A stretch of 64,000 nucleotides of DNA from Sphaerolaimus hirsutus (Eukaryota > Nematoda > Chromadorea > Monhysterida > Sphaerolaimidae), in the NCBI GenBank assembly GCA_964036195.1, contig OZ038452.1:25493785-25557784 (forward strand), written 5' to 3'. The notes under the pieces are model-generated. The model saw only the letters and a list, made by a program, of their open reading frames with translations. It was not told where the DNA came from and made no database searches. Position numbers and translations under genes: made by a program. This document shows positions 1 to 64,000 of this stretch, one piece after another; the stretch's first letter is position 1, and each line of letters starts with the position of its first letter.

Positions 1-219
1 TGGCAAATATTTTGGGAGTTATGTCATATTTTGTAAACCACCCAAAATAAGGAGTAAATTTGAAAATTTGAACTTGAAATGTAAATAACTTCCTAACGGT
101 GCATCGCAGGGCAAAACCAATTATACCACTGAAAAGCCCTTTTCAAAAAGTACCCAAACCTAAATTTTCAGATCTATATTTATACCCGTACTCGATTTAT
201 AGAGCAAAATATTTTTGGA

Positions 220-610
220 AATTCACGTATGAACTTTTGGAAATGAAACTATTTTTTGGACTTGTGAACTTATGAAATGAAACTCCTGTGGTCTGGGATG
301 GATATGTGAACTTTCGACGTGAAACTTCTGTTTTTCATAGGGGATTTGAGATGGATATGTGAACTTTCGATATGAAAATTGTGATTTTTCTGAAAATCGG
401 TACCTCTGTATCTCAGGAACGAAATGGATTATAATGCTGATTTTTTTTCTAAAATGTGAAAAACTATACGTGGAGGTCAAATCCACGCTTAACTCGATTT
501 TTCTGGATTTGGCGCTTGTGAACTTTTGGAACGGAAGTCCCCAAATACGGTTTCATGCCAGAGTTTTCATGCCATCCAGGAGAAATTTCATGCCATTTGT
601 GTTGTGTGCA
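220..610. repeat. Reiterated GTGAACTTT(C/T)G...ATGAAA motif
   Basis: Several copies of TGTGAACTTTCGAYRTGAAAYT-like units and CATGCCA spacers, with no coding signal. The rest of 1-814 is AT-rich, and I see no feature in it. Confidence 0.4.
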
Positions 611-814
611 CATTTTTCAGCTATTGGATTCCTGCCGTTGCTGCGCTGCTGAACTATATGCTGTTGTTTCACGTTGCTGGGTTAGTTTTTTTATAGTCGT
701 TTTGCTTCTTCAACGTGTGTCTGTCGCCGGGTGGTTGGTTCGCATTTTGGTTAGTGTGTCTTACTGTTTTTTTGCTATTTTTTTGTGTTTTTTTTGCGTG
801 AGATTGGTCGATGG

Positions 815-952
815 TGGAGCTACCCTGTTCAAATGCAAAGTAAAGTGTCAATCAAAAGAATTTCATTGCTGAACTTTTCATGACAATTGACAGTTTTCTT
901 TGCATTTGACACTTTGCTTTACACTTTACAGGGCTTGGGACTACCACCTGGC
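815..952. mobile_element. Degenerate introner copy (intergenic)
   Basis: The right end TTTACACTTTACAGGGCTTGGGACTACCACCTG matches the introner tail; the left end (GGTGGAGCTACCCTGTTC) is decayed. The centre has the variant core GTCAATCAAAAGAA shared with copies at 25185 and 57960. It is not in a gene. Confidence 0.6.
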
Positions 953-1088
953 AGACGTACGTAATGGGAGCACATGCATAGCGGGTTTAAATGCACAGTG
1001 AAACTTCAATTTTAAGAGAGTTAAAAAGTAAACTTTTCTTGTGACTCTCATACTTTATTAAAAGTGATATTCACTTTACAGTAAAAAG

Positions 1089-1967
1089 CAGAGTTGTGCA
1101 AATACAGGTATTTTTAGAAAACGTAAACATAAACGTAAATACCTTTTCCAAATCAAAAGTATAAATACTAAAACGTAAGGTATTTTAAAAATACCAAGGA
1201 ATACGTAAAAAAAAACGTAAACGTAAAAATACTTGTGCTTTGGAAAATACCATTATTTTCACCTTTAGATGGGTCAATCGCTCCATCTGCACCACTTTCT
1301 GTTGTTAGTGTGGCAAAATTCAACTAAACGCTGGTGATTCTGGGGGAGTCCCAGACCCTGTAAAATGCCTTGTAAAATGTCAAATGGCATGCAAAGTGTC
1401 TAAAGTCATGCAAAATGTCCTGGAAGGTGGCAAATCTTTGCCATTTTGCTGGCCATTTTCCATGACTTTTGACACTTTGCATGACGTTTGACATTTTACA
1501 GGGCTTTTTACATGGTCTGGGAGTGGCACCAGAGCTTGCACTCGCCCTGCCAGTTTCAAAACATTTTAAAAACGTTACTCAGTTGTTGCAAGTGGCGTCG
1601 TCGGTATTCATCAAAAAATTTTTATAGACGCAAGACTCCACAAACAAACAAAAAGGTTTCTGTGTTCAGCGTTTGAACACATTTATGAATATGTACCCAG
1701 TATTCCATGTGTAAGTGCAAGCGTGCAGTCATGTTACCTTTATGCGATAACATAAGAATATTGTTGGCTGCAGGTGGTGCGGCCCATTTGAATATGTGCA
1801 CGTGTGAACGATTACAAGTTTTTTTTTACGTTTTCCCGAGTACCCGGGTATTTTGGTCAGGAAAACGTAACAAAACGTAATGGTATTTTTGAAAAACGTA
1901 AACATAAGTATAAATACCCAAATAACCGGGTATTTCGGGTAAATGTAAATACGTTTTTCCAACTCTG
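1089..1967. mobile_element. hAT-like MITE, GTAAACGTAAA type
   Basis: Ends CAGAGTTGTGCAAATAC and CCAACTCTG, flanked by the 8-bp duplication GTAAAAAG (1081-1088, 1968-1975). The interior is mostly reiterated AAACGTAAACGTAAAT; a complete introner is nested at 1340-1532. Confidence 0.82.
1340..1532 (-). mobile_element. Introner copy (intergenic), flanked by CTG and CAG
   Basis: Complete 193-bp hairpin from CTGGGGGAGTCCCAGACCC to GGTCTGGGAGTGGCACCAG. Read on the minus strand it starts GTGCCACTCCC. It is nested in the hAT-like element 1089-1967, so the family also inserts outside genes. Confidence 0.85.
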
Positions 1968-1989
1968 GTAAAAAGCGACTAGAAAAATA

Positions 1990-2075
1990 AGTTTACCGTA
2001 TTTCCTCGAAATACACCCCCCCTCGTTTGACCCCCCCCCCCTCTCGAGACCACTATGAAACAATCACCCCCCCCC
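1990..2075. repeat. Fragment of TACCGTATTTCCTCGA family
   Basis: One terminal segment (TACCGTATTTCCTCGAAATAC) followed by C-runs; no matching second end nearby. Confidence 0.6.
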
Positions 2076-2188
2076 CCCCAGATTGAGTGTAAAGAAAACG
2101 TACATGACAAATACTGCAGTTTGTGTTCTGCGTAGTGCAGAACACACGTTAAAACAATGTCGGAATCACGTTAGAACAGTGTTTATAC

Positions 2189-2440
2189 TAGGGTGTCAAA
2201 TTTCCGTTTCCGCCTTTCCGCAGGAAATTTTTTTACCTTTCTGTTTTCCGGCAGCCGAAAAAATTTTACCTTTCCGTTTTCCGGCAGCAGAAAAATTTTT
2301 ACCTTTCCGTTTTCCGTTTTCCGGCAGCTGAAAATTTTTCACCTTTCCGTTTTTTCGGCCCATTTTTCCATTTTCCGGCTGAAAAATTTTTACCTTTCCG
2401 TTTCCATTTTTCCATTTTCTGGCTCGATTTTCAGTTTCCG
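2189..2440. mobile_element. Partial hAT-like element, TTTCCG type
   Basis: Starts CTAGGGTGTCAAATTTCCG like the elements at 30902 and 43896, then runs of TTTCCGTTTTCCGGC; the right end is missing. Confidence 0.65.
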
Positions 2441-2912
2441 CCGCGTATAGGAATTGGATACAATGGAAGCTGAAGAAGGAAAGAAGAAACATTTACATTG
2501 CTTTCAAGAAACAACCGTGCTGGAAACTGATAAAAAATTATTGCTGGCTGATCTGTTTGTTCAGTTTACAATTGCTGAGATACAGCTTGGCCGGTGATAC
2601 CCCGCATGTGAACTTGGAAGCCGGCCTAAGTTTTCTAAATTGCTATAAATTAGAACATAAATAAAAAAATAGATAAAAATAATTTTATAATCATGTATAA
2701 AGTTTAAAATAACGATTATCAAGGTAAAAAATTAGCAAAATAAAGCAAATTTTAGCGATTTTGAGCAGCAACTCTGGGAAGATCCGTACATGTACTATTG
2801 TAGAAGCAACCGGTGACTTGGACGTGGGCCAAGTTGCCTACACGATCCGTCTTGGCGAAGTGCCAGACGAGCGGGAAATTTGAGAATAAAAAGAAAAAAG
2901 TTTCCGCCCAAT

Positions 2913-5900
2913 ATGATGTTCGTAGGGGACGTCGCGCTGAAACGGAAGACAGGCCCAGACTGCGATCGCCCCATTCCCAAGCGATCTCGTACCGCGCTAT
3001 CACCAATTCAGGTGCGTGTCGCGGGTCGGTTCGGCTTGCGGCTTTGCTGCTGCGTCGACCAATTACTAGCTTATTGGCACTGTGCCAAAATTTCGAAATA
3101 ATTTGTTTAGAGGAGCTTTTTGCTGCTACCGGAAGACAAAATGGGCTATTATCCATATAAATTCGTAGCGGCGTAAACATGATTGCCGCAATATCATGTA
3201 TATAATATCACTAAATATTTACATGTTTACAATGCGTATTCAAATTCCAAGGCTGACTTTTTTAGGCGTGCGTCGAGCCAGTTGACGACTGGTGCGATTT
3301 GCTGCCAACTGAGTTGCCTCACGGCGATTTTATCGTTGAGGAAATACATCGCGATGATGCCCAGTGCACAAAGATTCGAGTGCAGGCTCTGGGTAAGTTG
3401 TGCACATTTGTTATGTTTTATTGATGTTTTTTTTTGTTATGTTTTATTTATTGAACATTCGTGAAAAATGAATGGGTGTAAGTAGCGTAAACACCGTGGA
3501 TTTGTAGCGTAATGCGTTCTTACTGTGCAGTACGGAGTCGTAGAAAACGTATATCCGTATTCTTTGCTCAACCGAAAAGTAAATTTCTAACTGTACAGTT
3601 CGATTCCTTTGCGTGGACATTTAATCTCTACAATAGATGCCATCACCGTAAAATCCCAGGCCCATTTCCGCTCACGTAGACGGTCGCTCACCCCTCAGCC
3701 GTTGGGTGCAGCTGCGCGGCTTCTGGGCCGAGACCCAATTGCGGCGCGGCGCCAAACTGCGCGTGTTCGCCCGGCCGGCGGAGCTGCGAGCCTCCACGCT
3801 GCTAGTGAGCGACCAGCGCAATTACTGCGTCGCGTGGCCCGACACGCTGGTGCCAATCGCAGACCCTGTAAAATGTCAACTGTCATTCAAAGTGTCAAAA
3901 GTCGTGTAAAATGCCCTGCAGAATGGCAAACACGTTTGCCATTTTGCAGGGCATTTTACACGACTTTTGACACTTTGAATGACAGTTGACATTTTGCAGG
4001 GTCTGGGACTGCCCCCTGGTCATGTGCACCACGGTGGCGGGCGGCGTGTACTGCCGCAGGAGGGCCGTGCTCAACGAACGATTCAAGGGCGGCTGCGACC
4101 CGGGAAACAATGTCATGGTTGGAGGTAAGTTGACCGGGTTGGGTGGGAGTGCGGTTCAAACGGGACTGACTTTTCGGGATCGGGATTGGCCTATTCAGCT
4201 TTCTAGATCGAGATTGGGGTCACTGGATCGAGATTTTGGTCAAAATTCTGGCACTCAGAGTTGTTTACAAAGGTCTAAAAACACTCTTGAGCGCCAGAAA
4301 ATGCGCATAAAAGCGACGCTGGAGGTCCCCGTTCACATTTTTAGTGCAAAAATGTCATTTTTTCACCTATGTCAAAATGTCTTATCATTTCTTCTGATGT
4401 TTTCGGAATCGTAATTGGGATTTGAAAATTTTCAGGATCGGGATTGGTTTTTCCAGATTTCGGGATCGGGATCGCTAAATCCCGAAAATTTTCGGGATTA
4501 GGGTTCAAACGGGATTGACTTTTCGGGATCGGGATCGGGATTCACTTTTTGAGCTTTCGGGATCGGGATTGGGGTTTCGGGATCGGGATCGGGATTGGTT
4601 TTTTGAGATTTCGGGATCGGGATCGGGATTGGCCGGGATTGGGGTCACGGGATCGGGATTGGGATTGGCATTTTTCCGGGATCGGGATTGGGTTCTAGGG
4701 ATAGAGATTTTGGCCATTTTTCTGGCATTCACAGTTGTTCATAAAGGTCTCAAAACACTGTTGGATGCCAGAAAAGTGGCATAAAATTGACGCTGGGGGT
4801 TTGCATGCACATTTTTGCATGCAAAAACGTCATTATTTCACTTTTTATAATTTCCACTAATTTTTCTGGGATCGGGATCCCGGACTTGGGAGTTTCTCGG
4901 GATCGGGATCGGGATTTGAAAATTTTCGGGATCGGGATCGGGATTGGTATTTTTGGATTTCGGGATCGGGATCGGGATTGGGGTTTCGGGATCGGGATCG
5001 GGACTGGTAAATCCCGGAATTTCACGGGATCCGGGATCGGGATCCCGTTTGAACCCTATTCGGGATCGGGATCCCGTTTGAACCCTAGTTGGGAGTGGCT
5101 TGGGTTTGCGACTTCTTTTTTTTGTGACTTGCGGACTTGCCCCGTTGCAGATTTGATAGCTAAAAATTTCCATATCTTGTATCTAGCAGGTGTAGAAAAC
5201 ACCCAGTGTAGCTAGAAATCCAAACAGGTCGAAGACGAGTTATCGTCTCACTAGGGGTTTAGTGGATTTGAACACCTCCTGAAAATACTCCGTATGTTAC
5301 GCCGACTAGCGATTTTGAAGGTCAAAATCGCTAGGAATGTATAAAATATAGCGATTTTGAGTGAAAATTGGGACAAAATTCCTCGAAAATCACTTCCAGT
5401 TAGTTATATATTTAGATGGCTGGCGATTTGGGGGGGGGAGAGTTCGAGGGATAGTAGCCAAAACATTTGCATCGGGATAGATGCATAGATAGCTGAGCGA
5501 CCCCGGGGATGGATATATAGCTGGAGCGTTTGGGGGGGGGGTAACACCCCAACCCCTCCCCCATACTGAACCACTTCGTCTCATAGCTGATTTATACCCC
5601 CAGGCACGCTGCTGCACTGTTTGTTCCAGTCCTCGCTGAGAATGAATCCAAACGACCTCAGCGACGATTGGCTCGAGCGGCAAACTTGTCGCGTCCTCGA
5701 GCAGGACAGCGGAATCATGCTGCAACTGGTGCCACTCCCAGACCTTGTAAAGTACCCTGTAAAATGTAAAATGTCACGCAAAGTGTCAAAAGTCACGTAA
5801 AATGCTCTGCAAAATGGCAAATCGGCTGCCATTTTGTAGGGCCTTTTACATGAATTTCGACACTTTGTCTGACATTTGACATTTTACAGGGCTTTTTACA

Positions 5901-8900
5901 CGGTCTGGGAGTGGCACCTGGTCGCGCTCAAATGGCCGCCTTCAGAAGTTCTCGAGTACATGCGGCCGTTTTTTGCGCATGTAAAGAAATGGTGCATGGA
6001 TCATTTGAAACATCGCAAGCCGCTGTATGCGGGTGGGCCCTCGGTCGCTGCTATAAGGGACATTGAAGAAAATGTCTGGTGTGATAAATTTGGTGCGTTG
6101 GTGCGCTGTTCGAGTGTGCTCTGCTCACTGAATATTTATTTTTGCGTGCGTCTGCGCTCGCGTAAATACGAGTATGGTGAATTGTAAAATTTGGAATATT
6201 TTTCCTGATATACTCGATTACTTATCCCGACGATCTCTAAATCTGCAATTTACTGTACCTTCTAAGTTCTGAAGTTTCATAAATGTTGTGTACATTGATA
6301 TTTCACAAATTTTTCTAAACAGCCGCAACACAGCTCACATATTATCAGCATTCTACATAGGCGTTCGCGGAAAAGTCGACGTGACGGTGCAATCGAATCG
6401 ATCCGATGGCCTTTTAGTGCCGATAGAAATCAAAACGGGAAAGTCGTCCGCTGGGGCGGACCACCGCGGCCAGGCGCTGCTCTACACGCTCATGTTGTCC
6501 AGCTTCGAGTCCGGCGCCGGCGGCGGCGGCGAGCCGGGCGCTCGCGATGCCGCTCTGCTCTACCTGAAGGATGGGTCGACGCATAAGGGTTGGTGTAGAG
6601 ACAATACATTGAGGAGCGATCATGGTGTCGTGCCTGGGTTTTTTTCAAAGGGTTTTTTTTTAAACAAGCATCGATACCGTTGCTTTTTATAAAAAAACAT
6701 ATCCGCCGAAGTTTTTAGTACTTAAGCACTACTGTATTTCTCCGATCAAAGCACCCCCCCCCGTTCAAAGCTCCCGGGGTGCTATGCTGTGCAAAATGTT
6801 CCGTGTAAAGCACCCGGGTGCTTTACTCCTCATCCGAAAAAAATTTGGTGACCATCTGTTCAGGGGTCTCCTAGGGGGGGGGGCTGGGGGGGGGCTGCCC
6901 CCCCCCAAACCGGCCAGCTATCTATCTATCCCGGAGGCCGCTCAGCTATCTATCTATCCCGAGGCAAATTTTTTGGCTACTACCCCCAAAGACCCCCCCC
7001 AAATCGCTCAGCTATCTATCTATCTGGAGTGGTTTTTGAGAAATTTTGCCCCAATTTTCGCTCAAAATCACAAATTTTCGCACCTTTTTATAGTTTTTCA
7101 CCTTTAAAATCGTGCTTTCAAGTTATATACATGGTTATATACCTATATTGAGCCATTTTATGCCTACTTTTGGCTACTTTTAACTGATTATTAGCGATTT
7201 TTTCTCCTTTCTGCCTTCTTAACCTTCAAAAAGCCTATATATTGTGCCCCCGCCAGCCCCCCCCCAAGCCCCCCCCCAGCCCCCCCCCAGAAAAATTTTC
7301 CAGCTATCTATCCCTCCGGAGGAGCGATTTGCTATCTATCCAGCCCCCGCGAGGGCCAAAATCCTGGAGACCCCTGCATCTGTTAGCGGGGTCGTGTGGA
7401 GTTATGCTCCTATAGATTGGGGCGTCTGTTTGTGCACTCGAGTCCAGTTATAGGTTTTTCGCCATATTGGATGTTTTAGGGGTCAAAGGCGTGTGTAAAA
7501 AAGATCGCGTGCCTGTGTTATGAAACAAAATATGCTATCTCGGTTGTCGATTTTAGCTAACTTTGAATATGAATTTATCAAAATTTTAGATCCATTGACA
7601 GCGCCTATTCAAAAGTCTATTCACTACAAACTTTAACCACGCTTGTTATGCAACCGCAACGGTTCCATTTCACACGCATACACAGAATGTTGCATAACAT
7701 GGGCAAAAGCCACATTTTTCTGCACGCAACGATGAGACGCGTGATTCTGTGATGCGCGCGGCGGTCATCACGCGAAAAAAGCCAAGCTGACATAGGAGCA
7801 TAACTCCACTAGGGTTGGCCGATGTTTTTTTTTAAACGTTTTTTATTAAACAAAAAACGTTTTTTTTAATAAAAAAAACATGACGTCCGAAATGTTTTTT
7901 TTTTAAAAAAAACATCGAACGAAATTTTTAGTACTAAGCACTAGGTATTTTGCGAAATTTTTGCGCGCAAGCGCGCAATTTCACACACAAATTGACATTG
8001 GTGGTTGTTTTCATTGGTTTTGTGGCATTTTTAGTATCAAAGTATCCATTTCTATGTGCTACCATGGGTTAATAAGCCGTCATATGTTGCTGTACTATAT
8101 ACTATTGAGGTAATGTGCTTCCATGTACCTCAACAGTGTGTAACTTCACTCCCAAAGTAACAACCTCCTTTTATAACCTTGTTTGATCACTATTCCGTGC
8201 CAAACTTTACCTGAAGTCACGAACATTCGACTATAAGGCGATATACAAACGATATGTTGACGAAAAATGGATATTTTTGACACAAATCACCACTTATAAT
8301 GCTATCCCATGGCTCCACAGCCATTATATGGTCATATATAACATCACAGAGTATTGCCACTGTCTGATATACCTATATATTTTGACACAAGGTCATACCT
8401 GGGAGCTTTTAAAAAAAAACGTTTTTTATTAAAAAAAAACGTTTTTTTTATATAAAAAAACGTTTTTTTTTTAAAAAAAACATCGAGTTAAAAAAAAACG
8501 TTTTTTTTCCAACCCTAAACTCCACAACGCTGTTAGCGGGTATAATATTGCAGAGAGGAAAGATCAAAGTTCATCTAATAATCTTTTTTGCATGGTGCGC
8601 AGCGTTCTTTTAGCACACATGCCAATTGAATTGCACGCTGCGGTTAAATCAAAGGCTTCTGGTTTGATTCACCAGGGAAACTTCAAGTGGCACTTGTGTT
8701 AATAGATTTGTGGGTCGTGGAATTATTGCCTTTCAAGTCAAAAGTCGATTAGTCAGTATTATTATTTAAGTGTCTATCATCAGTATCGAACAAACATAGT
8801 ATAGCACCCTGTGATTTGCATTGCACCAGGGTGCTAAAAAAGGCCCTTAAAAAGTAGTTTAAAAAGTGCTCCAATTTTGTAAAGCACCAGGGGTGCTTTG

Positions 8901-11900
8901 ATTGGAGAAATACGGTATGTATATGTTGCAATTCTTTTGAGTTTTTTAAAACCCCCTTCGAAAAAATGTCATTTTTAAAAAACCGGATCTTTGAAAAAAA
9001 GTTTTTTTTACCATCCCCAGTCGTGCCAACCCCAATTCACTCTGTACCCATTTCAGTGTCGCCCAGTGCGGGCTTGCTGCGCGGCCTGCTGCAGCTGCGC
9101 AACCACCTGTCGTATTACCTCAGCGCCACGGCCGAGCCCGGCCAGGACACCGGGGTCGCCTCTGAGCTGCCCGACGTGATCAACGACGAGCGCTCGTGCG
9201 GCATGTGCCCGCACCGGACCGTCTGCTCCGTGTTCGCCTCGACCAGCGCCGACGCACCCGCTGCTATTGATCCAGTGTATGCTGATGGTGGGTGATCATT
9301 CGATTGATTCTCTGGGATGGGTAGAGCAGGTTTATTTCAATTTCGGACGAATATAAGTTGTAAAATAGCCACGGACATGGCCGTATCCAGGGGGGGCGGG
9401 GGGGGGCTGCAGCCCCCCCCTCCCGGGGCGAGACCAGAAAGTGACCGGAAAATGCGACTTTTTCAACGTCAGCGTAAAAAATTTTGCGCGCAAGCGCGCA
9501 TTCTTCGCCAGACATAAGGTATTATCATCAGATTTGCTCCATGTTGCAGCAAATCGTTATAAATGCACTCAATGGTGTGCTTTTTGTCGTTTTGTATGTA
9601 TATTTACATACATATACAGCGTTTCATGGCGCTGACGCCAACGCCAATAGCGCCATGGCGTGGCGCCTACTAATGGCGCCAGCGCCATTCCGCCACAGTG
9701 TACCCAAAATTTTAGGGGGGGGGGGGCTGAGCCCCCCCCCCCATCGCCGGCCTCCGTAAACAAGCAGCCCCCCCCCGCTCAAAAATTCTGGCCACGGACC
9801 TTGTAAAATATCAAATGTCATGCAAAGTGTCAAAAGTCATCTGAAATGCCCAGGAAAAAACGGACGTTTGCTATTTTGCAGGCCATTTTACGTGACTTTT
9901 GACACTTTACAGGGTCTTATACTGGAACCTGGTACTTTCTAACTATAGTACGATTCTCGCAGCCACATCGCACTTGTCAGAGGCACAACGGCGACAATTC
10001 GTGCAGCTGTACGAGCGGCACGCGGCGCGCTGGTGCGACGCGGTCACCCGCAGACCCTCCAATAAATCCGCCTGGCTTGAGGATGTCGATTGCCGGTTTG
10101 TCGGTTGGATTTTTGTCAGTTTGTAATGAGCGTTCGAAAAATCTCGGGAGATTTTTTTATTGTTTCTTGAAAATACAATATATTTTTTGTTGGTATTTTT
10201 CGAGAGATGTTTAATAGTTGAATTTTTATGAGATTTTTTTTAAATTATTGGAATTAATTGAAGAAAAAACGAATAACATTTTTATATTTTTGCAGCTTTT
10301 ACCGGAGGAACATCTTTTATCTATATTTTCGTTTTCTGACATTTTCTAGGCCTTTTTATTTTAAAATGCAATTAGATCATTCACTTCGCAGCGAAGCAGC
10401 CGGGCAGGCCATTGGCGATCTGCGAATAAGTTGCATCGGGCGGCCAGCTGACCTACCGCGCGCCGCCGTTTGCCTTTCGCACGTAGTGACTTTTGAGCGC
10501 GCCAAGTCCGTTTTTTTACCATCAGACGTACACTGACACCATTGTAGCACAATTTCACTTATTACAGTGGATCCGGTTTACCGAGTGGTGTGTTTCGGTG
10601 CGGCGACATGGTGCTGGTGTCGAGCGACACGCGTCGGCACCACGTGATGTTTCTCGGCCCCGTCACGTCCATCGGTGGTGCGATCAATTTTTCTAGCTTT
10701 TATCATGTAATTCACACTTCAGGGACACTTTCATCGTCCCCAGAAAATAACATTTCGGTGCGTGTCGACCGCCGGCCGCGACCCGGCATCAGAATGGACA
10801 GATTTCGCATCGATCGTTACTCGAGTTTTTCCACCTTCCAGTGGCAAATGGCCTCACTCAGCCGCCTTATTTCGCCCGATTGCGATCGCTCGTTAGCTAG
10901 CTCAGTTTTCATTGCGTCCGGGGTCTCCGTTTGTAGAAGGTTGAGGGAATTTGGGGGCCCCGTCGTGTTATCGACAAGGACGTATACAGGGGGGGGGGGC
11001 TACAGCCCCTTCCTCCCCCCCACCGTTCCCGGGTGAGACATGAAAAAGTCGGTGAAAATGCAACTTCTGGTACCACTTGAAGGTGTAATAAAAAAAATTT
11101 GCGCGCAAGCTCGAATTTGCCAATCTCGCAGATGTATTGTTGGTTAATCGGTCCTTGTAGTCTCACTGTGCTAGGACCAGTGCACAAGTAAACCCGGTGC
11201 ACAAGTAACAGTGTCCGGTGCCAATGTAGACCCGGTGCTTAGATACGGTTCCCATAATTGAGAACTGGGTCTTCATGGGCACTGCAGGGGTTCAGTATGG
11301 GGTATTGGAGGGGGTTGGGTTACTCCCCAAACGCACCAGTTATCTACATGTGTATCTAGCGATTTTTCTCTCTTTTTACTTCTAAAGCTTGAAAAACTCC
11401 ATTGAACCCCTGTGACCCCCCTCCAAAAACAACAAATATACACATGATTAGTGATGGGATGGTGCCATTTGAGGGCGCCAAAGTACGCCGCACCATGGCG
11501 CCCTTCAACTACTTTTGCTACTTGTGCACCGACCCGCCCCCGTCTCACTTCACTATTTAATACACTAATTGGCTGAGCCACCCCCCGTCCCCTGTTAAAC
11601 AAGCAGCCCCCCCCCCCCCGCTCAAAAATCCTGGATACGTCCCTGGTTATCGGGGTCCAACATAGCGAGAAAATATAGACGTTGGGACTGCGGCGCGTTG
11701 GCGCGGGAGATATTTACAGTATATCCTCGAATAAGACCCCAGGCGAGTTATTATTTCGTCAGAAGTTTTGGATGGGGCAGTTATTTTTCTTCAGAACTTG
11801 CACTTTATTCATTGTATGAATGCATTGTGTAAACTCATGTAATCCAGGTATTCAAAAGTTCAACAACAACAAAAACAATGTATTCATACTAAAACTCATG

Positions 11901-14116
11901 TTCATCAGCATGCAAATCATTGATATACATATTTTGGATACACATTAACTACCCTCAAGGGACGTTATTTTTACCTCATCTGGCTGGGGGGGTCATTGGG
12001 GGAAGCTATTCAGGGAGGGGGGTCTTATTCAATGAAATACGGTAGCTAGCGTATGGTGCTGATGATCCATCGCGTATTGGAGACTCCTTCAATCAGCCTT
12101 CACTTCTCTCTTTGCAATAATACCGTATACACAACGAATCAATTCGCAGCGCCAAACTGCGGTCGCTTTTCATGGACGGTCGCAAACCCGACATGAAATC
12201 GTCGGTGAGCGCGTCGACAATCCGACTTATCAAGCCGTACGTGCGGTCGCTGCCGAAAATCCAGCTTCAGTTCATAGTCAAGACGCTCATGACCGCCGAC
12301 GGCATCGCGGGGGTGTGGCAAAGTGGGGAGGATTGCAATAGTGATCTTTCAGGTTTTACTGGGAACTTCGATGTAAATACCGTTTTTCCTCGAAATACCC
12401 CCCCCCCTCAAGGGGTTTGGTTTTTCAGAGTGCAAATTTTGAGGGGGTAATCTAGGGTGGGGATATTTCGAGGGTGTCATTATTCCGCCAGAATTTTTTT
12501 ACTTCCATTAGTTATTCGTTGTTTGTTTCTAAGGTACGCAGAGCTAGAGAAATGCAACGATAACCTAAAGTCATTGTTTTTAACATGTGTTCTGCATTAC
12601 ACATATCACAAACTGCAGTTTTTGGCATTTACGCGTATTTCGGGTGGAGGTATTTCGAGGGGGGGCGTATTTTTAAAATCTCGCTCAGACCTGGGCGTAT
12701 TTCGAGGAAATACGGTATAGTGAAACGAAAAGTCAACCGGGTAGCCAACCGGGTACCGGGTAGGCCCTACATTTTCAGAAGCCGAATGCAATTTCGCCGC
12801 GGCCGTTGTGACTTGTTTGCGCGCGCTGGACAAATCCGTGCTGCTGTGCGCCAGTTCGAATGCTGCCGTCGACGCGGTGCTGTTGCGTTTCATCGGCAAA
12901 AAAGTTCGTTAATGATGAATATTACACGAAGTCATTCATATAGACGAATTTTTATGAAAATGGATTGTCAATTCACAGGATAGGTTCCGTTAAGGGGGTT
13001 TCCATTTACTTTGCCCAGTAGCAGTATCGCCCACTCCAGTCGCCTAGGTCTCATTCAATTTGCCAAAAAAGGACAAATATAAAAAAGTTTCAAACCAACA
13101 TGCCACATTCTTTTCCACACAAACATCATTCAATCTCAAATCAGCGTCACACCCCACAGGACTCGTATCCATTCGAAAGTGAATCGACCACTGTGCGTCT
13201 GGGCTCGGCGGCTTCCGTGCAGCGCGACTGCGCGCATCTGCGGCCCGAGACGCTCTGCGGCGACGGCATCGCCGCCAGCGAGCAGTACGGCAGGGTTGCC
13301 GAAAGAATCAAGGCTGCCGTGAGTTGTCTGTGTCGAAGTGACCGCTGGGAGCGTGGAGGCGGGGCATGCCTATTACGCACAAATACCCATTCCGCACAAA
13401 TACCCAATCCGCACAAATACCCGTTTCGCACACTGCCCATTACGCACAAATGATCAGTTGTGTGCGTAATGGGCAATTGTGCGTGATGGGTTCGATTTTG
13501 TGCGTAACCGGCAAATGTGCGGAATGGGTATTTGTGCGTAATAGTACACCGTCCGTGGAGGCCTGGGTCGATGTAGTTTTTTATGTTTGAGACTCGCAAT
13601 TTTCGATCTTTACATCCGATATTCGCAAAATGCTGGAGTTTGCTAATTAAAATGTGCAAGTGTATCTAAGCCGTAAAAAGCCGAAAGCCGTAAAAAATAT
13701 GTGTTGAAATTTACCCGAAATATTCGAAAATGCAATAATTTAGTGGAAAAGATCCAAAAACAGTCGAAAAGTGTCCAAAAAAATCGAAAACTATATTTGA
13801 AAATTTCAGAAATAATTCACAATTCTAAAAGTCATTTTTAGAAAAAAAAACACCTGAAAATTCAAGTACTCTTCTTCAGCGAGTGATCGCGTGCCAAGCG
13901 AACACTGCGGCCAACCACGTGCTGCTGCACGGCGCCCAGCTGGACTACGCGCTGGTGCTGCACGCCGACAGGTTGGCCCACGGCGGCGAGCCGCTCTTGC
14001 TCGGCCCCCTGCTCGCCGCCGACAAGTTCGTGTTGATTGGGAGGCATTGCGAGGGCCAGCGCAATTGGTTTAGTGAGTTTGCTGACAGATGCGGCGGTTT
14101 GAAACTGCACGCGTAG
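2913..14116 (+). CDS. DNA2: DNA2-like nuclease with degenerate helicase domain (17 exons)
   Basis: Exons: 2913-3011, 3266-3392, 3531-3612, 3699-3849, 4019-4124, 5604-5728, 5921-6092, 6361-6588, 9057-9287, 9963-10095, 10392-10505, 10568-10677, 10744-10915, 12150-12322, 12779-12903, 13160-13318, 13880-14116. They total 2544 nt with consistent phases, giving 847 aa; human DNA2 has about 1060. The RecB-type nuclease core is present: GTLLH near residue 189, GKVDVTV (Asp about 294) and PIEIKTGK (Glu 310, Lys 312). All four Fe-S cysteines match DNA2: one before RRRAVL (about 165) and CxxC-x5-C at about 411-420. An OB-like region (RCGDMVLVSSD) follows. In the first RecA lobe the Walker A site reads GVWQKAEC, the DEAS box reads HADR and motif III is lost; the gene stops after that lobe. 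DNA2 normally acts in Okazaki flap removal and end resection. Two junctions are introner insertions (3850-4018, 5729-5920). The first and third exons are the least certain. Intron 10678-10743 is 66 nt and open, so it may be retained. Confidence 0.82.
3850..4018 (+). mobile_element. Introner in DNA2 coding sequence (CTG/CTG)
   Basis: The 169-bp hairpin starts GTGCCAATCGCAGACC and ends GGTCTGGGACTGCCCCCTG. Its two arms, joined at about 3930, are nearly perfect inverted repeats. It splits the conserved stretch WPDTL/VMCTT. Removing exactly this interval leaves CTG|GTC and a gapless match to human DNA2 across 27 residues, but the interval ends in TG rather than AG. The only in-frame AG found (ATGACAG, just upstream of 3986) would add 11 residues in the conserved block. 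Confidence 0.88.
4150..5087. mobile_element. hAT-like MITE, CGGGATCGGGAT type (outer)
   Basis: Ends TGCGGTTCAAACGG and CCGTTTGAACCCTA with near-duplication GGTGGGAG/GTTGGGAG (7 of 8). The interior is nearly all CGGGATCGGGATTGG units. A second copy of the same family is inserted at 4499-5058. It lies in DNA2 intron 4125-5603. Confidence 0.78.
4499..5058. mobile_element. hAT-like MITE, CGGGATCGGGAT type (nested)
   Basis: TAGGGTTCAAACGGG...CCCGTTTGAACCCTA flanked by TTCGGGAT on both sides (4491-4498, 5059-5066), inserted into a relative of itself. Confidence 0.85.
5400..5580. repeat. Fragment of CTATCTATC / G-run element
   Basis: Contains ATAGATGCATAGATAGCTG and GGGATGGATATATAGCTGG with G-runs, as in 6870-7380, 54650-55000 and 60370-60760. 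Confidence 0.5.
5729..5920 (+). mobile_element. Introner in DNA2 coding sequence (CTG/CTG)
   Basis: The 192-bp hairpin runs from GTGCCACTCCCAGACC to GGTCTGGGAGTGGCACCTG, so both ends are of the GTGCCA type. It divides the DNA2 frame between ...MLQL and VALKWPP. Exact removal is frame-neutral and would use a TG 3' end. A canonical alternative exists at GGGAG|TGG, leaving three extra residues (WHL). Confidence 0.87.
6731..8916. mobile_element. Composite element with CTCCAATCAAAGCACCCC ends
   Basis: Left end ACTGTATTTCTCCGATCAAAGCACCCC is the inverse of right end GGGTGCTTTGATTGGAGAAATACGGTA. Nested inside are a CTATCTATC/C-run element (about 6870-7380, 8540) and the hAT-like element 7810-8517. 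It occupies DNA2 intron 6589-9056. Confidence 0.6.
7810..8517. mobile_element. hAT-like MITE, AAAAAACGTTTTTTATTAAA type
   Basis: TAGGGTTGGCCGATG ... TTCCAACCCTA with duplicated AACTCCAC (7802-7809, 8518-8525). Both ends carry arrays of AAACGTTTTTTTTTAAAAAAAACATCGA. Confidence 0.85.
9374..9795. mobile_element. G-run element with ACGTATCCAGGGGGG ends
   Basis: Left GGCCGTATCCAGGGGGGGCGG...GCAGCCCCCCC, right CCCCCCCGCTCAAAAATTCTGGCCACGG. The middle has GCGCCATGGCG-like units and TGCGCGCAAGCGCGCA. Related copies: 10976-11646, 17155-17290, 38178-38624, 55140-55225. Confidence 0.65.
9792..9938 (+). mobile_element. Degenerate introner copy in DNA2 intron
   Basis: Core arms (ATCAAATGTCATGCAAAGTGTCAAAAGTCAT and its inverse) are recognisable; the left end is fused to the neighbouring G-rich element and the right end is GGGTCTTATACTGGAACCTGG. 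It lies just upstream of the exon starting 9963, inside a normal intron. Confidence 0.65.
10976..11646. mobile_element. G-run element in DNA2 intron
   Basis: Ends AAGGACGTATACAGGGGGGG and AAAAATCCTGGATACGTCCCTG with flanking GTTATCG on each side; the interior contains TTGCGCGCAAGC and C-run blocks. Confidence 0.65.
11716..12044. mobile_element. TACCGTA-class element in DNA2 intron
   Basis: Left AGTATATCCTCGAATAAGACCCC pairs with right GGGTCTTATTCAATGAAATACGGTA. No ORF. Confidence 0.6.
12378..12717. mobile_element. TACCGTATTTCCTCGA element in DNA2 intron
   Basis: Left TACCGTTTTTCCTCGAAATACC with C-run, right GGCGTATTTCGAGGAAATACGGTA. Fills nearly all of intron 12323-12778. Confidence 0.75.
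13371..13544. mobile_element. Hairpin MITE of TATTACGCACAAATACCC units
   Basis: Five or so units related to TNCGCACAAATACCC lead in, and their inverse (GGGTATTTGTGCGTAATA) leads out, meeting at TGATCAGTTGTG near 13452. In DNA2 intron 13319-13879. The ORFs over it are artefacts of the repeat. Confidence 0.7.
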
Positions 14117-14560
14117 TTCAAGTGGAATTTTTTAATTTTGCATTCGTGGTAGCGCAGAGATTCAAAGCGCACGGTCAAATACTTCCATACATTGGGTCTT
14201 TCTGTTGCATATAATCATATCACTGAGTAATCAGGCATATCTGGGATGTGTTGTCCATGTGAGAGTCAAGTAGTTGAATCTTTGTGCTAAGTTGTCTGTC
14301 ATCGTAATTATCGGTATGATATTTTGCTAATCGTGCAGTGTGCGTTTTTTGTTTCTTGACTCCGTTCTGTTTCCCGATAATAACTGCTATCCTTTCTTTG
14401 TACTTTTTCTTTATAATATTTTTCCTTTTGAATGACTTTTGTTTTTTCTTTTGACTGTTTTTTAATAAATATGACGTGTTATAAATAAATACCACCCAAT
14501 TGCACGCTCACATATAGGAATAAAGAAAGCTTCGAAGTTCGCAATCGCAGGTTTTGTGGA
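14117..14560. other. AT-rich gap, nothing seen
   Basis: Downstream of the DNA2-like stop codon. No exon of the missing second helicase lobe and no clear element end was found. Confidence 0.5.
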
Positions 14561-14562
14561 CG

Positions 14563-16000
14563 TAGGCCTACTAGTCATGTAAACACCAGTCATGTATTTG
14601 AGGAGGATTAGCACGACACAGGTGTTAGTCGCGACGGGTTTGAATACATGATAAGCAGGGTACATAGCACAGGCCATAGTGTGTGTGTGCACGTCACTAT
14701 TTTGTTGACACCACTCAACGAAAAAATTTAAAAACTCGGATGTGGTATCATCACAGGAATGGCAAAACCAGTGTGTGCGCTCTATGTAAATCAATACTTA
14801 TAATGTAAACCCGCTGCTGCTAACCAACGATGGGTAAGTTCTCAAATAAAAAACACTTTCTGTGTTTTGAGTTTTTCAAAAATGAATACCTGTGTTTTGA
14901 GTTTTTTCATGAAAAAAACTTGAGTTTCCATGTTTTATTTCAGTGTTTTTTGAAAAAACTCAAGTTTTCCTGTAAAAACTCAAGTTTTTTAGTAAAGACT
15001 CACTTTTTTTGGTAAAAACTCAAGTTTTCTTACAAAAAGTTGCATTTTACAGCATTTTGATGTGAAAACAGGGGTTTTCTTATCATATATAGGTTTTGCT
15101 ATAGGTTTTGCTGATAAAGATGTTCCACATATTGAGGATCTGCATATCTGTTCATGTGTCAAAAGGTCCACAAAAATGTCCACTACAGTCCACAAAATAA
15201 AAAAATAAGCATGTCCACTCCACAGCATAAGCATCAATAAAATGTCAAAAAACGACAATTCACACTGTACAATAAACTACTTCAATGGATGTGCACTGTA
15301 TGTTGTACTGTGTGAATCAACTGCAACTATACTTGAACATGCACATTTGTTGAAGCCTTCAATGTATCTGAACTACTTACCGGTCCCAAAACACCTCATA
15401 AAATTTCAACAAAGATCCCGTTCAAGAGAAAATGGGTTCATATGGAGATGCCTAGCACCCAATATCCTGGGCACTGGCTTAAGGGGCCCTCCACACTGTC
15501 AGTGGACACTGACATGCTAAGTACACTGCCTTGTCTCCAAAACCACACCAAAACTTGACAGCAGCAAAATCATTTTTCTTCATCAAATCATCACATTCTT
15601 TTGCAAAAACCATGTCAGCTCATCAGAAACATGTTTATTGATAGCCTGATTAACTGACTCATGTAAATACATATAAAAATACTATACACACATACATAAT
15701 GTAAATATGTTCATACTCACATTGTTCAGTTCAAATCATGTGCCTGAAAAAAACTCAAAAACATTTCCGTATTTTCTGTGTTTCCGTGTTCTCTGAAAAA
15801 AACCTCATTTGAGTTTCCGTGTTTTTCAAAATTGCTGAGTTTCCGTGTATCCGTGTTAAACAAAAACACGGAAACTCATTGAGTTTCCGTATTTAATATG
15901 TGTGTTTTTGCCATCGTTGCTGCTAACATCCGTGCCGTGATAATCCCCCATTAAATACATGACTGGCGGGTCTACATGACTACAGGGACATGTTATTGTT
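14563..16000. mobile_element. Element with CTAGTCATGTAAACACC / CATGACTGGCGGGTCTACATGACT ends
   Basis: Left TAGGCCTACTAGTCATGTAAACACCAGTCATGTATTTGAGG; right CCCCCATTAAATACATGACTGGCGGGTCTACATGACTACAGGG. The hAT-like element 14825-15919 is inserted within it. A relative is at 37799-38931. Confidence 0.55.
14825..15919. mobile_element. hAT-like element, AAAACTCAAGTTTT type
   Basis: CAACGATGG...CCATCGTTG with duplicated CTGCTAAC (14817-14824, 15920-15927). Both ends consist of GTGTTTTGAGTTTTT/AAAAACTCAAGTTTT arrays; the middle has no intact ORF. Confidence 0.85.
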
Positions 16001-16243
16001 GTTATCTCCTGAGTCCTGACAGATTACCTATAAATAGATACATGTTTCATGTTCCTTGATTAAACTGCTCTAGGCTGAGAACAACTTACATACATACATA
16101 CATAGTTGTCATGAGATGTGGAACCATACCTCTGATGAGGTTACGCCCCTCTCAAGGTGCGGCTTTTGGGATTAGCTGCTAGAAGGCAGCCTTGCCCAAC
16201 TTTTTTCTTTTGTAAAGTCGCCGCATTGATTTCTTGAGTACAG

Positions 16244-17018
16244 CAGAGTTGCGAAAGTGTATTTGCACCTACCCGAAATACCCGGGTAAATGGGTATTTA
16301 TATTTACACTTACACTTTCATAAAATACCCATACACTTTTTTTACACTTTCCTGAGCAAAATACCCGGGTACAGAAAGTGTATTTTTTTCTTTCAGATGG
16401 CCCTGTTTTATGCTTTTGAGAAAGCATAAAATAGGGTCATGTACAAAAAATAACTGCACAGTGCACACATGCAGTTATGCATTGAATGTTGAAAATATGA
16501 CAAATGTACAAACTAGCCTTTGATCTCCAACCTTTGATCAGTACTTATGGTATTCTACAGTTCATCATACTTTTGTAAAAAAGTACAAGATCAATGGAAA
16601 TGTACGAGCTGGACACAAAGCTTTTGCATTGACATTTGCTGCATGTCCATTCTTGCATTTAAACAGTGTGTATCGCATTGCTTAATCAGTAAAATATCAA
16701 CACTGAAAAGGTGCCATTATTAGGGAACTTCACACCACTACAGTGTTTGTTACAGTCTGAAATGTTTTATAAAATGCAGTAAAATGTGAAATCATGCATG
16801 AAAATGACAAATAAAGTGATCTAAAGGTGAAAACAGTGGTGTTTTTAATGCTCAATAGTGAGAGCTCTTTCTAAAAAAAATTTCCACTTACATTTTTTTA
16901 CACTTTCCTATGTATTTTTAAAATACCTTACACTTTTGGTATCCATACTCAAAATTTGGAAAGTGTATTTACACTTACATTTACACTTTCCAAAAAACCC
17001 GGTATTTTAACAACTCTG
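16244..17018. mobile_element. hAT-like MITE, ACACTTTCC type
   Basis: CAGAGTTGCGAAAGTGTATTTGC...CAACTCTG with duplicated GAGTACAG (16236-16243, 17019-17026). End arrays use TTTACACTTTCC units and ACCCGGGTA. Confidence 0.85.
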
Positions 17019-17154
17019 GAGTACAGCCGTCCGAACTTGAACGCCACAGCTCTTATCGTCTCGTGTCAATTGTCTGTGTAAACGGCTCACGGAAATTGCA
17101 TTCCTTCCCACTCGCGCTGTGCTATGACAAACTTTGTACGCTATTGTACCCAAG

Positions 17155-17290
17155 GCCGTATCCACGGGGGGGGGCGGGGCGGGTTCCAGCCCCCCCCCTT
17201 CCGGGGTGAGACCTGAAAACTCCCCGGAAATGCGCCATTCCGTCAGGTAAATTTTCGGGGGGCTGAGCCCCCCCCCCCTCCCCGTTCGCC
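17155..17290. mobile_element. Short G-run element fragment
   Basis: GCCGTATCCACGGGGGGGGGC...GGTTCCAGCCCCCCCC and GGGGTGAGACCTGAAAA, as in the 9374 and 38178 copies; truncated. Confidence 0.5.
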
Positions 17291-17835
17291 GGGAATAATG
17301 TAATCGGGTACAACTCTGATTTTCTAATTTTAGATATATATATATATTTAGGAATAATGTAATCGGGTACCAGCTGCTTTACTTCTTTACATTCTTTATT
17401 ATAGATGTCTAAGTGGTATTCAGGGTGCGTTGTTGCCGCAGTACCGCTAAAAAGACGTCCAAAAGTAAATGCTAAAATGTGTAAATATTTATGAAGCTTG
17501 ATGTGAGTAATAAAAATAAAGGATTGACGATAATACATTTAAAAATTCTTATCAAGCTCTCCTATTTTTGCATGTGTAAGGTTTTTACTCGTAGGGGTTC
17601 TGTAGGGTAAAGTACTATCCGCTGTTTTTAAAAAAGTGCTGTTGCATGGCAATTATGAAAATAAGCGGAGTGGCTGCAGTGGAATCTCATCATCAAAGTG
17701 GTGCTAAATATATGACGCCGTATTTTACCATTTTATCCACATCTCGAGTCCCGCAGACTGTCATTTTGCAGTAGTCCAATCAGCACTGAATCACTATGCC
17801 GACCACGCCAATATAAATTTAGAGCGTTCCTTTAA

Positions 17836-18032
17836 TAGTGATGTGAAAAGCGCCAGAACTTTGGCGCCAAGCGCCATGGCGCTTCTTTCCTTGGCGCTAG
17901 CGCCAAGGGCAAGCGCCAGGCATTTGGGAAAAAGGCATCCATGGCGCCGGGAAAAAATAGCGCCAAGCGCCGTGGCGCTTTTCATGGGCATGACCTCAAA
18001 GCCAAAAGTGCCATGGCGCTTTCACATCACAA
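17836..18032. mobile_element. hAT-like MITE, GGCGCCATGGCGCC type
   Basis: TAGTGATGTGAAAAGCGCC...GGCGCTTTCACATCACAA; the interior is built of GCGCCA units. The flanking duplication is imperfect (TCCTTTAA/CCTTGTAA). Confidence 0.6.
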
Positions 18033-21000
18033 CCTTGTAAGTGTTGGAATAGCGCCATCTTCTTGCCGCTTCTCCACCACTGGCCCCGATCCAAGAACTA
18101 CCAAAGTGTCAGTAATTCTCAGAGACGATTGCGATTCTGCCTGAAAGCAGCCCAGTCTGATTCCAAATTAGAAAAATTGCCAGTTCTGTTTGCGTGCAGA
18201 CAAAACTCCTGTAGATTCCCAGAAAGCAGAATAGGGACCCCAATCCTTAAGCACCGGTACCTGAAAGTTAATGAATTTTCTCCTTACTTAGAAAGAGGTG
18301 TATGAGTTATAGTTGGCACGCTGCCAACTTTAGAAATGAATATGTAACTGCTAGATTCGTATCAAGTCACTGGGGTATATTTAGTCGTAAATATACCAAG
18401 TATACTCCGGTTACTTTACACCTTAAACGCGTGGTTCCCGCTGGAAGTGCGCCAAAGATGGTTAACGCGTGCGAGTTTCATCAAAACATGACAAAGTTGA
18501 TTGTTGTATTAATGTTTTTCATTAACATATTCACATCGATAAATTTTTTCATTTTTTTATGGAAATCGCATGATTTAACAATCATTGGCACGCTTCCAAC
18601 ACGAGACATAAATCAGTGCGAGGGCAGAGTATCATGTACTCCGAGTATACCTAGAAGCAATTTTTTTGAAGGAAGTGGAATCAGAGCGCTTGTCACCACA
18701 GTTGGAAAATAAATTGCATTTACTGAAATACCGGCAACTGAGAAAATACCACAATTTTTACCAAGAGTTGATTACCGGTGATTTACCGCACCGTTCGCTG
18801 TCGGCCTCTGCGTTTCCCACGCTCCTACAGCTGGAAACCCATATCACATACAAGCCTATTTAACAGCTTGTCTCTCTACACATGCCAGCGTGTGCTGTAG
18901 TGTAAACATACAGACATGGTGTTATGAATGCATGTAATATGCATAAAGATGAGATTTTTAATTTGGCTGAAGGTGGATGTGGCACCTGATTGGCAAAGTG
19001 TGAATGTCAGATGAATGATTTGAATTTTTACCATATCAATTGCTTATGCATATTTATGTGTTTGTTTACACATAAGTTGAGAAAAGTTGAGAAAATCTTT
19101 ACAAACTTTTGTGATTTTTTCAGCAGTCTAACTACATATTCACTAGACAGGTGAACCTGAAAGAATCCCCTTCCCCCATCCATTTGACCTTTCATGTGAA
19201 ATTCATTCATTCAGTTATATCAGGATTTTCTACAAATTTGAGTAGAAAGATAAATACACATCACTGGCAAGTCATTTGTTTTCATTTGCTAGGCTCTTGA
19301 CAATTATTCAAAGACAGGAGAGTTATTGATGGTAACATGATTAGGTACTTAACAGTTCTGCATGACAACGGCTCATCCCACATCTAAACAAATCCCACAT
19401 CTAAATCTACTTTGTCTCTTAAATAGACTGTATTTAATTTGAGGAATTTCAGAAAAATCATGATGACAGGTAATCAATATAACATGTTGGAGTGTTTGAA
19501 GGCAATTTGACACCACATGTGTTAAAAGATGACAGTTGACAACTATTGAGTGCAGTCAGTGTTATTGAGTACAACTTTGACCTGTGAAATCACTGAGTCA
19601 TTGAAAGTGGCTCTTAATGTAGCACTTTTTCATCATCAACATTTTTTTGCATTTATTATCCATCAAAAATGCAAGGAATATGCATAAAACATTACAGGCA
19701 TCCAATCTATGGGCCGGGATGTGTGATGGGTTTAGATGTGGGATGGCGCAGACCCGTTCTGCACGCACTGGCATGTGTAGAGATGCAAACTGTTATCTGA
19801 GCATCTGTGGGGGGACAATCTGTAATATTGGCTTGTATGTGTAAAGTAGCACTCTCTACTACTACATATTTGGTAACTTCAAGTAATTCCTTGGCTCTGC
19901 AAGTAGTGCGCGCATGCACGATGAATAAACAAAGAATTGTTCTGTTGGTTGTTCAATAATTATTAGGTCACTGGAGTGTCGTAGAACTTTCAGCTACCTA
20001 TTTATCAATTTTTTTTACATTTATCTGATAAATCTCCCAGGTATTTTATCAGTGCTAAGTGGGTACAGTAATTTCACATATGGTAATTTACAATCGATGC
20101 AGTTTCAAAGTACGATTAGTATGGGACAGGTAAACGCAACCGTTCTTCACTGATTTTCAGTGTTTTTTTCGACCATCTGCGAGACATAATTTGATTAGAA
20201 TAAAGACTTTGAAACATCCGTACTTTTTATAGTTCTGACCGCTGCCAGGTGCTTTCGAAAAAGTCTGACAATCTAAACTTGAATTCCAGTTTTTCTACGC
20301 AGTTTGCCACGGAGCTTGTCCCGGTGACCGCTTTTCTTCTTGAACAAACTCATTGGCTCCCTAAGCTTCGACGGTAGTCTCATGTGTATGGGAATGTTTA
20401 TGTGGATAGTGTCAACTAAAAAGCAAAAAGCAGAGTCGTTCGAAGTGCAGAACTTTTTTTCTAAGTAAACTTAAACATAAATTAATTGTTTTTAATCACC
20501 CCTGAGTACAGAAAACGTAAAGAAATTTTTTACTTTTACTAATGAGTAAACATGGGTAAAATACTTTTTACCCGTGGAAAACGTAAGAGCGAGCATTTTT
20601 GGGAAAGTTTGCCCCTATTTTCACTCAAAATCACTCAAAATTACATACATAGCTTATTTTCACCTTAGTTTAAAACTTAATCGAGTACTTTAATACTTTA
20701 TCGAGTACTTTAAAAAATTATGCGTAAAGGTGAGTACGCATTTCTGCCAGAAGAAACGTATTTAAGTATTTACGTATTTAAATCTGTATTTATGCAGTAC
20801 TCGAGTATACGTATTTTTCGAGTGAATGTACCTAAATACATTCTAACAACTATCAACTAAAAGTGATTTTTATTCCGAGTTCTGTTTAGCATATCTTAGT
20901 CTTTTTATGCAGTAAGTTGTTCATGGACCTTCATCAAATATCTTTCTAATAATAAAACCCTCTCGAATTGACCCCCCTTAAATTTTGCACACGCAATAAT

Positions 21001-21050
21001 TTACACCTTTAAATTTAACCCCTTTTAATCCCTTTAACATTAAAAATATG
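18033..21050. other. AT-rich intergenic DNA with decayed repeats
   Basis: Holds a copy of the GGAAGCGTGCC...GGCACGCTTCCAACACGAG repeat (about 18280-18660), an inverted pair CCCACATCTAAACAAATCC / GGGTTTAGATGTGGGAT (19376-19745) and an eroded CAGAGTCGTT...AACAACTA element (about 20437-20855). No gene seen. Confidence 0.45.
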
Positions 21051-21058
21051 GTAGTTGT

Positions 21059-22910
21059 TCATCGTTAAGCGGGAATTAGAGCGCAGCGTCGATTCGACGT
21101 GAAATGATGACGTGGAATGATGTCGAAAAATTAATTACATGAGAACGGACAAAGATACGGTGTTGTAATTTCAGAATAAGATTGTCCTGGTAATTGTTTA
21201 TAATGTCCCAAAAAAGATTTGAAAAATATTGAGTAATTAATGTGTTATTAATTGTACGTCAAAATTGCATCTTTTCACGTCAACATTTCCCGTCAAACAT
21301 TTCACGTCAGAAACTTTTCACGTCAGCAACATTTCACGTCGCATGAAATGTTGACGTGAAATGTAAGTCGTTGAATCTTTTCACGTCAGAGTGTTGACGT
21401 GAAAAGATGTTTACTGATAAACATTTTACGTCAAAAACATTCTACGTCAAGCTGTAATTAGAATTTTATTTCTGACGTGAAATGAATACGTAAAATATAT
21501 TTTTAAGTGAAATGAATGGTAAAAGCGATTTAGTGTGTATATTATTTCTATTGTATTTGTAACGTTTCATGTAAATATTTTGGTGTAAACTCATTAGTGT
21601 ATGTTTTTCATGTATTCATAGAAATGCACATTCCTGCGTCCCATTCTGTTGTAGATTGGCCAATTTTGATGCCTTTTAAGAATGTTGAGGTTTTGGGTCT
21701 GGGCTATCATGAATTGTCTTGGTTTGTTCAAATAATACCCCAGTCCCGAGATAAGAAGTGTCTATAAATGGGTGGTAATTTTGAATGGCCAATCTGCACA
21801 TGGATTATGAAGCTTAATAATTCCGACATTTCGGGGCCAATTTGGATCATTCAACACTTCAAATGATCAGGACAACCTGCAGATTCAATTTTGGTTGTCG
21901 AAGTAGTGATGTCTCAATTCCGTATGCCAATTTGACCCGGTTTTTAAACATGAAAAATAATTTTCTTGAACATGCTATCATATACTCTAGACTAGTGATG
22001 GAATGGTGCCATGGCGCTGGCGCCATTTGCGGGTGCCACGAGACGCCATGCCATGGCGCCATTTGTGCTTGGCGCCCTTTTTCATGTGGCGCCATTGGCA
22101 CCTGGCGCTCTTATTCGCGATGGGCACCATGGCCCCCTTTGCTCTTCGCGCCATTTTCCCGAGGCGCCCTTGGCACCTGGCACGCTGCTTCTGGCATGCC
22201 AACTTTTGACTGGAACAAGATATTGAAATAATGTTTGGGCCAGATTACTTCGTTTTGTCTCAAATATATGATAGAATGTTCAAAAAACGTCTTGAAAAAT
22301 TAATAATAAAATATTTTTTCATGTTTTAAAAGCGGGTCAAATTGGCATACAGAATTTAGAAATCACTAATCCGACCATAAAAATTGAATCTGAAGGTTGT
22401 CCTGATTATTTTAAGTGTTGAACGATCCAAATCAGCCCAGAAATGACTGAGTTATTAAGCTGCAAAGTCAATGTGCAGATCATGCATGCAAAATGACCAC
22501 CTTTTTATAGGCCCCCCTTATCTCAGGACTGGGGGATTATTCGTGAAAACCAAAACAATTCGTCATAGCCCAGACCCCAAATCCCAACACACTCGAACAG
22601 TAAAAAATCAGTCAATGTACAACAGAATGGGATGCAGTAATGTGCATTTTTATCAAATCACATTTTCAAATCAAATTTTCATTTCGTAAATATGCTATAT
22701 TTTATTTCATGTTATCACATTTTTCATCACACAACTTACATCAAACATTTTACGTGAAACATTTCACGTCACTGTCATTTTTGTATTTGACGTAAAATGT
22801 TGACGTGAAATGATTCGACGTAAAAAGATTTTAAAATCTTTTTACGTCGAATCATTTCACGTCAGACGATTGCATGCAATCGTCTGACGTGAAATGATTT
22901 TCAATAGTAA
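21059..22910. mobile_element. 1.85-kb foldback element, ACGTGAAAT type
   Basis: Left arm from 21059 and right arm to 22910 are inverted over most of their length. CCTGCGTCCCATTCTGTTGTA (21632) faces TACAACAGAATGGGATGCAG (22618). ATGAAAAATAATTTTCTTGAACATGCTATCATATA faces its inverse near 22265-22330. Outer segments are arrays of TTTCACGTCAACATTT. A GGCGCC-type hAT-like insertion starts at 21994 (TAGTGATGG) between the arms. Confidence 0.65.
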
Positions 22911-22957
22911 ACATAAATGTAAAGTATTTACATAAATGTAAATGTTTTACTCACAGG

Positions 22958-24249
22958 TAGTGTTGGTATGGCGCCATGGCGCTGGCGCCCTAAAATGGCA
23001 TCAAAGGGCACCAGCGCGTTGGCGCCCTTCTCTGTGGTGCCATCTGGCACCTGGCGCCATTTTTTTGAATGGCACCATTGGCGTTTGGTGCCATTTTCGC
23101 TGGCACCAATTTGGCGCCCAGCGCCATTGTTTTCGATGGCGCCGGAGATCATGCCAAAATGCAGGGATGAATGGTTACATCGTTCCATATTCAACTGTGG
23201 AATGATATCACTTAGATGATATTTTACACAGTCACCATTGTAATTTGTTGCTAGCACTGCAAGTTTGTGTTCATGTTGTTTGTTTTATACCACATGCAAA
23301 CTGCAAAACTTGAAACATGACCCACAATGACGGGGAGGAATTATTCAAGCAATATGGAATGCCTATACCATATTTCCTCAAAATATGCCCCCCCCCCTAA
23401 AATGGACACTATGAGTTTATAAACCCCCCTCGAAATACCCCCCAAAAAACAAAATGCAGAACAGAGGTAACAAATAATGACAGTGACAGAGTTTTTGCTG
23501 TCTACATAAACACCTTCCCGGTCACGTCCGGCACCCTATTTTTGATCGTACTTGTGACACACTATCTCCAGTTCTAGGGCGCGCCAGAAGCTGAAACTTG
23601 GGGGAGATATTGGCGCGACCCCCCTCTACCTCGCATGAATCAGAGGGGTCGCCGTGACCCCCCTAATTCATGCGAGGTAGAGGGGGGTTGCGCCAATATC
23701 TCCTCCAAGTTTCAGCCTCTGCGGCACCCTAGAACTGGGTATAGGATGTGAGAAGTAAAATCAAAAAATGGGTGCCGGACGTGACCGGGAAGGTGTTTAC
23801 TTATAAAAGTCTATACAGTCTTATAAATGGCAGTTTTTCTTGCATTTTTCAACGTCTGTGTACGTTACAAACAACGATTTAGTAAAATGTACCCTCTCAA
23901 ATAAGTACCCTCGAATAAGTCTCCTTGAATAAACCCCCTCAAAACGTGTTGACAAAAAAATAACCCCCTGGGAATAAAATATTCATGATAAGACGAGTTT
24001 TGTGGCATGAGTCACCATCAGAAAAATGGTATCCTACGTTGCTCCTCTATAAATGCTTCTGTGATGATATTTATACAGGCTGAAACAGTGAAGTGTTTGT
24101 TGGCATCATTGTTTCTGGTGCTCTTTGGTGCCCAGCACCATTTATTTAGATGGCGCCGTGGCGCCGTTTTCTCTGTCGCTATTTGGCGCCCAGCACCAAT
24201 TTTTTGAATGGCACCTGGCACCATTTTTACTGGCGCTTTTCCATCACTA
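22958..24249. mobile_element. hAT-like element, GGCGCC type, carrying a nested palindrome
   Basis: TAGTGTTGGTATGGCGCC...TTTTCCATCACTA with duplicated CTCACAGG (22950-22957, 24250-24257). End arrays are TGGCGCC units; the palindrome 23507-23800 and a fragment of the TACCGTA class are nested inside. Confidence 0.83.
23507..23800. mobile_element. Near-perfect 294-bp palindromic element
   Basis: TAAACACCTTCCCGGTCACGTCCGGCACC at one end, GGGTGCCGGACGTGACCGGGAAGGTGTTTA at the other, with CCCCCCTCTACCTCGCATGAAT and its inverse near the centre. Second copy at 48377-48670. Confidence 0.8.
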
Positions 24250-24567
24250 CTCACAGGTGAGTGCAGAAAATGTAAAGTATTGATTTTTACTTTTACTCAT
24301 AAGTAAACGTGAGTAAATTACTTTTGTCCCAGGAAAACATAAAATTGGGTATTTTTGAGAAATTTTGCCTGAATTGTCTCTCAAACTCACTAATTTTCAA
24401 ACTTTTAACCATCAAATTCACCATAGCTAATGTGTTTCTGTCTATGTTTATGCTATTTTGTCCCTATGATGCTTTTCTCACCTTTTTTTTCCTTTTCATC
24501 CTGAAAAAGCCTATAAAGAAATACTTTTTCTGTACTCACGTATTTTCAAAAAGTATGTGAGTATACC

Positions 24568-25593
24568 CAGTGTTGCAAAAAGGTATTTATGTTTACCCAA
24601 AATACCCCATTATTCAGGTATTTATATTTGTGTTTATGTTTACGCTTTCCAAAAATACCATTTCATTTTGTTACGTTTTCCTGGCACAATTATCAGAGAA
24701 AATTAAAAAAATATGTTACATGGAACCGTATTTTATGACAAACGTAGTGTGTAATGATGAGTTCAACATGCTTTAATGTGAAGAGAGTGCCAATTTCGCA
24801 AGTGGAGGCACATGTTTAAAATTTCACTGACTTTCGATTTTTTTTCAATTGAAGCCCTTCAATTAAATGAAGCCCATTTATTTCACAAAATACCGAAATA
24901 AACCTGTAAACAAATGTGTGGGCCACATTATTGCGTGGGATGGGAACTGGGGTGTCTATTGGATTCTTAAAATTTCAACCATTTTTAATCAGCACATTTA
25001 GAATGGCACTCAACCCCGCTGGAAAATCACTTTTTAAATATTATTCTGTCATCTAAAATTATAAAAATGTGACAACAGCGCATTTCCCTGTATTTCCTCG
25101 AAATACCCCCTCGTTCAACCCCCCTCAAAATTTCCATTCTGAAAAAATAAACCTCCTGGGGGTAATTCGAGGAAACACGGTAAAGGAACATAAAGTGTCA
25201 AAGTTAAAGTAAGGTTCAGTTATAAAATCTTTTCTTTTTTTTGTTTTGATTGACATTTTACATGACATTTGACACTTTACTTTACACTTTACAGCGCTCG
25301 GGACCGGCACCTTCCGGTAACTATTCAATATACCAAACCCATCATTCTAAATTTGAGAAATATGTAAGCAGATAATGTCGAATGAGATCAAAGGAACATC
25401 TATAATATTGTAAAAACTGTGAAAACTTTTTCTCTGACAGCACTCGATAAAATTTTTACGTTTATGTTTTATTTTATGTTTTCCTAGGTATTTTAAAAAT
25501 ACCCTACGTTTTAGTATTTATACTTCTGAATTCTAAAAGGTATTTACATTTATGTTTACATTTTCCAAAAATACCTGTATTGTAACAACACTG
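24568..25593. mobile_element. hAT-like MITE, GTTTACCC type
   Basis: CAGTGTTGCAAAAAGG...TGTAACAACACTG with duplicated AGTATACC (24560-24567, 25594-25601). Nested within it are a TACCGTA-class copy (25089-25182) and an introner variant (25185-25318). It sits in an older CGTAAACGTAAA element that resumes after 25601 and ends near 25691. Confidence 0.84.
25185..25318. mobile_element. Degenerate introner variant
   Basis: Right end TTTACACTTTACAGCGCTCGGGACCGGCACC resembles the introner terminus. The core TTTTGATTGACATTTTACATGACATTTGACAC is the inverse of the variant core at 815-952. It lies within the element 24568-25593. Confidence 0.55.
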
Positions 25594-25693
25594 AGTATAC
25601 CAGTATTTTTTTAGGGGTAACGTACATGTGTTTACACAGTAATTAAGTATCTGTACTTATCGAGTAAACATAAACACGTTTTTACAACTATGG

Positions 25694-25925
25694 TAAGGTG
25701 ATGGAAAAGCGCAAGAAAAAAGGGCACCAAGCGCCAATGGCGCCATGGCACCATTCCTCATAAGAGCGCCAGGTGCCAAGGGCACCACGGAAAGGGCGCC
25801 ATTCTGAAACAAAGCGCCAGGCGCCAGGGACCACAGGAATAGGGCGCCAAGCGCCACTGGCGCCATGGCGCAGCGCGCTTTGGCGCCCTTAAATGGCGCC
25901 AGCGCCACAGGGTCAAAACACCTAT
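25694..25925. mobile_element. Partial GGCGCC-type hAT-like element
   Basis: GTGATGGAAAAGCGC then GCGCCAGGCGCC units to GGCGCCAGCGCCACAGGG; the right terminus is missing. Confidence 0.55.
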
Positions 25926-26073
25926 AGTATACCTACAAAAACCTACTGAAAAACCCGTCCAAACATAAATTTTCCGGTTTGGATTTGGCAGTTGAAAATG
26001 TGGTATGCAGAAATTTTCAGTTTCAGTGTGTGTGGCCCCATTGTCAAATCATCTTTATATCATTATATTGTCC

Positions 26074-26250
26074 AATCTTTTCACGTCGAGATGTCGTCGG
26101 ATCTTTTTACGTCAACATGTCGTCGGATCTTTCTACGTCAGATAGCTGTAATTCAAAAATCTTTTTACGTCAAAACTTTTCGCGTCAAACATTCCACGTC
26201 ATCATTTCACGTTACATGCTCGAGCTCTAATTCCGGCTTTAATGCGGAGT
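26074..26250. repeat. End fragment of ACGTGAAAT foldback family
   Basis: TTTTCACGTCGAGATGTCGTCGG units ending GAGCTCTAATTCCGGCTT, the inverse of the 21066 end. Confidence 0.55.
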
Positions 26251-26251
26251 T

Positions 26252-26740
26252 GTTGAAAATATTGAACTTTTTAGAAAGTAAACGTAAATGTAAAGTAGTT
26301 ATTTTTTACTCACCACGAGTATAGAAAACGTTAGGTAAATTTTTGTCACTTTTACTCATGAGTAAACGTGAGTAAATTACTTTAGTTCCTGGAAAACGTA
26401 AAATTGGGTATTTTTTAGAAGTTTTGCCCTAATGTTTGCTCAAAATCCAATTTCCTAACTTTTTCTCTCAAATTCACTACTTAATGTTTTTGTCTATTTT
26501 AAAAGCTATTTTGGATCTTTTTCACTATTTTTAGCTTTTTCGCTCCATTTTTTCCCTCTATGCTTTGAAAAAGATTTTTCTTGTATCTGATCTGAAATAC
26601 GTTTTCTGTACCCGCTTACTCTCTAAAAGTACGCGAGTAAGTGAGTACCGGTATTTTTTCGGGGAAAAACGTAAACGTATTTACGCAGTATTCGAGTATT
26701 CGTATTTATCGAGTAAACGTAAATACGTTTTAACAACTAT
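26252..26740. mobile_element. hAT-like MITE, CGTAAACGTAAA type
   Basis: GGAGTTGTTGAAAA...CGTTTTAACAACTATG, flanked by TTTAATGC/GTTAATGC (7 of 8). Interior GAGTAAACGTGAGTAAA units. 26741-27080 shows no feature. Confidence 0.65.
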
Positions 26741-27080
26741 GCGTTAATGCCCCTTTTTGAAAGAAGCCTCGCTTCGCTTTGATAAGTCAATTCAGCGCTT
26801 TTAAACAATAAGACCGAGTGAATTAGTTGCGGCAAAGTCGCTTTCATTGTGTCTTTGAAAAGCCGACCGCATGATTTATTTGCGGCTTATTCGGTCGTTA
26901 ATTGCAGTCGCGCCGGCACAAAGGGAGTCAACATAACGTTATTGATGCATGCGTTTTTAGCTGGAGCACCGTTTTTTTCTCGATCGAATTGCATTCGCCG
27001 ACGCGTTTTTTATCTATACTTGAGACATTCGTCTGCATTTGCATTTTCATCGCGAGTTTCAATTACCTAAGCTTAGAGAT

Positions 27081-27548
27081 TACCGTATTACCTTGAATTA
27101 TCCCCCCTTGAAGTAACCCCCCTCGAATTATCCCCCCTTGAAGTAACCCCCCCTTGAAGTAACCCCCCCTTGAATTAACCCCCCCCCCCTCCCCCTCAAA
27201 ATGGGCTGGGTAAATAATAACCCCCCTCGAAATATTCCCCGGAATGATGTACATCATGTATGCAATGTACATGATGTATTTGTTACTGCTAATTTGCATT
27301 GCAGCTACACTAGTATACTAGTTTGTATAGCTATCTACGTTTTTATGTCCAAATATATCCTGTTTGGACACACTTATTACTTGTTTTGGGTACGCAAATT
27401 CCTACTATTTACTACGATACTTACACAAATTTCTGACGAAAGAATGAAAAAAACCTGGAATAAATCCCCCCTCGAATAACCCCCCCCCCCTCAAATTTTG
27501 CTGGCGAAATAATCAACCCCCATGGGGGTATTTCGAGGTAATACCGTA
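27081..27548. mobile_element. TACCGTATTACCTTGA element upstream of receptor gene
   Basis: Ends TACCGTATTACCTTGAATTATCC and GTATTTCGAGGTAATACCGTA, with several CCCCCCTTGAAGTAA units. It ends about 250 bp before the receptor ATG. Confidence 0.7.
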
Positions 27549-27800
27549 CTCTAGTCGTGTTCGCTGCCGCGCGCCCCGAGATTGCTTTTCTGATTGCCTG
27601 CACTACAAATACAAAAGCGGGACATTCCTTTCCTGTAAAGTGCCGGATAAGTTTTGTCATCGCAAGTAAAGTTTCAAACGGTCTGAAAATCAAAGAAGTT
27701 TTCGATTTTAATCGACTCAAATTTGTCACTTGATAAGACGCCTCAAATACAAGATGCGTGATTTGCACCAGCGACCAGTGTCCATCTAAACAGCAACCCA

Positions 27801-30800
27801 ATGGTCACCGGCGGCACGGGCGCGGGGATGCCCCTGGGCGCATCCGCGGCCGCCTGCGAGGAGGGCCGGTCCGAAATAACGTCGCCGCGGCGGCGCCGCC
27901 TCCCCGAGCGGCTCGTCGTCGCCGCCCTGTGGGCTGTCGGGTTGCGGCTGCGCCTCCGCTGCGCGACCATATTCGTGCCGCTGCTGTGCGCCGCGCTGGG
28001 CTGGTGGTTATCGCGGGCCCTGTGAAGAGCCCTGTAAAGTGTCAAGTGTCACGCAAAGTGTCAAAAGTCATGTAAAATGCCCTGCGAAATGGCAACCGAG
28101 TTGCCATTTCGCAGGGCATTTTACATGACTTTGGACACTTTGCGTGACATTTGACACTTTACAGGGCTCTTTACAGGGTCCGGGACTGCCCCTGGGCGGG
28201 CCGGGTGCTGTGGAAGAGGTACGCCTACCCCGACCGCTGGGAGATGCTGCTCGTGGTGGCGAGCATGTACGCCGGCACGCCAGTTATCGTGGTTTTGTTG
28301 CTGCGGCTGCAGACGGAAAATGACCAGCACCTGAGAACGTTGCTGGTAGGTTTGTGCGCCTGTTGTATTTAAATACACTTTGGGGTGAACTAGTTGACTG
28401 CTGGTTGAGACTATTAGCGATCTACTGCAAAAAAATATATAAACTTCACTCTCTATGCGCAACTATGCGCATCTCACTCGTCGGAAACTTATCGGTTTTG
28501 GTCTCGTTAAATATGTAGTTGATATGATTGAAGTTATCCGACTCCATGCTTTATACTCGGCGGACTCGATACTCAGCACTCTTACATATTTATGTCTCAT
28601 GTTGGAAGCGTGCCTATGACATTACGATGGTTTTGCAATTCAGCATGCAATTCTTCAAACTTTCTCACCCATCAAACAGGAACTGAAACAGGAACAGGAA
28701 CATCAAACAGGAATTTTTTCAAACTATAACCTAATTATTGTTACCTATTTAGCCAACAGAGGGTTAACAATTCGAGGGGGAACTAGGTAATCTAGGATTA
28801 TCTGTACATTACCTTCACAATACATACACGAGCAATTCCACCATTCTCAGAATTGGGATTGCGACGGTGCCGACGGTTATGCGTGGCAATGATGTGCCGC
28901 CGCGGCCATTTGAAGAACATTGCGTGTTCCGTAATAACAGCTTCAGCCGTATTTATTTTCGGGCAGCCTTATTGGCATTGGGGGTATTTCGAGGGGGGGG
29001 GGGTATTATTTCGTCAGAAATTTTCGGGAAAGTCATACTAAAGAATACGCTGTTACATACCCCAAACGGGAAATAAACATGACCAAAAAGGGTACCTATA
29101 TAGGGACACATATCAGGGACGTAAATGTACATCGCTACACAAACTAGCGTATCCATACGTATTAACTGCGATGCAAAATGGTCGCAATTATTACATGTTC
29201 CTTGCATACATGATGTACTTTATTCCTGACGGGGGGTATTTCGAGGGGGGGGGGTTAATTCAAGGGGGGTATTTCGAGGAAATACGCTATTAAAACTTTG
29301 AATCCCGGTATTTTCACTCCTGAAAGTGGTACTGGCTTTTGGCGCCATCATTGGCACGTCGCCGGCAGTCGCCTGTGTTTGCTGCTCGACTGCGTTCCCG
29401 TGCTTTTATCATTCTCCGCGGTGGTCACGTTGGAAGTACACTATTTTTTCGTGGGTATACGGTGAGTATTCAGTGGTACCTAACGTGGAAACAGATCCGC
29501 ACTTTGTCAAGCAACGAGAGAGAGTATAAGTGACCGACCAGACAGCAGATACTGGATAGTGATGAAAAAGTAACAGTGGGGTGTAACGATGGCAAAAAAA
29601 AAATTCGAAAACATTTTCGAATTTTCGAATTTTTTCGGAATTTTCGAATGTTTATTTCACCCTGGGAAAAAACACTTAAAAATCGATTTTTTTTCTAAAA
29701 AAATTCGAAAATTCATAAATTCGAAAATTCGAAAATTATTTTCGAATTCTTCAGGGAATTCGAAGCCACAAAACGCATTCTTGCGCTAAATGTGATCATT
29801 TGTGCGTCTGAAAAACAGTGTGAAAAAATGTGAAAAATAGGTGTGTCTGAAAAACAGTAATGTAAAGAAGAAAAACGTCAAAAAAGCTTTGAAATGATGT
29901 CAGCGGTGGACCCGACAGATCTGTTGAGGAATGCACCCAGCATACTCTTGCTGAGTGGTTTAGTTACTTCTGCTAAAACAGACACCACTCCATCAAAAAA
30001 TTGGTCTTGAGTTGTTGTTGCAAGCAGAGTTGTTGAAAGTACCAAACTTTTTCAAGTTCTGTTTTCTGTACTGGCGTACTTTCAAAAAGTACGCGATTAG
30101 GTGAGTACTGTTTTTTTTGGGAGGAAATGTAAACATATTTACGCAGTACTCAAGTATCTGTATTTGTCGAGTAAACGTAAATATGTTTTGTCCGACAAGT
30201 CCATCAGTTGCCACTTCCAGTTCTAGATTCTGTAAAATGCCCTGTAGAATGTCAAATGTCATGCAAAGTGTCAACAGTCATGTAAAATGTCAAACTTATT
30301 TGTGCAAAACTTACTAAACTATACGAAATTACAGTGAAAATACTGTATTTCCTCAAAATACCCATTTAGAGGTTTTTATTTTTTCAGAGTGGACACTCAG
30401 ACCTGGGGGTATTTTGAGGGAAAGGGGCTAATTCAAGGGGGTGGGCATATTTCCAACAAACACACTGAGTTTAAAAAAAGTGATCCAAACATGAAAACAG
30501 TCCAAATACTGTTTTTAAAGTTTCAATTTCAATATTTTTCCTAAAAATTTGAAAATTATTTGAAAAAATTCGAAAACTAGCCAAAAAAATTTGAAACTTG
30601 TCCAAAAAGATTAGAAAATTCAAAAATTCGAAATTCGAAAATTCATTTGAGGAAAAATTCGAAAATTCGAAAATTCAGTTTGGAAAAAACACTTAAAAAT
30701 TTAAATACTTTTTTTGCACGGTTTGCCATCGTTAGTGGGGTGCAACAAACGAGTACCGTATTTCCTTGAAATACCCTCGGGGGGGTGATTGTTTCAGAGT

Positions 30801-33800
30801 GAGAATTCGAGAGAAAAACGTGAAAAATGCAACAATAACCACCATTTGTAAGTTTTTACAGCCTTATATAAGGATGTAGATGGTATAAACGATGTTCTAA
30901 CTAGGGTGTCAACTTTCCGTTTTCCGTTTTCCGTTTCCGCTTTCCGGAGGCAAATTTTTTTCCGTTTCCGTTTCCGTTTTCCGGCTAAAAATTTTTTTTC
31001 CGTTTCCGTTTCCGTTTTTCCGGCTCATTTTCCGTTTTCCGGCAAAATTTTCAGTTTTTCCGCCTCATTTTCCGTTTTCCGGCTCAACTTTCTGTTTTTC
31101 CCAGTATTTTGCCAACATTCTCCCAAACAGTATTTTAGCCCAGGGTATTTTTTCTTTCACTTCACTCAAAACAACACATTTGCCTTTCATATTTTGCAGT
31201 TCAGTTGTTTTGTGCACTTCTGCCTTTTTTCTATGTATCCAAATTGAATGAAATTATTAAAAAAATGTGTTTTCCGTTGTAGAGGGAGTGGGTGGGTGCG
31301 ACTGTTAGCGAGAGGTTAGTGGATTTAACAGTTTAATTTTGCTTTTATATGGGACATAGATTTCGTCGTTTCATCGTTGTTGTTTCTGTCGTCACCGGCT
31401 TCATCTGTGCCAAGTGAACAATTGTTTAGTGTTGCTGGCAGTCTGTACAATGAACGGGGTAGCAATTTGTAGGCAGAAACTGCTGAGAAATTGATCATGC
31501 TCCATCAGTTGCTGCCTCAAACCAATTACACCTACAGTTTGTAAAATTTGTTTTAGTCAGCAGTTCCAGTTTCCTAAATCCATTTTTTGTGTGACTTTTT
31601 CATTTGCAGTTGTCATTTTGCAGATTGTTGATGTGATTTATTCTTTGACATTATAGTGTTGCTTCAAATACATAAATTACATGTAAAAGTCAGTGGCAGA
31701 ATCAATACTTGACTGATGAGCTACCACAATCAAAGCCAAACTGGCAAACATGCAGTTTTTTCTTCCATTATGCAATTTTTTCTGTTTCCAGCAATAATTC
31801 AGCAATTTTTTCCGTTTCCGGCAAAATTTCAGCAGATTTTTTCCGTTTCCGGCATGATTTCAGCAAATTTTTCCGTTTCCGTTTCCGTTTTCCGGCCTTT
31901 CATTTTTCCGTTTTCCGTTTTCCGGCAAGTGCCAAAATTTTTCCGTTTCCGTTTCCGTTTTCCGGCAAGTGCAAAATTTTTTCCGTTTCAGTTTCCGTTT
32001 TCCGCCAAAAAGTTTTTGTTGACACCCTAGTTCTAACGTAACACAGTAAGTGTTTTGAACGTCTGTTATGCATTTCCCGGACCACAAATTCATAGTGCCG
32101 ATTTTGAGGGGGGTATTTCGAGCGGGGGGTATTTCGAGGAAATACGGTATTCACACGGTTTTTTATGAAAGGAATTTTTAGTTTTCAACCATCTTTGAGT
32201 CTATTTTGACTTTATTGAAGGTTGCAAATTAGACTTACGTTATGTTTCACTCGCAAGTTTCACATCTTGAATTAAAAACTTTAAACGATAAAAAATACCT
32301 TAATTTTTAGCAACCTGTTATTTCATCACTAGAGCCGTAATTTTACCTGTCCAGCCGTAAACGCCCCTTAAAAACCAATGCACCCTTTGCAGATTCGTGG
32401 CGCTGGGCATGGTGCCAGCGTGGCGAGCCTTCGAACACCTATCCTACGAACTGGTACAACTGTGGCTGGCGGCGATCCTGCACACCACGCTGGCCACCCT
32501 GTGCCTGGCGCTGGGCAGCTGTCGGTGCGCCGGGGACAATTCCGCACATTCAACTTACCTACCGTATTTCCTCGAAATACCCCCCGGGGGTGATTGTTTC
32601 AGAGTGAGAATTTTGAGGGTGTTAAACGAGGGGGGTATTTCGAGGGGGGGGGCTTATTATTTCGCCAGAAAGTTTTTGAAATTGCAGTGCTAAAATGTCG
32701 TCTGTAACGTACGCAGACGTAGAAAAATGCAACAATAACCACTATAGGTATATAAGAGTCTATTGACTTATATAAGTGTGTGAACCTGTTCTAACATATC
32801 AATTCATTGTTTTTAACGTGTGTTTTGCATTGCCTGAATCACAAACTGCACTTTTGTCATGTACGTTCTCTGTACACTCAATTTGGGGGGGGGGTATTTC
32901 GAGGGGGTGGTAATTATTTCATAGTGTCCATTCTGAGGGGGGGGGTATTTCGAGGAAATACGGTAAGTCAAGGTGCACAGCGAGTATTGAAATGGCGAGC
33001 GGCGGTGGAAATCGAAAAGTATGGACCCGTTTCAGAAAGATTATGGAAATAGAAAATTAATGAATTATTGACCACCCGGTATTTTTACCGGTTGAAGCGA
33101 ACCGAGCCGAACCCGCAAACTTTACGTTTCGCGACACATCCAGTACCATTCAAAAATCGACCCCAGTATCGCTTCTCGGCCTTTTGGCTAAGATCAAAGT
33201 GTAGTATCTGTTCTTATCAGCTTAATCTCTGATATGCAACCTATTGGTTGCACTGAGATTAGTCGATTTTTGGGACCAAGGCGTGGAGCCACAGCTCGCT
33301 GTGCCCTGCCGCGGGTTGGCCCAGCGCTGCACTGCTGCTGGGAACGGCCCACACCCCCCGGGTGGTACATTCAGGTATGCGAGTTTCCGTTTCACTGACG
33401 CCTCAAATTCAAGTGACTGCGCGATAACTTTCAATTCCACGAACGAACAATGCCATGTCAGGCGTTTGTAATTATTATACCTATTATATAGGCTATTAGA
33501 CAGTCTCACGTTGGAATAATTTGTTTCACTAAAAAAAGTCAATTTGTCCAAAACTTTACGTATACCTATATGTGGTAAATATTCAGTTTCGCTTACGTTC
33601 ATGCATCAATCTTACTAGTTGACGGGTCACTTGACACAGCGCAGAGTTGTCAACTGGGCTAGCCATGACGACAAAGTGCCTTATAAACGCGCATTGAGCG
33701 CAGCATCGCAGACGAGCGTTCGCGTCGGTCAACCAGCGCGTGACCAAAGAACTGGCCGACTGCGACCAACGGCCGGCGGGCGTCGCCGCGGCGGCCGGTC

Positions 33801-35967
33801 GCTGCCGCGCCACCGAGATCCTGTCGGCGCTGCGGCGGCACCGCGCGCTCTACGTGCGTCTGGCCGTCGCCAACGGCAGCATCAAGCACATCGTGCTCAT
33901 AATCGCCGTGCAGGTGAGCGCAGTGACGTCACGCAGTGGGTTCAAATGGGATTGACTTTTTCGGATCGGGATTGGGGGTCCCGGGATCGCGATTGGCATT
34001 TTTCGGGATCGCGATTTTGGAAAAAGTTCTGATTTTGAAGTTTTTTCGTCGATTTGCCAAAAAATTGTCTAAAACACATCTGGATGACAGAAAAGTGGCA
34101 TAAAGTGGTAACCTGAGGTTTCCGTTCACATGGCATTTACCTGAGTTGGCAAATTTTTCTGCGATCGGGATTATATAATTTTTTCTGGATTGGGATTTGA
34201 AAATTTCCAGGACCGGGATTGGGATGCGTTTTTTTGAGATTTCGGGATCGGGACCCAAAAATCCCGAAAATTTTCGGGATTCCGGATCCCGTTTGAACCC
34301 TAGTCACGCAAGCCATAATCCTCCTGCATCATCATCCTGGTGCCACTCCCAGACCCTGTTAAGCCATGTAAAATGCAAGATGTCATGTAAAATACCCTTT
34401 AAAGTGTAATGTGTATCCAAATTTTTTTATTGTATCCTAATCTTGTTTTTGTATCCAAATCTTACTTTTGGACATAATATTTGGATACGATAAAATAAGA
34501 TTTGGATACACATGACATTTTACATGACACATGACATTTTACAGGGTCTTTGACACTTTACAGAGTCTTGGAGTGCCCCCAGACTGCGCGGTAACCCGTC
34601 GCAGGCGTGCCCCGGCACCGTGTTCCTGCTGTACCACATGCTCAAACTGCTGCTGCGCTACGAGTACACCGAGGCGATGTTCTGGCTGCCGGAGCTGGTG
34701 TGCAACGCGGCCCAGCTGCACACGGCCGTGGTGATGGCGGCGCGCATCCATTTCGACGCGCACGCCGTCAAGCGCGTGCTCATGTGCTCCGCCCTGGTCG
34801 CCAGTCTCGGACCCTGTAAAATGCCGTGTAAAATGTAAAATGTCATGCAAAGTGTCAAAAGTCATGTAAAATGCCCTGCAAAATGGCAACCGAGTTGCCA
34901 TTTTGCAGGGCATTTTACATGACTTTTGACACTTTGCATGACATTTCACATTTTACACCGCATAGTACAGGGTTTGGGACTGCCCCCTGGTCACAGGGGA
35001 CACTACTCCCCACGCGATAGGAGTGGGCAACCAGTCGCCCCTGTTGACAGGCGGCTGCGACTCGGATGAACGAGAGCGGGCGTCCAAGGTTACACGGCTG
35101 TTTACCGTAGTTGCTTGAATAGTTCCCTCCTCGAATAATGCCCCCTGTTAGACACGCGTGGAAAAATTGGCCTCACTCGAATAATTCCCCCTCAAGGCAT
35201 ATGATAAATAAGTTGTGTATAATTTGAACAAAAATGGTGAAATGAAGCATATTTCATGAAATTAGTTGAAAGGACGAAATTTTGAAAGGTTGAAAAATTT
35301 TGAAGAAAAAATAATTCCCCTCTTGAATAGTTCCTCAAGTGACGAAAAAATAGTTCCCCAGGGGAAATACAGTATTTCTAGCTAGGTTCACATAAATAGT
35401 TGACAGAACCTGACAATGTTGTTTTCAATGTAAAAAGCAGGCAGTCGCAATACAAAGCCGACTACAGAAGGAAGTTCGGCGCTACATCAACTTCTTGTCG
35501 CTTGGCAACCACGGGATCACTATTGGTGACTTTCTCACCATAACTAATGCGTCAGTTTTTACGGTAAGTTGAGTTAAATTGGATTTGTTTGAAGTTGGGT
35601 TTGTGTTCAATTAAGATTTGCCACGTATAAATTGTTCACTCGAACACAATTCGCTGAGACATCACATTGGATAGAAAATGTATGTGATTTCATAATGTCA
35701 AGTGAAAAGTGTCCAAAAGAACCCTACAGAAACCACGACGCTCAACTTTTTTTTACTTGTTGACTTTGGATGTATTGGACAGCGTGCCTCAGGACAACAT
35801 ACAAGCATAACATTCAAATAATAGTTTTTTGGTCAACTGCTTTTCAGTTTCTAACTTTCTTATTCCAGGTTATATCTATAATTATCACCTATTTATCTTT
35901 GACTATTAAAAGTATTCCTATTCTTGGTGTGGTTGGTTCAAACTGCACAGATGCTGCGCGACTGTGA
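27801..35967 (+). CDS. Gustatory receptor family 7TM protein (8-9 exons)
   Basis: Exons: 27801-28021, 28195-28353, 29369-29461, 32393-32524, 33712-33913, 34605-34796, possibly 34990-35088, 35441-35563, 35869-35967. Length is 439 aa with the optional exon and 406 without; arthropod gustatory receptors run about 350-450. Hydrophobic helices include WEMLLVVASMYAG, CLLLDCVPVLLSFSAVV, LWLAAILHTTLATLC, HIVLIIAVQ with GTVFLLYH, and ISIIITYLSLTI. The loop ALRRHRALYVRLAVANGS and the terminal block EVRRYINF...GITIGDFLTI then ITYLS follow the receptor family's last intracellular loop and TM7 pattern, although the usual final QF is KS. Such receptors are ligand-gated cation channels of chemosensory neurons. 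The first exon is split by an introner at 28022-28194; another lies at 34797-34989, where joining 34796 directly to 35441 is also in frame. The start ATG is the first in frame, but an upstream exon is possible. The third exon boundary is inferred from phase. Confidence 0.68.
28022..28194 (+). mobile_element. Introner in first exon of gustatory receptor
   Basis: The 5' end is altered (CCT|GTGAAGAGCCCTGTAAAG) and the 3' end is GGTCCGGGACTGCCCCTG. The frame works in two ways: removal to 28194 (ending CTG), or splicing to the ACAG at 28176, which keeps six element-derived residues (VRDCPW). The 3' tail is 18 nt instead of the usual 19, which is what makes the canonical option in frame. Confidence 0.83.
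28545..28645. repeat. TACTCGGCGGAC / GGAAGCGTGCC repeat fragment
   Basis: TTTATACTCGGCGGACTCGATACTCAGCAC then ATGTCTCATGTTGGAAGCGTGCC, matching parts of 40955-41105 and 56565-56800. Confidence 0.5.
28978..29290. mobile_element. TACCGTA-class copy in receptor intron
   Basis: GGGGGTATTTCGAGGGGGGGG...CTTATTCC and GGGGGGTATTTCGAGGAAATACGC; the outer left end is lost. Confidence 0.55.
29584..30734. mobile_element. hAT-like element, TTCGAAAATTCGAAA type
   Basis: TAACGATGGCAAAA...TTTGCCATCGTTA with duplicated GTGGGGTG (29576-29583, 30735-30742). End arrays of TTCGAAAATTCG; a CGTAAACG-type fragment (30015-30190) and a half introner lie inside. Confidence 0.85.
30213..30290 (+). mobile_element. Half introner (5' arm only)
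   Basis: CCACTTCCAGTTCTAGATTCTGTAAAATGCCCTGTAGAATG followed by the usual left arm, which then stops at GTAAAATGTCAAAC. It lies inside the hAT-like element 29584-30734. Confidence 0.6.
30902..32029. mobile_element. hAT element relic, TTTCCGTTTTCCG type
   Basis: TAGGGTGTCAACTTTCCG...TTTGTTGACACCCTA with duplicated GTTCTAAC (30894-30901, 32030-32037). Arrays of TTTCCGTTTTCCGGC at both ends flank a core with the broken transposase end (31394-31530). Confidence 0.9.
31394..31530 (+). pseudogene. Broken hAT transposase C-terminal (dimerisation) fragment
   Basis: Forward translation gives SSVPSEQLFSVAGSLYNERG, then SNL, a TAG stop, then AETAEKLIMLHQLL. This follows the hAT C-terminal dimerisation pattern (P-x-SS-x-x-SE-x-x-FS-x-AG ... 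L-x-x-x-x-AE-x-L-x-x-L). Only the end of the protein remains, and it has an in-frame stop. It lies in the middle of the hAT-like element 30902-32029, between its two arrays of TTTCCG motifs, so that element descends from an autonomous hAT. Confidence 0.75.
32560..32965. mobile_element. TACCGTATTTCCTCGA element in receptor intron
   Basis: Matched ends TACCGTATTTCCTCGAAATACC and GGTATTTCGAGGAAATACGGTA; the middle shares ACGTACGCAGACGTAGAAAAATG and ACGTTCTCTGTACACTCAATTT with 39656 and 46161. Confidence 0.78.
33168..33355 (+). ncRNA. U2: U2 spliceosomal snRNA
   Basis: The gene begins ATCGCTTCTCGGCC, as U2 does. It contains the branch-point recognition segment GTGTAGTATCTG and then TTCTTATCAGCTTAA, followed by stem II sequence and an Sm site (ATTTTTGG, about 33268). 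It ends with a 3' hairpin region (GGGTTGGCCC ... GGGAACGGCCC). Length is about 188 nt, the normal size. GATCAAAGTG and CAGCTTAA match the arthropod form better than the vertebrate form. It sits in the same orientation inside the intron between receptor exons 32393-32524 and 33712-33913. No upstream PSE was identified by eye. The branch-recognition bases are unchanged, so this copy offers no special explanation for unusual splice sites. It could be a retropseudogene, but the full-length intact 5' end argues against that. Confidence 0.93.
33936..34302. mobile_element. hAT-like MITE, CGGGATCGGGAT type
   Basis: GTGGGTTCAAATGGG...CCGTTTGAACCCTA with duplicated GTCACGCA (33928-33935, 34303-34310), just after the donor at 33914. 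Confidence 0.83.
34337..34582 (+). mobile_element. Introner copy in receptor intron with inner hairpin
   Basis: CTG|GTGCCACTCCCAGACCC on the left and GGAGTGCCCCCAG on the right. The centre (34410-34515) is an inverted repeat of GTATCCAAATCTTA, the same core as the copy at 41303-41690. The downstream exon can start at 34605 after CGTCGCAG in the correct phase, so this copy need not be an intron by itself. Confidence 0.8.
34797..34989 (+). mobile_element. Introner at 3' edge of gustatory receptor exon
   Basis: Hairpin with 5' end GTCGCCAGTCTCGGACCC (one extra C against the consensus) and 3' end GGTTTGGGACTGCCCCCTG, flanked by CTG on both sides. The frame stays open across 34990-35088 if it is excised exactly. 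Exon 34605-34796 could instead splice straight to 35441, in which case the element merely lies in a longer intron. Confidence 0.8.
35105..35374. mobile_element. TACCGTA-class element in receptor intron
   Basis: TTACCGTAGTTGCTTGAATAGTTCC and its inverse GGGGAAATACAGTA; interior CTCGAATAATTCCCCC units. Confidence 0.5.
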
Positions 35968-36540
35968 TTATAAAATGAGGCAATGTGATCGAAAATATTC
36001 TAGCTTTTGTTTCCGATTGGACTCTTTTAGCAGTCACACGTGATCGAATAAATTTCAATCGAATAAATTTCAAGCTTTTGAGCAGGCGAACTTGGATTTT
36101 GCTTTTCTTTTGCGCTGCATTGGTAATACCTAGACGTATTTCAAATGAAAAAATTACGAAAAACGAAATCACCTATGAATAACTCGTCACGCCCTAGAAT
36201 AAAAAAAATCCTGCGATGTTCAAGAACTTGATTTAATTTGCTTTCAGATATCCATGGGGTTTTGGTATCCTTACGCAGACTTATAGTCTCTGTATGCACC
36301 TCGTGTCCATCACAAGGATAAAAATATACTATCTCACTTTCATTCAGCCATTCTATTTACAATAGATAATAAAATATAAAAACGTCTCATTTATATTTTC
36401 TCTTTTTTTCACAGAGATTTAATTAGGTATACCTCTATTTTTTCAGATTTTCCGAAATTAAATTCACCGATTTTCGGACAACGTGAAAGCATTGCACAGT
36501 GTAAATGAAGGCTCCAAACGAAAAACGTCACAACAATCAA
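35968..36540. other. AT-rich gap between convergent genes
   Basis: 573 bp between the receptor stop and the ABCD1-like stop on the other strand. No element end or coding signal was seen; both 3' UTRs must lie here. Confidence 0.6.
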
Positions 36541-39500
36541 TCAAACATCCTGCCCATCATCACCACCAGCTGCCCGCACAACTACATCATCGCCGAGCGC
36601 GGCGCACAGGGCGGCCAACCTGGCCTGCATGCCGGGCACGGCGGCCAGTCGCCGCTCCAGCTGGGCCTTCTCCTCGGACAGACTGCCCTGGGGCAGTCCC
36701 AAACCCTGTAAAATGCTCTGTAAAATGTCACGCAAAGTGTCAAAAGTCATGTAAAATGCCCTGCAAAATAGCTACCGAGTTGCCATTTTGCAAGTGATTT
36801 TACATGACTTTTGACACTTTGCGTGACATTTTACATTTTACAGGGCGTTTTACAGGGTCTGGGACTGGTACCTGCGCCTGCAGCTGTTCCTGGGTGAGCT
36901 GCTCCAGCCGCCAGCCGCCCTCGCCGTCGAACAGCAGCACGTGCGTGTGCCACCGCCACAGACTCGGCCGGTGCGACACTGTTAGCAGGGTCACGCCCAG
37001 GTCCTGGCACGTGTTGATAGTGGGTATTTGAGTTGACTTTAAATAGGCATGAAAGTGTGTACTGAGTAAATACTTATGGGTACAATACTTTAATTGTACA
37101 AGCACCCATCTGTACGTGTAAATTTTCATGAGTACTGGCCCCCAGTACTACTGGGTACCTCTGAGTATTTCAGAAAATTTCAGGAATACACACAAAAACA
37201 AAGTGACCATCATGCCTGCATTACCATATACCTATTACCTATTTACATGTATTTGGATTTTAGAATGCAGGCATACCCGGAAAAATACTCAACTTTACTC
37301 TTCCATGTAGAAAAAAATATTTTACGCAATTTTACCCAGGTACATGGTAAAAAAGTAATTTACCCGGATATTTTATGAGCACGGGTAAAAATCAATTTAT
37401 CTACTCGTATGCATACTTTTGAAAACAGATAGGTGCCAACAAGAACAACAACGAGAACCGTCCATTCCACACCACACCACCAGCGAACGCACCTGGAGCG
37501 CCTTGTAAATGGACGCCTCCACATCGACACTGATAGCGCTGGTGCACTCGTCGAGCATGGCGAAGGGCGGCCGGTGGTAGAACACCCTGGCCAGACCGAC
37601 CCTTTGCTTCTCGCCGCCCGACAGCACGTCGGCCCAGTCGCGCACCGAGTGCCAGCCGCCCTCGCGCGTCACGATGTGCTCCAGGTGCACTTGACGCAGG
37701 ATCTCGCCGATCCGCCGCTCGGTGACGCCGCGCCGCCGCATGTCCGCCGTCGTTTCCGGGTAGATCACCTGCGAGGGGAAATGGGTAGAGCGAAACGACC
37801 CTGTAGTCATGTAGACCTGCTAGTCATGTAGACCTGCTAGTCATGTATTTCAGGGGGATTAAAACAGCATGTTGAATTAGCAGTGGTTGGTTTCCATGAT
37901 TAATAGAGTACACAGCGCAGACCTCTATGTGTGCAGAGTGTGCACTCAATTGTTTTATTCGCTCTTTTGATGATACCACTCAAAGTAAACTCATAAATCA
38001 CTCAAAAACTCATAAATCTGTTTCTGTTGTTATGCATTTGAGTTTTTTAATTTTTCATTAAGTGGTATCATCAAAAGAGTGACAAAAACACACATTGCGG
38101 CCCGCGCTATGTACTCTATTAATCATGTATTTAAACCCACTACTGCTAACTCTCTGTGCCGTTCTAATCCCATCTCAAGGACGTATCCAGGTGGGGGGCG
38201 GGGGGGGGCTGCAGCCCCCCCCCCCCTTCCCGGGGTGAGACCCAAAGGTCCCGGAAAATGCAACTTTACCTAAATATTTTCCGATGTTTCTTAAAATTTT
38301 TGCGCGCAAGCGCGCAATTTCGTCCCCATGCATTGTATTTTCAGCGAATCGGCCCCTGTAAACCAATATACTCGGAAATAAAACCCATTTTTGCGATTTT
38401 CGCTGTATATGTATGCATTTTACATACATATAAAGCGGTTCCTGGCGCTGGCGCCAACGCCAATAGCGCCATGGAATGGTGCCTTTGTATGGCGCTAGCG
38501 CCAAAACGCTTTTCCGTCCCTATATAGGGAAAAATTTTAGGGGGGGGGGGGCTGAGCCCCCCCGTTCGCCGGCCCCCGTAAACAAACAGCCCCCCCCGCT
38601 CAAAAATCCTGGATACGTCCCTGTCCCATCTCAAATACCGTATTTCCTCGAATTACCCCCCGGGGGTTTATTTTTTCAGAGTGAAGATTTTGAGAGAAAA
38701 ACGTGAAAAATGCAACAATAATCACCATTTATAAGTTTTTACAGCCTTATATAAGGATGTAGATGGTATAAACGATGTTTCAACGTATTATAACACAGTG
38801 AGTGTTTTGAACGTCTGTTATGCATTTCCCGGACCACAAATTGATAGTGCCCATATTGAGGGGGGTATTTCGAGGGGGGGGGGGTATTTCGAGGAAATAC
38901 GGTACATGACTGGCGGGTCTACGTGACTACAGAGTTCATATGACTAGTAATTAGAATAAATAATTCAGGTAGAATTAACTATCAATAAAAGCCTAAATAG
39001 GTAGTATACACGGGCAGATGATTTACGATGCAATCAATCGGGCCGCTTGACAGGCTCAAAGGGTCATTAAAATTTTGCACCTGGTCGAGCAGCGTGCCCA
39101 AAGTCATGTAGGGCTTCTGCGGCACGTAGAACATGGTGTGGGCGGGCGGCCTATGCAGCGTGCCGCCGGCGACCGGCCACAAGCCGGCCAGCACGCGGAA
39201 CAGCGACGACTTGCCGCAGCCGTTCGGCCCCGTGATGAGCAGCTGCACGCGACGGTCGATCTTCAGCGACAGCGACGACACCACCACGTCGCCCGTGGGC
39301 GTCACGATGGGCACTTGGTCCAGACTGATTTTGTCCAAATCGTTTGTTACCACGGACACGCCTGCGTGGATACTCATTGGAACTACTAGAAATGATAAAA
39401 TTTGAGAATGAAATTGGGAAATTTATCAAAATTGTTATACTGGGCTGGACGCAAAGTATGCGTCCAAAATTACTTATGTTTGGGTCGATAAAGCGCCAGC

Positions 39501-42500
39501 AGGATACTTATGCATGCTTTTTTACAAATAAAAATATCTGAAAAAGAAAATAGCAGATGCGCGTACTTTTTTGAAACGTTTCTTAATACTTTTTGGAAAA
39601 AATCTTATCAATGATGAGGTCATGATGGAACGTTTCCTTCAGAAAATTCAAAGCATACCGTATTTCCTCGAAATACCCCCAGGGGGTTTATTTTTTCAGA
39701 GTGAGAATTTTGAGGGGGGGTATTTCGAGGGGGGTAATTCGAGGGGGAGTTATTATATCGCCAGAAATTTTTTGAACTCCCAGTACTAATAACGTACGTA
39801 GACGTAGAAAAATGTGACAAAAACCACCATGTATAAGAGTCTACAGACTTAAATAAGTATGTAGATGGTATAAACCATGTTATAACGTAACACAGTCATT
39901 CTTGTTAACCTGTGTTACGCATTGCCAGATCACAAAACGTACCTTTTGTCATGTACGTTCTATTTACACTCAATTTGGGCGGGGGCATTTCGAGGAGGGG
40001 GTTTATTCATTCATAGTGCCCATGTTGAGGGGGGGGGGGTAATTCGATGAAATACGGTACCTAGTTAATCACAACATTTCGTCAGTAAATCTCAAGTAAA
40101 CATTTCCTCAGTAGGTAATTCACAACCCCAATCACCTTTCATGTTCTGCACGTCGACCTTATCCTTGCGCACGATGTTCTCGTGTTGTTCGAGTTGCGGC
40201 CGTACATAATGCTCGTCGGCGACCTCTTCGAAAACGTGGAACATTTCTGAAACTCTGGAAGTGTAGCCGCTCAGTTCTGCGACCTGGATAGTACCAGAAA
40301 ATCAAATTTTGCGTCCACATAGCAATTTTCAACCTTTCAAAAATCGTTTCAAATAGGCAAATTCACCTTTTTGTATGAGCTCATAAGCCTCTCTATGGCA
40401 TCTGCACCGTTCATCAGCAGCGCTTTTGCTGTGGTGAAGCCCTTTGTTCTTTCCGACACTCCACCGTCACCGCCCAAATCTGAGCAAAAATTCATAATAT
40501 ACATATGGATAACTACCGTATATCCTCGATTAAAGTCCCACCTCGAATAACTACTTCCGTTGGCTGACTGAACAAAAACTAACTGCCCCTCTCGAATAAC
40601 TCCCCAGTCAAACAAATCTGACGAAACAATAACTCCCCCGGGGACTTATATGAGGATATACGGTAGATGTTTAATATATGCTAATTACAATATGACAAAC
40701 CATGACCACTGGACTGAAAATTAGCAGTCAATATTGGCACGGCGACGAGCACCATGCCCAGGGCGGACCAGATGTATTTCATGAGGAATTGTTCCAGCAT
40801 GATGTAGCCTATGCGCGCCTTGTAAAGCTTGTGCATCTGCTGCCGCAGCGCCGCCCAAGCGGACGCGATGTGTGCAAGTTCCGTCTGTGACGTGGAAAAT
40901 TCCGTCACACATTTTGAACCCAACTGCACCTATACTCTAGTGACATGACGCGCTGCACGTGCCGTTAGTTATGTCTCACATTGGAAGCGTTCCAATGATA
41001 ATTAAAGCATGTGATTTTTGTAAAAAGATAAAAACTTTTAGTTGTTGTGAATACATTGGCACGCTTCCAGCGTGAACCACGCGTGCAAGGTGTAGACTCA
41101 CTGGAGCATACAAAAAACGCACCTCATTCCCTCCATAGAAGGCGATCTCCTCAGAGTGCGCAATGATCCTAGAATGAACGAATCGCAACTTGCCGCGCCG
41201 CTTGGCGCACTCGGCGGTGATCTGCCCAAATCTGGGGCTGAGGGCTTTCAGCGTGCGCCCGGTGCCCATCATGACTAGCACGATTAGGCCGCCGAGGTAG
41301 GCCAGGGGGCAGTCCCAGACCCCGTAAATGGCCTTGTAAAATGTAAAAGACCCTGTAAAATGTCATGTGTCATGCAAAAGACCCAGTAAAATGTCATGTG
41401 TCATGTAAAAAAACGCTGTAAAGCGTCATATGTATCCAAATCTCATTCTATAGATTCCAAATCTTATGTTTTTGTATCAAAATCAAGAATTGGATACAAG
41501 AACCTAAGATTTGGATACTATAGACAAGATTTGGTACACATGGCACATTACAGGGTCGTTTACATGACACTTTACAGGCTCTTTTACATCACCCATGACA
41601 CTTTACAGACAGGGTCCCTCACATAACGCCTGACATTTTACAGGGTCTTTTACACTTTACATGTGTTTTTACAGGGTCTGGGACTGGCACCAGGTGCGTG
41701 CCGTTGGCGCCGCGCGTCGCCGCGCCCGCCACCAGCGTACTGGTTATTAAAACGATGTCCAAAAGCGGCTTGGTCAGGTCTGAGTAGAGGCTGGCCACCG
41801 CGTCGCAGAACGATCCAATGTCTTCAGTTAGACACTGGTCGGCGTTCGCGAGCCGGCCGTCCATGTTGCTCACGCGGTAATACGTTTGCCTCTGATTGAT
41901 TGGGTGCAAGGAATTACGGGCAATAGTTACTTATTTACTCATCGAAAATTACCGCATTTGCTCGAATAATTCCCCCGGGGAATTCATATTTCGTCAGACT
42001 TTTGTGAGGGGATTCGAGGGGGGATTATTCAAAGGGGAGGGATAATTATTTCGTCAAACTTTTCAAGCATGTCTCTTTCAAGTCATTCCACAAAATATGC
42101 TTTATTAACATACTAACATGCCATTCTTGTTCCAATTTGACATTACAAATTGACCATAATCCATTAGGAACGAATTATTAAAGGGGAGCATTATTCTTTA
42201 CTCGCCCGCATTACCTGGGGGAATTATTCAAAAGTGGAATTTATTCAAGGGGGAATCATTTTAGCAAATGCGGCATGTCGAATTTTCATTCTTAATCGAG
42301 CATATTTCTCCAAATCTCACATCTCAATCTCACCACACGAACCACAATGTAAAACCATTCACCCACCTGAAAGTACATAGCATAGGCCCTCTTAGCCAAT
42401 CTGTTCCTGAAAGCCAAGCCCAACACGCTCTCAAAGTACTTAATCATGCTGTTGATGAAGGTGGCCGGCACCGCTATAAACAACCACTTTGCGAGCAATT

Positions 42501-43771
42501 TCAGAAAAGCGGGCACGTCCTTTTGGACGATGCTTTTCACGATCTGGCCGTCCATTCTGGCGACATAAATGGACAGGAAGGCGCGGGCCACCAGCACACC
42601 GGGGGCAGTCCCAGACCCTGTAAAATGCCATGTAAAATGTGAAATGTCATGTAAAGTGTCAAAAGTCATGTAAAATGCACTGGAAAATGGCAAACGTACG
42701 TTTGCCATTTTCCAGTGCATTTTACATGACTTTTGTCACTTTACATGACATTTTACATTTTACAGGGCACTTTACAGGGTCTGGGATTGGCACCAGAGTG
42801 TCCATAAAGTATGGCCGCCTCTTTGCTGAGCGCGCCGGGCACCATGGTGCGTAGCAACTGCACCAGCTGCTTCACGAACTGCTTGTTGGGGCCGCTTTTT
42901 CGTGGCACCAGTGTCTTAGCTGGAACAGACACTGAGGCTGGTGGTCCACGACCTGTGCGACAAATTCACGGATTTAATGATGTTCGGCACCCATTCTTTT
43001 TTCTAATGTATTTAGGGGGCCCATAATAAGCAAAGGAAGTATAAATCCAACACCCATGGGGGTGGATTTATCAACATACTTTTTAGCTCGAATTTACCAA
43101 AGACCTCATTTTCAACTGACAGGTGCAATTCGTCAAAAGGAAATGTAACAACCAATTTATAAGTGAGAATTGAAATTCGAAGTAATAGTCAAAACAAGTT
43201 TCAATAGTTGTGCCCCTTCCCATTTCATTCCTCATGTCTAAATTTACAATGCTTCACTTTTTGGTTCAAATTTATCTTTCTTTCAAACTTTGTACTCCTC
43301 ATTAATAAATCGGTTTTTCACTGCCAAACTAGCACCAGATGCCAGTTCCGCAACTGGAGACGTGAAAGCGCAAATGGCAAAAGCCAAGTGAATTGGCAAG
43401 TAAATTGGCAAAAGCGAAGTAAAAATGAGAATTGAAATTGCACATTTGTTTTTTTAATTTACTTGTCATTTTATTCAGCTTTTGCCAATTTATTTGCCAT
43501 TTCACTTGGCTTTTGCCATTTGCGCTTTCACTTCTCCACTTGCGGAACTGGCCAACGGTCAACCAAACTCATAAAGCACAAAATTTACGGCAACAACAAC
43601 CCAGACCACACAAACAGCTCACTCACCCCTCCTAGAACCGGCATAGCAGCAGAGACCAACTCCAGCGCTGGCCACCGTGCCAAAAAGGATGAATTTTAGC
43701 CGCCGTCGTCGCTGTTCATCGCTGAGTAGTAGCTGCAAAGTCTTTTGAATTGATTCCACAAATTGGGACAT
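36541..43771 (-). CDS. ABCD1: Peroxisomal ABC half-transporter, ABCD1/ABCD2 type (12 exons)
   Basis: Exons in coding order: 43627-43771, 42794-42952, 42367-42599, 41691-41891, 41123-41302, 40701-40884, 40367-40479, 40136-40283, 39081-39361, 37493-37768, 36872-37003, 36541-36687. Sum 2199 nt, 732 aa, all phases consistent; human ABCD1 has 745. The membrane domain carries [20 protein letters not shown]-like and SEEIAFYGG blocks. The ATPase domain has Walker [10 protein letters not shown] (about 499), signature LSGGEKQR (about 597), Walker B FAMLDE (about 617-622) and H-loop TVSHR (about 651). The C-terminal tail [19 protein letters not shown] identifies ABCD1/2 rather than ABCD3, which lacks it. 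Family role: homodimeric import of very-long-chain fatty acyl-CoA into peroxisomes; loss of human ABCD1 causes adrenoleukodystrophy. Three junctions are introners (42600-42793, 41303-41690, 36688-36871). The frame closes only if each is removed exactly or leaves a multiple of three. The gene converges on the receptor gene, 573 bp from its stop. Confidence 0.93.
36688..36871 (-). mobile_element. Introner in ABCD1-like gene (CAG/CAG, GT-AG)
   Basis: On the coding strand it reads CAG|GTACCAGTCCCAGACC ... GGGACTGCCCCAG|GGC. The 184-bp hairpin is a perfectly canonical GT-AG intron, created because the duplicated triplet is CAG. It joins QLQAQ to GSLSEEK. Confidence 0.9.
38178..38624. mobile_element. 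G-run element, complete copy
   Basis: AGGACGTATCCAGGTGGGGGG...AAAAATCCTGGATACGTCCCTGT with CCCATCTCA repeated on both sides (38169-38177, 38625-38633). Interior has TTGCGCGCAAGCGCGCAA and GCGCCA units. Confidence 0.78.
38636..38904. mobile_element. TACCGTATTTCCTCGA element, compact copy
   Basis: Matched ends; middle AAACGTGAAAAATGCAACAATAATCACC...AACGATGTTTCAACG is the uninterrupted form of the copy broken at 30902. Confidence 0.8.
39437..39655. repeat. TACTGGGC...CGCAAAGTATGCG repeat in ABCD1 intron
   Basis: TATACTGGGCTGGACGCAAAGTATGCGTCCAAAATTACTTATG and GAAAATTCAAAGCATACC; a shared family with 48701 and 49211. Confidence 0.5.
39656..40059. mobile_element. TACCGTATTTCCTCGA element in ABCD1 intron
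   Basis: Matched ends and the shared middle (AACGTACGTAGACGTAGAAAAATG, ACGTTCTATTTACACTCAATTT). Confidence 0.78.
40514..40664. mobile_element. Short TACCGTA-class element
   Basis: CTACCGTATATCCTCGATTAAAGTCCC and CCCCGGGGACTTATATGAGGATATACGGTAG are inverted. Fills ABCD1 intron 40480-40700. Confidence 0.7.
40955..41105. repeat. GGAAGCGTTCC...GGCACGCTTCC inverted repeat
   Basis: ATGTCTCACATTGGAAGCGTTCCAATGATAATTAAAGCATG then GTTGTGAATACATTGGCACGCTTCCAGCGTGAACCACGCGTGCAAGG; similar at 18280-18660 and 56565-56800. Confidence 0.55.
41303..41690 (-). mobile_element. Long introner in ABCD1-like gene (CTG/CTG) with inner hairpin
   Basis: Coding strand: ACG CAC CTG|GTGCCAGTCCC ... GGGACTGCCCCCTG|GCC TAC. 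It is 388 bp because the centre (41428-41535) carries a second inverted repeat with the motif GTATCCAAATCTTA. Exact removal joins GTHL to AYLGG in a membrane helix. The in-frame AG alternative (ACAAG|GCC) would add ten residues there. Confidence 0.86.
41950..42275. mobile_element. TACCGCATTTGCTCGA element in ABCD1 intron
   Basis: TTACCGCATTTGCTCGAATAATTCCCC against GGAATCATTTTAGCAAATGCGG; interior AATTATTCAAAGGGG units. Confidence 0.6.
42600..42793 (-). mobile_element. Introner in ABCD1-like gene (CTG/CCG)
   Basis: Coding strand: CAC TCT G|GTGCCAATCCC ... GACTGCCCCCG|GT GTG. Exact removal gives [13 protein letters not shown], which aligns without a gap to the corresponding human ABCD1 segment. 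The interval then ends in CG. The 3' tail is one base short (18 nt), so the ACAG acceptor before GGTCTGGG is in frame and would leave six residues (GSGTAP). Which site is used cannot be read from DNA. Confidence 0.87.
43343..43552. mobile_element. Second hairpin family (GCAAAAGCGAAGTG) in ABCD1 intron 1
   Basis: ATGCCAGTTCCGCAACTGGAGACGTGAAAGCGCAAATGGC against GCCATTTGCGCTTTCACTTCTCCACTTGCGGAACTGGCC. Its size and terminal TGCCAGT...ACTGGC resemble the introners. Relatives at 47980 and 56163. Confidence 0.65.
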
Positions 43772-43895
43772 AGCTCGGCCCTGGGCCTCCGCTCGATTAT
43801 GTAGTTCTCAAGCGCCCGCGCTTTTGCTCCGGTGATAATAAATTATTTAAACTTGAAGGATTGATTTGAAGGAACTGTGGATTGTTATACGAGAT

Positions 43896-44425
43896 TAGGG
43901 TGTCAACAAAAACTTTTTGGCAGAAAACGGAAACGGAAATTTTTTTGCACATGCCGGAAAACGGAAACGGAAAATTTTTTGCACTTGCCGGAAAATGGAA
44001 AACGGAAAAATGGAAGGCCGGAAAACGGAAACGGAAACGGAAAAATTTGCTGAAATTATGCCGGAAACGGAAAAAAATTGCTGAAATTTTGCCGGAAACG
44101 GAAAAAATTTTGCAGAAATTTATCCTGAATAAAAAAAATTAGCAGAAATCTCACTAGAAATTAGAAAAATTCACTTCATTGAGAACCTGCATTTTTACCA
44201 GTTTGGCTGAAACAGAAAACAGAAAATTGAGCTGGAAAGTGGAAAAAGTTGGAAAAACATACAATTGAACCGGAAAACGGAAAAAGGCGGAAAAACTGAA
44301 AAAATTTGCTGGAAAACGGAAAATGAGCCGGAAAAACGGAAACGGAAAAAAAATCTAGCAGCCGGAAAACGGAAACGGAAAAAAATTTGCCTGCGGAAAG
44401 CGGAAAACGGAAAGTTGACACCCTA
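43896..44425. mobile_element. hAT-like MITE, TTTCCGTTTTCCG type
   Basis: TAGGGTGTCAACAAAAACTTTTTGG...GAAAGTTGACACCCTA with duplicated TACGAGAT (43888-43895, 44426-44433); a deletion derivative of the 30902 element. It lies 125 bp upstream of the ABCD1-like ATG. Confidence 0.9.
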
Positions 44426-44848
44426 TACGAGATGATGTAATGTACAATTTTTTCCATCAAATTGCCACAGACGGCATGGCATTATCAACGACGACGCGCT
44501 CAAAAATGAAACACGCTTAAGATATTTATGTTGTAGTATAGTATTTACAGTGTTAAATATACTGTGTTAGCTGTCTAAAAAGGCAAATGTTATGCAGTGA
44601 ACGTGATGAAACAGGGGCGCTGATAAGTTTGTATACACATGCGTTTTATGTATTTTACACCGTTAACGCGCAAGCTAAGATTTCTAAAAAAGTACGTACT
44701 GTAAATCCTTGAATAACTGCCTGCTGGCCGTCTTGAAATAACACCTCAAGTGATGGGTGTAAAAGTGTCGCATGCAAAAAAACACCCGATGAAGCCCGAC
44801 AACACATCAAAATCTGGTCTTATTGGCCTAGGTAATGCAAATGCAGAA

Positions 44849-45848
44849 CAGAGTTGTTAAAAGTACCAAATTTTTTCCAAAGTATACGTAAACGTAAAGT
44901 ATTTTTTACTCACCCTTTGAGTACAGAAAACGTAAAGTAAAAATGTTTTACTTTTACTCATGAGTAGTGATGGAAAAGCGCCAGGAAAAATGGCGCCAGG
45001 CTAAAATGGCGCCATTCAAAGTATGGCGCCGGGCGCCACAGAAAACGGCGCCAGGCGCCAATGGCGCCATCAGAAAAAATGGCGACGGGCGCCAAATGGC
45101 GCCAGAAACAATGGCGACAGGCGCCAACAAAACAATTCATTATTTCAGCCTGTATATCATCATGGAAGCATTTATAGAAGAGCAACATGCGGTACCATTT
45201 TTCTGATGGTTACACAAGCCACAAAACTCATCTTATCGTGAACATTATACACCATACTTCCTGGAAATACCCACTAATACCAGGGCTTATTACTCCATCA
45301 GCAAATTTTGAACGGATTAATCTAAGGGGCTTATTCGAGGGGGTTTATCATTTCACCAGAACTTTTATGAAATTGTATCACCATATTTCCCCTTTTGGCG
45401 CCATTAAAGGGCGCCAGCGCCATGGCGCCTTTCCATCACTACTCATGAGTAAACGTGAGTAAAAGTACTTTTCCCTGCAAAAAAACGTAAACGTGAGTAC
45501 TTTTGAGGAATGTTGCTAAATTTTTCGAGAAATGTCACTCAAAATCACTCATTTTCAAATGTTTTTGCCTATTGTACGCAATTTTGACTATGTACCTATT
45601 TGGTTCTATACCCATTTTCGACTAGTTTCCCATATTTTTAGAACATTCTCTCCCTTTTTCTTTTCTGCCTTAAAAAACCTATATAAAAGACGATCTAAAA
45701 TACGTTTTCTGTACTCGAGTATTTTCAAAAAGTATACGTAAAAGCGAGTATTATAGCAGAACTTTTTTGGAGGAAACGTAAACGTATTTACTCTGTACTC
45801 GAGTATACGTATTTATCGAGTAAAAGTAAATACGTTTTAACAACTATG
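44849..45848. mobile_element. hAT-like MITE, CGTAAACGTAAA type
   Basis: CAGAGTTGTTAAAAGTACC...TTTTAACAACTATG with duplicated ATGCAGAA (44841-44848, 45849-45856); the GGCGCC-type element 44965-45441 is nested. Confidence 0.88.
44965..45441. mobile_element. hAT-like MITE, GGCGCC type (nested)
   Basis: TAGTGATGGAAAAGCGCC...GGCGCCTTTCCATCACTA with duplicated CTCATGAG (44957-44964, 45442-45449). A TACCGTA-class remnant lies at about 45250-45390. Confidence 0.9.
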
Positions 45849-46160
45849 ATGCAGAACGTGCAGAATGTGCAGCAAGTTCAATTGAACGTTGTGTACTTAA
45901 ATATATACCTAAAAGCGTATTGACGCAGTGCGTGGCCGCATACATATTTATTTACACCTGCTGTTTTCACGGGGCCGTGTGAATTTTTTCAGTACTAGAT
46001 TATTTTCTGGACATTTTTTTATATACACCGCGTACCGCAAGCTATACTTTCTCCGTCATGAGCTCATTATTTATCAAATGAAAATCGTTCTAAAAAATTG
46101 GAAATAAAAAAGTGAGAGGACACACAACTTTTCTTAAGTTGGTGCACAGTTGTTAATGGA

Positions 46161-46585
46161 TACCGTATTTCCTCGAAATACCCCCGGGGGGTTTATTTTT
46201 TCAGAGTGAGAATTTTGAGGGGGGGTTTAACGAGGGGGGGGGGGTATTTCGAGGGGGGTTTATTATTTCGCCAGAAATTTTTTGAAAACCAAGTACTAAA
46301 TTGTCGTCTGAAACGTACGCAGACGTCAAAAATGCAACAAAAATCGCCATTTATAAGACTCTAGACTTGTATAAGTGTGTAGACGTATAATCACTGTTCT
46401 CACATAACAGAGTCATCGTTTTTAACGTGTGTTTTGCATTACCCAGATGCCTTTGTCATTTACGTTCTCTATACACTAAATTTGGGGGGGTATTTCGACG
46501 GGGGGGGGGGGTTTATAAGTTCATAGTGTCCATTTTGAGGGGGGTATTTCGAGGGGGGGGGGGGGTATTTCGAGGAAATACGGTA
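46161..46585. mobile_element. TACCGTATTTCCTCGA element, intergenic
   Basis: Matched ends TACCGTATTTCCTCGAAATACC / GGTATTTCGAGGAAATACGGTA, middle as in 32560. Confidence 0.78.
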
Positions 46586-46698
46586 TTTACTTTTACTCAA
46601 AAAGTACGCATACTCGAGTATCGAGTAAACACGCATACGCGTACTTTGTAAAGTATCTGTACTCGCCTTTACGCTCACTTTTTGAGAGTACTTGAGAC

Positions 46699-47202
46699 CA
46701 GAGTTGGAAAAACGTATTTACGTTTACCCGAAATACCCGGTTATTTGGGTATTTATATTTACGTTTACGTTTACGTTTTCCAAAAATACCATTACGTTTT
46801 GTTACGTTTTCCTGGCACAATTACCCGGGTACCAGAGAAAACGTAAAAATCGTATGGAAAATGTACAAAAACAGTGCATTTTTGAACTTTTTTCTGATAC
46901 AAAAAGTACAATTTATATTTTTAGCCAATTAGCTGCTTAATTGTTTGATAAATAACATAGGTAAGCAAAAATGTGATCGTATTAGCAGAGAAATGCTTGA
47001 AATAGGAAAAACAAAGGTGTTTTTCAATGCATCTGATCACGGGTTGTGCACTTCAAAGAAATTTTTACGTTTACGTTTTTTTTACGTTTACCCGTGTATT
47101 TTAAAAGTATTTTACGTTTTCAGTAGTAATACTCACAATTTAGAAAAGGTATTTACGTTTACGTTTACGTTTTCCGAAAATACCAGTATTTGTACAACTC
47201 TG
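46699..47202. mobile_element. hAT-like MITE, GTTTACGTTTACCC type
   Basis: CAGAGTTGGAAAAACG...GTACAACTCTG with duplicated CTTGAGAC (46691-46698, 47203-47210). End arrays of TTTACGTTTACG and ACCCGG. Confidence 0.88.
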
Positions 47203-47979
47203 CTTGAGACTGAGTACAATAGAGTAATTTTGCCAAGTACAGAAAGAGTATTTCTCATTATATATCCCCATTTTTGGAAGGCTAATCATGAATTAACTTC
47301 CTTTTCATAAAGAATACTTCTTAATAGAAAGAAAACACCTTTTTGTTGTCCAGAGTAAATATTTATAATGCTCCCTTCTACATTTTCCATGATCAAAAAT
47401 TTAATTCACTCGCTTTTAAAAAAGCTACTGAGAATAAATAACTCATTTACGCTTTCTGGAAAAAAGTATTCTACTCTCGTTTACTCGCGAGTAAAAGTAA
47501 ATATTTTTTACTTTAAGCCTTCCGCACTTGGGGGTGAGTAGAACAAAAATACTTTACACTTACCGTACGCACACTTTGAATTTTTTGGCACTTTTAAATA
47601 AGACATAGTATACAAAGGTAAATATATGTGTGCATGTAAACTATGCCATGTAAAGCATTGCCGGGGTGATTTATTCGAGGATATACGGTAATTATTTATT
47701 TCATCGATCAGCGGAATTGAGCATGCATCAACCTAATTAGGTAGTATCAATACTTAAATGGAACCCATGGAACGTACTTTCCTCAAAATCACGACGAAAA
47801 AAATTGCTGTCGCTCGAATAACTCCACAAATCAAAAAGTGCCCGAAATCTAGACTTCTGACTTACTGGAGGATTTAAGATCATTCCTGCGTGACACCAGC
47901 GTGGAGCCATCTGTCGGCTGAAAAGTTTTCAGCTAAAGAAAAACTGTTCATACGAATTTTAATGCCGAACGACCCACCA

Positions 47980-48187
47980 GGTGGCAGTTCAGCAAGTGGA
48001 GAAGTGCAAGCGCAAGCGGCAAAATCCAAGTGAAATGGCAAGTAAATTAGCAAAAGCGAAGTGAAATGATGGCACACTTGTTTTTTCATTAGACTTGCCA
48101 TTCTACTTCTCTTTCGCCAGTATATTTGCCATTTCACTTCGCTTTTGCCATTTGCGCTTTCACTTCTCCACTTGCGGAACTGGCCCC
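47980..48187. mobile_element. Second hairpin family copy (GCAAAAGCGAAGTG)
   Basis: CAGGTGGCAGTTCAGCAAGTGGAGAAGTGCAAGCGC against GCGCTTTCACTTCTCCACTTGCGGAACTGGCCCC. Intergenic. Confidence 0.65.
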
Positions 48188-48376
48188 TACAATTTAAAGT
48201 AACCAGAATTTACATTTTTAAATATTTTATTTTCTATGGAAATTGGGGTACCACACTGTTGTAAATACCACGTAAATAAATATTTTTATCCATGTAAAGT
48301 GCAGTTGTACGTTGATGCACCGCGAACTTGGAACATCCGGCCGCCAAAAGATAATAAAAAATACCCACGTAACATG

Positions 48377-48670
48377 TAAACACCTTCCCGGTCACGTCCG
48401 GCACCCATTTTTTGATTTTACTTCTCACATCCTATACCCAGTTCTAGGGTGCCGCAGAGGCTGAAACTTGGGGGAGATATTGGCGCAACCCCCCTCTACC
48501 TCGCATGAATTAGGGGGGTCGCCGCGACCCCCCTAATTCATACGAGGTAGAGGGGGGTTGCACCAATATCTCCCTCAAGTTTCAGCCTCTGCGGCACCCT
48601 AGAACTGGGTGTAGGATGTGAGAAGTAAAATCAAAAAATGGGTGCCGGACGTGACCGGGAAGGTGTTTAT
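48377..48670. mobile_element. Near-perfect palindromic element, second copy
   Basis: GTAAACACCTTCCCGGTCACGTCCGGCACCC to GGGTGCCGGACGTGACCGGGAAGGTGTTTA, folding about GGTCGCCGCGACC near 48524. Strongly similar to 23507-23800. Confidence 0.82.
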
Positions 48671-48700
48671 TACATGAATATTTACATTGATTGGTATTTA

Positions 48701-48955
48701 TACTCGGCGACCGCAAGGTACGCGCCCAAAATTACTTATGTCTTAGTCGATAACGCGCGAGCGGGATACTTGTACGCACTTCACAAAAAGAAATATTCCA
48801 AAAAAGAAAAAGCGAAGTCACGTGCAAGCAACGAACGTTTTTTTCCTGAAACGTTTTTCATTTTTTTTTGTGGAACAATTTTTATTTTTTTGACGATGAC
48901 GTCATGATGGAGTGTTTCCTTCAGAAAATGCATAGCATGCGGTCCGCGGAGTATA
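48701..48955. mobile_element. MITE with TACTCGGCGGACCGCA ends
   Basis: TACTCGGCGACCGCAAGGTACGCGCCC...TAGCATGCGGTCCGCGGAGTATA. Further copies at 49211-49460, 53828-54040 and 62457-62654; each sits at or near a TA, but no clear duplication was read. Confidence 0.6.
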
Positions 48956-49210
48956 CGGGTAAACAGAAGTGTATGACACGACGAGACACGTGTACCTACA
49001 TATTAATTTTTTACATTGCAGATACAAAAAACAACATTTTAATGTAAGTTAAAAAATGGATTCTCTACATAGATGTATCTGACAAAAACATGAGCTGAAT
49101 ACATGACAGAAACACGAGCTTTCGAGATCAGCTGCATCTGGCCAACACATTGCATATTCAGCTATTTTTCAGTTGACGCTAAAATCCGACACACAATGCA
49201 GCTTTTCACA

Positions 49211-49460
49211 TATACTCGGCGGACTGCCAGTATGCGCACAAAATTACTTGTATAAAACGATAACGCGTCAGGATACTTATGTATTTACCTACGTAGTACG
49301 TACTTCCACAAAAAGAAATGTGGAAAAAGGCGGCGTCGGGTTCAAACAAAATAGGGTTCGTGCCTGAAATCATTGTTCTTTTTCGAAGGTTTTTTTAAAT
49401 CATGATGACGCCCTGAACTTTAGTTCAGAAAAATGCATACTATGCGGTCCGCGGAGTAAA
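49211..49460. mobile_element. MITE with TACTCGGCGGACTGC ends
   Basis: TATACTCGGCGGACTGCCAGTATGCGCACAAAATTACTTG to CATACTATGCGGTCCGCGGAGTA; similar to 48701 through most of its length. Confidence 0.6.
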
Positions 49461-49711
49461 TATATCCGTTTATCGGCGGAGGTGTCATTATATTGGAGCG
49501 AGGCATCAAAAACATAATACAATATGTAGTTGTGCATGTTGCAATGTACCCACGTCATGATGTGCTTTATCAAATTAAAACGTAGAAAATGCTGTCGCAC
49601 TTCATAAAACTAGGTATTTACGTAGTAGCGGGTAGAAACACAAAATAAATACTCATACCAACGAAAAAATGACGCATTGAAAGAGACCTCTACCTGTAAC
49701 TGCTGAGTTGC

Positions 49712-49873
49712 CAGGCCCAGGGGCCACTCACGCACTCTGTCAAGTGCCCTGGTAAATGACAAATAGATAGCAATCGACAAGAATTTTATCAAATTGCGCG
49801 TGAAACGTTGATAGCGCATTTGACCCTATACTCGCATGAAAAAATACAGCCAGGGTGCGGAATCGGTACCAGA
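49712..49873. mobile_element. Degenerate introner relic 3' of shavenoid-like gene
   Basis: Ends CAGGGGCCACTCACGCACTCTG and CAGGGTGCGGAATCGGTACCAG resemble the introner termini; the arms between are largely decayed. Confidence 0.45.
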
Positions 49874-49938
49874 GAGCGAAATTCAACGTGACGGGCAAGA
49901 AACGGATCACAGTAGCATCACAAAATTGCGAGTCGACC

Positions 49939-52900
49939 TCAAAACATGCTGTGACTAGAAGTGGTAGCAGACGGGGCGAACGGCAGGGGCGGCCGTCTGC
50001 GGTGCGCGGCGAACCCGTTGGCCAGCACGGCCGTGCGCGGCAGGCTCCTGTGCACCACGCCCGCGTCCACGTCCAGCGGGTACACGGCGCCCACGGGCTT
50101 GGCTTCGGTCGCCGCGCCGCCCAAGCCGGATGCGCACTTGTTGCCGCCGTTGAACAGCCGCCCGCCGGACAGGGCGCGCTGCTTGCTCAGCCTGGGGGCA
50201 CTCCCAGAGCCTGTAAAATGCCCTGTAAAATGTCAAGTGGCATGCAAAGTGTCAAAAGTCATGTAAAATGCCCGGTAAAATGGCAAACGTACGTTTGCCA
50301 TTTTACCGGGCATTTTACATGACTTTTGACACTTTGCGTGACATTTGACATTTTTCAGGGCATTTTACAGGGTCTGGAACTGGCACCAGAAGTCCGTGTC
50401 GCGCACGTGCGTAGGCACCGAGCGCTCGCTGGGCGTGCTCGCGGCAGACTTGCCGTCAACTTGTGAGGGCGCCGCCGCCTGGGTCCCGCCATTGTTCAGG
50501 TGGTAGCGCCGCGGCAACGCGCGGGTTTGCGCGCAGCTGCCGGGCGGCGCGGCGCCGTTGGTTCTGCGCAACCGCAGACGAGCCTTTAGATACCAAATGT
50601 CAGAAAGCGTCAAAAACTTAAGCGACTCACCTTTGCGACGGCATGTACCTCAGCAGGCCGGCGGCGCGCGGCGCCGCCGGTTGTCTGGCGCTGCCGTTGT
50701 CGCCGAAACCGTCGTGCGGTGGATGCTCGTCCGAACATTGACTGGTGCCCTCCTGCATCTCTATTTGCTCGGGCAGTCGACTGAGCCACGGCGGGATAGT
50801 TTTGCTCTGGCTGCAGATTGGAGGCGGCGGCGGCGGCTCTTGCGGCGGCTGCAACAATTCAAGTGAAAATTGCAAAATAATGCAAATCGGTCGCCCGAAT
50901 GACTTATACACAGGAAATTCAGTTACCAAAAATTACAGCACTGTGCCTGCGTACGCTAGTTAGCACCGTGACTTCGGTGAAAGCTGAAATGGCGACATGT
51001 CGCCACCCAGTGCACAATGATTTTTTGCTATATGTGTTTTAGTTTTCGTATAATTAAAACTTTCATTAACTTAAATTCGAATTTAAAATAAATTAAATCA
51101 TTGAATCGAGTTGATTCATTTGAATTTGAATTATCTCTAATTTCCACCAAAATCACAGTGCAAACTAAATCACGCGCGCAGCGCAGCCAACATCAAAACC
51201 AAGACAACAAACACAGAATACACACCAAATCACTGGGCGACGCCTTATCGGGCGACGCGAAGCCGCTATCAGTGCTGTTGCTGTTCGCGGGACCGGAACC
51301 GTGCGAACAGCCGGCGTCGTGCTGCGGGCAGTGCGCGGCCGACTGCGACGGGTCGGTCCTGTCGCAGCAGCCAGAGTCGTCCGACCCCTCGCTGGTCGAG
51401 GGCGAGTCGACCTGGGGGCAGTCCCGGACCCTGTGAAGTGCCCTGTAAAGTGTCAAATGTCACGTAAAGTGTATACGTACGTTTGCCATTTTACCGTGCA
51501 TTTTCCGTGACTTTTGACACTTTGCGTGACATTTGACACTTTACAGGGCATTTTACAGGGTCTGGGATTGGCACCTGCTGCTCGCTGTCGACAGGTCGAT
51601 GCGGCGCGGCCGGTGAGTCGACCGGCGAGTGGTCGACCTCCTCGGGGATGTCGCCCAGGTCGCGCGGCGGGTAGTAGCGCCGCGAGCGGATGCGCCCGCG
51701 CGCGATGTCGATCATCCGGCGCACCTGCGTGACGCGGCATGTTTGTGTCAAGGTTGGGGATTTTTTTTATCCGATATTTTTTAAACGTCACACCTGATCC
51801 GATTTTTTTAAATCGGGGTCGTTAAAAAGTCGATTTTTCCCCAACAAGGGATGAAAGGGATGAAAGAGGGCTTTTTCCCGTTTTAAAAAAGTTCAAATTT
51901 GCCCATTTCACAGTCAAAAGACACTGCATTTTACAGTAGTGCAGTGTGTTGAAATCAGATAAGATCAACTCAAAAAAACACATACCTTATAAAAATTTTA
52001 ACAATTTTTTAGCTCAGAAATTCGAAAATTTAAAAACTGCGAGTATTTGTGGCAAAAATTCGAAAATGTATTTGTGACACTTCGACACCATCCGTCTTTC
52101 AAAACAATCTACACGTACCTCATACAGAAACTCTTCGGCTATGGGCGGTGGGTGCTTCATAAGTTCGGGATCGAAAAATTCCGGAGAAAAGTATAGCTTT
52201 TTCCTGGCGGCGTAGGGCGGCGGAGGTGCCGGAGGTATTCCCTGATCACAAAATGAACCGTTATTTCCCGCAGAATCGTGCGGCGCCTGGCTGTCAGTTC
52301 TGCGCGCGTACATCACTATGAACATCAATCATCATCAGTCGTCAATAACGATGGCAAACGAAAATCGAAAATTTGAAAACGTTCGAAAACGTTTTCGAAT
52401 TTTCGCATTTTTTGGTATCTTTGACTGAAAATGCCGAAAAACAATTCAAAACATCCGAAAATGCAGAAAACCAATTCAAAACATCTATTTCACAGGAATA
52501 CATTTGTAGCAGCAGAACAAAAATGTCCAGATTTGTCAATTATGAAGGACATAAAAGCTAAATAAGTAGTAATTAAAATTCCAAAATCCCAAAATTAACC
52601 GAAAAAGATTCAAAACCTAAATTCAAAAAAACCTTTTACAAAAAAAACCCTTTTCCCACAATGTTTCCCGCCACCAGCCACCAACCCAACTACCCACCCA
52701 CTGACCTCTGCAGCGGCGCGTGCCCACTCAGCTGGCAGTCGGCGGCGGACACCTGCTGGCTGGCAGCTGCGTCCACGCCCGCGCACACCATGGACTCGCA
52801 CGGCTGGCGTGACGGCACGCCGCCCGCGAACGGGTACCGGTGCTGCGCCGCCGAAAGGGCCACTTCGTTCACCTGCACAGAGAACAAAGCGTTCACTGTT

Positions 52901-55900
52901 GAGTCGCGCTGTTGTTTGTGTAGCCTGGGGCCGAATTATATTTGCCCCACATTTTTGCAAGGTTTACCGTATTTCCTCGATTAACTCCCATGTCCACTAT
53001 AATCTATTTGTGCTCAGGCGATGTCAGGCTAATTCAACCTGCCCCCTGGTCGGAACAGCTGGAACTCTCAGTGCACGTAAACTCCCCCCAGTGCATGTAG
53101 GCCTACTCCCAGTGCACGTAGGTCTACTCCCAGTTAGGGTTCGAACGACATGACTTTTCGATATCGATATTCGATATTTTTTTTCTGAAACTCGTTATTC
53201 GATATCGATACGATATGGAACCTCGATATCGATATTCGATATTGAAAAATGGTCGATATTCGATATTTTTTCAAAATTTTCGATATCGATATTCTATATT
53301 CGATACGATATATCGTTTGAACCCTACTCCCAGTGCACGTAAACTCCCAGTGCATGCAAACTCCGACCTTTTATTCAAATACCCTTTTTAACGCAGCCCG
53401 TGGGGTGGTGCAAAGTTGCACACATGCACTAGGAGTTTACGTGCACTGAGAGTTTACATGCACTGGGAGTCAACGTACACTGGGAGTAGACCTACGTGCA
53501 CTGGGAGGCTACATGCACCGGGAGCTTACGTGCACTGAGGCACAGGCTCGTCGGAACTTATTCTCACCTGGTGCATGCGCTGCTCATAGAGCAAGCGTAG
53601 CTGTATCTTGCGCGCGAGCCGGTCCCTGTGGTAGCGCCAACAGACCACCCAGAGCATGGCCGTGCCGACCAGCGTGAGCAGCAGCAAGATGACGCATATG
53701 ATGGCGATTATGCTGGCGTAGTTCGCCTTCGGCTTGGACCCGTCCGCCGAGACCACGGCCGACGGGTCGCCGCCCGACGCCGATGGCAGCGCGCCGCTCG
53801 GCGGCTTGTGCATGACTGCGACGTGGATGCTTATATTCGGCGGACCGCAAAGCATGCGCAGAATCCTACCATAATTTAATGAATAAAATATTGTGATAAA
53901 TTTCGCACTTAATTATTCCATAGTAAAAAAGAGATATTACGATGACCAAAAACTGTATAATTTTTGGTTAAATATTCAGATTTTGTCATATTGGGATATT
54001 GTAGGTTTCCATGCGAAGTGTGATGTCCGCAGAGTATAACTACAACAATTGCAGGCGGCGTAGATATTTACAGGAAAAAAATCCTTAAAAAAGAAAACGT
54101 TAAAAAGTATGGAAACTCACAGTCGACGCCGACCACGCTGAACACGATGCACTTGTCCGAGTTGGCGGCCATGGGCGGGCAGCGAAGTGTCAGTTTCACT
54201 TGTTTGCCGGAAAAGAATGCCGCCCACTCGCCGCCGCCGGTCCACTGTGGACGTGTTGGAAAGAGGGTTAGATTTTGTCATATTGGTAAAGTACGAGTGG
54301 TTCCATTTAGGGTCTATTTTAATGCGGTTCCATTGACATGGACGAAACCAGTTTGATTCATACAGTGGTTATAAATTTTCACTCAAGTCATGTAAAATGT
54401 CATAAAAAATTGTCAAATGACCAATTGCAAATACAGTAGAAAAGTTGACATTTTAAGTTGAATTTAGAAACTTTGGTATTTATAACATTTTACACTTTGG
54501 GTCTGCGAGTGGCCCCCGGTCTTGCATACTTCATATTTTCATATTACTCCTATAGAAAAAATAACAACAGCACAACAGTGGGTGCAACATCTTAAACAAC
54601 CATTTCAAATATAAACCACTGTTTTAAACGGCAGTGCACTATTCCGCATCTAAACCCATCCCGCATGTTGACCCGGAACACATTTAATTATACCTGGCAT
54701 GTTGAAAATTGGTAATAAAACACATGACCTAGTTATTTTGAAGGTGAAAATCTATTAGGTAGGAAAATTAAGGAATTTTGGTGAAAATTAGAATAAAATT
54801 GCTCAAAAGCGCTCCAGATAGCTAGATAGCTAGGCAATTTGCGGGTGTGGGGGTGCTAAAGGGAGTGTAGCCAGGGATAGATAGATAGCTGGGCGGTTTG
54901 GGGTGGTGTTACCCACCCCCCTTTCTTACCCCTGCAGGCATAATGTATCTATAATGGGTCTACATGCGGAATGGGCTTTGATGCGGAATGGGCCCTAGCC
55001 GTTTTAAACAGGATGTAAAACGGTAATAAATGCAGCTCAACTCAATAACAAGTTTCGTGTGGCGTTTTATGAATTTTGAAATTTAGATAGCGAGAAAATG
55101 AGGATTTGCCAAATGCCGTGTTTTCCGTGTTTCCTGTGTTTCCCGGGAGTCCCGTTTTTTCGGGTCTCACCCCGGGAACGGGGGCTGCAGCCCCCCCCCC
55201 GCACCCCCTGGATACGCCCTTGGACTCAGTACATAAATACGCAATAAAATTATCACTCATAGATTTGTGGCTATTTCTTCAGTTGATTGACACGTAAATG
55301 TCATGATCGAAAAATCTATGAATCAATTCAATCCAGTCCAAATTTTTATTTGAATGCCACCTCAGTAGCAAGTTGATGTTATATCCAATGGTATTCATAC
55401 GTGTCGTGGCATAAAATTTCGCATCTTTACGGAATTGGGCTGAGAAAATCGGTTTTCACGTTCTCAGATGTGACCCATCTAAATATTTGCAGACGGTTAT
55501 CGTCGTAATTGAGGACGTTGTGGTCCTCACTAAAGGAAGAGATTTATATAAAGTTATGTGGAAGCAAATATTTATTCGGAAGCAAATACATAAACGACTT
55601 CGAAAAGGCGGTACACCGTTCAATTTTACCCCTTCGTTCTCCCCAACGTGCTCTCTCCCAAAAATTTTGCGGGAAATTTGCTTGTTTTCCTTGTTATGAA
55701 TCAATAAAAATATTCCATTCGAAATAAACACAACTAGAAAAAAGTTGGTGGAATTTCAACCGGACCAGAGACATCCTTGTTTATTCGCGCTCGCCGATCG
55801 ATCGATTCGATCGGTCACCAGTCTCGCACTATTACGCGCGCGTATTTTATGCCGTTGCGACCGGTCGGTCATAATCATCTGCATATTTCGCGTGACGCGC

Positions 55901-58547
55901 GAACGGCCGGGTCGCGTAAAAGACGCCGCCGCACTTTTGATATGACGCGCCGCCGCGGCGAGTTTAGCGCCGCTCCTACCGAATTCCGCATTTAATTCGG
56001 CGGCGGAGGTGAAAAATTCCAACGTGCCGCCGACTAGAAATTAATCGCGGTCGCGGCGATTTACGCATCCGCAGATGTAAATTTACTGTATTTCCTCGAA
56101 TTGAACTACCTCCTTATAGCCCAGTCTGAGTGAACTGCGAAAAATCAACCCCCACCCCCTACAATGGCAAAGGCGAAGTGAAACGGCAAGTGAATTGGCA
56201 AAAGCGAAGTAAAAAAAATAAAAATAAAAAGTAATTTCTCTTCGCTTTTGCCATTTCACTTGCCAATTCACGTCGCCTTTGCGCTGTTACTTATCCTTTG
56301 CCATTACACTTCGCCTTTGCCAACTGGCACCTGATCTGAGTAAGAGGGAAAATAAACCCTCCCCTCGAAATGCTTCCGAATGAGGTCATGAGTAGGGTTG
56401 GAAAGAAATGTAAAAAGCTGCCCGATAAAAAAATGTATTCAATTAAAAATGGAGGAGACAAGATTAGTCATATTTTTCTTCGAAATCACCTCTGGGGGAA
56501 CAATGATTGAACTAAAAGCCATATAAATTGATAGCCAGTGTACTATAATGCCTTCTGTGGTATACTAGGCGGACATGATACTCTGCACTCACACTGATTT
56601 ATGTCTCGAGTTGGAAGCCTGCCAATGATAAATAATGCATGCGTTTATCATTCAAGCAGTAAAAATTCATTGTTGTGAATACGTCCACGTTAACGTTATA
56701 AAAACAATGCTTTTTCATATTTTAATGAAAATATGCATGCGTTGAATCCTGTTGGCACGCTTCCAACAACGCCTCACGCGTGCAAGGTGTAAAGTAACTC
56801 GAGTAACATATGAAACACGATCCACAACACAACAAACGCACCTTGATGATAGTGTGCCGCCCGCGTCGCTGTGCCACAAACAAGCCAGTCGAGTGCACGG
56901 GTGCCCAGCCGCGCTCGGTCAGAACGGCCGTCTGGCCCAGCGAGCAGCGCAGCGAGTCGGTCGATGACTGCTCCTCGTCCGATACTTAAAGGATTGACAT
57001 TTTGGGGAGTCGACTTTTAAAGGTCGATAAATCCAAAGTTTGGAAGATTGAGTTGAGCACGGAAACTGCATGCGGAATCTTTTCGGCACGGTTTTCAGCA
57101 TTTTCCGAATAGTCCACTCATTTTGTGGCAAAAACAGTCAGAAATGTATTACGGCAATTTTTGTTGGACGCCGACGTCTAAAAGTCGATAAGTGCATAAA
57201 TTGTACATAAGGCAAATTTGTCAGTCTCGAGAACAAAAATCGTCGGGGGCAAGAAGTCGATGAGTACACTTGTTTACTGGATATATTCCCTGGTGCTACT
57301 TCGTTCCTGTCCAAATGCATTTTGTGGAAGACTACTGCACCCATAAATATACATATTTATGTCGAGAGCAGGGTCGAAAATTCGGCACTCTATAATCGAT
57401 ATTTGGAACTTTATGACATTTGGGACAAGTGCACTTATTAACTCCTTGCCCGCTACATACTCTTTCTTCTCGGCCTTAACAGATCTTCCTTATAGACAAA
57501 TTATGCACTTATCGACTTTTAGAAATTTGCGTCCCACATTGACCAAGTCATGGAGTTATCGGTTTCTTGTTAGAGAATTTTCGACTATTGTCCCTAATTG
57601 TCCCAAATGTGTCAAAATGTGACACCTTAACAGCAAGTGACGTTGCAAAATTTCTGAAAATGGTGACAAATATGCGGGAGTGAGGGAAAAATTCTAAATG
57701 CCATTTCTGCGCTCAACACAATTTTCAACAGAAACAACAAAATGGTACCTTTGAGCCAGGTGAGCCTGAGATCGGTGAGCGGCTTGCCATCGAGCGGCAG
57801 GTAGAACGAATTGCGCGCTTTCATCTCCAGCGGTTTGACGCCGTCCGTCCAACCGAAAACGGCACGCGACCCACAGCCGGAACCTGAACAAGTCCGTGCA
57901 AAAATCACAGGACAAAGTGACCTGGGGACAGCCACAAGCCCTGTTAAGTTTATAGTAAAGTGTGAAATGTCATGTAAAATGTCAATCAAAAGAAAAGATA
58001 AAAGATTTTACTACTGAACTTTGCATGACAATCGACACTTTACATCTGTCACAAGTCACACATTGCATGACACTTTACAGGGTTCGCGATTGGCACTTCA
58101 GAGAGCTCCCAGACACGTTTGCCATTTCCCGGGGCAGTATACCGGAGTTTTGACACTTTGCATGACATTCGACACTTAACAAAGTCCGGAAGTAGGGCAC
58201 CAAGACACCAAGAACAACAGAACAAAACAGCACGTACTGAAGTCGGCCACGCAGGCGGGCGGGCGGGCGCCAGAGTCGAATATGGGCGCGTGCTCTGGGC
58301 AGGCGCATGTGCACCGCTCCCCGGACACGGGGCGGCCGCCGGCCATGCGCGAGCAGGACTTCTCTCCGCCGCACAAACGGACGTCGGGCAGCCGCGGCGC
58401 ATACCAGTCGGCCGCCGAGCCGATCAACCTGGTCACGTTGTAGCGCGGCACGTAACCCGGCAGCCAGCTGTTGTCGCCGGCGGCCCAATGTAGAATAACG
58501 GCGGCTAGCAGTGCGCAGCGGCACCGTGCCGCGCCGGCGGCGGCCAT
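49939..58547 (-). CDS. Shavenoid-like single-pass membrane protein (12 exons)
   Basis: Exons in coding order: 58238-58547, 57749-57883, 56842-56984, 54121-54244, 53568-53815, 52706-52872, 52119-52299, 51575-51724, 51226-51411, 50631-50848, 50387-50563, 49939-50191. Sum 2292 nt, 763 aa, phases consistent. Residues 1-23 form a signal peptide (CALLAAVILHWAAG). The ectodomain is cysteine-rich (SGERCTCACPEHAPIF; CGSRAVFGWTDG; VKLTLRCPP) with an NVT glycosylation site near 37. One helix (about 272-296, IIAIICVILLLLTLVGTAML) is followed by a basic stop (RYHRDRLARK). The long cytoplasmic tail is low in order: proline runs, the block KKLYFSPEFFDPE...AEEFLYE, and RMIDIARGRIRSRRYYPPRD. The overall plan, CxCxCP block and FSPE motif recall arthropod shavenoid, an actin-linked protein of cuticular hair formation, but this naming is from memory and tentative. 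Two tail junctions are introners (51412-51574, 50192-50386), both GT-AG. Confidence 0.72.
50192..50386 (-). mobile_element. Introner in shavenoid-like gene (CTG/CAG, GT-AG)
   Basis: Coding strand: GAC TTC TG|GTGCCAGTTCC ... GAGTGCCCCCAG|G CTG AGC. The flanking triplets differ (CTG on the left, CAG on the right), giving a canonical acceptor. Phase 2 is kept: DTDF-W-LSKQ. The arms meet at about 50288 with a long perfect stem around ACGTACGT. Confidence 0.9.
50960..51130. repeat. CACCGTGACTTCGGTGAAA repeat, partial
   Basis: GCACCGTGACTTCGGTGAAAGCTGAAATGGCGACATGTCGCC, the same end as 60980-61197, followed by TTAAATTCGAATTTAAA. In a shavenoid-like intron. Confidence 0.5.
51412..51574 (-). mobile_element. 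Introner in shavenoid-like gene (CAG/CAG, GT-AG)
   Basis: Coding strand: AGC GAG CAG CAG|GTGCCAATCCCAGACC ... GGACTGCCCCCAG|GTC GAC. A 163-bp canonical intron in phase 0, joining DSEQQ to VDSPS. One arm is shortened (around 51470-51480), so the hairpin is asymmetric. Confidence 0.9.
52345..52480. repeat. Partial TTCGAAAATTCG element
   Basis: TAACGATGGCAAACGAAAATCGAAAATTTG matches the left end of 29584; no right end found. The rest of intron 52300-52705 is AT-rich. Confidence 0.5.
53040..53540. mobile_element. MITE of AGTGCACGTAAACTCCC units
   Basis: At least ten units of CCCAGTGCAYGTARRC enter, and their inverse (GAGTTTACGTGCACTGG) leaves. The hAT-like insertion 53135-53326 interrupts the left array. 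In intron 52873-53567. Confidence 0.65.
53135..53326. mobile_element. hAT-like MITE, CGATATCGATATTCGATA type
   Basis: TAGGGTTCGAACGACATGAC...CGTTTGAACCCTA with duplicated CTCCCAGT (53127-53134, 53327-53334). Same ends as the CGGGAT elements but a different repeated motif. Confidence 0.87.
53828..54040. mobile_element. MITE with TATTCGGCGGACCGCA ends
   Basis: TATTCGGCGGACCGCAAAGCATGCGCAGAATCCTACCATAATTTAATGAATAAAAT; closely similar to 62457-62654 through the middle. In intron 53816-54120. Confidence 0.6.
54383..54525. mobile_element. Degenerate introner relic in shavenoid-like intron
   Basis: Left arm AAGTCATGTAAAATGTCAT and right end CATTTTACACTTTGGGTCTGCGAGTGGCCCCCGG. Weak arms; it lies inside an ordinary long intron (54245-56841). 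Confidence 0.45.
54640..55000. mobile_element. Element with ATCTAAACCCATCCCGCATGTTGACCC end
   Basis: Opens GCATCTAAACCCATCCCGCATG and closes ACATGCGGAATGGGCTTTGATGCGGAATGGG; the middle has AGATAGCTAGATAGCTAGG and GATAGATAGATAGCTGGG. Relatives at 60370 and 63641. Confidence 0.6.
55001..56087. other. Intron stretch with a G-run fragment and CpG-rich patch
   Basis: 55140-55225 holds GGGTCTCACCCCGGGAACGGGGGCTGCAGCCCCCCCCC, a piece of the G-run family. 55780-56050 is CpG-rich without a conserved reading frame. No exon seen. Confidence 0.45.
56088..56365. mobile_element. TACTGTATTTCCTCGA element with second hairpin family copy
   Basis: ACTGTATTTCCTCGAATTGAACTACC opens. ATGGCAAAGGCGAAGTGAAACGGC and its inverse (56163-56320) form the GCAAAAGCGAAGTG hairpin, ending CCAACTGGCACCTG. 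That last tail is identical to an introner terminus. Confidence 0.55.
56565..56800. repeat. GGAAGCCTGCC...GGCACGCTTCC inverted repeat
   Basis: TATACTAGGCGGACATGATACTCTGCACTC, ATGTCTCGAGTTGGAAGCCTGCC and GTTGGCACGCTTCCAACAACGCCTCACGCGTGCAAGGTG, as at 40955-41105. Confidence 0.55.
56990..57615. mobile_element. Inverted-repeat element in shavenoid-like intron
   Basis: GTCTAAAAGTCGATAAGTGCATAAATTGTAC (57176) faces TTATGCACTTATCGACTTTTAGAAATTTGCGTCCC (57503); outer ends ACATTTTGGGGAGTCGAC and AATGTGTCAAAATGTGAC. No ORF. Confidence 0.5.
57922..58201 (-). mobile_element. Introner variant in first intron of shavenoid-like gene
   Basis: On the gene strand it starts TTG|GTGCCCTACTTCCGGAC and ends GGCTTGTGGCTGTCCCCAG. 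The core has the AATCAAAAGAAAAGATAAAAG variant. The intron 57884-58237 has its own good donor (A|GTACGTG) and acceptor (TTCAG|GT), so here the element sits within a conventional intron. Confidence 0.65.
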
Positions 58548-60260
58548 GCGATGATGAGTAAAGGAAGTCAGCCGGCGGCGTAACTGGTTCTAATTAACAG
58601 CTGCATCCGCCCCACGCTCGCTCTTCCACGCTCGGTTCCGGGTTTGTATCTCATTCGGTTAGTGTCTGCGATGGCGGCCGAACTTTATCACAACGCACGG
58701 AAACAATTGCAGCGACAAATCAATTGCGAACGGGCACGGGGGTCTCCACTGAGGGGGGCATGGGTTATAACAAAATGTCCAGATTTCCTCTAAAGTATTG
58801 ATCCGGCCATCTTCAGACACTATAAATACACCAATTCTCAGCATTTACTTTTAACAGGAACCCCCCTCAAAAATTTCATTCAGCTGCACACCCCACAGGG
58901 TCCACATCTCGGGGGGGGGGGGCCCTATGGGCGGCACGCGGCAGCGGCGCTTACGAACCTCCAGCGGCATTCCGAATGTACGGCGGCGCGGCGCCGCGCA
59001 GCGTTGCACTGCAGCGGCGGCGCGCCGCCCAATCGACAAGTGCGCCGGTGATAAATGGCTGGAGGGGCGAAAGTTCGCCATGCGGCGCAAAAATGAAAAA
59101 TGCCCGCCGCGGGTGATATTGAGCTGGCGTGTGAGGAATGGGGATGCGTGGATGCGAGCGGACGCAAGCTGAACTGACATAGGAACCACGCTGACACCGT
59201 GCGGGCCATTGGGAGGGAATGGTTGGATTGATTCACTTACGCCGGGGGGTGGATTGGGTATGTTTGAAATACTGATAATGTATGATAATAAAATAATAAA
59301 ACACAAAAATGCGGTTCAAATTCTTCATACTTTAAATTCCTAGAAGGCGATTAAGGGTTTTTTCCGCATTCAAAGCAATGTGGGGCACATAATAATGTGG
59401 CCGCTACACAAATATTTGCCATGTTTGGCAATCGGTAAGTTAAGTACTAGAGCTTTGTTAATGACAAAAATATTCAGAAAAGCATGCATCAGATCAGCGA
59501 CAGTTTGATAGACAAACAAGGTCCCCAAAGGCCCTTCCGTCGCGAACGCCGACAAAAACTCTAACCACACACAGAATAGAGCAGAGTAGAATTCTAATTC
59601 TAGGCTCGACTACACGGGAAGCGGCAAATGCAACGTTCAACAAGCTCTCGCGGCGGCGCAGCACGTGAGCACCGCCGCAGTCCGTCAAACGGGACAAGCC
59701 GCATTTCAATTTCAATAGGCCCGTCTCGCCGCGGACGATTACCGCAAATGCGGCACCGCGTCCAAAACCCTAGCAGAGCGCAATTTCGGCCGTCGTTCCA
59801 TTCAGATTTGCGCCGCGGCGGCGGCGCCCGATCCAAACGGTGCATCATGGAGCGGCGGCGCATGTGCTCACGCGGCCGAGCGGCGTGAAGCGTGCAGCGC
59901 ACTGCACAATGCGCCGTACGATGCGGAACAGTTCCTCTTGAGGGGATTGCGGCGGCAAGCGCGCGCGCGCATAAATGGGCGGCGCGCGTCAGCACGTACC
60001 CCAACAATGGGCACTCGGTCGTAATGGAGCTTCCAGAGGGCCACCTAGCCGGCTCACGAGCGCGGCCGGGCGTCTCATCATATTTATGGGTTCCTAGATT
60101 GGCGGTAATCGCGGCGAAGCGGTGCACTGCGCGCGAAAACGGTCACATGCAACAAGTCGCGCGGGGGCGGCCAAAATTCAATAGCAACGCAAACGCGTGT
60201 TTTTACGCAAACGGTTAGGCGATTCTCACTGCCGCGACCGGATTTTGGATACAAATTTCG
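58548..60260. promoter_or_regulatory. CpG-rich region upstream of shavenoid-like gene
   Basis: 58910-59240 and 59630-60250 are dense in CpG and GCGGCGGCG-like runs, lie directly upstream of the first coding exon and contain no conserved frame. They could hold the promoter and 5' UTR exons. No TATA box or initiator was convincingly identified. Confidence 0.35.
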
Positions 60261-60369
60261 CCGCGCGGCTGCAGACTAATCGCTAATATTGGCCAAACAC
60301 ATTTGACAAGCAGAGCGGGCGTTGCGCAAACACGCGCCGCCGCCGCTAACGATTGGGGGGGCGGCAGCG

Positions 60370-60760
60370 ACTGAGACCTTCTGTGCATGTAAACCCGGTG
60401 CGCATGTAGACCCAAATTTTCACTCAAAATCGTTAATTTTCATACATTTTTATACATTTTCACCTTCAAAATCACTAGTTCATGTGTTTTATTGTCTATT
60501 TTCAGCTATTTTTTGTAGTATATGTGCTTATATACACATTTTACGTAATTTGTCACCTACTTCTAGCGATTTCTCTACCTTTTTTCGACATCTTGAAAAG
60601 CCTATATATTGAACCCCCGCAAACCCCCAAACCCCAAAATTTTTTTGCCAGCTATCTATCCCTCCGGAGGAGCGATTAGCTATCTACCCAACCCCCTGGA
60701 GGGTCAAAATCTGGAATACCCCTGACATGCACAGCGGGTAAACATGCACAGAGGCACAGG
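60370..60760. mobile_element. Element with GCATGTAAACCCGGTG ends and CTATCTATC core
   Basis: GTGCATGTAAACCCGGTGCGCATGTAGACCC on the left, ACATGCACAGCGGGTAAACATGCACAG on the right; core TCACTCAAAATC, CAGCTATCTATCCCTCCGGAGG. Confidence 0.65.
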
Positions 60761-60979
60761 CTCGGCGGCAGCACGCGCCAAACAGCACACAGAGATGTGT
60801 CGCCGCGCATGGAAATTTTCGCAGCGTGAACTCATCAGCGGGTCGTTTTATTCTCGTTTTCAAACTGTCTGCCGCGGTGTTTTAAACGCGGGCTGATTGA
60901 GAGAGTGGCTTTGATATTGTACTTTATTCTGGGTGATGTATATTCGCATGATTCACGGGATATAGTGCCTACACACATA

Positions 60980-61197
60980 AGTTTTCACCGTGACTTCGGT
61001 GAAAACTGAATTTTTTTCAAATGTGGATTAACCGGCTGGACCGACAGGGTTGAATGATTTAATGTAATTTAAATGTGAATTTTAATTAATGAACGTTTAA
61101 ATTTGAAAACTAAAACACATAGCATACAATTGAATAGAGTAGGCTGCATGTCGCCATGTCGCCATTTCAGTTTTCACAGAAGTCACGGTGAAAACTA
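60980..61197. mobile_element. MITE with AGTTTTCACCGTGACTTC ends
   Basis: AAGTTTTCACCGTGACTTCGGTGAAAACTG to CAGTTTTCACAGAAGTCACGGTGAAAACT; each end is itself a small hairpin (CACCG...CGGTG). Confidence 0.7.
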
Positions 61198-61343
61198 GTG
61201 AGTGTAGGGCCATTGATGGTATTTAGTTTATTCATCTTTCACGCAGAGATTCGTATTTATCGCGGACAGTTGAAGGATGTCTGGAAGTTTTTGGAAAATA
61301 TACATCCTCAATCAATAAAGGCTCAGCCACCGTCTATTTATGC

Positions 61344-61723
61344 ACCGTATATCCTCGAATACGCCCCCAGGGGAGTTATTTTTCCGTCGGATTTTTTGAC
61401 GGGGGGGGGGTTATTCGAAGAGGTTTATTCGAGAGGAGGAGTTTTTTTCTCGTGGTAATTTTAAGTACAATGTACGATCAATATTATGTTTGAATTTGAA
61501 TGGGTTTAAATTAGTTGCATAAACGTGTAAGTTAGAATAGAAATCCCGTTGTTCATGGAATGAAAACAATGCTAATGAGCATCAGCTGCAAAATAATACA
61601 TTCTTTAAATTAACACATAAATACATAATGTTTCTTATTCTTGGATGTCTCTCCCACCCATCAAAGAGTGAGTTTTTCGAGAGGGGGGTATAAGAGGGAG
61701 GACTTATTCGAGCATACACGGTA
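61344..61723. mobile_element. TACCGTATATCCTCGA element
   Basis: CACCGTATATCCTCGAATACGCCCCC and GGACTTATTCGAGCATACACGGTA; divergent middle. Confidence 0.6.
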
Positions 61724-61951
61724 TGTTATTAATTGTTGAATATGCCCCCTCAAATCACTTCAAAAATCAACTTACGTCAGTATCGCATCAGAAAACGCAA
61801 AATAAATAGGAGAAATCGCCAAATGGCAAAATCTGGAGTCCGCATAATTCAAAATTTCAAGTATGATCAACACTATTAGCATTAAGCGAAGCTAATATGG
61901 TACGGTTGAAAATTTCCATGAAACGTTCAATATTTTTCATCAAGTGCACCG

Positions 61952-62436
61952 CAGAGTTGTTAAAAGTACTTAACTTTGTTCAAAGTAAACGTAAACGTAA
62001 AGTATTTTATTTTTACGCACACCCGAGTACAGAAAACGTAAAGATTTTTTTACTTTTACGCTGCGTCAAACGTGAGTAAACGTAAATACCGGTATTTTTA
62101 CTCAGGGAAAACGTAAAAACAAGGATTTTTCGATGTCGTCCGCCAGAAGACGTAAAAATGAGTGAACGTGAAAGCGAGAATCGTCGCTTTCCTTACCCAT
62201 TGCAAGATCGCATCATTTCCGCTGCCATTTTTGCAACTGTTTCATTTCCTTTGAGTGGTTTTTTGTTTTTATGCCCTGAAATTTTTTCACACATACGTTT
62301 TCTGTACTCGGGTACTTTCAAAAAGTACGCAAGTAAATGAGTACGGGTATTTTTTTCGGGAGGAAACGTAAACGTATTTACGCAGTACTCGAGTATACGT
62401 ATTTATCGAGTAAACGTAAATACGTTTTAACAAATG
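61952..62436. mobile_element. hAT-like MITE, CGTAAACGTAAA type
   Basis: CAGAGTTGTTAAAAGTAC...GTTTTAACAAATG with duplicated GTGCACCG (61944-61951, 62437-62444). Relative of 44849-45848. Confidence 0.87.
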
Positions 62437-62456
62437 GTGCACCGTAAAAGTATTTA

Positions 62457-62654
62457 TACTCGGTAGACCGCAAAGTATGTGCAGAATCCTACCATAATTT
62501 TATGAATAAAATCTTGTGGTAAATTTCGTAATTAAATATTCCATAGTAAAAAAACAAAATATTATGATAAAAAAATTGTATAATTTTTGGTTCATTATTC
62601 AGATGGGTTATGGTAGGTTTTCATACTAAATGTGATGTCTTCCGAGTATACCTA
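62457..62654. mobile_element. MITE with TACTCGGTAGACCGCA ends
   Basis: TATACTCGGTAGACCGCAAAGTATGTGCAGAATCC to AATGTGATGTCTTCCGAGTATACC; matches 53828-54040 closely. Confidence 0.65.
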
Positions 62655-62660
62655 GATATA

Positions 62661-63640
62661 AATATTTATCAGTCTACAATTAGCGAGAAAAATAATAAAC
62701 AGTGGGTGCGCCATCGCCATGCATCGGGTGAATTTTAATTACAAAAAAATATGTTCATGAAAAAAGCGATAGCTCAACAGCCCGAAGTAAAACTGACAAC
62801 ACTTTATCCATGATAAAAATAAAGGAAGCCTGCAAAGATAGGTATTCATCATACAAAACACCCAGATTCCCCGGCGGCGGTAATATTTAGATAATCGATG
62901 CCAAAACTGTCATGGAAGCAAACCAGTTGCAACACGGTCACGCGCGGCACGTGGAAATAACGTAATAAATATAAATATAGTATAACAAAAAGTGGTAGGT
63001 GTCGCAAAAACGGGTCGGCCGGTCAGCGGGAACAAGAGCGACAAATAGCGGGACGCGTGTGATCGAGCGGCGAGGCGGCAACGCGGCCGATGACGTCGAT
63101 CGACGTTGCAGCGGCGGCGCGAACCCGCCGTGTTCGAATTTAATTGGCCCGACAGTTGATTTCGGGCTGCCCGATCCATTGCATCACGCACGACACTTAT
63201 GATGTTGTTTCTGATTCCTGAATGCGGTAGTTCTTATACGATAGCCAAGCCGACAAGCTGACAAAATAACATGCGGGACTGCGTCCTGATTGAACCGACT
63301 ATAGCCTCTGATACAATGTGTCGGGCTTCCCGCAAAACGTGTCGGGCTGCCCGCAAAATCTTGTCGGGCATAACAAATCGCCCGACAGATCCGTTAGGTG
63401 CGCCGTCTGGCTGCAGTGGGCGCGCCGCGGCCTTGGCCGCCGATCAACGGACTCCAAGATGGCCGCCACTACATACCTGCAGTCGCGCCGGCCTTGCACT
63501 CGGCCAAGTGAATTTCTGTTCACAAATGATCGCGCCACACTGCTGCCCTTGTGAAAAACAGTGCACGCGCAGTGCGCAGGTACCGCAAATGCACCGGACT
63601 GTCCTGCGATAGCGTCGCACGCGAGGCGGCCGTGCGCCAT
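62661..63640. other. Intergenic DNA with reiterated TCGGGC(T/A)NCCCG motif
   Basis: 63140-63400 contains several short inverted units (CCCGACAG, TTCGGGCTGCCCG, GTCGGGCTGCCCGC). CpG-rich; no gene recognised. Confidence 0.35.
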
Positions 63641-64000
63641 AGCGCATGTAAACCCATCACGCATGTAGACCAGGCACGCATTTAATTAGACCCGGCATGC
63701 TGAAAATAGACAATAAAACAGAACACATGACCTAGTGATTTTAAAGGTGACAATTTATAGAAAGTAAGAAAATTAGCGACTTTTGGTGAAAATTTGGGTA
63801 AAATTGCTCAAAAGCGCAGATAGCCAGATAGCTAGGCAATTTGCGAGGGGGTGGGGATGTTCAGGGGAAAGTAGCCAAAAAATTTGCCTCCGGGATAGAT
63901 ATGATAGCTGGGCTAGGGTGGGGTTACCCGCCCCCTTTCTTACCCCTGTCGGTATAATGTCTCTATGATGGGTCTATATGCGTAATGGGTTTACATGCGT
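63641..64000. mobile_element. Element with GCATGTAAACCCATCACGCATGTAGACC ends
   Basis: Left GCGCATGTAAACCCATCACGCATGTAGACC mirrors the window's last bases (GGTCTATATGCGTAATGGGTTTACATGCG), so one complete copy reaches the edge. Core as in 54640-55000. Confidence 0.7.

Follow-up and report, generated by a model that had tools for sequence, protein, structure and literature searches.

The window, i.e., the whole stretch of 64,000 nt that was analysed, contains nine near-palindromic copies of one element in or adjacent to coding sequence; all nine had been reported in an earlier note on this DNA and were recovered at the same positions. On the plus strand, two copies flanked by CTG/CTG interrupt DNA2. 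The copy at 3850..4018 has GT..TG ends upon exact removal, and the copy at 5729..5920 has the right end GTGGCACCTG; each contains an internal AG in frame, at 33 and 9 nt, respectively. In the copy at 28022..28194, which lies in a coding gene (GTGAAG..CTG), CCT is followed by GTGAAG, apparently through loss of the left end, and AGs within the element are in frame at 18 and 30 nt. The copy at 34797..34989 (CTG/CTG, in-frame internal AG at 24 nt) has a predicted hairpin of -142.2 kcal/mol (z -25.7). On the minus strand, ABCD1 carries a canonical GT..AG copy at 36688..36871 (CAG/CAG), a long copy at 41303..41690 (CTG/CTG, in-frame internal AG at 30 nt), and a copy at 42600..42793 with a hairpin of -140.4 kcal/mol (z -25.9). 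The flanks of the latter, CTG/CCG, read as a 1-nt deletion, and use of its in-frame internal ACAG at 18 nt would add six residues. The remaining two minus-strand copies, 50192..50386 (CTG/CAG) and 51412..51574 (CAG/CAG), both end as GT..AG. Regarding the flanks, the earlier tally stands for two CAG/CAG, one CTG/CAG, and one CTG/CCG copy, but CTG/CTG is found at four copies and not at five.

All nine copies start with GT on the coding strand, as had been claimed, and the start described as usual, GTGCCA, is present in six of them, the other three being GTGAAG, GTCGCC, and GTACCA. The ends of the element are GTGCCAGTCCCAGACC and GGGGCAGTCCCAGACC; at the right end, GACTGCCCC followed by CWG is exact in four of the nine copies and occurs in variant form in five. 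A BLAST comparison of the nine copies with the window gave 17 merged intervals including the nine themselves, among them further family copies at 1340..1532 and 34339..34582 and a copy or fragment at 9797..9925.

The identities assigned to DNA2 and ABCD1 were borne out by comparison with PDB. The junction of copy 3850 aligns without a gap to DNA2 (5eax), as do the junctions of copies 42600 and 41303 to ABCD1 (7shn). Copy 36688 is flanked on either side by ABCD1 homology, in which three additional residues directly precede the junction, and in case of copy 5729 the DNA2 homology lies downstream and stops short of the junction. A Pfam search with the peptides adjoining copies 28022, 34797, 50192, and 51412 gave no match, and the gustatory receptor and shavenoid names are putative. 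The codon score favoured the GT strand for all nine copies (lowest for copy 5729, with 5.0), and exact removal gave the best frame in each case; since the codon table was derived from the ABCD1 and DNA2 exons (891 codons, all within the window), it is not an independent measure for five of the nine.

Genome-wide, the four exact-end patterns alone match at 1358 places, divided into CTG/CTG (439), CAG/CAG (624), CTG/CAG (218), and CAG/CTG (77). Left and right flanks match locus by locus (Fisher p 9e-107), which upholds the suggested 3-bp CWG target duplication. The element bears both a CWG duplication and inverted repeats as marks of a transposon, and this single sequence family occupies exon positions across several different gene families. 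Between the mixed classes, CTG/CAG is in clear excess over CAG/CTG and likewise over CTG/CCG (24 places), an excess that may partly stem from transposon movement, because a non-exonic subfamily is present in both mixed classes. Symmetric copies of the type CTG..CTGGCACCTG, considered as candidate progenitors, gave at least 28 exact matches, some of them from another related family; this is a lower bound, since forms with GTGGCACCTG, such as copy 5729, escape the pattern. Viral spread of the element was also considered: a scan of viral contigs for the exact element ends yielded 0 matches for each of the two ends. Forms shorter by 1 nt (4-C) number 44 vs. 439 at CTG sites and 95 vs. 624 at CAG sites, and the 6-C form is rare at CTG sites (5). 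The loss of one C, which places ACAG in frame, was considered as another way of gaining a good 3' splice site and found no support, as the 4-C form is not commoner at CTG than at CAG.

Among 110 sampled copies, 40 are exonic on the GT strand, 3 are exonic in the opposite orientation, and 67 are not in coding sequence (orientation p 3e-9). The orientation bias that the earlier note had proposed as a test is therefore present. In a second sample of 30 copies, which overlaps the first in part, the right end was found for 28, with 9 on the GT strand, 2 opposite, and the symmetric end in 1 of the 28. As background, the classifier called coding sequence at 183 of 4000 random window positions and at 6 of 396 positions away from elements. 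Exact removal preserves the frame in 38 of the 40 exonic copies (p 3e-16), and retention introduces an in-frame stop in 39. The share of GT-strand exonic copies is 13/20 for CAG/CAG, 9/20 for CTG/CAG, 17/50 for CTG/CTG, and 1/20 for CAG/CTG, figures obtained with sampling that was not alike across the flank classes and with a classifier trained on 891 codons. Exonic CTG/CTG copies alone are oriented 17 to 1 in favour of GT. Junctions without gaps were observed in the genes of arginyl-tRNA synthetase and aspartyl aminopeptidase, both with CTG/CTG flanks; among ten peptides tried, Pfam domains cross five CTG/CTG junctions (7tm_1, kinase, Sugar_tr, Aa_trans, and E1_dh) and one CTG/CAG junction (Adaptin_N). 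Folding energy is slightly stronger in the 40 exonic than in 62 other copies (p 0.02), a difference too weak to use.

The duplicated CWG supplies the last letters of the intron, so that exact removal gives GT..AG at CAG and GT..TG at CTG; this source of the acceptor letters was missing from the earlier note. Equally absent from it were the non-AG ends of six of the nine window copies, which are a difficulty for plain GT-AG splicing. All six carry a stop-free in-frame internal AG, the use of which would add 3 to 11 residues, and therefore TG use is not forced in the window.

For the exonic CTG/CTG copies of the genome-wide sample, no in-frame AG was found within 45 nt of the end in 15 of 17, given use of the start GT. 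With any GT in the first 30 nt allowed and the search extended to the final 80 nt of the element and the first 30 exon nt, a stop-free in-frame AG is absent from 8 of 17, and 9 of 17 have some AG alternative. The copies without a nearby one are those of the arginyl-tRNA synthetase (L056), a kinase-like gene (L137), and the E1_dh gene (L057), as well as L052, L062, L063, L068, and L146. An AG at -19 is present in 15 of the 17, and the ACAGs commonly seen at 19 and 31 nt do not lie in frame; in copy 41303 the usual out-of-frame AG at -19 is lost. Considering all flank classes, the AG at -19 occurs in 35/40 exonic vs. 45/62 other copies (p 0.09) and the AG at -31 in 31/40 vs. 33/62 (p 0.02). In 34 of 40 exonic copies there is a YTNAY motif whose A lies 23 nt before the end. 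As read from the sequence, the GT bias of CTG/CTG copies together with the mixed-flank excess suggests working TG acceptors that were later improved to AG.

With high probability, the family consists of introners: MITEs with CWG as insertion target which, in one orientation, are taken out as introns, with the TG ends in use. The observations behind this are the family as such, the matching flanks, the orientation bias, in-frame removal, gap-free protein alignments, and the mixed-flank bias. The introner reading of the earlier note is supported by the orientation bias and the CWG duplication. Splicing itself, the branch point, the use of TG, and the transposase type are what we infer from them. 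A non-autonomous DNA transposon of 160-390 bp, forming a nearly perfect hairpin, would insert at CWG and duplicate three bases. Its left end GTGCCA would serve as 5' splice site, while the right end would offer a short stretch rich in C and, approximately 23 nt before the end, a branch-point-like TTTAC, the last bases being provided by the duplicated CWG. An exonic copy in one orientation would be removed, leaving the mRNA unchanged, and a copy in the opposite orientation would break the gene and be lost. TG ends would truly be used, albeit less well than AG, selection would later change the 3' CTG into CAG, and some copies may use an in-frame AG within the element instead. GTGCCA is a weak 5' splice site, which counts against this explanation, as does the possibility that a hairpin of such strength impedes splicing. 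Likewise counted against it were the opposite-strand scores of 3/110 and 2/28 copies.

That the elements are introners in which splicing of the CTG copies invariably uses some AG, with residues gained or lost and copies without an in-frame AG representing damaged genes, appears rather unlikely. Such splicing could be accommodated by the AGs of all six non-AG window copies and by those in the element or exon of 9 of 17 exonic CTG/CTG copies, and the somewhat better retention of the right-end AGs in exonic copies agrees with it. Yet the other eight, including arginyl-tRNA synthetase, have no such AG; the AGs of aspartyl aminopeptidase sit in the exon, where their use would delete residues aligned without gaps, and the common ACAGs are out of frame. 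Damaged genes, moreover, would not hold an orientation of 17 to 1, and the shorter form with ACAG in frame is not particularly enriched at CTG.

Chance insertion of an ordinary MITE into exons, the exonic copies being young disrupted alleles or pseudogenes, would fit the 67 non-exonic copies among the 110, but it is at odds with the strong orientation bias, the exact frame in 38 of 40, and conserved genes with intact flanking exons, and we regard it as very improbable. Least probable of all is somatic removal of the DNA, i.e., precise excision at the duplicated CWG in which RNA is not involved. It would yield exact removal at the target duplication, and the programmed DNA loss known in some copepods, according to the available part of PMC4029161, would be a precedent; excision of this kind, however, would work whichever way a copy faces in its gene, yet 40 of 43 exonic copies lie one way, and 9 of 20 CTG/CAG copies are exonic despite unlike flanks.

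Returning to the introner explanation with TG ends in use, the chances seem about even that hundreds of young introns are constitutively spliced at a TG acceptor derived from the transposon's own target duplication, with every stage of improvement present in the genome (CTG/CTG at insertion, CTG/CAG once a single base has changed, and CAG/CAG born canonical). If true, one family displays the birth and refinement of a spliceosomal 3' splice site. The exonic copies, with one removable orientation and some without the usual AG end, would be new introns apparently caught at different stages of their making, and few natural case series bear on the old questions of how new introns originate and what the spliceosome first tolerates. 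The two targets differ by one base exactly at the acceptor, and the family itself would set AG against TG within one sequence context, in coding exons of conserved genes, and would provide a countable record of selection.

As to the affinity of the transposon, the CWG target duplication resembles NuwaI of the PIF/Harbinger-related PHIS superfamily, whose hosts are animals, one crustacean among them, in the portion of PMC4482050 at hand. The terminal GGG given there for NuwaI may match the right end of the element, GGGGCAGTC on the other strand; the NuwaI TIR usually starts with GGG, compared to GGGGCAG at the right and GTGCCAG at the left end here. An autonomous partner of the NuwaI kind would have a DDE transposase and a Myb/SANT protein; a DDE_Tnp_4 search for it had many Harbinger-like transposons among the matches listed. 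In 4.9 kb of the single one examined (L149) the element ends are absent, and the distant inverted repeats are of chance length only.

The remark that the family was not known from an arthropod proved too strong, since introners in diverse eukaryotes, animals and by name copepods included, are reported in the accessible text of PMC9860276. Like the present family, those are many similar introns from non-autonomous DNA transposons with TSDs and TIRs, in which the splice sites belong to the element or are taken from the TSD; here, a single hairpin makes up almost the whole element, CWG is duplicated, and whether AG or TG results depends on the target. GT..TG ends are shared with the introners IE-B and IE-D of the alga Micromonas, with 25 and 6 members, for which the available part of PMC3879977 describes no CWG duplication or AG/TG mixture. 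The introner elements of Amoebophrya, a dinoflagellate parasite, are similar in their hairpins, direct repeats at exon borders, and non-GT-AG ends, but have inverted repeats of 8-20 nt and variable splice motifs, as far as the extract of PMC7789003 goes, compared to the GT start and stem of approximately 85 bp observed here. In human U2 introns, within what PMC2374985 offers in excerpt, TG acceptors occur only beside an AG within 28 nt, as alternative sites and never as the sole site; in the present family, 15 of 17 exonic CTG/CTG copies carry an upstream AG at a distance of 19 nt, yet in 8 of 17 no in-frame choice other than TG was found. Finally, introns that were gained recently and have unusual splice sites are also described for a crustacean, the copepod Eurytemora affinis, with GA and GG donors in the part of PMC5714493 available; there the donor is unusual, whereas here it is the acceptor.

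All nine window elements in or beside coding exons are copies of a single near-palindromic family; in agreement with the earlier note, each is an inverted repeat (near-perfect in most) and starts with GT on the coding strand (9/9). Typically, the left end reads GTGCCA(N)TCCCAGACCCTGTAAA and the right end TTTACAGGGTCTGGGACTGCCCC followed by CWG (CTG or CAG). Hairpin folds of -142.2 kcal/mol (z -25.7) and -140.4 kcal/mol (z -25.9) were obtained for the copies at 34797-34989 and 42600-42793, respectively, and BLAST delimits 17 merged intervals of the family in the window. A full-length U2 spliceosomal RNA gene (33168-33357, plus strand; Rfam RF00004, 155 bits) is situated between the introner-bearing genes. 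Two hairpins at 48377-48669 and 23507-23799, each long and near-perfect, with ends like AAACACCTTCCCGGTCACG and no BLAST match to the introner copies, represent another family. The hairpins at 43341-43552 and 47979-48188 have ends like TGCCAGTTCCGCAA and belong to a related-looking MITE family, a kind which appears also among symmetric-end pattern matches genome-wide.

In the surrounding 348 Mb assembly, exact-end patterns, which capture copies of approximately 176-206 bp, matched 439 CTG/CTG, 624 CAG/CAG, 218 CTG/CAG, and 77 CAG/CTG loci (5' flank/3' flank). Since both flanks agree locus by locus far beyond chance (Fisher p 9e-107), they bear the mark of a 3-bp CWG target duplication, as had been proposed from the window copies; no empty site was found. 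The left end plus CTG, with at most one mismatch, occurs 5187 times, a count of ends and not of copies. Seven CAG/CTG copies, mostly alike in the displayed bases, are located inside 0.75 Mb of one contig (G000:C9:25.0-25.8 Mb), which suggests local segmental amplification. Locus L149 (G000:C3:5120700-5125600) is occupied by a Harbinger-like transposon that carries a DDE_Tnp_4 domain; matches of this type occur with near-identical scores at many places in the genome, nearly all with internal TGA stops that probably reflect an intron.

For 110 copies, coding potential was scored over the 30 codons flanking either side (threshold 15), using a codon table from the 891 codons of the ABCD1 and DNA2 exons of the window. 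Of these copies, 40 were called coding on the strand that reads GT, three scored higher on the other strand, and 67 were non-coding. The GT strand of the opposite-strand calls L080, L103, and L144 also reaches 21.7, 25.0, and 30.7, respectively; two of the three are out of frame. Among six peptides from these loci, the GT strand of L103 gave a weak BACK-domain match (E 0.058, below the curated cut-off) and the other five gave no domain match. In a second sample of 30 loci picked by the left end alone (six shared with the first), the right end was recognisable in 28, comprising 9 GT, 2 opposite, and 17 non-coding copies. Against a classifier background of 183 coding calls among 4000 random window positions and 6 among 396 positions off the elements, the family is thus overrepresented in coding exons and has a strong one-way orientation, the genome-wide bias for which the earlier note had called for a check.

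Removal of the element together with one CWG copy yields the best frame in 38 of the 40 GT copies, with the exception of L050 and L081, and retention would introduce an in-frame stop in 39 of 40. Junctions were aligned gap-free for an arginyl-tRNA synthetase copy (L056, versus 4zaj), an aspartyl aminopeptidase copy (L147, versus 3var), DNA2 at 3850 (versus 5eax), and ABCD1 at 42600 and 41303 (versus 7shn), the last with a 3-residue gap about a dozen residues beyond. At 36688, ABCD1 homology is present on both sides with three additional residues directly ahead of the junction; at 5729, DNA2 homology stops short of it. For ten further joined peptides, a Pfam domain extends across the junction in five CTG/CTG copies (L130, L137, L060, L054, and L057) and in the CTG/CAG copy L106, the match adjoins rather than crosses the junction in L087, and L046, L062, and L068 gave no Pfam match.

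Were the elements to act as introns, their final bases would be supplied by the duplicated target, i.e., AG from CAG and TG from CTG. Only three of the nine window copies end in AG; in the others, either the TG or another AG is possibly used. The common element form contains internal ACAGs 19 and 31 nt from the end, neither of which is in frame with the starting GT. All six non-AG window copies offer an in-frame, stop-free alternative AG whose use would insert 3 to 11 residues, and thus the window alone is indecisive and leans towards splicing at another AG. Genome-wide, an in-frame AG at most 45 nt from the end, paired with the start GT, is no commoner in exonic (2/17) than in non-coding (8/32) CTG/CTG copies. 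When the search was widened to every GT among the first 30 nt, and to every AG within the final 80 nt of the element or the opening 30 nt of the exon, at least one stop-free in-frame choice was found in 9 of the 17 exonic copies, but none in the remaining eight, including the arginyl-tRNA synthetase copy. In case of the aminopeptidase copy, AGs lie in the exon only, and their use would remove four residues or alter the start. With 17 GT calls versus one opposite-strand call, the exonic CTG/CTG copies look like working introns as a class. This orientation, together with the eight copies devoid of an AG choice, favours true use of TG in many copies and of AG in some, as judged from sequence.

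GT-exonic calls amount to 13/20 for CAG/CAG, 17/50 for CTG/CTG (17/45 without two other subfamilies), 9/20 for CTG/CAG, and 1/20 for CAG/CTG (p 0.008 for the latter two), in small, unlike samples of the classes with non-independent related copies. Genome-wide, CTG/CAG is 2.8 times as frequent as CAG/CTG (p 9e-17) and nine times as frequent as CTG/CCG (24), even though T to C changes usually come more easily; the mixed-flank copies include other subfamilies among the matches listed. In a simple account, insertion at CTG would provide a TG acceptor that is tolerated, a change from T to A would afterwards be favoured in exons, and AG loss at CAG sites would be eliminated. Thirty-four of 40 exonic copies carry a YTNAY motif whose A lies 23 nt from the end, so that the AG at -19 begins just two bases beyond that A. 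By inference, this AG may be passed over sterically, which would leave the terminal CWG past the C-rich stretch; the hairpin would draw both element ends together.

The earlier note knew of no such family in an arthropod; this does not hold for introners in general, as they are reported from 175 of 3325 genomes and copepods are named among the hosts (PMC9860276). In the literature searched, no animal family was found in which the chosen target determines whether the end is AG or TG; a survey in PNAS from 2025, cited by PMC12768974, is outside its scope and thus priority is not firmly claimed. Hairpin introners with odd splice sites are described in Amoebophrya (PMC7789003). NuwaI transposons share the CWG duplication, by which they are defined, and their ends mostly start with GGG (PMC4482050). 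Micromonas introners with 25 and 6 members have GT-TG ends (PMC3879977). A two-step choice was proposed for those human TG acceptors that have an AG within 28 nt, with the AG recognised in the first step and the TG in the second (PMC2374985); similarly, as an alternative to steric bypass, the ACAG of the introners may serve the first step and the TG the second.
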